Assembly: GCF_019649055.1 (NCBI RefSeq)
Contig: NW_026570237.1
Coordinates: 806,001-870,000, forward strand
Length of the DNA stretch: 64,000 nt
Reading direction: 5' to 3'
Source of the DNA: Paramacrobiotus metropolitanus
Taxonomy: Eukaryota; Tardigrada; Eutardigrada; Parachela; Macrobiotidae
The notes beneath the pieces are model-generated. The model ran no database searches and had not been told where the DNA came from. It saw nothing but the letters and a program-made list of their open reading frames with translations. A program made the translations under genes and the position numbers. The first letter of the stretch is position 1. Each line of letters starts with the position of its first letter. Of this stretch, positions 1 to 64,000 are shown one piece after another.

Positions 1-519
1 CTAGTTTCGGCTAAAATCAACCTAGAACCATGACTTTACCGGTGACGGTGTCGGTGTCGGTTATGGTCGGTTGCCTTCGTCCGAGATCGAAATCCGTCGT
101 TTCCTGCTGAAAATCCGCGAGTAAAGTTGCGGGTCAGTATTCAAACTGAAGGTCCCCGTATGATGGAGTAATCCTATCGCGTTGCAGACTCTCGTTCGAG
201 TCTGGTCCGTCCGTTGGGAGAAGAAAATTCCGTACGTGCGGGAAATTTGTCCGCTCTTCTTGTGTAGAAGAGACAAGGAACTAAGCTCACCAGCTGTGGC
301 AAGAATCACTTCAGTGATCCCCGTTTTTCCGCAGCTGTAAGACGGCAGATCAGTCTGATCAGAGTCAAGGCAGAGGCTGCTTCAGCAGTCAATCTGGCAG
401 TGACTTTTTTCAGGTTCCCCGAAAGTTCTCCGAGAGTTTGAAGCCTTCAAAGTCTCCTCAGACAGTCCGAAAAATCGAAAACCAAACGATGCTGACTACC
501 CTGTAACAGATGGCAATCG
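1..519. other. No gene recognised
   Basis: No convincing exon, repeat or RNA gene was seen here. A GGTGACGGTGTCGG-like short repeat near position 40-65 is the only local structure. Confidence 0.4.
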
Positions 520-1012
<493 letters not shown>

Positions 1013-1034
1013 CAGGCTCATATGCCTAACACTA

Positions 1035-1485
1035 ACCGTGTTGCGGCGATCTTTAAAAGTTACATATCACAGAACGACCGTTACATCGCAACCGCTGCCG
1101 CGTGATATGAAAAAGCATCTCTGGCCTTCTTTTTACCAGATCCTTGCGAAACGAAATCACATATAATCAGCACCATCACATACAGAAAAGGTAGCAAAAG
1201 AAAGGAAAATAGACTGTCCCATTCATGTTGCAACTTAGACCATATGCATTTTGACCAGTCTGACCAACTCTGCCCTCTCCTGTGTCTTTTGATAGGGAGT
1301 AGAGAGGTGACCAGGTGATCAGGACCTATCGGTTCAAAAAGGCGAATTGAGCAGGGATGCAGAACTAAACAGCGAACGGTTATCACACAAAAACGGGTCT
1401 GATTCAGACCGTTTGCCATTTTTATAGCACTGGCGATGATAAGCATCGGTGATATGTGACGGTTTGAGAGTCATCGCAACACGGT
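1035..1485. mobile_element. MITE-like DNA transposon with imperfect TIRs and TA flanks
   Basis: The left end reads ACCGTGTTGCG and the right end is its complement, CGCAACACGGT. The match continues imperfectly for about 37 bp, ending in ACATATC on each side. Both ends abut TA (1033-1034 and 1486-1487), the target-site duplication used by Tc1/mariner-type transposases. The 451 bp interior encodes nothing recognisable; one long minus-strand frame fills most of it but resembles no protein. This is inferred to be a non-autonomous element. Confidence 0.6.
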
Positions 1486-1487
1486 TA

Positions 1488-2399
1488 CTGTTGTAACTTG
1501 TAAGTACTTTGCGTCTCTTTTCAAATAACTTGTGTATTGCATTTCGATCAGACCAATAAAGATTGAGTCACCGTAAATTAAATTAACCCGGCAGCGTCTG
1601 CAGGGTGCAAAAAGCACCACTAAAGTTCCTCAATTTTTACCAAACCAGAATAGTCGATATTATTGCCACTATCAACTATGTATGTATTCGATAGAGCAAA
1701 GATTGCTCTTGGCACACAGTACTTTTGTTTTTTGTTGAAACGCACTAAAAATAGCCACATTGCTTAAAAAACACTGCAGAATTTAAGAAAAGTTCTACGA
1801 AGTGTATATAAGTCAGCGATTGTGCCAGAAGACTGATATTAAATTAGTATCAACTTCAATTACTTCATAATAACATCTCGAAGCTCCAGTTATCCAAAAA
1901 ATTTTGCAGCTCTGATGTCAAAAACAATGGATTTTTACAAACAGCTGGTGCAAATTGCACCACTTGGACATTGCCGGGTAGCAGTAACATGCTGCCTGAA
2001 CAGGCAGAGTGATCAGAGCCGCATACTCATATGATGCAGCCGTTGCTCACTTATGAATAGTCGAGCATAACTCGGGCAATTAGCTGATCGAATAACAAAG
2101 TAAATGAGGACACCTGATTGATTCTATAATTCAAACAGCAGTAAAAACCCTTTTCCTGATCATATTCTAATGTTTTCTTCGAGTGGTATAAGAACAATAA
2201 CAATAAAAAGACGTTGTGGTCGAACAACCAGTCAACAATATGGCTGATCGCGCACAGTTGCGTGCACAAGTGAACTGGCGCAGCCCATTCCGACCCTGTT
2301 ACATACCGACCGGAAGTTGCAAATGCTTTCAGTTTTAAATTCAGCAGTGAACCTGTGGACGATGAATTAATGCGCACAAGCTAACTATTACCAGGACCT
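1488..2399. other. No gene recognised
   Basis: AT-rich sequence. One minus-strand open frame (2051-2377) shows no family features and no supporting splice context. Nothing else was recognised. Confidence 0.4.
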
Positions 2400-2572
2400 G
2401 TAATTGTTTCGCAAACTAGCATACCGTCACTAACCAATTCCAGACTGCTGCCGCCGGCGGGAGTGCCGTTCTTCTCGGACACATCGTCAATCACGTAGAA
2501 ACTCAGAACGCAAGCTTGGTGGCCGCCGTGGACAGCTGGACTGACCTAGGTTAAAAAAATTCTGACGCTGTT
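2400..2572 (-). pseudogene. Stray exon copy of the unknown inverted-duplicate gene
   Basis: Read on the minus strand, this matches the 113-nt third exon of the genes at 6.6-8.1 kb and 15.2-16.6 kb. The exon product contains LSFYVIDDVSEKNG and PAGGSSLEL, with substitutions such as MDD to IDD. The flanking intron (CGCAAACTAGCATACCGTCA) is also shared with 7375-7395. No other exon of the gene lies nearby, so this is a fragment. The homology resumes after an inserted repeat at about 3000-3150, where sequence parallels 7526-7655. Confidence 0.7.
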
Positions 2573-2999
2573 GTAACAGGCAAGCGCGAGGAGATCACGA
2601 GTGTGCCTTATTGTACAAATAAAGGGAACAATGCTGCGTAATAGCAGGAAGAAAGAACAAAGCACTGATGGCTAAGCAAGCATGTGAATGCTAGAAAAGC
2701 TCTTGAGCGTTCGCCAAGGCGTGAAAAAGCAACTGGCGGCAAGCACGTGCTGTGTGCCATCAGCTGTGTGATGATGCGCAGACTGGACCCAATCCAACGC
2801 GAGCGTATGAACGCTGAGTCATACTGCGAGAGAGGAACGAGAGAGCAAGTGTGGCTCAGTGTATGCGCTGCGTATATCCGCTTCAGCGGATGTGAGTGCA
2901 GTGCAGCAGCACACGTACGTACAGCGAGAGAGGCGATATGGCAAGCAATGAGTGCAAGTACGTCCTGTGTGGACCGTACGCACCAGGCGCAGTCATGGG
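2573..2999. mobile_element. Dispersed repeat, copy 2, inserted into the duplicated block
   Basis: The uninterrupted paralogous site at 7526-7545 reads CTGACGCTGTTAACTAGC. Here that site is split. The left flank ends CTGACGCTGTT, the right flank restarts CTGACACTGTT, and about 430 bp of dispersed repeat lies between them. The repeated 11 bp, with one mismatch, looks like a target-site duplication. The insert is the same family as 520-1012. It contains no recognisable gene. Confidence 0.65.
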
Positions 3000-3149
3000 C
3001 CTCTGACACTGTTAACGTTAACTAGCAACAGCCACTACAACTACAGTCTGACTGCGGAAGGACAAAATCTCTTAAATTACTGAAAGACGAAATCCAAAAA
3101 CACTGCTAACGTTACGCACCACGTAAATCACCAAAATTAATAATGGCGT

Positions 3150-3957
3150 AAAAAATCGCTGCTCGACATGTTTCAATCTTCCTGAGTTGTTCTCAAACAT
3201 TTACATTTTCGGCCACATGAAATACTCGTAGTTCCTCCTTGTAAATCCCTGATCAATGTTACATACTAAATGTGGCAGAGCTAATTAAGGAACGGGAAAA
3301 GGTCACGAACAGACCAGCCGGCAGCGCATGTGAAGTAGCTTTATTAGGAAAGTATCGGTAGATGAAGTTGGTAAACAGTAGAAAAAGGAAACAGTATACT
3401 GAATAGTACTGTTGCAAAGAAGTGTACAATCCGTTGTCCTAATGCTTGTAATGGTTGTTCCAGTAGTGCCGTTTGAAATTTACTTAAACGAGATATTAGC
3501 TTTCCCATATTGGACTTTGCTACTTCACAAATTTTCTGTATGAAATTTTCCAAAGTTAGAATTTTATCTTCTCAGCTAATCGACTGTGTGTAACCGCAAT
3601 CGTTTCACCAAAAGCAGAGACAACTTTGGTCTATAATGGCTCGATTAAACATCCAGTTACTGTAGCAGTCGAAGTTTATTGTATACTGTAATGCAACCGG
3701 TATTCGGCTCAGATTATTTACGATTTCGTAAAGCGGCACAGAAGCGTTTGGTCCACATTCCCTTTCCCCTTTGAAAAAAATAAAAATTAGATGTATAGGA
3801 CCAAGAAAACTTGTGCAACAAAAAAAAACGAATCAGCTGTTCTTAATTAAATTTTTATTTATATTTCATATTTCTTGATATTTTAGCCACTGGATATCAG
3901 CACGACACTCTTTTGAGATTTAACCTACTCTCAATTTTTCATCAGATGCACAGTCTA
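3150..3957. other. No gene recognised
   Basis: AT-rich sequence without a supportable gene. A 69-codon minus-strand frame at 3344-3553 ends in a hydrophobic stretch but has no family resemblance. Confidence 0.4.
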
Positions 3958-4135
3958 GAGATGGCAGCGGCTGGCCGAGAGCCGGCTAGGCCGCGGCTTA
4001 GCCGGCGATTGGCCAGCCGCCTGAGGGATTTTTCAAGCCGTAGCCGATCCCAGGCCGGCTGCTTAAGCCGGGTGAGACCTTCAGCCAGCTGCGGCTAAGC
4101 CGGCGGCCGACTCGGCTGAAGCGGCTTGAGCGGTG
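3958..4135. repeat. GC-rich GCCGGCT/GGCTAAGCCGG repeat island
   Basis: A short island very rich in GCCGGCT, GGCTAAGCCGG and GGCCAGCCG words in both orientations, in an otherwise AT-rich area. The open frame through it is Arg/Ser/Ala-rich low complexity. It could be a decayed mobile element or a local satellite. No function is assigned. Confidence 0.55.
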
Positions 4136-4264
4136 GCAATAATTGCGCCACCAAATCACTTGGGGCTTCGAGTTTGCGCCTTTCCAAGTCGCCTTCGCAT
4201 GAAGAACAGTTTATGAGAAGAGGAAAAGAATAAGCACGAGAAAACAGTATAGGAAAACGTAATC

Positions 4265-4400
4265 CAAGCCCAAAAATAAGTAGTCCAGTTTAAGAAATCC
4301 AAGTTAAGTATTCCAAGTTAAGTAATCCAACTTATGTAATCCAAGTTAGGTAATCCTAGTCCAAGTTTGGGTAATCCAACTCCGAATCCGAATCCAAGGT
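4265..4400. repeat. Degenerate tandem repeat of AATCCAAGTTA-like units
   Basis: Successive units of roughly 15-17 bp vary around TAATCCAAGTTAAG, for example at 4298-4370. They decay on the right into GAATCCGAATCC. It is non-coding. Confidence 0.7.
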
Positions 4401-4494
4401 TCAGCGCGGGCCCTATCCGGGAATTCCTGTCTGAAGTGTAGCAGCGGGCCACAGTGTCAAGTGAAGAGAACGGAGATCACCCGCACCGTGCTGG

Positions 4495-4625
4495 GTATTC
4501 TTAGGCTTCTCAGGGTTCTTAGGTTATTCTTAGGTTCTTCTTAGGTTATTCCTAGGTTTCTTAGGTTATTCTTAGGTTTCTTAAGAAATATAAGAAACCT
4601 AAGAACTAAGAAACCTAAGAATAAG
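4495..4625. repeat. TTCTTAGG repeats forming a long imperfect palindrome
   Basis: The left half holds repeated TTCTTAGG/TTATTCTTAGG units. The right half holds their complement, CCTAAGAA. A perfect core pairs 571-583 with 591-603 (numbers in the 4.5 kb block) around a 7-nt loop, and pairing continues outward with small gaps. The units contain TTAGG, the arthropod-type telomere word, but also extra bases, so a telomeric origin is speculation. Confidence 0.75.
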
Positions 4626-4629
4626 TGGT

Positions 4630-5473
4630 GATGTATCGACTTTGATTTGGCCACCGTTTTGTTGAATTTCTTTAACTGAATTTAGTTTTCAATTCAGTTT
4701 TTAATTTTTGTCGGCTGCATCGTCCACTGTGCAGTATAGTTTCCACTCGGCGGAAATCAGCGGGAATAAAAAGCGTTGGTTTTTTTTTTGTTTTATTAGG
4801 TATTTTACAAAAAAAGCCATTACTATGTTTTCCATTTTAATTTCTTCATACGTTCTCTCCCACAAAACATTAACCGAAAAGAAAAACAGCGAAAAGAAAA
4901 TATCAAATTTTGAAAAATAGATAATTTAAAATCAAAAAAATACAACAAATCAGGAAGTAAATGGTCAAAATTAATAGTAATAACGAGCGGAAATAAACCG
5001 CGAGTTTATACGGCTCACCAACACGGCGTGTAAAAGACTGCACGTAATTCATTAATTCATCTGCATCTTGCATAAAATTAACATTTTTTTAATCGATTCA
5101 AGGTCCACGACCATTTTCGACAAATAACACATTTCCAGATCCAAATTATGTAAGTACCGAAATACTCGACATTTGCCGCGACAAAACGACGTGTAATGAA
5201 TTCCCAAAAATAGTAAACATTCGAAACACATTAACTGAAAGTGATTACCACTGATTAGCCTATTTCTCCCCCACGTATGCGCCCAACGAGCAGGCAGTCG
5301 TTCTACCATCTCGTCGTTCTGCCAGCGACATAGCGCCGTACGTGAACAAATAAACATTTCTATCATTTTAATTAGTGTGTGGCACTGTGTGCCAACGCTG
5401 CTTTTTAATCTAAGAAGTGGCCATTGCCGAAAAAAAGGAAATAAGCATAAAGAAGGCAGTCGCCCCAGGTCGC
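4630..5473. other. No complete gene; diverged copy of the flank of the 15-17 kb locus
   Basis: On the minus strand, about 5360-5455 matches 16690-16790 plus, sharing CGGCAATGGCCAC and TTAGATTAAAAAGCAGCG. This shows that the inverted duplication extends beyond the exons. No exon was identified in the stretch itself. Confidence 0.5.
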
Positions 5474-5571
5474 TCACTTGTCGGCCTGCTTACGAGACGC
5501 CAAGCTAGTGGCCTTCTCCGTGGCCTGACCTAGTACACTGGCGGCACGCTCAATCTCCGGCAATCCCTCAT
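5474..5571 (-). CDS. Alternative or displaced last exon of the unknown gene
   Basis: Behind a good acceptor (GCGCAG) lies an open 98-nt exon encoding DEGLPEIERAASVLGQATEK and a short tail ending in ADK before TGA. It closely resembles the last exon used at 6579-6781 (EGLPEIERDGSLLGQATEN), and both would accept the same phase-1 upstream exon. It could be an alternative terminal exon of the gene at 6.6-7.9 kb, or the remnant of another copy. No transcript evidence is available. Confidence 0.45.
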
Positions 5572-5599
5572 CTGCGCAAAGAAAACCATAAAGTTAGAA

Positions 5600-6578
5600 C
5601 TCTGCGTAAAATGCAGTCGTGATAATACTTCACTGCGCAATTAAATAATTAATAATCGACCGGAAATAAAATCAATCGCTCGCTAAAGCCTGGCGCGCAC
5701 AAGAATAAATAATCACCAAAAACGAAAAACAGACACCGTACGTAAATTAAATTCTTTAGAATAATGATCATAATAATTTACAATAATAACGGGCAAAAAT
5801 AAATCGCAATAATTAGCATAATACAGGAGGAGATCCTAGGATTAATTTCAAATGTGCGGTTCGGCTCGTATTGTACAGATTACAGTCATTTCTTTTGAGC
5901 AGTATGCGAAGCCATGATATTTATATCCGAAAGATAAGGCCTTTGTTTACGGCTACGGCAAAATACTTGCGGCATATGCAGAAAATAGGTCAGACGTTGT
6001 GTACTACGGGCCGCGCAATACACACGTACGTAACCAGGACGTAGGCTGGAAAATCTAAAATTCATGAAAAGTCATACACTACACACGTCAAAAAATAAAC
6101 ATGTAGAAAAGGCAGCCGCCCCCGGTCGCTCACTTGTCGGACTGATGAGCGGAGTCGGACGGCTCCTCTTCTCTTCCGGGCGAGCAGCGACACCATCGGA
6201 CTCATCCGGCTGACGGAGAGATCAGTACGATAGGAATAATTACCGTAATAATCTATCCTACCGACCTACTCAACGACAGAGTATGAGCTAATATCTCAAT
6301 GTGGCATAGCTAAGCCTTAGAATCTACGCGAAGCGAGAACTGCATCTCCGACGATATTTTAATTAGAAACTCCGAAACTGCCAAAACTCGTAATGAGAGA
6401 ACTGATCCCCAAAGTACTGCCACTCACGGACTTATATAGACACGGCGCATCCGTGTAGAAACAACCAAAAGTAAATCCGAAAACAAAAGAGAAACGTCGA
6501 GGAAGTACAGTGAATAATGGAAAGTACAAGTAAAGCCGTCACTTTACGTACGTATCGCTACAGTACTGCTATATTCCG
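5600..6578. other. Intergenic or intronic; no further exon supported
   Basis: Near 6110-6220 the minus strand repeats the end of the 5474-5571 exon (a CCGACAAGTGA-like end), but its frame is interrupted. The rest is AT-rich with no recognised feature. Confidence 0.4.
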
Positions 6579-8103
6579 TCACGGCGGATCATCCGCTTCG
6601 GATGAGTATTTGGCGGCTTCCTTGGTCAGGATGTGGGCCGTATCAAAGAGCCCCGCCACCTCCAGGATCTCCTTAACCAACGACGACGAATCAACCATAG
6701 CACAAGACGCCAAGGTAGTGGCATTTTCTGTGGCCTGGCCAAGTAGACTGCCGTCACGCTCAATTTCCGGCAAGCCCTCAACTACGACCATACAGTTACA
6801 ACTTACAACTTTGTGTAAACTGCAGTCGTGATTATACGAGTACTAAGTGCTACGCTGCGCTACTAAATAAATAATCGGAGGGAAATAAAATCCATCGCTC
6901 GTCGCTCGATAAAGCCAGGCGCGCACAAGAATAAATAATCACCAAAAATGAAGAACAAATACCTGCAGCAACGGAGAACTACGTTCGCATGAATTTCTAC
7001 GACAGCGCTTAACTTCAGGAATTCAACGGGAAAAGCGGCTTTGCTAGGCACGATGGAAGGGCTGGATAACTGAATCAAATTTTTCTGTTGTAGTTTGAGT
7101 CTCTTTTCTTTGAGTGAGTTTGAGTCTAATAGTTTGTGTATTGCATTTTGATCAGACCAATAAAGATCGAGTCAATACCGTTAATTAAATTATTTAGAGT
7201 AATGACCTTACTAGTTTACAATACTAGCGGGCAAAAATAAATCGCAATAATTAGCATAATACTGTACTGTACTAACTGTACTGCACTGTACTGTACTGTA
7301 CTGTACTAACAGGTTTACCAATTTTTGATTACGTAATCACAATTACTACTTTAAAATCCAAATTATTGTTTCGCAAACTAGCATACCGTCATTGTCCAAT
7401 TCCAGGCTGCTGCCGCCGGCAGGAGGGCCGTTCTTCTCGGACACATCGTCCATCACGTAGAAACTCAGGCCGCAAGCTTGGTGGGCGTCCTGGACCAACC
7501 TACCCGTAGGTTAAAAAAATTCTGACGCTGTTAACTAGCAACAGCCACTACAGTCTGACTGCGGAAGGACAAAATCTCTTAAATTACTGAAAGACGAAAT
7601 CCAATAACTCTACCATTGTTACGCACCACGTAAATCGGTAAAATTAATAATGGCTTGAAAATTACTCTATTTTTGATTCGCAGGCTCTCCGCTTGGAGCG
7701 CTTCCCTTCCAGGATAATCAGGTCGTCAGCTGGCTTCCATTTATCCTCGTATGACTTGATCAGGGATCTGTAGGTAGTCTGGTGGAACTTCGTAGCCACT
7801 TGACGGCTCAGTTTGACAAAGTCTTTGAAATCCCGATACGCACACACTGATGTCAGAACGTCCTCCGCGATTCGTGGCTTTCCAGGGTGCAGGATTTCCG
7901 GGAGATCTTCGAAGGTTTCGAAAGCCAGGCTTTTCCCTAAACCAGCATTTACACGCCTTATTAATTCTCTCAATCATAAATAAATTTACTAATTACTGTT
8001 AAATTCGCTGAACTCTAAGGACGAATGGGTTTGATTTAATCTCTTCCGCTGCGTGCTTTTCGCAGTCCTGGCGTTGCTCGGAGTTGTAGGGCGCTTCATC
8101 AGA
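6579..8103 (-). CDS. Small unrecognised gene, copy 1 (- strand)
   Basis: Three exons join in frame: 7936-7666 (271 nt), 7499-7387 (113 nt) and 6781-6579 (203 nt, with stop). The first two lengths and phases are identical to the plus-strand copy at 15.5-16.2 kb. The product includes FETFEDLPEILHPGKPRI, KFHQTTYRSLIKSYEDKWK and a C-terminal amphipathic segment (LVKEILEVAGLFDTAH). A first exon homologous to the other copy is seen near 8103-7990 (MKRPTTPS...), but no clear donor follows it. I do not recognise the family. No signal peptide or membrane segment is evident. Conserved splice structure suggests the family is a real gene; this copy may be partly decayed at its 5' end. Confidence 0.5.
7262..7312. 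repeat. (GTACT)n microsatellite
   Basis: An imperfect GTACT pentamer run lies in an intron of the minus-strand gene. GTAC-rich words are common throughout the window. Confidence 0.8.
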
Positions 8104-8229
8104 AGCATCATGGCACAATGTATAACAGGCGTCTAATGACAAAATTACACAAAATCGGAATCCAGGCTAAGTTCGGTGCCCGAAGTACATGAGCTTGAGT
8201 AAATTATTTAGTAATTAGGCTACTAAAAC

Positions 8230-8430
8230 TGTTTTGCTGTTAACAAAAAGGTAAATTCCCGCGCTGACCTTGCGGACTTCATAGGGCGCGCACTGGATCT
8301 TGTCGCGCTTGCCGGGCAGCTCCAGCTTGACCTTGGCCTCGCGCTTCTTGCCTCTTTGCCAGCGTGCTCTGCGCGTTCCTCCAGTTGGCGTAAATCTTGG
8401 TGCGCTGATGCAGGACTTCCTGTGGAATGA
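8230..8430 (-). pseudogene. SNX1/2-like BAR-domain exon (downstream piece)
   Basis: Behind a CATTCCACAG acceptor the minus strand encodes EVLHQRTKIYANWRNAQSTL. A one-base frame slip follows, then KLELPGKRDKIQ and a GTCAGC donor-like end. This matches the order of SNX1/SNX2 BAR sequence (FDQRMK.WQKWEDAQ..L.KKREAEAK......DKIQ). It continues the BAR piece at 12.66-12.89 kb, from which it is separated by about 4.2 kb of PRDM-type sequence. The frameshift here, with the lesions in the other pieces, makes this a dead sorting-nexin gene. Confidence 0.7.
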
Positions 8431-10402
8431 TCAGCAATAAATACAATGTTCGCTGTTTTGCCAAAAGCAGTAATTCCGCGGATCGGCTTCAAGATCGTTC
8501 GTAGGAGGGTGCTGCATCTTGTGCGGATCGAGCACTGCGGATCGAGCACTTCAAAGCTGGCAAAAGTTCGTCTGCAAAACCGGCAGTAGCAAATTAGCAA
8601 TTGGATACTTCTATTTCCCGAATCATCTCGATGACGCGTTCGAGCAGTGCAGGAGAAACGGTTGCAGACGAATTCGCCACTGCAACCATATCTGCATGCT
8701 GTACACAGTCGGCGCTATGGCAATCCCGAATATGAATACACAGCCGGTGATAATTTTTAAAGGATTTCTCACAGACGAGACAAGGGAATTTTTTGTCAAT
8801 TTTATGCGTCAGCAGATGCTCGTCGAAAGCCAGCCATCGCAAATCTTGCGCCTCACGGTGTCCACAATACACACACTGCCATCCTTTGTTCACCTTTGAC
8901 GCATGCACGTTGAGATCGAATTTCCTGGCGAATTGGTGCCGACACTCCGGGCACTGGAATTTCCATGTCGCCATGATCAATTTCATCTCGTCCGGATGGT
9001 TACTCTCCATGTGGTCGCGGAGGTTGACGCGCACGCCGACGCCGCATAATAAACACGGCGTTCGGATCTTACGCGACCATTTCTGATGCTTCGCTGTATG
9101 CTTCACCACATCCAGGAAAGTTTCCGCCAAAAAAGGACACTCGGAGCACTTCCGCTCAGGCTGATCCGCCTGGTCCGGGCTATGTATAATGCTGTGCAAA
9201 TCCAACAGGTGTTTCTTGGGAAATATTTTTTTGCACCGCACACAACGGTACTGCAAAAATCCCGTTCGCCGCATAAAGTCCAGCGCAGCCATGCGGGTGG
9301 CTTCGTCCGGCATCGCCGCCCTTTCGCGATGAACCTAAAAATTCAAGGGTGGAAAATCAAACCGTCTTGGACCATTTTACAATGCTTTGAAATAACATTA
9401 ATTTGCATAAACATTGAATTAATATCCAATTTCCGGACAGTTTTTCCGGCAAAAACAAAGTTAAATTTAATGAAAAATTAGTACTTGATGAAATATCGCT
9501 ATTTTCAACAATTCTGTATTTGATCGGAACTCAATATCGGCACCTGAAATTATTTAAATAAACCATTTTAAACCGCTTCCAATGCTCGAAAGCCGTTAGA
9601 AAATCTGAAATGATAGAAATTGTTATTTCAACACTACTGGCATCATTCTCCCATCTAAACTGCGATCAGCAACGAAACACCATCTCAATATGCTTACGAT
9701 CAGGAAATGAGGAGCAATGACTCGCGGTTTCTGAATTTTACGGCAAAAGAAGCACGCATCATCAACGGCTTGAACATCCTCTTCGGGGTGATTTTTCTCC
9801 AGGTGGTCCGATAGATTCCATGCCCGTTCGCCGCACACCAAACATAAGCGATTTTTGCTCAATCCAGTATGCGCTTTGGTTTTTAGCGTATTCATTTCCG
9901 CCAACACATCGCATTCCCAGACGGCGTCTTTCTGTGCAACAGGTGGGATGGGAAGAGACTCGCAACCACCATCTGGATGCAACAGTTCTTTCAAAACTGG
10001 TTCAGATTCTTCAACTGCGTATATAAAAAACGTTAGAGAAACTGCACTAAAAAATACAACAGATTTCAAGTACTGAACCTACTTAAATCGTCGTCTCCAC
10101 GAGTGAAAGGCATCACGCTTCTTTCGACTTCCGGTGCAACTGGAAATGTTGGCGCGTCGGCAATGGTTATCGTGTACGCATCAACAGCCGGCAAATTATC
10201 CGGTGAATTCACGACAGGATCGTTGTCCGGTGGTAAGAAATTCGGCAATGCCACGGATTTTCTTGCTATGCGCATGCTTAAGCCGACCAGGGTGGCTGCC
10301 ATAGAAACAGCTATGAGTTGATTTGTCTTGTATCACTGAAAAATTATTATCAAAATTTCAAAAACGTAAGTTTCTTATTACAAGCATATCAGATGATTAT
10401 TT

Positions 10403-11015
10403 GTTTTTGTGTTCGTAGCATTCGGTGGCGGACATCCACACATTCGGACATACGACGGCTTTCATTATGTTTTTAACGGACTGGGTGAATACATTTTGCT
10501 CGAGATAGCTAATGTGATAACTGTGCAAGGCCGAACCGCCAGAATAAAATCCGTACAAGGTATAATAAACCATCCTTGAAGCGGGCGCATCCACAATGTA
10601 CACTTATATCCTGCGATTGTGGTCTTTAAACTGGAAGTATAGATATATGTCTTCGTTAGGAGTAGAGTTGCAAGGCACTGTGTGGTCAGGTTTAGCGCTC
10701 CGCGTTGCCAACATTACCTTCCAAGTCGGCATCAATTCACGAGGAGACGGACTGGACCTGTATGTGAACCGCGACCACATTGATCTGGATACGGTTTCGT
10801 CGTTAATCATTATTGGCGGTACGTAAAACAACAAAACTGTGGACATATCTGTTCAAGACATCAGAATCGCCACTGTCACAATCTTTTAGATTCAAAAATA
10901 AACCTGGATCGTCAGAATGGTGCCGCGCTTCAAAAGGTGAGCGCTCAGCTGGCGCTGGGAATTCTGGTGGAAATCGAGAAAGCTGACTTGCTCATCCAGT
11001 TATTTATAGAAAATC
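10403..11015 (+). pseudogene. VWD-domain (mucin/mesh-like) gene fragment
   Basis: After an acceptor-like TTCGTAG, the plus strand encodes HPHIRTYDGFHYVFNGLGEY then ILLEIANVITVQGRTARI. This matches the start of a von Willebrand type D domain as found in AMOP/VWD or mesh-like proteins (GDPH.RTFDG..Y.FNGLGEY). A frame slip near 10566 leads into 10570-10814 (a segment containing SRGDGLDLYVNRDHIDL), ending at a GGTACGT donor. A further piece at 10893-11015 holds LALGILVEIEKADLLIQL. The lesions suggest a remnant. It lies antisense within PRDM gene A, exactly where that gene should have its SET exons. Confidence 0.6.
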
Positions 11016-11172
11016 CGTAGCCCATCCTTACCAGCACGGCCATCTGGAGGAACATCCAGGTACAGGATAGACGGCAGACTGGCCACAGAATAGGGAATCA
11101 CCGTCGTATCCAGTATGCGCTTCGCATGCGAAAAGCACGGCAGGCTCGTCCATTTCTGGCACTGATGACAAA

Positions 11173-11611
11173 CTGCAAAATGTCAAATAAATATGCAAAA
11201 ATCATGGTAAATACAGTAGTGCAACTATTAGTAAGTTACGTAAAACAGAAAACGTGAAGTATTGTATAAGTAATGCTTTAATAGTTAATTAATACTACAT
11301 AATTAATGATGTGAACAGCAACTACGCAGCAGGTAGAATGACAGGAATATAACAGGAAAACGTATGAAGTAAAACAGTACTTAGTTGCTAGGACAGCAAC
11401 GTACACGACAACTCGTCCCCACGTATCGAAAGTGATACTCGTATCCATGCATCTGCTGACAGAAGTCACAGAACTGACAAATTGCACCAATGTCCGGAAT
11501 TTTCTTGTCTGCTCACAGAGTCGACTATGCTAGCATGCGATTGATAAGCAGCTGTTAAAATAAACCCTAGCTAAAACAATCAGACAAACAGTTAACAATG
11601 TGAAAAACATA
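11173..11611. other. No exon supported; expected start region of gene A
   Basis: The 40-nt start exon expected for a PRDM-family gene upstream (minus strand) of 11172 was not found. Nothing else was recognised. Confidence 0.35.
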
Positions 11612-12662
11612 TTACAGGAAAATTTTAAAATTCCATGACCCAAAGTGCACTATTGCACGTGTCTTCACAGACAGATAACGACTGCTGCTCGACAGCAACA
11701 CGATTTTCTCCGGATGTCGTGTTTCGTTGTGCTTGAGCATGGAAATGGCCAGCACAAATCCCAGCTGGCATTCCTCACATTTATGCTTAAAATCCTCATA
11801 CGCGGTGCGATTCCGCGGCCTGACACAGCGCGGGCTCGGTATGCCGGCCGCCCTCCGTTCCGCCCGCTTCCTCTCGAACTTCTCTCTGTTGACGCCGAGA
11901 TGCACCCATCTTTTGTGGTAGTACAAAGTGTGCCGACTGGAAAACATCTGCTGGCATTCATCGCACTGTGTCCGCACTTTGGGCTTCAAGTATGGATTTC
12001 TCCCCAAATGCATGGTACTTCTACTGTAATGCATGCTGGCGTAATTTTTGAGGTCCGGAACTGGTCCAACACACTGCGCAGCACCGCGTGCGGCAGGACA
12101 ATCAGCGACCGTGTTTGTTTTGTGGGGATCACATTCTCCAAAAACACCCGGCGGCGATGCAGCGGATTACGGAGCACTGGGAGTCTGGGAGCATCAGTGC
12201 GCGGAATGCCAGGTGAAGTTCAAAACACGCCGGAAAATGGAGTTTTACATCAAGGCGCAGCATAAAGGCTTCCAGTGTTGGAAGTGCGCCAGGGTGTTCT
12301 ACAACTCGGTACATTTCGGGAATCATGTTGTGGAGCACAGCGTTAACGGTCAGTATCCGTGTTCAGCGTGTGCTAAGGTATTGCCGGAATATCCCGCCGT
12401 GAACAATTATTATCGGAAGTGTCATGATGCCACGCGCATGAAGCCGTGCAGCTTGTGTGAGACGGCGTGTATTGGTGAAAAACCAGTTCGACGAGCATAT
12501 GGCGACGCGCCATGGCACTGTAAACGATACCGATGGAAATACGGAGAATACCGCAGCACGAAAACGACGAATATATCCAAACGGGGAAACTGCAGTTTTT
12601 CTGGGAAGATAATAATAGAACAGATTAACAACAGAATAATAATTCCATTAAAAGCTGCGTGG

Positions 12663-14206
12663 CTGGATCACCTTGAGGGTGGTGAGGAGGCCGACGTAGT
12701 CGCGCAGCATCTCGGCCAGGACGTAGTGGATACTAGATATGGCATATGTAGTAGTTGATGATGCCCTGCTCAGAGTACACCAAGTCGATCTTCTCCTCCG
12801 TCTCCGCCAGCGCCCGCTCCTCGCAGATGGCCAGCATCGCCGCGCTCTTCGCGCACATCCCCGTCGCGCTCGCCAACTCTGCACAGTTAATTCACAAATT
12901 AATCAATAATAATTTATTCAAAAAATTAATAATTATAAATCCAACGCAAACGAATCAATTACTTAAATATTCCAAATTTAAATGGAATAAAAACGAATTA
13001 AATAGATCGAAAAATGCATCAATAAATGAATAATTTTAAAAACTAATCCGAAATATAATTCAACCAAATTATTTCAATCAATATCACACGTAATATCGCC
13101 GATAAAACAAATCTGAATTTACTGAAATAGTTAAAATTTATTGAACTGGTTAAAAATTCAGCCATCAAATGAGGTAAAATTAATTAACTGTCCGACAAAT
13201 TAACATTGTACACAGTTGACAGTTCCCTTCTCATGTTAACTGGGACAGATTGTTCATCCAAAATAAATCGAACAAATTCTGATGAAAATTTTTTGCAATA
13301 AAAATAGTAAATAAAAATCTTCGCACCGGAAGCGCCGTCCTGCGCGGTGCTGTCGCCCTTGGACATCTTGACTTTGGCCATCCCGGCCACGCTTCTCGGG
13401 AGCGGCGACACGAAGCGGCCAACGTGGACGTGCTTCTCCTGCAGCTTCTCGTGCAGGCCCAAGAAGCCGCTGAAGCGGCGCAGCACGGAGAACTAGCGGC
13501 GCCGGAAGACGGCGCTGGTTTCGGTGCTGACTTTGTACTGCGCGGATGCGTTCAGGCTCTCGTTCACCTTCTGCGGCTCGCTCACCGTGATCGCCACAAA
13601 CTTATTTCCTCCTCCTCTGTAACCTGTTAAAGCAATTTAACTGCTATTTTTTATTTTTATTGATTATTTCTGATTTCATAGAAAATCCCCCATGAAAACC
13701 AGAACAAAAACAGAAAAAATCAAAAATATTAATAAATCTTGCTTTATACAAAATATTAAATAAATACTTTAAACCTGATTTCTTACAACATTTCGCCAGG
13801 ATAAATAAATCAAACAAGTATTTCTGTCGTAATTTAAGTAAGCATGAACCTGTTTTATTCAGAACACGCTGTCTAAATATTGCAAACAAATCAACCGATA
13901 ATAATCATAATATGCAGACGATTAAAACATAAAATTTACATTGTACAACTTACGATGCGTTTGGGCGCTGCGTAGGGCTCCTCGCGGTCGCGCTCGGTGG
14001 AGCTGGAGTAGGAGACGTAGTTGCTCTGGAGACGGTGAGCGACGTCTGAGAGGCGTCGTCGCGGTCGGCCTCCTCGCGACTCTGTCTCTTCCGGCCCACA
14101 TCGATCTTCCTGAAGTCCGGCGGCGTCATATCGCTGCCGCCGCCGAAGGGGTTGCTACGGCCCGCAGCGAATTCATCGCTCGGAGTGGTTTCCTACGGGA
14201 AAGCAG
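12663..14206 (-). pseudogene. SNX1/2-like sorting nexin, upstream exons (PX and BAR start)
   Basis: Three minus-strand blocks follow sorting-nexin order. An N-terminal exon (about 14206-13951, RSNPFGGGSDMTPPDF, GTAAGT donor) is followed by a PX-domain exon (about 13625-13319, ITVSEPQKVNESLNA, then RRFSGFLGLHEKLQEKHVHV and AGMAKVKMSKGDS). The third is the start of the BAR domain (12890-12663, CAKSAAMLAICEERAL, EEKIDLVYSEQ, LAEMLRDYVGLL). Family function is retromer-associated endosome tubulation via PX-BAR. The PX exon has an in-frame TAG where relatives have Glu before FSV.RRFS. The BAR exon has an inserted segment that shifts frame. The BAR continuation lies 4.2 kb away at 8.23-8.43 kb. This is a pseudogene; a functional copy probably exists elsewhere. 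Confidence 0.75.
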
Positions 14207-15150
14207 GCGAGGAAATCAATCACGATCTGCTTTAATCGTTTCTTCACAGTCAACACTGGCCGAAGCTAATAATATGTCCATGCACTGCACGCTGCACTGT
14301 ACCTTGACACAACAGGGAAACGCGCAGGTGAACCCCGTTTAAACCACGCCAGTTGCTCCTTTTCTCGTTTTCATTGTATTTCGTTCCAGTAAACAGTTAA
14401 ACGGCCTTTCCTATGCAGATTCACCGAAGAAATCTTTTAGAAAATAAAAACACACGTTTAGAGCAGACTGGAACATGTCTTCATCGGGTTCAGGTTTATT
14501 AAAGTCGCTATCCGTAAATGCTTGTGTGCCTTGCGTCCGTCCGACATCTGTGCCAACTGCCAGCCAAGTTAGCCAACTCACGAAATCGACTCTCAAGCAG
14601 TCAAAGCTGCTTAAAAAAGATTTGTCTCACTCAATCCGTGATTTGCGATAAGCCGCCGATCTCCAACTTCAGAAAGCACATTAAAAATTAAAATATTAAT
14701 TATCTTAAAAATCAACACTCAAAACGGAAAAAATAATGATTTGAGCTGCCCCGTTTACCACGTACGGTATCAAGTACGTACGTAGTACACGTACGTAGTT
14801 CTACGTGCTACGCAGCTGCCCTGGTTTTTTATTGAAGCGTTTGTGTACTGTTGTACGTCGAGCGCTCAAATACGTTTGCAGCGCCCAATCGCAGCTTCCG
14901 TCCATTGTTCTCACTAATCTTCTCAGCTGTAAGTACTGCAGTGAGTGACTATGTGAGAATGTGCTTCACACGGTGAGTCGGTGAAGCGGGTTTTATCGTG
15001 ATGTTGAAATCTCGCCGATGCAGTTGCACTTTCACTTGTGAGTTTTAGAAGACCGTTGCACTTGCCACAAACCGGAGTTCCTTGGGCAGTCTTGATCTGG
15101 ATGCGTAATTTCGTCTGAGGAGCCCGCTACACGGTGTACCACGACCCGCG
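14207..15150. other. No gene recognised
   Basis: It contains a run of overlapping ACGTAC/GTACGTAGT words (14760-14815). No supported exon was found. Confidence 0.4.
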
Positions 15151-16554
15151 ATGTGGTTTCCGCTGAAACGTCCAACGTCTCAGGACGACCCAGCTCCGTC
15201 GAAAAAGCACCACGCAGCGCGAGAAGCTGAACCAAAACCGTTTCTTTTGATCATGGAAATCGGTGAGTAGAGTGCAGGGCTGCCACAGTCAGTATTACTC
15301 GAAAAATTTGTCTGTTTTTTAAGAAAATAGAATTTACGCAAGGCACTACTACTTTTCTCAGGCCGCGTTTTAGTTCAGCCATTAATAAGGAGAATGCCTC
15401 TGCTGCTCCGAAGTACGATTTTTCCAGCCAAAGGAAGATTGCATTTCGGCTGTTTTCGTAATATCTGAACTTTAATGGCTGTGTATCGTTAATGGTGATT
15501 AATAAATTTATTTGCGATTAAAAATTGGAAATTCTGGTTTAGAAAAACGTCAAGCTTTCAAAACATTCGAAGAGTTCCCGGAAATCCTGCGCTCTGGAGA
15601 ACCACGAATCGCGGAGGACGTTCTGACATCAGTGTATGCGCATCGGGATTTCGAAGACTTCGTCAAACGGGGCCGTCCTGTGGCTACGAAGTTCCACCCG
15701 ACTACCTACAGCTCTCTGATCCAGTCATACGAATATAAATGGAAACCAGCGGACGATCTGGTTATTATGGAAGGAGAGCGTGCCAAGCGGACCGCCTGCG
15801 AATCAAAAATCGAGTAAGTGTGATATCACTTTAAATTATTTTATGATCTAATCAGGAATCTACAAGGAGAAACTATTTCATGTGGCCAATAATGTACTTA
15901 AATGTTTAATACTTCAAGGCCGAAACATGCCAATCAGCTATTTTTTACGCATTTATTAATTTTACCGATTTACACGGTGCAAACATTGGTTGTGATTTAG
16001 ATTTTCTCTTTTCGCAGGCAGGTTGCAGTGGCTGTGCTAGTTAACAGCGTCAATATTTTGATCGATTTTTTAATCTAGGTCGGTCCAGGACGCCCATCAG
16101 GCTTGTGGACTGAGTTTTTACGTGATGGACGATGTGTCCGAAAAGACCGGCCCTCCTGCCGGCGGCAGCAGCCTGGAATTGGATAACAATGGTATGCTAG
16201 TTTGCGAAACAATTATTTGGATTTGAAAGTAGTACTTAGTTGTGATTAATCAGTAATTGTTAAACCGATTAATGCAATATTATGCTAATTATTGCGATGT
16301 ATTTTTGCCCGTTATTATTGTAAATTATTAAGATCATTACTCTAATTTAATTTACGGTATTTGTTCTTCGTTTTTGGTGATTATGTAGTCTTGTGCGCGC
16401 CTGGCTTTATCGGGCGATCGATTTTATTTCCCGCCGATTATTAATTATTTAGTTGTGCAGCGAAGTATAATCACGACTGGAGCTTACGCAGAGTTCTACT
16501 TAACTTTATGGATTTCTTTGCGTAGATGAGGGATTACCGGAGGACGGAGACTGA
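15151..16554 (+). CDS. Small unrecognised gene, copy 2 (+ strand)
   Basis: Four exons join cleanly: 15151-15262, 15543-15813 (271 nt), 16079-16191 (113 nt) and 16526-16554. All junctions are GT-AG, with phases 1, 2 and 1. They give a 174-residue product. It starts MWFPLKRPTSQDDPAPSKK, continues with KTFEEFPEILRSGEPRI and KFHPTTYSSLIQSYEYKWK, and ends GLPEDGD. The last exon is cut short compared with 5474-5571 and 6579-6781, where GLPEIER continues. A small indel after GLPE creates the early stop, so this copy may be C-terminally truncated. The family is unknown to me. The charged, soluble sequence has no signal peptide or membrane helix. It is the inverted counterpart of the gene at 6.6-8.1 kb. 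Confidence 0.6.
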
Positions 16555-16938
16555 GCATGCCCGCTCTTCTCATTTGGATTTTCAGTTGATTAAAACCATT
16601 TCCATCAGTTGATGTTTTGTTACGAGTAGTTTAGTTTAGTGTTTGCCAACTCCGTTAGAGAAATACCACTTGTAACAACGACCTGGGGCGGCTGCCTTTT
16701 CTTGACGCTTTTTTCCTGTTTTCGGCAATGGCCACGTCTTAGATTAAAAAGCAGCGTTGGCACACACTAATAATTAGTGCTGATATTTGTCGGACTCCAT
16801 AATTCCAACAGCAGCCGATTACAATTACCGAAAGCAGTTCAGTTGCTCCGCTGTACTTGTATTCAAACACCAAACGAAAGACGATATTTTTTCCAACAAA
16901 AAAAATCTAACAACATCGCCGTGATCAACCTCCACAAC

Positions 16939-19103
16939 CTAACGTTGCAATCTCTTTCTTTTCGCAATATTAGTAATTTTTCCCGGTACTTTACGTGGCC
17001 GCTTCGGGTTCTTCTTCGAATGCTTCAGCCGCTTTCCCGGTTTCTTTGGAGATTCATTTCTAAAACCCGACTCAATTTTATGAGCACCCTCCGTTGAAAT
17101 GGACACAGCGGCTTTCTGCTTGAGCAATTCCATCGTGTCTTCGATATTTGCTGGCGAAAGTGTGACAATTTCTTTCAAAGCCGCCTCCACATCCGCAAAC
17201 TGTCTATTGAATATTTCTTCAACAGAAGGCGGAACGCGGTCCGGGACAATTTTCTCGGTTTTCAGCGACTTGCAAATTTCGCTCGGATCAAAAGGGAAAA
17301 TGCCGGCGTGCCGGAATTCGGCAACCAAAGTGGTTTCCAGATTAAACAATGGCAGCATTTCCACGAGATGTAGAGCAAAGCTTCGACTGCCCACCTAAAA
17401 TTTATAACGAAATTTGGTATTCGTTATTCCTGGGGATGATACTATATCCAAGAAAAAAACATATGTCGAAACTGTACCCCATACGAAGTATTTAAAATTT
17501 TGGTCAATGATTCATTATTTTCTCGGCATTTTACTGTATTAGATGCTTACTTGCGGAGACGGAGTAGGCATATACTCATTCAAGCGCTTTTTAACCGGCT
17601 CAAATGCGCGGACATCTAGGGACTGGAGATAACTGGTTTGGCCCGCTGGCCAACAGACGAATTTAATATCCATACTGCCCGCAGCGCACTCCAAAAGCAT
17701 TTCGAGATTGTTGAGGTAGGAAAATTGTCCATCGACAAAAATAACGTTCTACACGCACAGAAATCAATCAATCTTTACTGACATGATTAATGCCGCTGTT
17801 AATTTTGTAGAAACTTTTGTTTGCCTTTTTCGCTTGCATATTAGGAAAGACTTCAGCGCGGACATAGTCAGCAAATGTTTCCGGGTCCATTCCTCTGGAC
17901 TCGGTGGACGCGATGTAGCAGCGGTCGGCAGTTCCCGCGATCTGCGAAGGAAGGTGCTGAACGTCAGGAAAAACGAGTAGCGGCCGCAGAACTTTTCCAT
18001 CCGCCCTTCCACAGAACACCGTCGTCACCACTTCCTGATCCGCGCCATCAACATGGGAGAGATCCTTTTCTGCAATCGGTGGAACACATGCCTTTTCTGT
18101 GTTTTCTGGCAGGGGAAAAACGCTTTCGTCCAAACTGAAGAGTCCCCGGGGATCGGAGAGATATCCGTACGCGTGCAGGTCACTGAGCGTCGTCACCCAT
18201 TTTGTGCAATTCTCCACGGTCCACTCTCTATCACCTTTGCGTTCCTTTCCTATAATCTCAATTCTTGAAGTAATTTCCGGATGCCGTTGATGGAATGACC
18301 GGATGTACATGTCCGACATGCACGCCAGCGGAATGCCTAAAAAGAAACGTCAATAAAAGTTAAACTGTAACGCACGGGTTTGGGTTAGCCGCAGTAAAGC
18401 ACGCCACGCTACCACGTAACAGCTACAGAACCAGCTAGTGTGGCCATTGCACTACGATAATACATCTGTAATAATCTGCGCAGTCTGTTTTATTATTTCG
18501 CTGGCACACTCACGATTACTAGTAAGTACTCGTACATCTCTTCCTGGACGGACTTATATCAACCCAAATTAAACAAAAGAACTTCCTAAACATGTTACTT
18601 TTTCTTAGCACTAAAGGCAGTTACTGTAATTCTCGGTCACTTCACAAAAATGCCAAAGACATAAAATCTAGAAAAAATTACAAAATACCTTTTTCCAGCG
18701 CTGTGAGTTCCACCACTTTCCGGAAGATTGTCTTGTCCAGGGGGACTCCCATCTTCTCCAAGCGCACCAGTACATCAGCAAAACAACTCTCCTCAGCATC
18801 GGAAAACTTTCTGGTTTGGTATCCAGCAACACCAGCGTGCTCCCCTTTCAGCTTGTAGCGTAACGTAGTTCTTTCAACTCCAAACTGTCGGGCTGCCAGC
18901 GTCACTGGCATTCCATCTCTACACGCCCGTATAGCTGCCTCCATCTTCGTTCCTTTTGGCAGCTCTTCCCTCTGGCATGGAAACCCAACAGTTGGCGAAT
19001 CGCTGTCGTTATTCGATGGCAAAGGGCAACAATCAGTATCAGAACATCCGACTGATCCAGTAGACAGGCTGTCATCAGGATACTTCTCAGTACTCTGAGA
19101 CAT
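16939..19103 (-). CDS. Pogo/Tigger-like DDE transposase gene T1 (526 aa)
   Basis: Exons 19103-18689, 18336-17825, 17748-17551 and 17394-16939 assemble into 526 uninterrupted codons. An N-terminal psq/CENP-B-like helix-turn-helix (RACRDGMPVTLAARQFGVER, then TTLRYKL) precedes a DDE_1 catalytic core. The core has LFSLDESVF (first Asp), NVIFVDGQFSYL (second Asp) and SLDVRAFEPVK (third Asp). A Lys/Arg-rich tail (residues about 470-526) resembles a nuclear localisation signal. The junction after exon 2 reads AAG|GC, a GC-AG intron. Pogo elements usually lack introns, and no inverted repeats were seen around the gene, so a retained host gene is possible. It faces its paralogue T2 head to head 545 bp away. 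The second motif is DGQ rather than the usual DGH, so activity is uncertain. Confidence 0.75.
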
Positions 19104-19647
19104 GGCGCGAAAAAGGGAACAGATCGAAAAGGGGAAGGAAAGACATCAAAGTGCGATATCTAGAAATTCTGTGTTAAAATACCAAACAGGACAATTTTCC
19201 ACAAGCATCAAAATCAAACAGAGAAATGGTGATCCTTGATGTTAGCGAAAAAATAAGTTTATGTTTATTTTGATTTTTGAGCATTTTAAATGCTGCAGCT
19301 GACTGACCATGAGATGAGGAGCAGAAGTTCAGCGGAATGTGTTGCAAGGTAAGACCGCCACACGCCGGGGAGGATGCCCATTGAGGAAATGCCTCAGCAT
19401 GCCTTACACCCTGCGTTACTGCGTACAAGCGGCTGGCACTAGTAATCCAACCAATCATTCTGAAAAAATTTCTTGGTTGCTAACAGTTAGCAACTTAGCA
19501 GCTAGCAACTTAGCAGCTAACAGCTGCTAACTTGCTCTTTTTATATTTTTAACTTTAAAGTATTTCGATTTTAGAAGCATATGTGACATATCTCTTTATC
19601 TCTTTCTTGAAGCTTCTCTTTATTGTGTTCATTGACATTCGTCTGCC
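19104..19647. promoter_or_regulatory. Shared 5' spacer between T1 and T2
   Basis: The 544 bp between the two divergent start codons should hold both promoters. A cluster of TTAGCAGCTA/AACTTAGCAGC words at 19487-19530 includes the small hairpin TTAGCAGCT-AAC-AGCTGCTAA. No TATA box or transposon end is clear. The call of a bidirectional promoter rests only on gene arrangement. Confidence 0.35.
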
Positions 19648-21779
19648 ATGTCTCAAGATGTCGAGGAGTATTCTGATGATTCCGTTTCTGCCGGATATTG
19701 CGATAATGACGAGTCGGGCTTGCCATCAAATGATGACGATTCCTTGGCTGTTGGAAATCAAAACCAGAAGGACGAAGTATCAGAAAAAACGAGGATGGAA
19801 GCAGCTATACGCGCTTGTAACAGTGGAGTGCCATTGACAAGGGCCGCACGACAGTTTGGGGTGGCAAGGGCCACGTTATTTTACAAGCTGCGAGGGGAAC
19901 ACTCCGGTGTTCGTGGAGCTCAGTCTAGGAAGTTTTCGGATTCAGAAGAGGATCATTTTGCGGAAGTGCTTGTGAATATGGCGAAGATTGGGGTTCCCTT
20001 GGACAAGGCAATCTTCCGAAAAGTGGTGGAAATAGCTGCGATAAAGAAAGGTATTTGAATTGAAGCTTCTCGTCTGCGTGGTGTATCGTACCGTGCAGTC
20101 GCGTGCACGTACCAACAAATTATTCATTTTGTAAACTTTTGTTTCTTCGACTCATATTATTTAATAATAATTACTGGAATATATTGCTTAATTTTTGAAT
20201 AATAAAACGCTGAAATATATTTCTTCAGTATTTATTAATAATAAAAAATAATTCGCAGTTCTCAGCTTTACGCATTTAAATGGAAATGATTTGAGGCTGT
20301 GAATTACTGTACATCTCTTACTTCTTACCATTCACTCTGTGGGGAATGTTCGCAAAAATCAATGGGCACTCTAGACTGTTTTTAGGCTTTGCAAAAGAAA
20401 AAGCGAACATGTCGTCCGCCTGGCATCGGTTATTCCTACGGCGGCATCCTGAAATTCACCTAAGAAGCACAAAAGGAAAACATCCGAGGGAAGTGAAAAA
20501 TGGAAAGATCAGAAAATGGACCGTGGAGCGCTGCACAAAATGGGTGACGACGCTCAGTGAACTGCACGCGTACGGATATCTCTCCGATTCCCGGGGACTC
20601 TTCAGTTTGGACGAATGCGTTTTCATGCTGCCAGAAAACACCGAAAACGCATGTACTCCACGGAGCGAAGAAGAGGATCTCTCCCTAGTTGATGGCGCGC
20701 ATCAGGGAATGGTGACGGCGCTGTTCTGTGGAAGAGCGGACGGATTAGTTTTGCGGCCACTGTTAATATTTCCTGACGTCCAGCACCTGCCTTCGCAGAT
20801 CGCCGGAACCGCGGACCGCTGCTACATCGCTTCCACCGAGTCCGGAGGAATGGACCCGGAAACGTTTGCTGACTATGTTCGCGCGGAAGTCTTTCCCAAT
20901 CTGCAAGCGCAAAAGGCAAGTTATTTTTATGAGAGATTTTTATAGTTGTGTCAGAACAATTTTATTGATTGAGTATATTGATTATATTTTTAATTTGTTG
21001 ATTTTTTTTATGCTTTTAGAATGTTATTTTTGTCGGTGGGCATTTTTCCTACCTCAACAATCTCGAGTTCCTTCTGGAGTGCGCGGCTAGTGATAAGGAC
21101 ATCAAAGTAGTGCGTTTTCCAGTGCGCCTTCTAACTCAGCTGCTTCCCGTCGATGTTAGGGCGTTTGAACCGGTTGAAGAACGCTGTCGAGACTACCTGT
21201 GTTCTGCAGCAGTAAGTTGTAAAGAATTTGACGTTTCGTTTTCGAGTACTGCTCCCTGTCTGCATTTGTAACAGTTATAATCTTTAAAATTGATTATAAT
21301 GAATAATCACTTTTGCTGGTGAATTCTAGGTTGACCATGAGCAGAGTTTCGCCCTTCAGCTTGTGGAAACGCTGCCTCAATTTAATCTGGAAAACAGCTT
21401 GATTTCTGAGTTTCGGCAAGCGGGTATTTTCCCTTTTGAGCCGAGTGAAATTTGCAAATCGCTGGATGCAAAAGAAACAGCACCGGAGCGCACTGCTCCT
21501 TCTGCTGAGGAATTGTTTAGCAGACAATTCGCAGCTGTCGAGGAGAATTTGAACGCGATTTGTACTCTCGCTCCGGCAGATGTACAAGAAGCTATGGAAT
21601 TGCTCCGAACGAAAGTCGCTGCCAGTGTTTCAACGGAGCATGTTGCAGAAACCACAGCGAATGTCGAAGATGTTTTACTTGTATCTCCAAAAAGACCGCC
21701 AAAGAACACCTCCAAGAGAACACGGAAAGCAGTGGAGGAAACTGGTGGCTCTCAGAAAAAGAAGCGATTGAGAAGGTGA
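19648..21779 (+). CDS. Pogo/Tigger-like transposase-derived gene T2 (524 aa)
   Basis: Exons 19648-20050, 20386-20915, 21020-21211 and 21330-21779 give 524 uninterrupted codons with the same four-exon plan and phases as T1. The N-terminal helix-turn-helix reads IRACNSGVPLTRAARQFGVA. The core has LFSLDECVF, then NVIFVGGHFSYL, where Gly replaces the second catalytic Asp (codon 21035-21037), and PVDVRAFEPV. Exon 2 ends AAG|GCAAGT, a textbook GC-AG donor. The C-terminus is Lys/Arg-rich (SKRTRKA, KKKRLRR). Loss of one catalytic residue in an otherwise open frame suggests a DNA-binding protein derived from a transposase rather than an active enzyme. It pairs head to head with T1. Confidence 0.75.
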
Positions 21780-22898
21780 TTAGAGCGCGTGGTCAATGTT
21801 TTTGCTGGAATAAGTGTCGTCTTGATTGAGCGAGTTTAACCAGCGCAGTACTCCCGATAACTTTTCGTCCGGTTTACTTGAGACGAAATCTCCGATACTG
21901 CAGTAATGTGGGGCTTCTGCGTATGAACAGTTTGGAACCGTTTCGAAAATTTACAGTACTTTGTACTGACTGTACAGTAGTACGAAAATAATTATTGATA
22001 CTTTTCGGTATGCTACACTGTTGTTGGGAAATTGAGACGTCAGTTGTGATCATAACCGGTTTGCGGGTTACTTGTACAAACGCAACCGCTGGAAAGGATC
22101 AAAACGATAAACTGCTTTTTTTGTGGAAGTTACTGTGTCGTTCGACGTTATGGTCCACATGCCGTTTTGTAATTCAGCTGTGTTTTTGTCACTGTGTTTA
22201 TGCAACGAGGTCTTTTCTACTGTATGTACTTCTGGAGCAGCTTTTGATATGCACAAATAAAACTTCTGTTCACAAGAAGAAGCTAGAAGTCTTCACACTG
22301 TTCCTGCATTCCTGTTCGTTTCTGAGAACTTAATATCGGCACACAAAAGTAAACTTTTTCTTGACAATAGTCATCCATGCAAGAAAAGTGAAAACTGTAC
22401 AGATAATTGCCAAGGGCAGAGGTAAATTGGCAGTAAAACCGTGACGTCTGACTAAATAATTTTGTGGTTAAGAATTAAATTATGGCCACAATTCGCTCAT
22501 GCATCCGCTACGGTAAGTCCATAGGTAAGTCCCTCGGTGCCGGACTTTGTCCAGCAGATACAGTTGCATCCGACAGTGCCGGTGGCTTTGTATCGCTCAG
22601 CTTACGGAGGAAACTTACCACGATAACTATGGCAGCAATCTACAATTAAGCATAATTAATCAGATGCACAATTAATCCGCATAATTAATCAGACTTTATA
22701 AAAGACATGATTAGTACGTGAGTACAGTACATACGGGATGTATTGTACTCGGTACTGATTGAACAGTAATGTACATGGTACGTCCCTGAAAACGTTAACT
22801 TTTAAAGGTTTTTTCGTGGTGTAGCATTACACAGTGTAATATGCATGTGGACGTACCGTATGTATGTTAAAAGATCAAAATTACCGGCACATCTCATT
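21780..22898. other. No gene recognised
   Basis: A plus-strand frame at 21995-22333 is Cys/Leu/Phe-rich but has no family or splice support. GTAC-rich sequence is frequent at 22720-22790. Nothing else was recognised. Confidence 0.4.
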
Positions 22899-23948
22899 CT
22901 ATATGGTCAAACCGTCAAAGATATTTAAGCTATGGTATGCTTTTAACATGTAATGCGAAAATGAAGTTTCCTGTTCACTACACCTTACATCGAAGGTCGC
23001 ACAGCCACAGGAAACCAGAATGGCGGTGGGCAGTTCGTGTCGGAAGAAGATGCTGAGGGACTGCATGGGAAAAAGCACAAACAAAATTTAGCCAGCACGG
23101 ACCGGGAACATACTTACGTAAAGTAAACAAATGCCGAGAAAATATTGCTATTTGTTATTTTAAAGGAATTAATAACTGAAGATATCCAAATAAACTTTTG
23201 CAGAATATTAATTGCAGAGTGATACATTCAACTGCATGACCATCCGGTCGGTAGTTAAATATACAAAATCATGCTTACCAGAGTACCGGTCAAGACGCGA
23301 ACAAGAATGTAAATTTCGAAGAACAGCAGTCCAATGGTGTAGGACACTCTCACCAGGAAGATGGTCAACCAGCCGGCAATCAACGGAACACAGTTCTGGA
23401 AATGTTAAAAGAAATTTTAACATATCTTTGGCTTTGACCTAATCGTATTGTACAAGTACATGTGTTGTATTTTGGTAACCGTACGCACCGTATATTCTAC
23501 GGTACATAACATAGCGCTAAGCCAGTATGAAGTATACGGTAGATATTTTTTATATGTACAGTACAATTTCAAGCCAGATGTAGCGTTTCTTACGTTGTTG
23601 AGTCCCTTATACAGCATCATCGTCCCGATGAGCAGAGCCAGTGTGAATCCGATGTCCATGAATCTAGTCCAGGGCGCGTATTCTTGTCTACCGCGGAACA
23701 CGTGGCTCAGCATAAACGTCAACACGACTGTCACCTGCATCATTTACACGTCAGAAGATTGAGGTATTTTTTTATGCGTACGAGCTGACGACAGACAGAT
23801 GTAAAAATGACTAACCAGTAAGCGGGTCGTATATAAACATACGGTATTAACTGAATCCCTGGGAAAAATGTCATCTTACCAGTGTGTAGAACGTCACAGC
23901 ATAACATCCGGTTTTTAGAGAGCAGCAACAAGATTTCATACACTTCAT
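22899..23948 (-). CDS. Short tetraspan membrane protein (LAPTM/DUF7027-like)
   Basis: Four phase-0 exons join: 23948-23880, 23734-23594, 23395-23279 and 23060-22899. All have GT-AG borders, and the product is 162 residues. It begins MKCMKSCCCSLKTGCYAVTF; a Cys cluster followed by (S)LKTG/SLRTG is typical of small four-pass proteins of the LAPTM/arthropod tetraspan type. Hydrophobic segments lie at about residues 15-33 (CYAVTFYTLVTVVLTFMLS), 45-62 (IGFTLALLIGTMMLY), 76-105 (IAGWLTIFLV, then IGLLFFEIYILV) and a weaker one near residue 122 (TAILVSCGCATF). The last exon could instead splice at FD|GTAAGG into an unseen further exon, which would change the C-terminus. It probably sits in endosomal or plasma membranes; the exact role is unknown. 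Confidence 0.65.
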
Positions 23949-25155
23949 TTTATGGCAAATACAGATCGGTACAAAGTCTTCGTCTCACAAAAAATAAACC
24001 CGGCTTTACATCGAGCCGGCAAATTTAATTCGAATCAGTTACAAAGCAGAATCGCTTTCCTAAAAGATCATCAATTCATATTATATTACTAAAATGCCAG
24101 CAAAAACTGATGAGAAGATGGGATTTATGAAAGTAAATTACGGACAGAATGTTTTCGCTTTTGGGAAGTAATGATGGGAAAAGGAAAGACAGGAGTCAGG
24201 AAGGTTATACGTATTACTCGTTTTATTGCCGACTTGCTGTCATCGCGATTCAAGGACGAAAAATGACGTAATCGACAGTCTGGTTTCGATTCGAGTCTCG
24301 ACGTTCCGCTGGCTGTGTCTGGCTGCTTTCTCGAGGATTACCAGACGAGACACTCTATTTCGTCATTTTTACAATCAGCTTTGCCGGCGCCGGTCAACCC
24401 GTCGGGCGGATGGGCGTTCCCACGTTACGCAGCGGTGTGAACGCCAGCGGCACTTCAAAACAAACGTATTGTGGATTATTTTGCCGTATTATTTCTGATA
24501 ATTTTGGGAGAAATTGTGGTAGTACTTACCTAAATTGGATTTATTTTCAAAATAAAATACTATATGCAAATAAAACATCTATTCAACGTTTCATACTTGC
24601 AGTCACGGAATGGATTATTTATTCCGTGACTGCAAGTACTTCGTGATTTTAGTGGGGCACTTTGTAACTTTAGTGGAGCACTCCAGACTGCTCGGCTAAA
24701 AAAATTGAATCGTTTACGGAGATATGAAAATCTCACGTAGAAATGTAGCGGCTGCGAAAATATAGCAGCAGGATTTACTATCAAATTTTTTCCCGAAAGT
24801 AAAATTTTGCTTGAAAGCCGGCCGACAGTCGGCATCCGCATACCGCGCACGTTTGGGGCGGCTGCTACTGGCTCCAAATTGTATCTGCGCGCAACCCAAC
24901 TCGTGTGGCGCTTGGTTGGGAAATATTACAGCCAGTCTGTGAGTCTGACTTCCTTTGCCCGAGTGCTCGTTGGAAAGCAAAACAATCTCTGGTGCATTTT
25001 CTGTTGTCAGCAGAAGTTTTTGCTGCCTGTTTGTTGATTGCAGCCGTTGAAACGCACATGTCGAAAAGGAAATCGCAGCAAAACTCGATATTCCTCCTGC
25101 CCTTAAGTCGTAACCGTACGATCTGTCAGCAGCGATCTTAGACTGGATCTGAATC
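23949..25155. other. Intergenic; contains one perfect hairpin
   Basis: No gene is supported. The minus-strand frame at 24714-25172 and plus frames around 24807-25141 lack recognisable domains. The perfect hairpin at 24594-24638 is listed separately. Confidence 0.4.
24594..24638. repeat. Perfect 18-bp inverted repeat with 9-nt loop
   Basis: The left arm TACTTGCAGTCACGGAAT is followed by GGATTATTT and then the exact complement ATTCCGTGACTGCAAGTA. It may be the fold-back remnant of a small transposon or a transcribed hairpin. There is no T-run to suggest termination. Confidence 0.9.
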
Positions 25156-28100
25156 ATGAGCATACCTGGCACCCCCGAATCCTCGCCGTTGGATATTGCG
25201 GACCATGTGAACAGGAACTGGGAAGCCTGCGACCAAGACGCCCTAATCAGCCTATTAACACCATGCTTCCATCCATCCAGCGGTGACAGCGATCCCGTGA
25301 ACGACGCAGACGGCGCCTTCCACGTGGCGCACCAGCAGCAGTACCCCTGGCTGGCGTACTCCCCCTCCGCCCGGGGGGCCTACTGTCGCTTCTGCTCCCT
25401 GGGCTTCGCCGTCGGCTGGCAGGGCCACCGCCTACCCTGGCATGCGCAGTTGGTCGGCACACCGCTGGACGCTGCCAAGAAATCCACGGCGTACTATGCC
25501 AATCACGAGAAAACAACCTACCACAACCACGCGCGGGCCCAGGCGGAGCAGTTCTGGGTGACGGTGTCGCCACTGCCCCTGATGATCAGCGTGCCCGCTG
25601 CGGAGCCGAAGAATTGGAAGGCGGCGGAACGGGAGTATAAGCGACTTACCGGGCAGGGCGGCGTGGGCGGGGAGGGGCCGTTAAGTGCGGAGGATGAGCG
25701 GCCAGTTCGCCAGACCGTTCGGGGAATCTGTAAGTACGAGTACACTAATGATAATATGTACTTTGCAAAAAATAGTAAATAATAATAACAGTGAAAATAA
25801 CAATAGTACCAAATAATAATAAAATTATTATAATAGTACTATTTTTCAGAAATTTTTCAGAAATAAATAACAGTGCAAACGTGCAAATACTAAGACATTC
25901 TGTGGATAAAATTTAATACGAGTACTAGTACCTTTTTTTTAGCTGCAGCCGCGATGCATTGGCGGAATTATGCACTCTTACGTGCTGCGGGTATATCTGA
26001 CTGTTGTGCATTTTTTTCTTCTGGAATTTATGCTGCTCTGTTCATTGTTTGTTATTATTTCTTAGTTTTTGATGGCGTGTTAGTAATATTTAGGGTTTTG
26101 CAGATTGCGACCAATGCGAGCAGGTTTACGTGGAGCCATGTCCTTTGCATTTGCAGACTATGCCCGATACAACTGCTCCGCCGTACGCTGTGGCCAGCTT
26201 GCCGGAAAAGCTGTATTTGATACGGGCGGAAGGTGAATAACTCTCGAGTTCTTCTAGAATCTAGACTACTACTCGTAGTTGTTATTTCATCCAGTTTAAT
26301 TGGTAAATTCAGTTGAATTAGTACGAGTACAGATCCTGCGGAGGATATGATATCAAAATCATTATATTAAATTTTTCTTCGGCCGTTCGGAACGAAATTT
26401 GATAAAACGGTGTAAAATATCTGCGTGTTTTTATTCTTCGCATATCTTTGTGCTGTTTTGCAGAAAATGCAGTGTTTGCCAAAGAGACCATTCCTTCCCT
26501 GACCGTCTTCGGGCCTTTAGTTGGATCGATTTCCGAAACGAGACCGGATGAATTTGATTTTGTCTGTCGGAATGTTCAGGATAAAGGCCTTCGATATTTC
26601 CAGTTGGATTCAGATGAGACTGCCAACTGGATGAAATTCGTCAGATTTGCCGACAGCCCAGCAGAGCAAAATGTTGCTGTTTATGAGGTGACATTTTGAA
26701 GTTTATCGATTCTGAATTGGAAATCTTGTTATATATTGTTCACGATCAGTACGGAAATGAAATGTGTTAGCAATCGACGTCGAGACGAAATAGCATTGTC
26801 TCATCGTTGGTTTCGATGACTGAAATTTTGCCATTGCTTTTGCAGTGATGTGATAGTTAGTAAATTCCAAGAAGCAACCGATATATGAAACTTAATCGGT
26901 AAAATCCTTGGGAATTATTCAGGTCGAAGAAACCGACGAATCAACGGCATGTCGACTGTTGGAAACGCGCGTCATGTTCGTTACAACGGAAGATATTTCG
27001 GCGGACGAGGAATTGAAACTTGGATATTCATCAAATTATGCCGACATGATTCGTAATGCGAGCTGGAAATGTCGAGCGCATTTGGAAAATGGTAGGTCGT
27101 TGTGGATAATAAAGCCGGGAGTAATGCACGGCCGCGCATAGAGCGTGCATCCAAAAACGTTGACTTGTGCGCTACAAGACTTCAAGTTCTCATCCGATCC
27201 TTAGAATTCGCATTATGTCAAGTTTGCATTTCATTACACATAATAGAAATAAAAAAAAGTACGTGCGAGAATCAATTTAGTTGATCATAGGAAATATTGA
27301 ACTGTTTGCTGCTGCGTTATTGTTTTGTATACACTGCGGGTCAGTATAACGGAAGCCACTATTCTACATTAACCAGTAAAATTAGCGCTTTACTGCATTT
27401 TTGTTACAGTCTTACAGATTTTGTTTGGCTACAGTCTTACAGATAAAAATTGTTTGGCTTATTGTACTGCTCTAGGCTTGTGCTTATTGCGTTTGTCGCA
27501 GCAAGCGAGTGATAGGTCGGCCATAGAGTGTCGCTTATGCAGTTACGACTTCGATGCAGGTTGTTACAATGTTGGCCGAAGCGTCCAGCTCACTGCCCTG
27601 CAGTGACGTCGGCGATGCCGGAGGTTGCTACAATGTTGGCCGAAGCGTCCAGCTCACTGCCCTGCAGTGACGGGGATGCGGTAGTTTCGATGAAATGCCG
27701 TTTCTGTCTGGATTTCTTGACACATTTTGGCTCAGAAACGCGTTTTTGGATTTCTTGATTTGGCATGTATTTGCGATATGCAACTTCAATACTTTTCCTT
27801 CAGTTTGCAATTTGAAATTATAATCTAGACAGTTTGCAATTTGACTAAATTAATGATTTATAATATTCCTGTTGCGAAGAAAATGCGCAAGAAGCGCTTT
27901 ATCTGCATGCAACAGCGAATTGTCAAATTAATCCAATTTTTTCGCGACTAGTTGCGATAACAGTTGCAGTTGATCAACCCGTGAATGACGATCCATCCAC
28001 TGACGAACGATTCCGGCCACGGATAAGAAGGCGTTTGTGCCCCAACAAGTTCCGACCGCCGGACATATAACAGAGGAACCTTCACATTGTCGGCGATGTT

Positions 28101-29238
28101 ACCACTTCCCACCACGAACTCTTCCATCCGCACAGCTTTCAACAGAGCATTACCAACATCAGAACGGGACTGTCCCGCTTGCGAGTTCCATGCCGCTAAT
28201 TTTGCAGAATTAGTGGCGCATGTCTGGGTGCATTCGTCCTCCGGGAAGGAGTGCCGGCCCTGTGTCATCTGTGGACTGCACAGTCCACGATTGAAGGTGG
28301 AGTTAATATCACAATTACAGAGTACAGACGTTTCGTATTCTAGGTTGAAATCAAATTTTTTTTGAAAATCACACTGGGCTTCTAGATTTTGAAACGGTTT
28401 ATAACCAGTAATCTAAAGTTTTTAATTAATGTTTTTATGAAGAAATTGATCCAGTTAAACGCCGTTTCAGTAAAATACAGTGAATAACAATTAAAAATAA
28501 AGTGCGACTGCGTAAAATAACTTTTGATGCAGAAGTTGAATTGACTGGGACTCAGATCAAATGCCGATATAATATAACACAGTGCGATAACTGTTAAACA
28601 TAAGCGTTAAGTGTATATTAGTAACTATCGCTATTTCAATGACATTACTATAACAGAAAAACTATTCCTATATTTCCGAAGATAAATTTTCTAAATTTTT
28701 TTAATCTTTAGTTGTATTCGTTTGAAATTATTTCAAAACCGCCACGGAACGGTTTAAATTGCAAACCTTATTGCAGGATCATATGCGTCTGGAGCACCCG
28801 CAAGAAATGAAACAACTGGGCAAGCACAGTGATTTTCTCTGCGCGGAATGCGGCTACACCTTCAAGCTGAAGGCCAACTACACGACGCACATGAAGAAAG
28901 TGCATCCGCAGTTCCAGTGCTGGTACTGCGCTCGCATTTTATATTCAACAGAGGAGTTCAACGCGCACACCGCGGAACATGCCGTTGACGGTGTGTACCC
29001 GTGCTCGTCGTGCACTGCCACATTCCCCACGTACGATGCCTCCAGCGAGCATTTCCACGAGTGCCACGATGTGGCCAATATGAAGGTGTGCGAGGTTTGT
29101 CTGGTGGTGTGCGGCGGACAGCAGAAGTTGGCCGAGCACATGCAGCGGGAGCACGGTCAGGGAAGCGGGCGGAAGAGGAAGCGAGTCAGGAAATCTGCAC
29201 CAAAAAGTGGCGGGGAAAACGGCAGCATGCCCGTGTAG
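25156..29238 (+). CDS. PRDM9-like gene B with an N-terminal TTF-type zinc finger
   Basis: Exon 1 (25156-25729) encodes a TTF/ZMYM-type finger: YPWLAYSPSARGAYCRFC, later NHEKTTYH, giving C-x2-C with H-x5-H. It ends in phase 1 at CT|GTAAGT and fits exon 2 (26104-26232), the zinc knuckle YCDQCEQVYVEPCPLHL then YAVASLPEKLYLI. Exon 3 (26464-26687) is the 224-nt PR/SET exon (ANWMKFVRFA). Exon 4 (26923-27091) closes SET with ADEELKLGYSSNYA. A basic exon near 27964 (RFRPRIRRRLCPNKFRPPD) resembles the PNFLPPD exon of gene F, but a stop follows, so that part is uncertain. The finger exons run to 28296 and 28777-29238, and the product ends in a KRKRVRKSAPKS tail. The predicted role is a chromatin methyltransferase or regulator. 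The fingers match only about 8-13 of gene F. Confidence 0.6.
27559..27672. repeat. 64-bp tandem duplication inside gene B
   Basis: The unit starting GGTTGTTACAATGTTGGCC recurs 64 bp later with a T to C change and runs through CTGCCCTGCAGTGACG. It lies between the SET and finger exons of gene B. No translation of it fits the family, so it is probably intronic. Confidence 0.85.
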
Positions 29239-29310
29239 CTTGTTGCTGTGGTTCGCATTGATTCAACACTGGCCAAAGAAAGGAATAATTTTTTCCAGGA
29301 TTGAGCCCAC

Positions 29311-30130
29311 ATGAAGGAAAATGCGGGTTATAGTCTTGGAGCTGGTAAAGGGGTCATTACAGCAGTATCGTGTGACAAGGGTACCGGACTGCCGTTTCAC
29401 GTTGCCTGCTCCAAACCTACGTACGTTCTTGCGGGACGAAGAAGTACGAATCGGCGTGGCACTTCGTTTTGGACTTCCAGTAGCAGGTTAACACGATTGT
29501 GTGAACTGCGGAAGCCATGTAGAAACGAACGGCCACCATGGCCTTTCTTGTTCCAGCAGCAGAGGCAGATGGTCTAGACATACCGAACTAAATGCCGAAA
29601 CAAAGCGGGCTTTGGAGCATGCTGGGTATCCATGTCAAAGCGAGCCACTCGGACTGTCAGGCGAAGATAACACGCGGCCAGACGGCATGACCAGTGCCGG
29701 TACGGGATGGTAAGGCGCTGGTATGGGACGCCACATGCTGGGACACAGTAGCTGCATCGCATGTCCGGGCAAGTGCGAGCGCATCCGGTAGTGTTGCACA
29801 TATGGCCGAAGACTGCAAACGCCGTAAATACGCCCACGTGGAAAGGATGGGTTACCTGTTTTACGCCCTGGCAGTCGAAACTTTTGGCACATTCGGTTCG
29901 GATTTTATGGAGCTCATCCGTTTCGCTGGCAGAAAGATTCGCGACGTGACCGGGGAACCTCGTTCTACTGCATTTTTGAAGCAGAGATTAAGTCTGGCTG
30001 TAGTAAAAGGAAACGCTGCCGCTGTTTTGGGCACCTTGAATATGCGTCCTAGGATTTTTGACGGCGATAACGATTTTGGTTGTTTTTTTAACGTTTAAAC
30101 TTGTATCATTTTAAGTAGTATTACGCGTAT
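29311..30130 (+). mobile_element. Retroelement reverse-transcriptase tail (copy 1)
   Basis: Broken plus-strand frames give the C-terminal region of a common invertebrate retroelement reverse transcriptase. LPAPNLRTFLRDEEVRIGVA comes first, then a Cys/His knuckle (NCGSHVETNGHHGLSC), EPLGLSGEDNTRPDG, ALVWDATCWDT, and a C-terminal block with ALAVETFGTFG and KQRLSLAVVKGNAAAVLGTL, ending GCFFNV. A stop near 29480 and a frame slip near 29700 show decay. The piece is 5'-truncated, as usual for target-primed retrotransposition. The sequence after the stop (CACTTTTG...GCCCAGTAAAC) is shared with the second copy at 59.4 kb. Confidence 0.7.
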
Positions 30131-30780
30131 GCACTTTTGTTACACTGATGGCCTTTGCCCAGTAAACATTATTGTAATTGATGACTCACAGTTCACAGAG
30201 TCATCAATGGTTGCTGGTTAATCTTCTCTGGATGTCGCAAAATAAACCAAATAACTAATAATACACAGCCACTGTAGAATAAGTTTAAAATCAGACCTTC
30301 AAAAGAACGAAGGAGACTTCCGATTTTCAGACTTCCGGCAAGTGACGCAGTTAGAACCACCCCGTGTGGCAGCGCGACACATCTTGGTCGTGAAACTTGA
30401 AAGCTGAAAATTTTTTTGTCCCACATGTTTTTGGAGCTGTATGCCTTTTAGATGGCTGATTACTTTTAATTACTGTTTTACAATTTTACTTTGGCTTTTA
30501 CAGATACTTGTAGGGTTAGTTGTGAGTCTTGTGACTTTCAGTTTTGCCGACTTTCGCGTTGTTATTTTTATCTGGATCGTACAAGATAAAAGTGATATGA
30601 ACTTGTGATTACTTTTAGTGGAGTTGCATATTTACTTACAGAGTGCTTCTTAGTTTCTGAGTTCCAGTCAGCGGATCGTTTCTTGCATTTCTTTGACGTA
30701 CAACTTGTACCCTGTGATTGTTCACTCCTTGCGACAAACCACAAAGTTCCTTTGGAGTTTGGAGGAACCTATTGTAGGCA
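30131..30780. other. Upstream region of gene C; no exon recognised
   Basis: Words GTGACGCAGTTAGAAC and CCCCGTGTGGCAGCG (about 30340-30375) recur in diverged form near 51640-51675 and 35505-35535, close to other PRDM genes. They may mark duplicated flanks. No coding sequence is supported. Confidence 0.35.
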
Positions 30781-33700
30781 ATGCGCTCGCCTGTACGATG
30801 TTCACCAGTTGGGTTAATATGTAAGCTGCATCGAAGTCTGCAGAGTCTTCCTTTAGCACGATACGCGGATACCTCGACGGACTGAGCAGCTGATGCTTTT
30901 TAGACTGCGAAGAATGCCAAACTCACACGCCGCGGCCTTGTTACGCACACGCACGCATCACTCCCGACAAGCTCGTCGTTCCCTATTCCGTGGCCAGTCT
31001 TCCCGAATCACTGTAGCTGCACGCTGCACTTGATGATGATTCTGGTTGGTTTAATAAAAAACAACGCATTTGATTTGCCGAGTGGATGTGTCATGCTGCG
31101 TTGTTTGCAGAGAAGGTCGTCTTCGCCAGAGAAGTCATTCCGGCGCTGACAATCTTCGGTCCCTTGATGGGATCGGTGACAAGCATTAAACCAGCCGAGT
31201 GTGCCTTCGCGTGCGGGAATGCGGAGAACGAGGAGCTGCGCTACTTTCAGCTGGATTCCGATCACACCTCCAACTGGATGAAACACGTCAGATTCGCTGA
31301 CAATCCACAAGAATGCAACGTCGCCGTCTTCGAAGTAAGTTTAGGGCAGTGGTCAATAATGATTCAGTTACTTACTACAGTAACTATCCTTAAAATTAAC
31401 GTTGCACGAAGATGTTTTTTTATATTTTTGCTGGTATTTGTATTTTTTTTGAAGATTTTTAATTTTTGTTTCTTGTGACCGAAGGTAGGTAGTGAATTTT
31501 TTACCGAAGGTGGTGAAGCGTAGTGAAAGTAGTGATTTTTTACCGAAGGTAGTGAAGCGTGCGATAAGTTGAATATTGGTACAGTACAAATAAGTATTTG
31601 CCACAAATGTATTGATGCGGCGTTTTATGAAAATGTATCTTCGATGATTTTTCAAGATATTAAAATACTCAGATAAATTTGTCACTGTACACGTAAGTGG
31701 TAGATTAAGTTATGATGCAGTTGAGGGAACACTGCAAAGCAAACTCTAAAAAAATTATTGGAGCTGAATTCTTCATTAGTCGTCCGTTTTCGCTTTATCA
31801 GGTGCCGCAGTCTGTCCCTTTTTGGCAGTCTTCCAATGGTTCATCGAGCTTGGGGATGGTGATCTTCGTGACACTGCGCCGTATTTTGCCGAACGAGGAG
31901 TTGAAGGTCGCTTACTCGTGGGAATATGCCAGCCGTATCGGACGTGGCTATCTGGGAAACACGACGACCGGAAACGCCAGCAACGCCGCAAATACTGTCG
32001 ATGCGGCCATTTCCAGTGGACTGCCGGCCGACGGCGCTGACACAGACAATCTCGCCGCCAGTTTTATTAATTTCGACGTTAGTCTTACAGCTAACGTGTT
32101 ATTGGATTTCCCTTCAATCGTTTCTGACAGAAGAGACGACGGCGGTAGCGAATGTACGGACGACGAGTTTGTTTCCGATTCGGAGGTTGTCAATGGTAAA
32201 TTAACATAGAACAAATCACATTGTGGTTATCTTAGAAATAAATAAATTAACGTAATAAAGGAAACAGCTTCTATTTTTACATTTTCATGCTAGATTTTGT
32301 TTCACTGGATGAGAAATTCGTTGTTTCGGCCAACGAGGAAGATACCGAAACTGGCGTTAATACTTTCCGCTATACGGAGGACTCCGACGTTATGGCTGCC
32401 ACACTCGTCGACCATCGCGACAATGGTAAATTTTATTTTACCAGCAGACGTGAATGCAATTTTTTTATTGTTTTTCTGATTTTGGTTGTATTGATAGATG
32501 GCACGATGTCAGAAAAGCCTGTGAGGCAACTGGACGATGGTTCGAATTTGCCATTGACAGAAAACCCTGAACCCGATTCCGGTGAAATTATGGACTCCAA
32601 CCAAGAAAGTCTGAAAACCAGGGAACACCTTTTGTCTCGGAAATATGGAAAATGTTTGGTTTGCGGTCAGAATTTCAGAGACCTGATATCTCATCTCAAC
32701 ACAACGCATACTGAGGAGGATGTACGCGCAGTGAACGATGCTTGCTTCGTGTGCCATAGAAAATTTAGGAGCCCGAAACTGCTGGCAACTCACTTGAAAA
32801 GGGTAATCCGCGTGCGCTCTTAACGACCCGAACTAATTTATCCAGCAAAGTAGCATAAAATTATGGAATTCCAGCAACTGTAGTTACTGATTAAAAGCCA
32901 GATTCTGAGTGGCACAGTTAGCTAGGTAAGATTTATTCTGCTAATAGTGGTGACTAAACTTTTGCTTATACTAAAAAACTTACTATACAATTTTTATATG
33001 CGGTAATTAATTGCTCATTTAAATGAGATCATTTTCAATGGATTGGGTGTATTTCTTTTATATGTTGAAGGTCCACCGTCGCATTTCGCCGCCAGACGAA
33101 GCCGCTCGACTGGCTGCTCTGGATTACATCCGGAGAACGGGATTCCTGCATTACCGCTGCGCTATATGCCGCAAAGTATTTACAAGCGAAGCGCTGCTGA
33201 ATGTCCACGCTTTTGCACATGATACTGATAGAAGCCGGCATGAAGAACAACCGGAGAGGAAGTGTCCAGCCTGTGCGTTTACTGCGTCGACGTTTGCCGA
33301 GCTGCTTGAACACATCGGTCTGCACGCGCGCACCCTACGGAAGCTGAATCAGTGTATTTTGTGTGGAGTGCCGGTTGATCACGTACAGAAACATGCAAAG
33401 TCGCGCCATCCTGAAGTGCTGCATATGGTACAGGAAAAATGCCCGTTTGAATGTTCCGAGTGCTCGCAAACCTGTATTAGTATCGGTGCGTTGAAGTGTC
33501 ATATGAACCTTAGCCATCAACGTACACGCTGTTCATACTGTGGATTCAGGAGCCCCAACATGAAAACTTTAATTAATCATGCCAAGGAGCACTGCGTGGA
33601 CGGGTTGTTTTCGTGTCAGTGGTGTACCACATCTTACAAAGAATATGCGGCACTTGCTGTGCATATTCAGGAAAGTCACAGTGATGCTCAGGATCAATTC

Positions 33701-35032
33701 GCCGCGGAACATGCCGAAACTGTATGTGACCTGCAGTCAGAAATAGATCATTGCCTCGAAAATGTGTGAAGGGATTCTAGCTCTTTATAAAAATTCTTGT
33801 TTAGGCTGGGACTGATCTCGTTGCTGCAGATGCACTCGAAAGTGCTACGTTGACGGAATTTATTGCACACATGAAAGAAACAACGACGTTTTCCTATTAC
33901 TGCACTTCCTGTAGACTGCATTTCCCCATTAAAGTGCTGTTTGACCTGCATCAGATACATCATTCTGTGGATAAAGCTGAATTGGACCAGCGTCCAGAGC
34001 GTCGTTGCCCGGCGTGTGATTTCGAAGGAGGCTGCTTTGGCGACTTAGTGCATCACACCAAGGAGCACGGTTTAAGTGCGACGGATAAGAAGCCCTGTGC
34101 AGTGTGCGGAGAACACTTTCAGCATTTAAAACGACATTTCCGCGCCCGGCATCCAGACATCATGAAGCGCCTGGAAGAGAGTTGGAAATTTGGGTGTGAA
34201 GAATGTGGAGAACGGTTCAAGAGCGAAAACAATCGTGCCATCCATATGAAGGTAGCACATGTAGGATTTCAGTGTCTGTACTGCGCTAAATTATTCCGTT
34301 ACCAGCGAGATCTGGGATTGCACGTCCGGCCGGAACACAGCGTCAACGGCGAATTTCCTTGTCCTTCTTGTGGTATAAAATTCCTGAAGTATCCTCTCGT
34401 CAGACTGCATTATCGTGAATACCACGATGTGACACAGATAAAGACGTGCGATGTTTGTCAGCATGTCTGCCGCGGCAGTAAACAACTGGCTGAGCATATG
34501 GAAGACGTTCACGATGTCCAGACGGGAGGTCGGTAAAAAGAAAAAAGGGACGAAACGAAAGCGTGCACGGATATCCTATCATCGAACGCCTGCGGGCGGC
34601 TACGAATGCCCGGAATGTGGGAAAGTGTTGAAGAGATATTCTGCACTTTACTTGCACAAGCAGAATGTGCATCATTTTGGAATGAGTCAAGCAGAGTGGA
34701 ATGAAACACTACTTTCTGGGGAAATCCCGGAGAAATCACGGTTAACATGTGATGAATGTGGAATTTTGTGTTCCACCATTCACAGTCTGTATCGGCACAA
34801 ACGCTGGAAACATGTTGGGGATTACAAAGAGAAGTTTGAAAAGGACCGCGCAGAGAAGAAGCGACTGGGAATTTACACGCACTGGAAGACGTACAAGAAG
34901 CCGCGCGATCGCATGGCCTTCGCCGATTTCCCACACCAGTGCCACTTGTGTCAGTTGGGATTTATGCGAGAAATTGCCCTGAAGAAGCACAATGCAACAC
35001 AGCATCTGGGATATTATGCACAGCAGTCCTGA
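30781..35032 (+). CDS. PRDM9-like gene C (in-frame TAG, one frameshift)
   Basis: Exons: 30781-30820 (40 nt, MRSPVRCSPVGLI), 30904-31044 (141 nt knuckle, YCEECQTHTPRPCYAH), 31111-31334 (224 nt PR/SET, SNWMKHVRFADNPQ), 31802-32195 (SET end, NEELKVAYSWEYA), 32294-32425 and 32498-32802 (acidic linker; finger CLVCGQNF), 33071-33763 (fingers 1-6) and 33805-35032 (fingers 7-16). A tiny 41-nt intron is implied between the finger exons. Two lesions stand out: TAG at 31014-31016, where gene D has TAT (Tyr), and a +1 slip near 34530 in the basic linker before finger 14. It might be a recent pseudogene or use readthrough or alternative starts. It is very close to D and H by sequence and intron plan. The nuclear chromatin role is inferred from PRDM9. 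Confidence 0.65.
31014..31016 (+). other. In-frame TAG in the zinc-knuckle exon of gene C
   Basis: The codon order SLPESL-stop-LHA replaces SLPESLYLHA of gene D. The same codon is TAG in gene H (58629-58631). The rest of each exon stays open and the exon length is unchanged. Confidence 0.85.
31490..31562. repeat. Short direct repeats TTTTTACCGAAGGTRGTGAAGCG
   Basis: Two near-identical copies lie in the intron between the two SET exons of gene C. A third partial copy starts the run. It is non-coding. Confidence 0.7.
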
Positions 35033-35856
35033 TGTTTGGGTTCTGCAGTATTGGGCTATTTGTACATTATGAAACAGGCGATTTAGGCGGCTGATTTCTT
35101 TTATTCTGAATCCAAGATCGGTTGATGTGTTAATTGTAGAGATTTTTATAATGCTGAACGTCGTTCATTGTCCGGCCAGGTAAAATTCGTTGCTTCCAAC
35201 AAGTGGTGTGTGGCATGCTCAAGTAAGTTGCATTACATCTCCGGTGCAAGCGCAGAAGACAGAAGGAAAGAAACTTTACAAAAAAATTGTGTGCCTAAAA
35301 TTCATAACCCGGAAAAAATTAATTCCAATCTACCCGATCAACGTCAGTACAGTATGTCAAATCCAGAGGTCAACATTTAGCAGCTAACTAAGTAAGTGCA
35401 GCGGAAACCCTCAGAGGCTCGTACTGACGCTATACGATCCGTCGATCTCGCGGCTGGAGCCTGGAACAATGCCCGGCTTGTTGACAACAAACTATCAAAG
35501 ACATGTCGCAGCTGCCACCACCCCGTATGGCAGCGTGATTCAGCTTTATCTTACAGATGTTTGAAAATTCCCGTTCATTTGATTTTCGTTTCTTATTTGT
35601 CCCAGAACAACTGGGAAGGTGCCTTTTACGGCCTATAGGCCCTGTACTCAGTATACTGCACAGTTTTGTCTGAAAAATGAGGAATTTCTTATGAAAATAA
35701 TTCGGGGTAGTATCATTGGTATGTGTGCCGCGGGGAACCTTCTTCCAGTCAGCGAAACATTACTTTCATTTTTCTTGGTACCTCGTGATTTCTCATTAAC
35801 GTATGCCATCGTTGCGACAAATCACCGTAATTTCTTTAGAGGACCCTTTGTTCGCA
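35033..35856. other. Intergenic between genes C and D
   Basis: The downstream flank of C resembles the flank after D (GATTTAT...CCGAAATCGGTTGATATGTTA near 40400 against 35110), so the duplicated unit includes 3' flanks. A GTTGCGACAAATCACCG stretch just before gene D also has counterparts before C and H. Confidence 0.5.
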
Positions 35857-38800
35857 ATGCGCTCGCCTGGACGGTGCGAACAAGTTCGGCAAATATGTAA
35901 GCTGTTTCGAAATCTTGTCCTGTTTTAGCACAGTGCCCCGGCCAACTGCTCAATGTGTGCTACTTGCTAGTCTGCGAAGAATGCCAAACGCACACGCCAC
36001 GGCCGTGTTATACACACGCGCGTATCACTCCCGACAAGCTCGTCATTCCCTATTCCGTGGCCAGTCTTCCCGAGTCACTGTATCTACACGCTGCAGTTGA
36101 CGATGATTCTGGTGGGTGCATGGCAGTTGTCGTGTTGCTGTTGCGGAGACAGCAGAAAAGACGTCTGCAGTGTGGATGTGTTCATGTTGCGTTGCTTTGC
36201 AGAGAAGGCCGTCTTCGCCAGGGAAATCATTCCCGCGCTGACAATCTTCGGTCCCTTGATGGGATCGGTGACCAGCATTAAGCCCGCTGAGTGTGCCTTT
36301 GCTTGCGGGAATGCGGAGAACGAGGAGTTGCGTTACTTCCAGCTGGATTCCGATCGAACCTCCAACTGGATGAAACACGTCAGATTCGCCAACAATCCAC
36401 AAGAATGCAATCTCGCCGTCTTTGAGGTAAGCACTGGCAATATTCTTGTTCGAAATACTGTAATTAATTTTTAAAGTAAATAACGTAACAGAATTTTGCT
36501 TTGCGACATCTAACTTTTAAAGATTTGCTGTTTGTAGATTTTTTGTTTTGTAACTTGCGACTGTCGTCTTGAGGCGGTGAAGCGTGCGTCAAGCCTGTTA
36601 TTTTCCTAATTTCTAAAAATTAAAATGTTTTGCGGCGCTGTATGAAATTGAAGCTCTGTGGTTTAGAGTGATTTTTCCAGGCACAGTACTCAGACAAATT
36701 TCTCATTATAATCTTAAGCTGAAATCAACTTGAACCCATCAGCTAAATTTATGAGCTTATTCAGGAACATCGGAGATAAAACTGCGAAAATTTTATAAGA
36801 TCTTGACTCGTCCGTCCTTACCTGTCCGTTTTTAACACGTTTCCCGCTGTGTCAGGTACCGCAGTCTGTTCCGTTCTGGCAATCTTCGAATGGCGCGTTG
36901 CGTTTGGGATTGGTGATCTTTGTGACAATCCGCCGCATTCTGCCTGAACGAGGAACTGAAGATCGGCTTACTCGTGGGATTATACCAGCCGCATCGGGCG
37001 TGGCTATCAGGGCAACACGGCGACCGAAAACAACACCCACGCCACTAATGCTGCCGGTGCAGTCATTTCCAGTGGACTGCCGGCCGACATCACTTTGATG
37101 GACAATCTCGCCTCCGATTTCATCAATTTTGACGTTAGTTCCACAGCTAACCGTGACTTTGCAATGGATTTTACTCCCGTCGTCCCCTGCAGGACATACG
37201 ACGGTTCTAGCGAATGTCCTGACGACAAGGGTGTTTCCGATTCAGAGATTCTCAACGGTAATTTTTTTTATTGCGTTTCGTATATATAATTTTTCTGGTT
37301 TGGAATATAGGCAATAAGCTGTGGTTAATATAGAAAATAAAATAAGAAAAAGATCTTCCACTGTTGTATTTTTAATGCCAGATTGCCTTTCTCGGGATGA
37401 GGAATGCTTGGTCCAGGCCAACGTTGAAGCAACTGAAGCGAGCGAGTGTACTGTCTTCGATACGGAGAACGCAGCGTTTTTGGGTCGAACAGCGACTGCC
37501 TCACCGGTCAGCAACCTCGACAATGGTAAAGCTTTACATCCTTGTATGCAATTTTTCATTTGGTTGTGCGTACGTTCGTTGTTTAACTGGTTTTCTCGCA
37601 GATGACGCGCTGTCAGAAATGTGTGTGCGGCATCTGGACGATGGTTCGGATTTGCCGTTGACAGTTAGCCTTGAAGCCGACTCCGGTGAAACTGTGGACT
37701 GGAACCAAGATAGTTTGAAAACCAAGAAACATCTTCAATCTAGGAAAAAAGGAAAATGTTTGGTTTGCGGTCGATATTTCAAATACTTGGTATCACATCT
37801 CAACACAACGCATACGGAGGAGGATGTCCGTGCAGTGGATGACGCCTGCTTCCTGTGTCATAGAAAATTTCAAAGCCACAAAGGGTTTGGAGTGCATCTG
37901 AAAATGGTAACTCGCTCACTAACTCGCGTGTCTTTGGACAAACCGAACGATAATTCTTGTCCATCTGATCAGCATAAAAAATAAAGTTATGATATTTAAT
38001 TCTACGACCTTCAGCTACGAATTAAACTCGATACTTTATGGTCACATTTAATTACTTATATTTTTCAAGATAGAATGATCGATTTTGTACAATATTTGTT
38101 ATGTATTTCACCATACCTTTATGCAGAAATGAATTGTTCCTCTGAATGAGGTCACTTCCAACGGATTGTGATGTTCCCTATTTCTACCTTAAAGGCTCAC
38201 CGTCGCGTTCCGCCGCTCGACGAAACTGCTCGACTAGCTGCTCTGGATTATATCCAGAGAACGGGATGCTTGCATTACCGCTGCGCTGACTGCCGTAAAG
38301 TGTTCACAAGTGAAGCGCTGCTAAATATCCACGCTTTCGCACATGATACTGATGGAAGCCGGCATGAAGAACAACCGGAGAGGAAGTGTCCAGGCTGTAC
38401 GTTTACTGGGCCGACGTTTGCCGAGCTGCTTGAACACACCGGGCAGCATTCGCGGACCCTTGGGAAGCAACATCAGTGTATTCTGTGCGGCATGCTTGTC
38501 GATAGCCTAATCAGGCATGCAGACGCGCAGCATCCTGAAGTGCGGCAGATATTGCAGGAGAAATGGTCGTTTGAATGCTCCGAGTGCTCGCAAACCTTTA
38601 TCGATATGGTCCGGTTAAAGGTTCATATGAACAAGAGCCACCAACGCACCCGCTGCTTGTACTGCGGATTCCGAGGCCCCACCATGAATGCACTGATTAA
38701 GCATGTGAAGCAGCATCGCGTGGACCGGTTGTTTCCGTGCCAGTGGTGTGGAATATCCTATAAAAAATATGACGCACTTGTTGTGCATGTTCGGGAAAGT

Positions 38801-40299
38801 CACAGTGATGTTTTGAACCAATTAACTGAAGAACATACTGAAACTGTATGTGACTCTCAGTTTGAAGCATACGTCCTATTGTCATTGTCATGATAAATAA
38901 TGTGGGAACGTTTTTAAAGAATTCTGATTTAGGTTGGAAATGATTACACTACAGCAGCTGCGCCGGAAAGTGCTACGTTGACAGAATTTATTGAACACAA
39001 ACAAGAGACATCCATGTTTTCTTATTATTGTGACTCCTGTCACCTGCATTTCCCCATCAAAGCGCTATGGGATCTCCATAAGATACATCATTATTCGGAT
39101 AGCAAAGAATTAGACCAGCGTCCAGAGCGTCGTTGTCCGGCATGCGATTTTGAAGCTGCCTGTTTTGCCGACTTGATGCATCACAGCAAAGAGCACGGTT
39201 TGAGTCCGACGGATAAGAAACCGTGTGCCGTTTGCGGAGGACACTTTCGGTATCTTAAGAGGCACTTCCGCACCCAGCATCCAGAGATCCTGCAGCGCCT
39301 AGAGGAGAACTGGGAGTTTGTGTGTGATGAATGTGGAGAACGCTTCAAAAGCGAGAATAATCTTAACTTCCACATCAAGACCGTGCATGTGGGAGGATTT
39401 CAGTGTCTGTACTGCGCAAAACTGTTCCGCAGTCTACTAGAGTTGGGACTGCATGCCCGGCCGGAACACAGTGTCAACGGCGAATATCCTTGTCTGTCCT
39501 GTGATAAAAAATTCGGGAGTTATTCTCTCGCAAGACAGCATTATCGTGAACGCCACGATGTGATGCAGATGAAGACGTGCGAGATTTGTCAGGATGTCTG
39601 CCGCGGCAAGAAACAATTGGCGGAGCATATGGAAAGCGTTCATGATGTCCAGACAAAGGTCAACAAATCCAAGATAGGGAAAAAAGAAAGCGACCACCGG
39701 TATCCCATATGAAAACGTCTGCGGGTGGAAAACGGGTTGAGCATATGAAAAACGCTAATGGTGCTCAGAAAAGAGTCCGCAAAGTCAAGAAAGAGAAGAA
39801 AAGAAAACGTCCCCGGGTAACCTTTAATAAAACACCTGCGGGCGGCTACGAATGCCCGGAATGCGGGAAAGTGCTAAAATGTCATAATTCACTCTATAAT
39901 CACAAACGGAATGTGCATTACTTTGGAAAGAGCCAAGCGGAATGGGATAAAATATTGCTTTCTGGAGAAGTCTCGCAGAAATTTCTGGAGGAATCCCGCA
40001 AATCACGCTTAACGTGCGATGAATGTGGCATCGTATGCTCCACGGATTATTGCCTGTATCGGCACAAACGCTGGAAGCATGTTGGAGATTTTAAAGAGAA
40101 GTTTGAAAAGGACCGCGCGGAGAAGAAGAGACTGGGGATTTACACGCACTGGCAGACGTACAAAAAGCCGCGGGATCGCATGGCCTTTGCGGATTTCCCA
40201 CACAAATGCCACATGTGTCAGTTGGGATTTATGCGAGAAATTGCCCTGAAGAAGCATAACGCAACACAACATTCGGGAGACAGTGCGCAACAGTCGTGA
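35857..40299 (+). pseudogene. PRDM9-like gene D (knuckle intact, SET end and linker frameshifted)
   Basis: Exons parallel gene C: 35857-35896 (40 nt), 35971-36111 (141 nt, SLPESLYLHA with Tyr intact), 36203-36426 (224 nt PR/SET), 36856-37257 (SET end), 37382-37525, 37602-37906, 38195 to about 38872 (fingers 1-6), then 38933-40299 (fingers 7-16). In the SET-end exon two extra bases, one after CGCATTCTGCC and one at GATCGGCTT, throw NEELKIAYSW out of frame. The exon is 402 nt, which breaks the phase rule of its relatives. A further slip lies between 39660 and 39770 in the basic linker, unless a small intron with a weak GTCAAC donor removes it. It is probably a damaged copy, though the finger arrays remain open. 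Confidence 0.65.
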
Positions 40300-40920
40300 T
40301 GCTTTATTTAACAGTATTATTTTACGATTTATAAATAATTATCAACTGGGCGACTTTGGCGATTTATTTTCTAAATCCGAATACTGTTTTCTCTCCGAAT
40401 TCCGAAATCGGTTGATATGTTATTTGTTCAGCTTTTTATAAAGTGACGTTATTCGTTGTACGTACTGTTAAAAATTCGTTGCTTCTGCACGTTGTATACG
40501 CCATGCTCAAGTAGCTTGAAATTACAGATACATCTCAGGTGCAATCACAGAAGGGCAGAAACTGTTTAACAAACAAAAAAAATTGTGCGTAAAATTTATC
40601 AATCTACCCGAACGCCGTAATTGTTTCGGTTTCAGAGGGGATGTCGCAGATGGGATGTGTTGTCCAATTACTGCCCAAGAAACAGCAAAAAAGAGCATAC
40701 AGCAGGTTGCAGTCGTATGCCAGAAAAACGTGCACAAATCATTCATGCTTGATGCTTATACGTATGCACTGTGCACCCGAATACACACCAGGAGGTCCAT
40801 ATATGCAAATATTTGGGATACCGGAGGCGCGGTGACGCGGTGTTGACCTGCAATTTCAAGCTAAAGCAGCATTATTACGTATAGTTATATAGCTAGTCAC
40901 CTTTCTCAATGAGCTTTCAA
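40300..40920. other. Intergenic; no gene recognised
   Basis: No supported exon was found. It contains the diverged 3' flank of gene D and weak GTAC-rich sequence. Confidence 0.4.
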
Positions 40921-41140
40921 TTATGATTTGTGCGGAAAGACCTCCAAGACACGTGCAAGTCTGCCAAGAAATAAAACGACCGGATGAAGTGCGGAAGAAA
41001 CGGAGAGCCAAACGGAACGGGAGTAATTGCGCCGGGCGGGAGTGGTCAGCGAGTAAAGGTATCCGCAGCAGAGGATGCGGTACGAACTACGAAGAGTTCC
41101 CGCACAAATGCGACGAATGCCGACCCGATCGGTTTTACGT
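40921..41140 (+). pseudogene. Degenerate copy of the last exon of gene E
   Basis: The plus strand matches 45774-45990 of gene E in order: TTTGTGCGGAAAGAC, the GTGCGGAAGAA stretch and GAAGAGTTCCCG. The protein remnant NYEEFPHKCDECR parallels RYEEFPYKCEECR. Indels destroy the frame. It sits immediately upstream of gene E, like the remainder of a former neighbour or of unequal exchange. Confidence 0.7.
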
Positions 41141-41545
41141 GTAGCGGCATCAGCGGAAGAAATTTTCGCAGAGTTTTTATTCCGGTTTTTTTGTGTAGAG
41201 TATTTAAAATGGTTGCATATTGTTTTTGTAATAACGACGCTGTAGATTTGTTAAAGAATTGCAACAGATGTTTTACATCTGTTAACTATGCGAACAAAAA
41301 ACTTACTGGCACTTCCGCTTCTTTCCAGACTGCGATACCCTGCACGCGCCACCTCCCGGGTGCGGAAGTAGCTGAAAGAAAATGAACGTGTGGTGTTAAG
41401 TGAATCATCCGTGAATGTAGTCTTTTGAATTTGTTTATTAACGATAAGAACAGTCGTTCACCGTCGTTGCTCTGTTATTATTATTAAGGAAAGTTTCATA
41501 TCACTTAATTTAGCATTCCCCTGAATCTATAATTAAGTATGCTTT

Positions 41546-44500
41546 ATGGAAGCCAGTTCGAATGCAGTGCCACTCTTGCCCGACGGAGAGAGTTTTCACG
41601 ACACTCTTTGTGAGTTTCTTCATAGTCCGTTCTCTGACGTGATTTCTGGTTATTATGTTGTTATTCAGCTATTGCTAAAGTTAAAGTACTCGTAGATACT
41701 CGGACTGAGTCGGACATGACTTAAAACATTAGTTACTGAATAAACTACGACTGCAGATGTATGAGACATCTGAATTCTGCATGCTTATGTAAATAGCTCA
41801 TGTCATGTGCTGACGCTGGTTGCATGCTTGAATCTTGTTGGTTGTCATTTTTGATTATCCTGTAGATTGCGACGCGTGTCAGTGTTTCCTGCGGGAGCCC
41901 TGTTGGCAGCACGCAGTGCTCGTCCAGGACGGATACAGTCTTCCGCTGGCCTTTGCTAGTTTGCCTGATGTGCTGGCTTTCCATAACGACAACCCACACC
42001 AAAATGTTTGCCAGTCTCCGGAGAACATCACAGGTAATTCAGTCCAGAATTTACATGTGATTGTAGTTGATGTTCTGCCTTCAGTATACGTTTGCACAGA
42101 GCCTCTCACACGACATTGGTACTTTTATCTCTAAAAATGATAAAATCAAACAAAAAAACTAGAAAATTTTCTTAATGAACCAAAAAAATTTTCCGATAGC
42201 TTGGTAAGATTTCTCCCTTAATGGAGTTTGGCTAGGGGATAATTGGTAAAATTAAGTGCTTAACATCGTATTTCTCGTTGTTAGTCTCCTCGGTCGTGGC
42301 GCGCACGGCCATCCGCCCGCAGACGGTGTTCGGGCCGTTTATCGGCCCGCTGTGTAGTCCGGGTGCAGCGCATTCGCGGACCTTTTCTTCGGGCGACGGG
42401 CAGTGTGCGACGTTCAGTGTGGAGAACGATCGTTGGTGCAACTGGATGAAGTTGGTCAGGACGGCTGACCACGGCCAGCACAACCTCCGCGTCTTCATCC
42501 GTCAACACAAGGTATACTTCGTCGCCGTCAAGGTCATCCTTCCGGGAGAAGAACTCACACTGGCACTGCCTCAATCTGACCACAAGGAAAGCCGCCACAA
42601 CAACGTGGACAACACTACAGCAGTGTCTGTGGGTAAGTCGTGTGGACGTGTCGATCTCTGTGCCTGTATTTCTCATTTCGCGCTGGACTTGTCCTTACGT
42701 TATTTGCTTCGCCTGCCCGTTGCGTAATGGGGCTGAGGGGTCAGATAATTGCTTCGTTTGAAAATTATGCGTGATAATGCTATGAGTGTATTGTGCACAG
42801 TCCCTTCCCATGTTAATTGGGACAAATTCTTCATTTGATTCGCTGAGCGAAGCTCGCCTTGTACGTATTGAGAAATAAATTTTTTTCCATTGCTTCATTG
42901 TATCTTCATGTGACCTTTCTTGGATTCAGAGCGCGTCAGAAGCGGGACTGTTGCGGGTGATGATTCCTGCCTGGTCAAGCGCGAGGATTATGATGCCGAA
43001 GTTGACAACGTGGAAGGGGACGTTCCTGTTGTTTGCTTCTCCGTTGATGCACGGTCTTTTTCACCACATTATAACCGGACAGATTTCTTACCGCAATTCC
43101 AACCATCGGTGCCAGTGCAGTCACAAGAACAGATGCTAACGGGATTCTCATGCCTCGTCGCACCGCCGCCTGCGCTGCGCCGTTGTCAGCGCGAAGACTC
43201 ACCAGAATACCCATTTCCGTCCAACTTCTGCTCAGTTGCAACTGACGCGTTATCGGAGAAGGCGGTCCATCGGGGAAAACGGAAGAGTGAAGAGGAAGAA
43301 TCAGCCGGTGTTTCGTCGAAACAGACGCCCTTTTCGCGTGTTTATTCCCTTCGTGGACGCAATGTCGTACGCGCCAGTGCAGCCGACGACTTATCAGACC
43401 GATATCAGAATTTATCCGACGACAACGATGAAGATTTCTGTTTAGCGGATGACAGCGGTATGGTGCCATTAGTCACTGTGGAAAACTGCCCAAAATGCTT
43501 TTGGATGAAATTAATCTGAGTGTGGATAAAAGAAACGTAATTAAAACTTACGCTGCTTTTAGGTTCATCTTTTTTTGATTCCGAATGCGACAGCGAAACT
43601 AATTTGACTTCGGATAATACTACGACAAAAAGTGCGAACGGTTTGAAAATGTACAAGAAATAAGCGAACAATTTTGAGCGTACGGTCATCTTCGGTATGC
43701 TTGTTTACAGAGCAAAACACAAAACGTGGCACGAAAGAAAAAGCGCCGTCTTCACGCCGTTGCCGGAAGAAAACTGGAAGTGTTGTATGCAAAGCCACGG
43801 AGACGGTGTTGGTAACGAATGGTCAGTAAATTTTCTGATCATGCGTAAGCGTTAAACAGATATCAAGCGGGTAGTATATAATGGTTGTCGAGCGTGACTT
43901 GTACAGATAGTAACTGTTTGGCGTTTGCAGATTCATCGACAGGGAATGAGCCAATCCGTCTCCCCGGTCCTGCTTTCCTGGAGGCCCGGAATAAACAAAT
44001 TCGAGCCGTGATTGCGGTTAATCCATTCCAGTATCCGGCTGGAGAGCAGCGGTTGCAGGCATATTGCACGGTTGTAAACATGCTGTCGACGGACCAGGCG
44101 TCGCCCGGGATGCCGACGCTGGATGGACCCATGCTGCAGCGTTCCGTAAAGGACCGTCTTCGGAAGTTCCAAGCGGCACAACGCCGCGGCGTTTCGATGC
44201 CGGAAGAGTATGTTGGCCTGATGAACCAGCTAGCGGCATTGAGGAGGGTCGAACGCCTCGACACCAGGTCGGAAAGAATGCGCCGATTGAAGGCGGTAGC
44301 CGCGATTAATCCCTTCCAGTATTCCTCGCGACGTGAACGCCGCGCCGCGTGGACAGCAGCGTGGCAGGCGTACCTGGCTGATGATGGTGCAGCGAAGAAG
44401 GCCAAGTTTTCCTGCAGCAGTCTGCAGAGGTTTGTCCAGACTCATTTGGACGATTTTCCCAACGTGCTGGATCGTTTTAACGAGGATACCGCCGATGATT

Positions 44501-46084
44501 ACGAGCGAGAGTATATCGAAGTTATGCGAGTGATAGCGCAACAGGCGGGGAAAGATTACGCCGATGACGCGCATCCCTTGGCCGTTCACAAGGATGTCGA
44601 TGCTGTTGGGGTGGGTCAGTTGAACGTTGCAGACACCCTCAATACGCATCCGAAACCGCTTGTTCTTGACAATTATGAGCATGATAGACGCCGACGCTAC
44701 TTCAGTTACGTTTACCGGTTCGTGTGTTGGGAGTGTTCTTTGCATTTTAAGGATGAAAACTTGCTGAAACTGCATAACCTGCAACATACTGATGCAACCG
44801 GTGAGGCTGCCGGCGCTCGGCAATGTCCAGCATGCGAGCGGTCATTCAGCCAGCTGTCCAATTTATTACGGCACGTCAACGATCACGGTGTGAAAGCCTC
44901 GCAGATCATCCATTTTATCCCGACTGCTGACCCCAGCATCATGAGCTTGGCTTCCAAAACGGCCGCTCCGATGGATGTGCTGGCGCAGAGCCATGACGCG
45001 CATGAGATGTGTTTTATGTACAGTTGCGGCATGCAGAGTTGCGGGCTGCGATTTTGCACGGAGACCTTGTGCGATCTGCACCAACTTGGTCACAACGTGC
45101 CGGATGACTATCAAGGCGATGTTGTCTGTCCTGCATGCAACTTCCGGGCCGAGAATGCGAGGGAGTTGCTGAAACACGTCGGTCGGCATGGAGCGAAGGT
45201 GAACGATCGAAAACGATGTCGGTTGTGCGGAGAGTTTGTGGAGAATATGATCTTGCATGTTCAGTATGCGCACAAGGAGCAGTATCTCAAGTATGAAGAA
45301 AGTCTGACGCTGCCTTGCGACCAGTGCGAGAAACGATTTCGGACGTCTGTCCATCTCACCACCCACAAAAATGTAAGGATTCCAGATGTTTTCAAGTCGT
45401 TATACTAAGTGCTGCGGAATTTTATGCACCCTTCAGTGCTGAAATGGGGTCACTGTGTTTCCGCACGCGATTTATACAACGTTTTCTTGTCTTTTTTAGT
45501 GTGCGCACAGAGGTTTGCAATCACTGGGATGTCTAGTTTGTGCTCAACAGTTCCCGTCGAAGTTGCAGTTGCACGCGCATGTAAGGCAGGAGCACAGATC
45601 GGGTTTGACCTGCGTAGTCTGCCAGAAAAGCTCCACAAACTACAAAAGCTTAGCGGAGCACGCGAGAACGCACAAGGAGATCCATATTTGTCAAACCTGT
45701 GGCTCGGTGTTCCGCTCTAAGTCTGGCCTAGATCAGCATAAATACAGTCACCGGTCTGACTATTCCTTTAAATGTGATTTGTGCGGAAAGACGTTTAAGA
45801 GACCGAGCAATTTGGCACAGCATAAAATGGTGGTTCACACGGATAAAGTGCGGAAGAAGCGCAAAGCCGAACGCGAGGAAATGCGCCGGAAGGGAGTGGT
45901 CAGCGAGTACAAGTGCCCGCGACGCAGGATGCGCTACGAAGAGTTCCCGTATAAATGCGAGGAATGCCGGTTAGGCTGGTTGCAGCTGGGCAATCTGCAG
46001 CAGCATCAACGGAAGAAACACATGGAGAGCGATGCAACTGCGGCGAGCAGCGCTAGTTTTCCTGTATCGTCTTCCTGTGTTTAA
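41546..46084 (+). CDS. PRDM9-like gene E with duplicated Myb/SANT-like domain
   Basis: Eight exons assemble into about 1107 uninterrupted codons: 41546-41609, 41866-42033, 42285-42632, 42930-43457, 43563-43640, 43711-43821, 43931-45372 and 45500-46084. Exon 2 is the zinc knuckle (YCDACQCFLREPCWQH, then FASLPDVLAF). Exon 3 holds the whole PR/SET domain (NWMKLVRTA, LPGEELTLAL) without the intron seen in relatives, and lacks the final Tyr motif. Exons 4-6 are an acidic/basic linker. Exon 7 opens with two copies of a Myb/SANT-like unit (AVNPFQYPAGEQRLQAY; AAINPFQYSSRRERRAAW, each ending in an RxF then EY-x-x-LM/VM helix). About nine C2H2 fingers follow across exons 7-8. The divergent SET end suggests weak or no methyltransferase activity. 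This is the most diverged, yet intact, member. Confidence 0.75.
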
Positions 46085-46533
46085 TTGCAGATGTGTTTGA
46101 ATTTTGAAAATGTTTTACATTGTTTTACATTCCGTTCTTGCACGAGTATAATGGCTGTTTTTCTTTTATATAGTACACAGGCTGTTGCTCATGACGTACA
46201 TATTGGCGAAGTTCTGTCAGACAACATTTTGATGGAATACTATTATTGTATGTAATTGCGTTACTGTTTCGAATCTATCGTATACTACAGAAAGTATCAA
46301 CAGCCTGTTCATCGAGCACATTTTATGCTCCGAAATCTCGTGCTTGGGAATCTTATTTTATTCGGCGATCCACTGAATCACAGCTAAAATAGTAAACAAA
46401 TAAAGAAACATAAAACTTAACAACAACGCGCCAAAGTAGTAATCAGGAAAGATCAAGTTATATCACTCACCACATAATTACCGTACCATTCCACGGGAGT
46501 GCGCTAACGGAAATGAGTGGTTTCACAGGATAA
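46085..46533. other. Intergenic between convergent genes E and F
   Basis: No gene. Part of this stretch (46305-46460, the 3' flank of gene F) has a diverged copy at 53840-54000. Confidence 0.5.
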
Positions 46534-49500
46534 TCATTGACTGATGCTCGTCTGCTGAATAATCTTCTCGGGATGTCGCGATTCGTTGTGTTTGAGCAGC
46601 GAAATCGCCCACGCATATCCCAGCCGGCATTCCTCACATTTGTGCTTAAAATCCTCGTAGGCTATCCGATCCCGCGGTTTCACATAGCGCGGATTCGGGA
46701 TGCCGGCCGCCTTCCTTTCCGCACGCAGCCTCATCTTCCTATCCTTCTCCCTGCAGACACCGAGATGCACCCACTTTTTATGTGTCATCAAGGTGAGTGC
46801 ACTAGCAAACAGCTGCTGACATTCATCGCACTGTGTCCGCACTTTCGGCTTCTGCTTCAAATTGGGATTTCTCCCCAAATGCACGGTGATTTTATGGTAA
46901 TACATGTTGAAGTAGTTTTTGAATCGCTCCCCACACACATCACACAGGCTTGTCGACGTCGTTCCCGGCTTCTCCGTCTTGGCTGCCGTTTTGCCGGCGG
47001 CCGGCTTCTTCGTCTTGGTTCCCGTTTTGTCGACGGCAGCATCGTGGCACGTCGTCATATGGTCGTCCAAATCGTCCTCACCACAAAACACCATCGGGCA
47101 CAAACTACACTTCTTCGTTCGCGTGGCATCATGACACTTCCGATAATGATTGTTGAACAGCGGATATCTCGGAAATACCTTCTCACACGCTGGACACGGG
47201 TATCGGCCGTTAACGCTGTGCACCATAACATGACTCCCGATTTGTTTCGAGTTGTAGAACACTTTGGCGCAGTACCAACACTGGAAGCCTTTATGCAGCG
47301 ACTTAATGTGGATCTCCATGGTTCCGCGGTTTTTGAACTTGTAATCGCAGTCCGGACACTGAAACTCCCAGTTCTCCGTAATCCGTTGCATCTCGGCGGG
47401 ATGCTTCTCGGCCACATGACCGCGCATCCGCTTCACCGTCTCCCCGCAGATCAAACACGGATGCGCATCAAACCGGTTCAACCGGTGCTGCGCCGTGTGC
47501 TGCACCAGTTCGGCACAGCTTCCCGCGTGAAACGCACAAGCCGGACACTGCCGCCGCGGATCGCCGTCCCAACTGCCCGGCGGTTCGTGCTGCAGCTGGT
47601 GCAGATCGAGCACATCGAAACTAACGAATGACCGGCGACATTCACGGCAACTGCAGTAGAACACCTCCGTCTCCCGCATCAGCTCGATGGCGCGTTCCAC
47701 CAGCTCAGGAGGGACACTTTTTGGAGTCGGGATAGCGTCATTCCCCGCCACTGTGTCGGCATACTCGGTGGCATCCGCGCCGTGACAATCCCGGATATGA
47801 ACGCACAGTTTCCAGTATTCCTTAAACGACAGATCACACAGCAGGCAGGGAAGTGCTTTCTCTTCCATGTGCGTCGCGATATGCTCGTGGAAGCCCTGCC
47901 ATCCCTTCCAGTCGCTGTATCCACAGTACACACACTGCCATCCTTTGTGCCGCTCGTGCACATGCTGGCCGAGTGCCCCGGATTGATCAAACTTTTTTCG
48001 ACATTCCGGACACTCTAATTTCCATTTTTCCACAATCATATCCAAGGCTTCGGGATGATGTTTCTCCATGTGTCCGCGGGGACTGCCGACGACCCCGACT
48101 CCGCACAACGGACAGGGAATTTTTCCGCCTTTCCTCTTAGCGCGATGCTGCACGGTATGCTTGACCAGACCGGCGAACGTTTCCCCAACAAAGGGGCATC
48201 CCGGGCACTTCCGCTCCGGCCGGTCGACTAGCGCGGAATTATGCGTGAACATGTGCAAATCCAGCAACGGTTTCGTGGGGAAAATAAAGACGCATTCGGC
48301 ACACTTGTAATTCAAAAACCCGGTGCGCTGCATAAACTCCAGTGCAGCGGCTCCTGTGGCTTCATCCGGCACGGTTGCTTTGGCGGGATGCACCTGCAAG
48401 GATCACGGCTACAGAAACACCGTTCAAATAACCTGAAATCGAAAAGTGCACTAATATACAGATTAACTAAAAGACCGAAGCGAAGCGGGAAAGCAAATTG
48501 AAAAAACTGTAAACTCAGTCTTTTAAAAAAGCTTTTTCAAAATACAATCATATATTTTTACATAAAATTTCATTTTTCATTTAAACTTTTTTGCGTTCAG
48601 CAAATACAGTTTTAAAATTTTTCGATATAGTTGCTCAAAATTATTACTGCGTGACCGTCGAAAGTCCTGTTTTCATGGACAAAGAGGTCATTTGCGTTGC
48701 TTCGGTACATTACAAAAGCAGCATAAATGATGCGTACGATGCTCAAGTGTGTGGCCAATGATCTTTGTGGTTTATTTGTGTGGAACTTCTGATGGCAGAA
48801 GAAGCACGCATCATTCACGGCTTGAACGTCCTCTTCGGTGTGCGTTTTATCCAGATGATCCGGCAGATCTTGCACTCGTTCGCCGCACACCAAGCACAAA
48901 CCCTTCTTTCGCGATGCAAGATGTGCTCTTGTTTTTAAGCTCTGCATTTCTGCCATCACATCTAACTCGTCAACGGGGTGGTCTTCTTTGACCGGTACGC
49001 CGGGAGACGTAATTCCAAAACTATCATCTGTCTCCAGTGGAAACACTGGAATCGTAGCAGATTCTCCAGCTAAAAAAATATTAAAAAATTATTAAACAAC
49101 ATCGTAAATCCTTCTTTTATCGTCGTTACCCGCATCGAAGGAATCTGTAATGACATCATCAACTTCCGGTGCATCCGTGGGACTTATCGCGCGCACAATA
49201 GCAATCGCCAAATCATTCTGCGAATTCACAACGACATCCTCATCCGGTGGCAAAAAATTGGGCATATTCTTTAAAACCGGCCATGGATTGTCGCAGAGCT
49301 TTTTGCGCTTTTTCTCCCTCCTATCTACGAAGAACAAGTCCGTCGTCAAAAATGGCTCGAATCACCGGCAATCCTGCTCCGATCTTGATCGTACCTAAGT
49401 CCTCGTGCGTCCGATCCGAACACTTAATGATTTTAACGGTTTCCGCGCCTGAAGAATTCGTCGACAATTTCTGACCAGTCCCCAGACCCGGTTCATGCTG

Positions 49501-51145
49501 TACAGGATTAGGCCCAGTATTTCTAGGCATGGAGAGCAGTTTCCTAACGGCCTTGATCGAACCGATCTGAATGGGACCGAGTTGCGAACGCGGTTTCACA
49601 CGCTTGGTAACCGTGGCGGAAGAATCTTTATTCTCTTGTCCACATGGTTCCGCTGCCATCATAGGCTCGGTCGGGTGAGCACTCTGCCGTTCGGCGGAGG
49701 CGATGGTCTGGGAGTAGACCAGGGAATAGGCGACTTTCAGCTCCTCGCCGGGTAGGACAACCTTCGTGCTGATGAATATCACGTGCGTACGCGTAGGCGA
49801 AACAGCGTCCGAGGGTGTCAACAAGAGAGAATCTTCATGGACCTGCAAATCATTTCGTCAGCAATGCATAACAAGTTGCCAATGTACATAGCTACAGAGT
49901 CAGCCAAATCACTCAAAAAGAACAATTTTAGAGATTATGTAGGGCACTATACAAACGTTTCGGAAAACAATCAAATTCTTTTCACTTTTTTAAAGATTTG
50001 TTTCAGAAAGGTGTGAAAAATAGTTTGACACAACAAATTACTATTGCCTCAAAACATAAAAACTAAGTAAGCGTTAAAGATTTCCACTAAATTAGTAGTC
50101 TCGCTAATTAGATTAAGTTTCGCTAGATCATAGATCGAATTCACAGATTTTTTTCAACATTGAACTTTGCCTTTCGGACTGCGTAGCCCAAAAGAGCCAC
50201 CGTTTACCTCGAACGCAGCCAAATTTTGCTCAGTCGCATTCCTGGCAAATCTCACGAATTTCATCCAGTTGGTCGTCTGATTCGATTCCGTGTGAAAATA
50301 ATGCAGTCCTTCCTGCGATGCACTTCCGCAGGCGAACGCCGCATCAGCCGGTTTATCGACATTCAGTGCACTGACGAACGGGCCGAAAACTGTCTGCGAA
50401 CGAATGGGTTCTTTGGCGAAAACGGCTTTGTCTGAAGAAAAAATTGTATACACTAAAATTTAACATGCTTGTCGGTTTTTTGCTTAATGCGAGCTGTTCT
50501 GTCTAGTTAAAAAAAATTTCACCAGCCGCTCTTAATGTGTATGGGAAATTTAACGGTTTTTAGAGATAAACGGGATGAACCAACACTGAAGAATTCAAAA
50601 GAAAATCCCTCAATATTCAGGGTGGAATGACTGGAATCCCCAAAATTCAGGAAGAACTGCTTTAAAAAATGGAAATGAAAATCCACTAAATTCAGGGAAA
50701 AGCCTATTTAATATTCGGCCTATTCTTACCAGATTGGCCATCGGAAGGAATATCCAAATACAAGACAGACGGCAAACTCGCCATAGCATAGGGAAACACC
50801 ATCGTGTCGGGAATGCGTTCCGCATGCGAAACGCACGGCACGGTGGTCCATTTCAGGCACTCATTACAAACTGCAAAATGCCAAAGAAATTGCAATAAAT
50901 ATGGTACGAACATACGAGTACGCTGCTACTGTGTAATCCGTTAAAGCACTGATTCTGAATTTGTACCAACCATATTATACACCGTACGACGTATAAAAGC
51001 ATGCTGACAGCAGTTCATCGTGGCTTTTCAGAAAGCAAGCCTACGCAGTACAGCACTACGCATGACTACGACATTAATACATCAGTACTAAGTGCACGAA
51101 CTTACAGATTTGCTCCAGGGGTTCACAATACTGAGAAACGGCCAT
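46534..51145 (-). CDS. PRDM9-like gene F, complete (about 1079 aa)
   Basis: Seven minus-strand exons join without a stop: 51145-51106 (40 nt, MAVSQYCEPLEQI), 50870-50730 (141 nt knuckle, FCNECLKWTTVPCVSH), 50431-50208 (224 nt PR/SET, TNWMKFVRFARNATE), 49842-49395 (SET end, GEELKVAYSLVYS), 49324-49130 (basic then PNFLPPDED), 49069-48738 (CLVCGERV finger) and 48393-46534 (sixteen C2H2 fingers in one exon). A longer start at 51289 is possible; 51145 is chosen because it keeps the 40-nt start exon of relatives. Knuckle, SET and finger order matches PRDM9 without KRAB or SSXRD. PRDM9 methylates H3K4/K36 and marks recombination hotspots. Here the WYG catalytic-pocket motif reads AYS, so activity is open. 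It is the only family member on the minus strand in the 25-64 kb cluster and the nearest relative of gene A. Confidence 0.8.
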
Positions 51146-51926
51146 GGCTAGACAATTCCACGGATCTCGTTCTCGGTTCTGCCAGAGAAACGCAATTTTT
51201 GCAGCATCAGTCAGCCAGTGATCACTGATCAGTGCCAAACGCAACAATGCTGTCCTGGAGAGTCGCAAACCGTCGCAATCCTGATTCAAATGTTAGTTGC
51301 TTTCCAAGGAGAATTCGAAGACAGCGGAAATCAGCAAATTCCGAAACGCAGAGGCTCGTCCGTCGCCACTCGCCTAACGAGGAGGTTCTGGCTGGAAATC
51401 TTCTGGAATGACGAATGTGCATCTAGGTGATCAGGACAAATGTTTCAGGAACGAACAAGCAACGTTATTCAATGATTTATTTACAGTATCTTTAATGGTA
51501 GTCGTACCTACAAAGTACAAAGAAGCAAAAGTTATAAAATCACTCAAAACTAAAGTAAACCCACTGCGAATATTAAAAAACTGCACTGCACTGCGTTCAG
51601 GAAATCATTAATTTCTAGAGTTAGCAAATTTCAAACTTCCGACACATGACGCAGTTGGCACCGCCCTGTGTGGCAGCGGGATATGACTTTACCGTAGCAC
51701 GGTACTTAGAACAAGTACTACCAAGAGCAGCGAATAAATTTCCACATTTTTGTAAATAAAATTTTACCCTTTCGATTGATTTGTAATATTCTGCCGTAAA
51801 ACTGTAAAAGTTGTTTCCAGTTATTTCTGGATCCCATATTGAGCAGGGGATTACGTCGTACAGTACAGACATTCGTCCATCTTATTTTGATAATAGTCCG
51901 CGATAAGCGTATCGCACATACAGGAT
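51146..51926. other. Upstream region of gene F; no further exon recognised
   Basis: An in-frame extension of exon 1 to 51289 exists but has no family support. Near 51640-51675 is a diverged copy of a motif (CATGACGCAGTTGGCACCGC, then TGTGTGGCAGCG) also found at 30340 and 35505. Confidence 0.4.
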
Positions 51927-52420
51927 GACATTCAATGGAGATCTCGCTGAACCGAACTCTCCCGCCGTTACGGAAGCGACCGTGGCTCTGCAGGCCAAAG
52001 CTGCCCAGCTGCAGGCCTGCACCCAACAAGTCCTGTAAGGGGCCCAGCACCTAACGGAGGCCAGCCAGATGGTAACGGCCGACACCCAAGAGATCCACTG
52101 TCAGCTGACGCAGCAGCTGCAAGGAGACGTCCAGAAACGCAGTGAACAGAAGACCGCGCAAATTCTCCCGCTGATCCAGGAGCTAAGGGAGGCCGCCCAC
52201 AAGGCCACGGCCGACGCCCTGGACATCGATACAGCAGGTGCTGCCGGAGGTCCAGAAACTGATCGATGAACCGACCGAGGAGCTGCGGATCACGGGTCGC
52301 ATCAAGCAGTTAGCGGAGGAGATCGAGCAGCGGGCGGAGAAGCTCAAGGACCACTGCCAACGCCTGGACGGCACGCTGCGCACCGCTATTGGCGGAGTAT
52401 AGTGAGCTAGCGAAGCAGAG
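51927..52420 (+). pseudogene. Coiled-coil protein gene fragment
   Basis: The plus strand encodes strongly helical sequence rich in Ala, Gln, Glu and Leu (VTEATVALQAKAAQLQACTQ, then QILPLIQELREAAHKATAD, then in another frame KQLAEEIEQRAEKLKDHCQ). An in-frame TAA near 52035 and a frame slip near 52235 break it. Base composition is higher in GC than its surroundings, like true exons here. The parent protein is not identified; a coiled coil is all the sequence supports. Confidence 0.5.
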
Positions 52421-53356
52421 TGCCGCTGCTCTAGAGGAGCGGGAGATGCGCTGAAGCAAGGGAACTAGCTCTCGTCTGATGATTTCAGTACGGTAGTATC
52501 GGTACACACCACTACCAGCATACTGTATACCGAACAGATTCTGAATTGTTGCTGCATGGTTCTTCTGATTACGGAATAATTATTGCGTAAAAATCCGTTT
52601 GGCGTTACTAGGTTTTATTTTTTTTCTCCCCAGCCGAATACTGTACTGTCTTGTGTTTCCTCGTTACTTAATATTCTGCTGTACGTACGTATTCCTATGT
52701 GGCATTTCACGGATTTTGCATGTTTGATACATAATTGCTGTACATATTCTAGTATCATCTCAAGTACTTTCTATAGACACTACAGTATAGAAAGTAGTAC
52801 TCGATCATCTAGGGTATGAATTAAAAACAGTTATGATTTTATTTGTATGCAACTTCCGCATGCGATTTTTTAGGGATTGTTTGTACACTTCCATTTTGTT
52901 TGTACACTTCCATTGAATGCCACTTCCATTTACAAAACCTGTAAATGGAAGTGGCATTCATTAAAATTCTGGATTATGAGAACTATTAAGTACAGTACTT
53001 ACGTGGATGGGTGGATCTGAAATTTATTTCCAATAATGCGATTACAATAATTATAAAGAATCCCTTAAACAAAACAACATTTTCCACAGTACCAATAACA
53101 GAAGCTGTATTACCTCTGATTTGCTAACTTGTAAAGAAATATTCTGCCTAAAAAACTCATGGCTGCGGTCCTGCTGATCTCGCCTGTTTGTAACTCAACC
53201 CTCTTTCCGACTTCGTTGACCAGTGGTCATTCTTGTTAGCCGATGTAGTGATGTGCGCCAACTACGAAAAGTTTCAAAAGCAAGAGCTGCCAAACTCATA
53301 TCGTCCAATCAGAAAGTGTTGCTACTCCGGCTGCAACATGCGCAGCGGTTTTGCAG
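52421..53356. other. Intergenic; contains one long hairpin
   Basis: No gene is supported. AT-rich, with GTAC-rich words. The hairpin at 52914-52960 is listed separately. Confidence 0.4.
52914..52960. repeat. Perfect 21-bp inverted repeat with 5-nt loop
   Basis: The arm TGAATGCCACTTCCATTTACA and its exact complement flank AAACC. The words TTGTACACTTCCATT repeated just upstream (52878-52912) suggest that part of the arm itself was duplicated. It could be a fold-back element or a precursor-like hairpin. Confidence 0.9.
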
Positions 53357-56300
53357 TTTGTACCGTCTGCCATGCATTTTCGGAGGGGCCCGTATGTTTT
53401 ACCCACGCTCAGCGCATCCCGGACATACATCCGTCATTCCCTTCGCCGCGGCTAGTTTGCCCGACGTGCTTCTGTATTTGACATACGATATGCTGTATTT
53501 GACATAATATTTCCTCTGTACGTTCCTTATATAGATATACATCGTGGCCGGTGTTTCCGGATTGCGGGACACGTCTCAAGAGGGCACATTAAATCAATTA
53601 TCGCTTCCGCGTTAAAGCTATTCAAACTGGCGGCACCAAGGATGCAAAATCGGTGTCTTACCAGATGCATGCAGAACACCGGTGCGGACGAAAATGCGAC
53701 TGACAATAAACCAGAGTTTCACGAATAGCTTCCGAATAGTTTCACGGTATCAGACTGAATAGCTTCCGCTCTGCACTATCTGCTGTGGTCGATTTTACGA
53801 ATTACGATCAACAGGTGTCAATAATCAAACTATCATACGAGTGTCAATAGTTCACTCATCGAGTACATTCAACTGCTCGGAATTCTTATTCAGCGCTCCA
53901 CAGTTAAAATGGTGAACAAAGAAACATTCGTCAGAAACATAATAAAACTTTAACAAAGTATTATGTAGAGAAAGATCAAAAAGAAATGCACGGTTGTACC
54001 GTTCGCAACATAACCTTCCTGGACGGTATGCTGTATTAAATTGGTATATATCAGACATATGATAGGCCCTCTCGCTGCACACCTTAAAGTGTTCTGTGAG
54101 TTAAGTGCGATTAAACGAACCAGCCAACAGATTCGAATTTGAAAGTGTTCTTCAAGTTAAAGGATCTCTATGAGTTCCTTCAAGATACAGAACAGCCATA
54201 ACTGTGAACGCAGCAGCTAGCTATAAGCTGACAGTAAGCGCTCTTTAGGTGTGCGGCGAGAGGGCCTAATATCACCTTCTTTATTTTCAAAATTAGTCGT
54301 ATACATCGGTTTATTGTACGCGCGTTCAGTCTGTCAAGGAAGGCGCAATAAAAGCTGCTGTTTCCTTCGAGTTATTTACTTTGTTATTTGTTACACCATC
54401 GGACGCGTACCTACCAGTACCTGCAAACTATTCCAGAATCGCTTTACAGAGAGGGCCGTGTTCGCCAAGAAGACCATTCCCGCGCTGACCGTCTTCGGCC
54501 CGTTGGTGGGCGCCCTCACGGCCGAGCCGCCATCGGAATTCGCATTTGTTTGTCACAATGCTGGTGATGATGGTACGCGTTATTTTCAACTGGACTCCGA
54601 CGCGACGTCCAACTGGATGAAATATGTCAGATTTGCAAGGAATGCAGACGAGCGGAATGTGACTGTCTGTGAGGTAGAGAATTATTATTTTCTAACTCCG
54701 GTTGTTACTTGTTAATAGTATCGTGTATATATTGTGCGACGATTTAGAATTTATAATCCTAATGACCAACTTCTTGAGCTGAAAATAATAAAATTTTGTT
54801 AAAAACAGTTGGAATACCTAATCTGGTTGAACGAGTGGTGTGAGATTTAACAACTGATATTCCCAACATGTGAAACGCATTTTAGGCATATCATACAGTA
54901 GTTTGTAACCTGTGCGGTTCGGCGCACTGACTTTGACTGATTTTTGTTGTAATAAAATTAATTTTCAAATGCGGGATGGGGCCACAGTACGTTTAGTTTT
55001 TAGGCTTCTCTTTGTTTAAGCCAAGAAGTGCCTTAGCTGACGAAGCGCAGTTTTGTTTCGGTTCTTTTATGATCGTTCATTGTTGCTTCGTTAATTTTCA
55101 AGGTGGTGTAAAATATCAGTTTCAGTTTATATGAAATGCACTAGTGTTTTATTGATGATACAGTACAAATTAAAAAATCGGACTAGTGACAATTTGGCTG
55201 ACCGCGGTAGGTGCCGGCATCGGCGTTTCCGGATGTCGGTTCCGATGCGCCGAGCCTTGTCATCTTTATGACAACTAGGATAATTTTACCAAATGAAGAG
55301 TTGAAAGTTGGCTATTCCCGTGGCTACTCCGAAGTTGTACAGCGCTTGAGAGCTCGACATACCGTATTATTGGACGTGGCCGGCGCGACTGAGCTTCACC
55401 ATCAGGACATCGCAGCGTCTCTGCCGCATTCTCAGCCGGAAGCCGCAGCTAGCCAACGTCTAATCAGTGAGGATAATCAAGAGCGCAGCAGCGATGCCGA
55501 CGGGACGAACGTGTGCGGTGCCATTTGGTACTCTGCCGTCATGCCGACGCCATCGGAACTCGCTGTAACGGTTCTGAAGCATTTCCAAGGTCAGTGTGTG
55601 TGCTGATATGCTCAATACTCGTACAATTAAAAGAACGAAGAAAACCGAAAACAAAATTAAGAAACCAATAAGAGCACTTAAATCTGAGAAATCTAAAAAT
55701 CCAAGAGGTTAAAATAATTGTAACACACTTATAGTGAAATTATGCGCAATGGTATGAAACTGCGGAGACGAGCATTGCTCACAAAATACATTCAAATGAA
55801 ATATTTTTTCCAAGTTAGCACAAAAAGGGACCATAGCACGAGAATACACTTGTTAGTTGCGTTAAGGGGTGTAGGTTGAGTTTCATTCAGTTAAACAGGG
55901 TTAAGGCACCGAAAATATACAAGCGACAATTCATTGCGTGTGCAACGTGCGTGTAATTCATTTGCTGAGATATGGTCCTGAATCTGATACGCTTCGATCT
56001 TGCAGTGCCCGCAAAAAGCGAGTGCACTTTCCTAGTATGATTGTGCAGTCATTCTGAAGCGATAATCAGCAAAGTACAAGCGGATCTCGCATTGGAGCGA
56101 TAATTCAAAGCATCTCGACTGGAAACGCTTATGCAGCGCTTCCAGCGAGCAGTTGACTGTCCAGGTTGGAAAAGGATACAAAGTCAGGAGTCAGCTACGA
56201 TCATGATTACCGGAATCGAGAAACACCAGTTCATTCGGCCAGATCGCAGGCCTAATTTAGTAGATTGTTCCGTGCAAACGCAAGAAGAACGAAAACTCAC

Positions 56301-57228
56301 GTAAAATAGCTTGGTCAGAAGAGTTAGGCACAACATGGTGAACTGCTTGGACGAACATTCACCCGCTTTAATATTTTTAGCGAGACGCCGGAGGACGGAA
56401 ATGTCAGCAGCGTCACCGTGGCTGGAGCAGTCAGAGTCCGTGCAGTTGCCATCAGGCTTGACGGCGCATGTGCAGCGCGTGATCAGCAAATGCACGGACC
56501 AACGTGCGAACGCTGACCGATGCACTGTGTCCACCGGAACCCAGACGGACGTGGTGCCCTGTCCTCTGGGCGAAACGACGTACGACGACGGTGATGATTC
56601 CGCGCAGCCCCCGCGGAACGTCCACTGCAGGCCTGGACTGCCTCATCGACAGTCGGTTCATAGCGACGTGAGCATGGAGTTTGAATCGGCGAAGACCAGA
56701 TTGCCGGTTAAGCAGGTGGGTTTGGTGCATTCTGTGAGGATAGACTTAACTATCCAGCGGCTGCTTCTGACGAGGTGAATGATGTTCTCCAGATGAAGAA
56801 ACTTCGGCGTGGGGCGCGCGAAAAAGCGCCGAGGCAGAGCCCCGTCTCCGGGTCGCTTGCCGTGCGATGTATGCGGCAAACTGTACCGCTCCCGGAAAAT
56901 CCTACGCGTCCACAAACGGGACGTGCACTATGGCGACCGGAGTCTGCAGTGCGATGAATGCGGGCAGCTGTATGCCAGTCCGGCGTCGCTGAATAAACAC
57001 AAACACTGGGTGCATATTGGCGACGCACAGGAGAAGTTAAATCGCGAGTATAAGAAGGAACGGGGCATACCCTGCTATTCCGCGACCTACGTGAATCCAC
57101 GTAAACGGCTGCCGCTGGAGCAGTTCCCCTTTCGCTGTGACGAATGCCAGCTGGGTTATATGCGGGAGATCACGCTGATCAAACACATTGAAACCCGACA
57201 TCCGGAGCAAGTCGAAGGGAGCTCGTAG
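53357..57228 (+). pseudogene. PRDM9-like gene G (short finger set, damaged knuckle)
   Basis: The knuckle exon begins at 53357 behind TTTTGCAG (FCTVCHAFSEGPVCFTH), but two extra bases before the IPFAAASLPDVL segment shift the frame. PR/SET exons 54450-54673 (224 nt, SNWMKYVRFARNAD) and 55211-55589 (NEELKVGYSRGYS) are intact and in phase. Exon 56381-56715 (335 nt, phase 1 to 0) carries an acidic/Ser-rich linker with TGTQTD. The last exon, 56793-57228, encodes a basic segment, then three C2H2 fingers equivalent to the terminal fingers 14-16 of F and H (CDVCGKLYRSRKILRVHK onward). One extra base in the basic segment is needed to link the frames. Fingers 1-13 of the relatives are absent, so G is either a short natural form or a deletion derivative. 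Confidence 0.6.
53840..54010 (-). repeat. Diverged copy of the 3' flank of gene F
   Basis: Shared order with 46305-46460: TTCATCGAG/TCATCGAGTACATT, TCTTATT, AGCTAAAAT/AGTTAAAATGGT, GTGAACAAAG/GTAAACAAATAAAGAAAC and GAAAGATCAA. It lies inside an intron of gene G, suggesting that another minus-strand family member once stood here. Confidence 0.45.
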
Positions 57229-58398
57229 TTTGTGTGTGTACAATGCACGGTAACACGGTTGTGTTGCGTTTCTTCCGGTGCCCAGGAGGGATGTGATAGC
57301 TCTTTAATAGATCTGAAAATGGTTTACGTCCATATTAACTGCAGTACAGATGTTTCTGCATGCTTTTAAAGTTGTATTAAATCTGTTTGGTAAGTTGCAT
57401 CTGTTCTGAATGTATATTCCGAGTTTAAATTTTGTTGGCGATGGTCACCACAAATAATTTGCAGTCTTATTTGCAGTTTCTCCGTTGATTTCGCGGCTGG
57501 GAAGTCGGCGGAATTATGTATTCAATCGACCGAATGAGCACATTTTTTTTGCTTTGTTCATGCTTTTTTAAATATAGTTTGTGAGATACTGAATTTTTGC
57601 GAGTTACTTTACCGGTGAGGATAAAATGATACATTTACCGGTTAAACTGCAGATCTTGTGAAGTCCCAAGAACAGTCTCTAACTGAGAACTTTCGTGCCA
57701 AATTATGTACCAAACAACACATAAACCGTCACAAAATGCGATTATGTTGGTCTCCGACGCTTTCTGCTTCATGTGCATTAAATTCCAGTGCTGACATTTA
57801 GCAAGTGAAATGTGAATCAGCATAATCTAAATAAAAAATTACCATACAATTAACGAAATACGCGTAATACAGAATGATAAAATATTATGTAATAAAATTT
57901 CTTACTTGTTAGACTTAGAGAGCAATACGACATTTCGCAACAGGATCAAACAAGTAAATGGGGAAACTATTCTATTTGTCAAATAATATCAGTTTTGGTT
58001 TCTTTATGAGCTTTTAATTGAATTACCATCAGACCTAGGTTCATTTCCCGCCCGCCCTTCACGTTCATCCTGTGTCACTCGGGTGGACACTGGACAGTTT
58101 TACGCACCGATGACGCATGCCGTAATAATTTTGGAAGCCTGCATTCTGGGGCGGTCGCCTGGTAAGCCAGCATTTCGTGTGCTTTCGTTGAAGCTTGTTG
58201 ATTTGCATCTTTTTGAGTTTCTAGTAAGTATAAATTACAGATACTTTCTACTTTTTGAGTTTTTGTACTAGTGCAGTAGTACTAATATGGTTCTCTTCTT
58301 CTCTTTAATTTAAAGGTTTTTCTCTATGACTTTCTTTGATTAACGTTACCGTCGTTGCGAAGGGTACCAGAGTTCTCGTGGACGATCATTTCTTCGCA
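57229..58398. other. Intergenic between genes G and H
   Basis: No gene is supported. Immediately before gene H, GATTAACGTTACCGTCGTTGC aligns with the region just before gene D. Confidence 0.45.
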
Positions 58399-61300
58399 AT
58401 GCGCTCGCCTGCAGCACGCTGTGAACCACTTGGGCTGATATGTAAGCAGCAAATCTTGGCTTCCCTTAATATGGTGCTTTGGGCCTTTGGCCGATCCTCA
58501 TTTTGTGATTTTTGCTAGTCTGTGACCAGTGCCAAACTCATACGCCACGGCCCTGTTATACACACGCCCGTGTCACTCCCGACAAGCTCGTCATTCCCTA
58601 TTCCGTGGCCAGTCTTCCCGAGACACTATAGTTGCACGCTCCAGTTGACTGTGGTTCTGGTGGGTGCACGAGGTCGTAGTGTTGCACTGTTGCTGCTGTG
58701 CAGGAAGCAGAAAGTACGCTTGCAGATTGTTCATGTTGCGTGATTTGCGTTGATTGCAGAGAAGGCCGTCTTCGCCCGAGAAATCATTCCCGCGCTGACA
58801 ATCTTCGGTCCCTTGATGGGATCGGTGAGCAGCGTCAAGCCAGCCGAGTGTGCCTTTGCTTGCGGGAATGCGGAGAACGAGGAGTTGCGTTACTTCCAGC
58901 TGGATTCCGACCAAACCTCCAACTGGATGAAACACGTCAGATTCGCTGACAATCCACACCAGTGCAACGTCGCCGTCTTCGAAGTAAGCACTGGCGTTAT
59001 TAGGTTACGGTACGTCGGTACAGTTACTTATCCCCACGATTAATGTGATAAATTTCTTGCTTTTTCGTAACTGGTAATTTTTGATGTAATTTTATTGTAT
59101 TGACAGTAGTTGACGTGAATGTTGTCATTTGATTTTCAATTCAAGCAGACACCTTTTCTATCCCTTAGTTGTTGAAACGTTCGGTGGTTTTGGCCTAGCT
59201 TTAAGTGAATTTGTACATTTTATGGGCCGTAAAACTCGTGAATTAACTGTAGAAGCGCGTTCTACTGCTTTTATGAAGCAACGTTTTAGTTTGGCTGTCA
59301 TTAAGGGGAATGCTACTGCTGTGTTAAGTACGTTGCCTTTTAACCCGCGGGCGGATAGAGATTTTGGTTGTTTTTTTAATGTTTAAATTTTAACTGTAAA
59401 GTAGTGTGCCCGCGCTTGCACTTTTGTTGTTGTGGCGGCTATTGCCCAGTAAACTATAATTTTCAATTTAAATTTATCAGTTTTCACTGAATGCTCTTAT
59501 AAGTGCCGCCTGATGGTGGCAAAATTTGTAATAATGTTTACTATGTATTTTTTAAAACTAGAATTGATCTGCCCGTTCTGCCGTAAATTATAAATTCGCA
59601 TTCTGTGAAACTAGAAGATCTTCCCAAACAATTAAATATGAAAATTTATAATACTTGCATCGTTCTAGTAACATTGAAGATCAAATCATCAACTCTGCAA
59701 AATGACCAGATAAGAAATTGAACTGCCGGATAGAATTATTATTACATGTATATAGTAATTTAAAGAAAACCATAAGCAAATGGGGAATTTGAGTTAGTCT
59801 TTGGTTCACCATTGATTTGCAATCAACACGTTTCCGCTGCGTCAGGTGCCGCAGTCTGTCCCGTTTGGACAGCCTGCGAGTGGCGCATTGAGTTGGGGAA
59901 TGGTTATCTTCGTCACCATCCGCCCCATTCTGCCGAACGAGGAGCTAAAGGTGGCGTACTCGTGGGATTATGCCAGTCGCTACCCGACGAAAACGGCAAC
60001 TGGCAGCATCGTCCACGGCCCGGCTGCTGTCGGTGTACCCGTTACCAGTGGACTGCCAACCAACAGCACTCTCGCGGAAAACCACAGTTTCAACCTTGGT
60101 GTTACGGCTAACGGCAATGCGGACGTTTCTCCCATCATACCCGACATGGAATACAGCGTTATGAGCGAACGCACCGATGATGAGGTTGTTTCCGATTCCG
60201 AGAATGTCCATGGTAAATTCAGTTTCTTGCTGCGTTCGTGCAGCTTTTCTGGTTTCGGATATAGATATATACGGATCAACGTTCATGCGATTCTGTTTAA
60301 TATGAAAAAAACGCAAACAGAAATATCAGAACATTATTCGTAGATTTCCTTCCACTGGATGACGAATGCATGGTGCAGGCCAATCTGGAAGAAACTGAAG
60401 CCGACGATACGGACGCTGAAGATTCGGAGATTATGGACGGGATAACGACTGTCTTGTCCGCTGATAACCACGAGTGTGGTAAATGCTATCTTGCAAGCCT
60501 CGTGTGGTTTTCAAATTTGTGGGGCTTACTTGGATTGTGTTATCGCAGATGACGCGGTGTCCAAAATGCGGCATCCGGAAGAATGTCCAGGTTTGCCGTT
60601 GACCAACGAAAATTGTGAACCCTCCTCCACATGCCGCACAGTCCACCCTGAACCTAGTTCCGGTGAAATCGTGGACACCAACCATGACAGCTTAAAAACC
60701 AAGAAACACCTTCAGACCCGCAAGCAGGGCAAATGTTTGGTGTGCGGTCAAAATTATTTTGACTTGGTATCCCATGTCAACGCCGCGCATACGGAGGAGG
60801 ATATCCGCGCAGTGGATGACGCCTGCTTCATCTGCCACAAAAAATTTAAGAGCAACCAAAGAGTGGCAAGACATTTTAAAGCGGTAAATCGCTTGTATCT
60901 TAAATTATCCGAGCTGTAGTATGTATGCAACAGGTTCGCACAAATCGAACAGTTTCAGTTACGAAGTACATTAATGCTGCACCGGCAACTGACAGCCTCT
61001 AACTCGTTGGTAATTAAGTAGTTGAATCTAGTTTTTGTACATTGGTGCAACATTTACCGTTTATAGTATTTGTACATGTATTATTTAAAGTACTTATACA
61101 ATATTTTTGTTAATTCCAGTAAAATTCCATCGGGTTGCAATGTTTACTGTTTTTACCTTGAAGGTCCATTGTCGCATTTCGCCGCCAGACGAAGCCGCTC
61201 GACTGGCTGCTCTGGATTACATCCGGAGAACGGGATTCTTGCATTACCGTTGTGCTGCATGCGGCAAAGTGTTCACAAGCGAAGCGCTGCTGAATGTCCA

Positions 61301-63163
61301 TACTTTCGCCCATGATACTGATAAAAGCCGGCACGAAAATCAACCGGAGAGGAAGTGTCCAGCGTGTACCTTTACTGCTACGACGTTTGCCGAGCTGACT
61401 GAACACACGGGGCAGCATGCGCGGAAGCTGCGGGAGCAGAATAAGTGTATTCTGTGCGGAACCCATGTTGCCAGCTCGAGGAAGCATATAAAGTCGTACC
61501 ATCCGGAAGTGCTGAAAATGTTGCGAGACAAATGGTCATTTGAATGCTCGGAATGCTCCCAGGTCTTTATCAATATCGGCGCGTTGAGATGCCATATGAA
61601 CAAGAGTCACCAAGGTCGCCAGTGTTTATACTGTCGATTCAGAACCCCCTGCGTGACAACTTTCGGCGATCATGTGAAGCAGCATGCCGTCGACGGGTCG
61701 TTTCCGTGTCAGTGGTGTGGGAAATCCTGTGGAGAATATGGATTACTTGCAGCTCATGTTCGGGAGAGTCACCGTGATGTGGCGGATCGATTCGCCGAGG
61801 AGTATACTGAATCTTTAAGTGACTCTCACCGGCCGGAAGATTTCGTCGAGAAGGTTGTTATATTAGTAGTCTGAAGCTAATAACTAATAAGCAAAGCTTA
61901 AAGTCTAAATACTATTTTAACTTTTTTTAGGGTACTGCTCAGACTGCGAGCGCCTCAGGCGCAGTCGACAGCGCTCCGTTGGCGGAATTTATTGAACACA
62001 TGAAAGAAACGACGACGTTTTCTTATTTTTGTCGCTCCTGTCACCTGCATTTTTCCATCAAAGCGCTGTTGGATCTGCATCAGATACATCATTATGCGGA
62101 TAGAACAGAATTGAATCAACGTCCAGAGCGTCGTTGCCCTGCGTGTGATTTTGAAGCCGCCTGCTTTGCTGATTTGATGCATCACACCAAAGAGCATGGT
62201 TTGAGCGCGACGGATCACAAGCCGTGTACAGTCTGTGGAGAGCATGCTCAGAGTCTCAAATGGCACTTCCGTACCAAGCATAAAGACATCATGACGCTCC
62301 TTGAAGAGAGTTGGCAGGTTGGATGTGAAGAATGCGGAGAACGATTCAAGAACAAAACCCGACTTGACCTGCACATTCAATCAGCGCATTTAGGATTTCA
62401 GTGTCTGTATTGCGCTAAATTGTTCCGTAAACAGCGGGATTTGGGTTTGCATGCCTGGCCGGAACACAGCGTCAACGGCGAATTTCCTTGTACTTCTTGC
62501 GATAAAACATTCAGGAGTTATCCTCTTGCAAGACAGCATTATCGTGAATACCACGATGTGACGCAGATGAAGACGTGCGATATCTGTCAGCATGTCTGCC
62601 GCGGCAAGAAACAACTGGCGGAGCATATGAAAAGCGCTCACGATGTCCAGACACGGATCGGAAAATTTAAGAGAGGTATGAAAAGTCAGCGAGCACCGTT
62701 CTATAAGAAAACGCCAACGGGTGGCTGCGAATGCCCGGAATGCGGGAAAGTACTGAAGAGTTGTACGTCACTGTATTTACACTTGCGGCATGTGCATCAC
62801 TGTGGGAAGAAAGTAGCGGAGTGGAACAAAATGCTAATTTCTGGGGAAATCCCGGAGAAGCCGCGCTTACGTTTCTCGTGTGATGAATGCGGGATCGTGG
62901 TCTCCAGCGCTTCCAGTCTGCATCGGCACAGACGCTGGAAACATGTCGGAGATTATAAAGAGAACTTTGAGAAACGCCGCGCAGAGAAGAAGAGACTGGG
63001 AATTTACACGCATTGGAAGACGTACAAGAAGCCTCGCGATCGCATGGCGTTGGAGGATTTCCCACACAAGTGCGACGTGTGCCAGCTGGGATTCATGAGA
63101 GAAATTGCTCTAGAGAAGCATAACACAACACGGCATCAGGAAGATATTGCGAAACAGTCTTAA
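58399..63163 (+). CDS. PRDM9-like gene H (open throughout except one TAG)
   Basis: Eight exons keep phase: 58399-58441 (43 nt, MRSPAARCEPLGLI), 58519-58659 (141 nt knuckle, FCDQCQTHTPRPCYTH), 58760-58983 (224 nt PR/SET, SNWMKHVRFADNPH), 59846-60212 (SET end, NEELKVAYSWDYA), 60344-60478 and 60549-60883 (acidic linker; finger CLVCGQNYF), 61164-61853 (fingers 1-6) and 61931-63163 (fingers 7-16). The sum is 1056 codons including the stop. The only lesion is TAG at 58629-58631, where gene D has Tyr. An upstream in-frame ATG at 58336 is possible. The intron after the first SET exon holds a retroelement tail. Predicted nuclear chromatin regulator of PRDM9 type. If the TAG is real, translation must read through, start downstream or not yield the knuckle. 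Confidence 0.7.
58629..58631 (+). other. In-frame TAG in the zinc-knuckle exon of gene H
   Basis: The same codon position as the TAG in gene C. Neighbouring codons differ synonymously (CTA-TAG-TTG here, CTG-TAG-CTG in C), so the two copies have diverged around the shared stop. Confidence 0.85.
59140..59460 (+). mobile_element. Retroelement reverse-transcriptase tail (copy 2) in an intron of gene H
   Basis: The plus strand encodes FYPLVVETFGGFGLALSEF, GRKTRELTVEARSTAFMKQR, SLAVIKGNATAVL and a final GCFFNV before TAA. This parallels copy 1 at 29.9-30.1 kb. The post-stop sequence CACTTTTGTT...GCCCAGTAAAC is also shared. Only the last about 80 residues remain, consistent with severe 5' truncation on insertion. 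Confidence 0.7.
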
Positions 63164-63938
63164 TGATTTAGTTCTGCAGTATTACTTAGCTATGACCGGA
63201 CGATTAAACCGGTTAATTTTATTTTTTTAACGCGAATTTTGTAAATGCGAATTCGGAATTATCCGAATTTCAGAATGTTTTGATCTCGTATTTGCTGGGA
63301 TTGTTTAGGTTCTGAGGTTATGTGTTCTACACAATGTAAAAATTCTTTGGTTTGTTATTTCTAACAGTAGAGAACCACTAAAAACAGGTTTCTTTCCACT
63401 AAAAATGAAGAATTAAAACGCACGTCACTCGCGGGTCAGTTGCATAAGAGAAATGCAGTTTTTCAAAAACCAAAAGAAACTGCCGCCTGGTGACAGCGAC
63501 TACATTACGCTGCCACACTGGGCGGTTGCGGATGCGTCCAGCGCCGGAAGTGCCTGGATCTGGTACAGAGTACAGACTGCACGAAAATTATGATCATGAT
63601 TTTCAAATAGTTATTTCAGTTTTTATGTTTTGTAACTTTCACTTTCTTGTAGCTTGGTGTTTTTAATTGTACTTTAGTAATTTTAGCGTCTCATTCTATT
63701 GTTTTTTTTTAAATAAAACATGAAATTAAAAGTACTGAAAACCTGTGGCAACGGTTAGTGGAGTACCGTCTGTATCTCGAGGAACAAATTTTGCATCCTT
63801 CCTTTAGTGGTGAGATCAGTCACACACACCCAAGGCTTCTTTTCGCGTTCGTTGTCGCGGCTGCCACTGTGTGTTTTCTGATTGACGATTAAGAGCAGCG
63901 CCTCCAGACAGCAGTTGCTGTGGAGGAACCTCTGGGCA
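63164..63938. other. Intergenic between gene H and gene I
   Basis: No coding sequence seen. The sequence GTGACAGCGACTACATTACGC near 63492 loosely recalls repeats beside other family members. Confidence 0.4.
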
Positions 63939-63978
63939 ATGCGTTCGGCTGTACGCTGCGAACCACTCGGGCTGATCT
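63939..63978 (+). CDS. First exon of PRDM9-like gene I (cut by the window end)
   Basis: A 40-nt exon encodes MRSAVRCEPLGLI plus one base and is followed by a GT donor (CT|GTAAAAAG). Length, phase and product equal the start exons of genes C, D, F and H. An in-frame TGA lies upstream, supporting this ATG. The knuckle exon should lie within about 100 bp past the window end. Confidence 0.6.
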
Positions 63979-64000
63979 GTAAAAAGATGTCAAATCAAAT

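Follow-up and report, generated by a model that had tools for sequence, protein, structure and literature searches.

The zinc-finger gene cluster at 25.1 to 64 kb of the window—the whole 64,000-nucleotide stretch of Paramacrobiotus metropolitanus DNA analyzed here—is probably (we put the probability at about 0.7) a local part of a radiation, specific to this lineage, that numbers about 81 loci and arose from a PRDM10-like ancestor through tandem duplication, divergence, and loss. As a rule, PRDM genes are few in number and act as conserved developmental regulators. Some 81 PR loci alongside a retained PRDM10-like locus would constitute a lineage-specific zinc-finger expansion with an N-terminal module unlike those of the KRAB, ZAD, and FiNZ families, and they point to a private expansion of regulators with predicted DNA binding in the P. 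metropolitanus lineage.

How many genes does the cluster hold, and what do they share? Exemplar-based matching recovered seven PR/SET loci, where a preliminary description had counted eight (B to I) sharing a zinc knuckle, a PR/SET domain, and C2H2 fingers; the architecture held, with the exact C-x2-C-x7-C-x2-H knuckle in 6/7 loci and C2H2 exons 3′ of the PR domain in all seven. Loci D and H supplied the PR-exon exemplars and are therefore self-matches; the weakest non-self match to a first PR exon was 2.9e-8, at 42290 in locus E. In a genome search, the Pfam profile PF21549 independently matched the same seven places at 40.2–54.7 bits. The SVASLPxxLyL segment said to follow the knuckle was likewise found, as.ASLPxxLyL-like letters directly after the knuckle segments. 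In the subfamily seen in the window, the PR domain is spread over two exons. Neither Rfam nor tRNA scanning gave a match in the window. The features, by position in the window, are as follows:

8594 to 12482, both strands: locus A, knuckle at 11170 (minus) and finger pieces
26106 to 29238, plus strand: locus B, knuckle at 26106, PR exon 1 at 26454-26687, PR exon 2 at 26971-27051, finger matches at 28162-28296 and 28771-29154
30906 to 35029, plus strand: locus C, knuckle at 30906, PR at 31104-31334 and 31814-31957, linker C2H2 at 32497-32802, finger exons at 33068-35029
35973 to 40296, plus strand: locus D, knuckle at 35973, PR at 36193-36426, fingers at 38192-40296
41868 to 46084, plus strand: locus E, knuckle at 41868, single-exon PR at 42290-42565, fingers at 44713-46084
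46534 to 51145, minus strand: locus H gene (knuckle, PR/SET, C2H2), database protein P0018
50725 to 50868, minus strand: zinc-knuckle segment of locus H, CNEC..CVSH followed by MASLPSVLYL
50205 to 50438, minus strand: first PR/SET exon of locus H, PF21549 54.2 bits
49684 to 49806, minus strand: second PR/SET part of locus H (VIFISTKVVLPGEELKVAYS)
46534 to 48402, minus strand: C2H2 exon of locus H, a 622-aa open frame, Pfam zf-C2H2 2.6e-17
54227 to 57228, plus strand: locus G, PR at 54443-54673 and 55238-55345, fingers at 56815-57201
58521 to 63163, plus strand: locus I, knuckle at 58521, PR at 58756-58983 and 59858-59980, linker at 60638-60880, fingers at 61161-63160

The window contains seven knuckles in total, one of them (locus A) without a PR domain. 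Locus A had been described as a ninth, rearranged member; its knuckle and its finger pieces on both strands were recovered, exemplar matching in the window found no PR exon there, and it looks like a rearranged relic. A knuckle was looked for in locus G (54.4–57.2 kb) and not found; the PR domain of this locus matches PF21549 with E 3.2e-14. The PR domain of locus E is missing the equivalent of the PRDM9 tyrosine Y357, and the locus carries an NPFQY-type segment at about 43993-44550.

Do knuckle, PR domain, and fingers belong to one protein? For one locus of the window, H, the database model P0018 (1079 aa, NCBI name "zinc finger protein 26-like") indicates that they do. Its tblastn match runs from 51145 to 46537 on the minus strand in the order knuckle–PR–fingers, with the first exon (MAVSQYCEPLEQI) at 51145 and the last coding exon at 48393-46537. 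The final few bases of the knuckle segment reach into an intron, whose donor, gtaag, can be read in the sequence. A simple pattern counts 13 fingers in P0018. Because only 14 residues precede the knuckle, the model has no room for KRAB or SSXRD, in line with the earlier remark that neither was visible.

We then asked how many members the whole genome—170 Mbp as reported in PMC11191345—contains. PF21549 gave 85 exon matches genome-wide, of which three belong to PRDM1 and PRDM14; combining the matches with those of further genome searches yielded about 81 family PR loci on 10 contigs. Fifty of the 81 lie between 0.703 and 1.514 Mb of C17, the contig on which the window occupies 806001–870000, with a median gap of 8.4 kb. 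The local tandem radiation of knuckle–PR/SET–C2H2 genes proposed for an invertebrate is real, and far larger than the few loci in the window. Outside the family, the same genome holds a PRDM10-like locus on contig C154, which is nearly as close to the solved domain of PRDM4 (1.3e-14) as to that of PRDM10 (3.9e-15). All seven matches in a homologue search with residues 1–190 of P0019 were P. metropolitanus proteins, and the PR-profile protein matches (n = 17) included one from Hypsibius exemplaris (P0010) and one from P. metropolitanus (P0004). Literature searches limited to open-licence papers turned up no account of the radiation. A genome search for SSXRD and a search for zf-CW (ZCWPW1-like), each run without a positive control, gave no match.

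Are these PR domains likely to be catalytic? In an alignment of 67 PR domains (14 of the 81 loci fall outside it), of the three catalytic tyrosines of PRDM9, Y276 is kept in 0/67, Y341 in 0/67, and Y357 in 52/67. The usual family pattern, L/F/Y, is that of PRDM4 and PRDM1; human PRDM10 has V/Y/Y, and PRDM11 likewise has F at Y341. PRDM15 is described in PMC9861158 as retaining Y357 alone. We infer that the PR domain is mostly non-catalytic and forms, with the knuckle, mainly a protein-docking module. Most copies may still have weakened methyltransferase activity via the Y357 equivalent; in the E clade such activity is unlikely. The family offers PR domains that either keep or lack the last catalytic tyrosine, a natural series with which to probe PR function.

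What might such a family do? Most likely, its members regulate in a sequence-specific manner and have a PR domain that is mostly non-catalytic, which would make the family a tardigrade equivalent of the KRAB, ZAD, and FiNZ radiations. Tandem duplication, divergence, and loss would have led from a PRDM10-like ancestor to about 81 loci, with the PRDM10-like locus kept on C154. The fingers would recognize DNA, the knuckle and PR domain would mainly dock proteins, and the copies would differ in what they target; repression of repeats or of gene sets is the most plausible role. It is possible, and we suggest it tentatively, that these proteins are engaged in an arms race in which they bind and silence transposable elements, as is thought for KRAB-ZNFs and FiNZ-ZNFs. 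Dozens of copies are clustered, HTH_psq transposase-like frames adjoin the cluster, and base-contacting finger positions change faster than other non-core positions (pN 0.259 vs. 0.160; permutation p 0.002; five copies, 14 fingers); across animals, ZNF counts correlate with transposon counts, as stated in PMC10547256. However, the pairwise method in five copies gives a dN/dS at contact positions of 0.35, little over the 0.28 found elsewhere in the fingers, since pS too is higher at the contacts, and positive selection at base-contacting residues was not shown. Finger spacing is also irregular (26–98 residues in seven proteins), and PMC10547256 has fly ZAD-ZNFs expanding without transposon targeting. 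No 84-base tandem array occurs in the window, where finger exons contain just one array, made of two 36-base copies; TGEKP linkers are absent from the seven proteins examined. Silencing of transposable elements would be a functional role and fits with PRDM10 descent. A more elaborate version is rather doubtful: that the family is a private, PRDM10-derived genome-guarding set, one clade of it without the last tyrosine, whose PR domain, itself non-catalytic, brings in silencing machinery and which replaces the role of tetrapod KRAB-ZNFs.

From which PRDM gene does the family descend? PRDM10 was the top solved match in two of three family queries. The P0018 N terminus matched PRDM10 best (2e-8), then PRDM4 (2.4e-7) and PRDM11 (2.6e-6), with PRDM9 at 3.7e-6 and weaker; a single-exon relative gave 2.2e-17 for PRDM10 vs. 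6.9e-10 for PRDM9. A cruder joined query placed PRDM4, PRDM1, and PRDM11 above PRDM10, with PRDM9 lowest of these. The family, the C154 locus, and human PRDM10 grouped together at 99/83 in a first tree (without 14 of the 81 loci, whose PR domains were split, partial, broken, or not fetched) and at 99/92 in a second, thinned to 35 family rows. PRDM4 fell just outside this group in both trees; PRDM9 and PRDM11 also lay outside it in both and split off at 100/96 in the second. SH-aLRT is only 72 and 66 for the branch that directly links human PRDM10 and the family, the trees have long branches (flagged by the tool as meeting one another), and their references are few: solved human and mouse domains, with PRDM12 and PRDM14 partial and PRDM15 absent. 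AU tests did not reject a grouping of the family with PRDM4 (p 0.311) or with PRDM9/11 (p 0.164 in the first tree, p 0.10 in the second).

The "PRDM9-type" label first given to the cluster is probably wrong, considering the scores, the trees, and the lost Y276 and Y341; a position outside PRDM7/9/11, named beforehand as an outcome that would refute the label, is what the best trees return, and the AU tests leave the PRDM9/11 clade standing. The exact knuckle spacing taken as a PRDM9/11 mark is present but not diagnostic of PRDM9, because human PRDM4 (2l9z) has it too. It is unlikely that the family consists of PRDM9 descendants without KRAB/SSXRD, perhaps still meiotic, on the model of teleost PRDM9-beta, which, according to PMC5519329, also lacks KRAB/SSXRD, is substituted at its catalytic tyrosines, and has its finger arrays dispersed within one exon. 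Although PRDM9 and PRDM11 occur among the solved matches, both PRDM10 and PRDM4 outscore PRDM9, and GPY has become GP[LFMV] in 67/67 PR domains. PRDM9 in an ecdysozoan was a tempting lead and is now an unlikely one.

Are the copies intact? Pooled dN/dS in five close copies ranges from 0.12 (PR exon 1) to 0.31 (ZF1), showing purifying selection; the rate counts exclude PR exon 1 of J and PR exon 2 of D, whose frames are broken. In-frame TAG codons occur at 30.9 kb (locus C, after SLPESL) and 58.5 kb (locus I), in a stretch that is exonic in locus H, and the frame of the second PR exon of locus D changes near 36945-36966; some window copies look damaged in the present assembly. A comparison of 75 PR-exon places, short of a few of the 81 loci, gave 94.7% as the highest DNA identity over at least 300 bases, which speaks for distinct copies and against unmerged haplotypes. 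In 200-base steps, identity is 0.89–0.94 in PR exon 1 and drops to 0.47–0.68 right after it, which argues against gene conversion of entire 5′ halves; short conversion tracts or extra constraint may lie behind the pattern of PR exon 1, whose dS is 0.26–0.40 vs. 0.48–1.30 in the fingers. It is also unlikely that most of the copies are pseudogenes in decay, or duplicates made by the assembly, with little function: the damaged frames, a split PR exon in locus L011, the rearranged locus A, and the 72.9% BUSCO completeness reported in PMC11191345 favor it, but the low dN/dS with broken exons set aside, the long database models P0018–P0023 (with knuckle, PR, and fingers), and the 94.7% ceiling speak against it.

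Among known systems, PRDM10 has the PR domain nearest to the family in trees and an ASLPxxLYI segment N-terminal of it, as in the family; human PRDM10 keeps the Y341 equivalent, which the family lacks. PRDM15, by its description, resembles the family in retaining the last tyrosine alone. Both PRDM10 and PRDM15 are normally single genes. The tardigrade family differs from them in its number of loci, its split PR domain in the window subfamily, its clade without the last tyrosine, and the extra PR–finger segments of some subfamilies. PRDM4 shares the knuckle spacing and the L/F/Y pattern and is the second-best solved match of P0018, yet it lies outside PRDM10 plus the family in both trees. PRDM9, PRDM7, and PRDM11 share the knuckle spacing and PR/SET domain, and PRDM9 also the C2H2 fingers; they stand outside the group of the family in trees, and, unlike PRDM9, the family lacks Y276, Y341, and a uniform tandem finger array, and P0018 lacks an N-terminal KRAB/SSXRD. 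KRAB-ZNF, ZAD-ZNF, and FiNZ-ZNF genes form clustered, lineage-specific families with one N-terminal domain and many diverging C2H2 fingers. The tardigrade family has in common with these radiations its clustering and its N-terminal domain followed by many fingers, but differs in combining a zinc knuckle with PR/SET as its N-terminal module, and its seven examined proteins are devoid of TGEKP.

How many genes of the knuckle–PR/SET–C2H2 type does the window hold? Six-frame reading and exon searches uphold the cluster itself and reduce the eight loci of the preliminary description to seven PR/SET loci within 25.1–64 kb. C2H2 exons lie downstream in all seven, and in six a knuckle with C-x2-C-x7-C-x2-H spacing, followed by.ASLPxxLyL-like letters, lies upstream of the PR domain. 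Two PR exons scanned with Pfam are PRDM2_PR (PF21549; 3.6e-11 and 3.2e-14). The following features of the window enter the account.

8.6–12.5 kb: locus A, a knuckle plus finger pieces on both strands
16939–19145 (minus) and 19636–21779 (plus): two facing sets of transposase-like frames
25156–25782: open frame with PWLAYSPSARGAYCRFC, ahead of locus B
31107–31337: PR exon 1, unusually alike in DNA to its copies in D, I and the stretch L011
about 43993–44550: segment of locus E between PR domain and fingers, with two NPFQY/NPYQF motifs
51145–46537 (minus): locus H, onto which the protein model P0018 maps

The same searches found no PR exon at locus A. Judged by eye, PWLAYSPSARGAYCRFC presumably resembles the TTF-type zinc finger of hAT-derived proteins; a Pfam scan of its frame gave nothing above cut-off. 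Each transposase-like set has an HTH_psq domain (Pfam, 5.5e-6 and 1e-5), and we take these frames to resemble pogo-type elements; two longer frames scanned from the sets had no Pfam match.

Are knuckle, PR domain and fingers parts of one protein? A homology search with the joined exons of locus H retrieved P0018, a P. metropolitanus protein (1079 aa, "zinc finger protein 26-like"). This database model begins with MAVSQYCEPLEQIF and runs from knuckle through PR domain and a linker with C2H2-like motifs to a large finger exon, so that, as modelled, the parts belong to one protein rather than to loose exons. Because just 14 residues precede the knuckle, P0018 has no room for KRAB or SSXRD; for this model, the preliminary description's lack of a visible KRAB/SSXRD holds.

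Counted genome-wide, the family comprises 81 loci on 10 contigs, 50 of them on the window's own contig, C17. This count combines 85 PF21549 exon matches with the 67, 72 and 82 matches of three protein queries, merged within 1 kb, leaving aside PRDM1 on C2, PRDM14 on C5, the PRDM10-like locus of C154 and a fragment on C342; all counts are lower bounds, and part of the 81 loci are partial or broken.

Family loci per contig
C17: 50
C73: 10
C12: 9
C104: 5
C448: 2
C15, C26, C47, C166, C168: 1 each

Knuckle-like motifs, with variable spacing allowed, number 53 in 44 of 72 sequences scanned, many of which are too short to contain a knuckle. A locus E finger query gave at least 120 matches (150 of 202 candidates scored); among those listed, nine related C2H2 exons cluster at C70:707856–740467, where PF21549 and the three protein queries found no PR match, and the others lie on contigs carrying PR loci. 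Database proteins map to C17 (P0004, P0018–P0020, P0023) and C104 (P0021, P0022, P0024). NCBI names of related proteins ("zinc finger protein 26-like", "729-like", "814-like", "Xfin-like", "PRDM10-like", "PRDM15-like") are so mixed that they do not reveal the family.

From which PRDM does the family descend? Among solved structures, the P0018 N-terminus matches PRDM10 (2e-8), then PRDM4 (2.4e-7), PRDM11 (2.6e-6), PRDM9 (3.7e-6 and weaker) and PRDM1 (6.1e-6). One C12 copy also ranks PRDM10 first (2.2e-17; PRDM1 2.4e-15, PRDM4 5.5e-14, PRDM11 8.5e-11, PRDM9 6.9e-10), and a cruder joined query gave PRDM4 8.5e-8, PRDM1 and PRDM11 1.1e-7, PRDM10 2.5e-6 and PRDM9 6.7e-4. In an 86-row tree (67 from the family), which has few alignment columns, long branches and an unsettled bootstrap, the family, a Hypsibius row and seven other rows form a single group (99/91) adjoining human PRDM10 (99/72) and the C154 locus (99/83), with PRDM4 and PRDM1 further out and PRDM11, 14, 12 and 9 outside these; the reference set is without PRDM15. 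For the C154 locus (226603–227985) itself the nearest solved structures are PRDM10 (3.9e-15) and, almost as close, PRDM4 (1.3e-14), and its own knuckle-like segment has x8 rather than x7 spacing. A second tree of combined knuckle and PR (42 rows, 35 from the family) unites family, PRDM10 and C154 locus (99/92). Grouping the family with PRDM4 without PRDM10 costs 10.6 log units in the first tree (p-AU 0.311). As for the PRDM9-type reading of the preliminary description, the best trees set the family outside PRDM9/11 (100/96 in the second). A constraint that groups the two lowers the likelihood by 19.3 log units in the first tree (p-AU 0.164) and by 13.4 in the second (p-AU 0.10). Both groupings are worse than the best trees, yet the AU test rejects neither.

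Three tyrosines matter in human PRDM9, as described in PMC5519329: Y276, Y341 and Y357. Across 67 family domains the first position holds L (43 domains), F (14), M (8) or V (2), and the second F (61) or L (6). At the third stands Y (52), L (12) or F (1), two cut rows lacking it. Eleven of the twelve L domains form the E clade of the 86-row tree; the twelfth is that of L065. The corresponding residues are Y/F/Y in PRDM11, V/Y/Y in PRDM10 and L/F/Y in PRDM4 and PRDM1, and PRDM15 is described as retaining Y357 alone (in PMC9861158). The family pattern makes PRDM9-like trimethylation unlikely, weaker methyltransferase activity being possible; it speaks against PRDM9 without singling out PRDM10.

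Are the copies under constraint? Among the close copies C, D and I of the window and J and K of L011 (four copies per PR exon), pooled dN/dS is 0.18 for the knuckle, 0.12 and 0.21 for PR exons 1 and 2, 0.28 for the linker and 0.31, 0.20 and 0.20 for finger exons; the genes have been maintained. In PR exon 1, dS is below that of most neighbouring exons, and the next intron has diverged. Helix positions −1, 2, 3 and 6 have higher pN than other non-core finger positions (0.259 vs 0.160, permutation p 0.002), likewise higher pS (0.529 vs 0.430), and dN/dS of 0.35 vs 0.28; six longer proteins show the same tendency (0.594 vs 0.509, no statistical test). Predicted target specificity is drifting apart between copies, and the selection data are compatible with a possible arms race. 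In seven proteins finger spacings span 26–98 residues and TGEKP linkers are absent; the window has no finger-length tandem array.

Some copies carry extra segments between PR domain and fingers. The NPFQY/NPYQF-type segment of locus E has no Pfam match and recurs in the C47 copy (stretch L006, 2187–3314; BLASTP 1.7e-13). A second, offset match (1.3e-4) would suggest an internal repeat; self-comparison found none. The copy at C17:1.287 Mb (L005) has a Myb/SANT-like domain there (Pfam, 2.6e-8).

We found no account of this family in open-access literature on PRDM in tardigrades, arthropods, expansions or Paramacrobiotus. A tardigrade zinc-finger survey focuses on C4-type fingers, its open text being without the whole word "PRDM" (PMC12941274). 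Neither "PRDM" nor "zinc finger" occurs in the main text of the Hypsibius/Ramazzottius genome paper (PMC5531438) or in that of the P. metropolitanus sex transcriptome (PMC11191345), nor "tardigrade" or "PRDM" in that of a zinc-finger/transposon survey (PMC10547256). We favor the view that the proteins are putative DNA-binding regulators whose PR domain would serve docking. Candidate targets would include repeats to be repressed, perhaps the most interesting of several classes, by analogy with the KRAB and FiNZ families as that survey's main text presents them; the same text describes fly ZAD-ZNFs as an expansion without repeat repression (PMC10547256).
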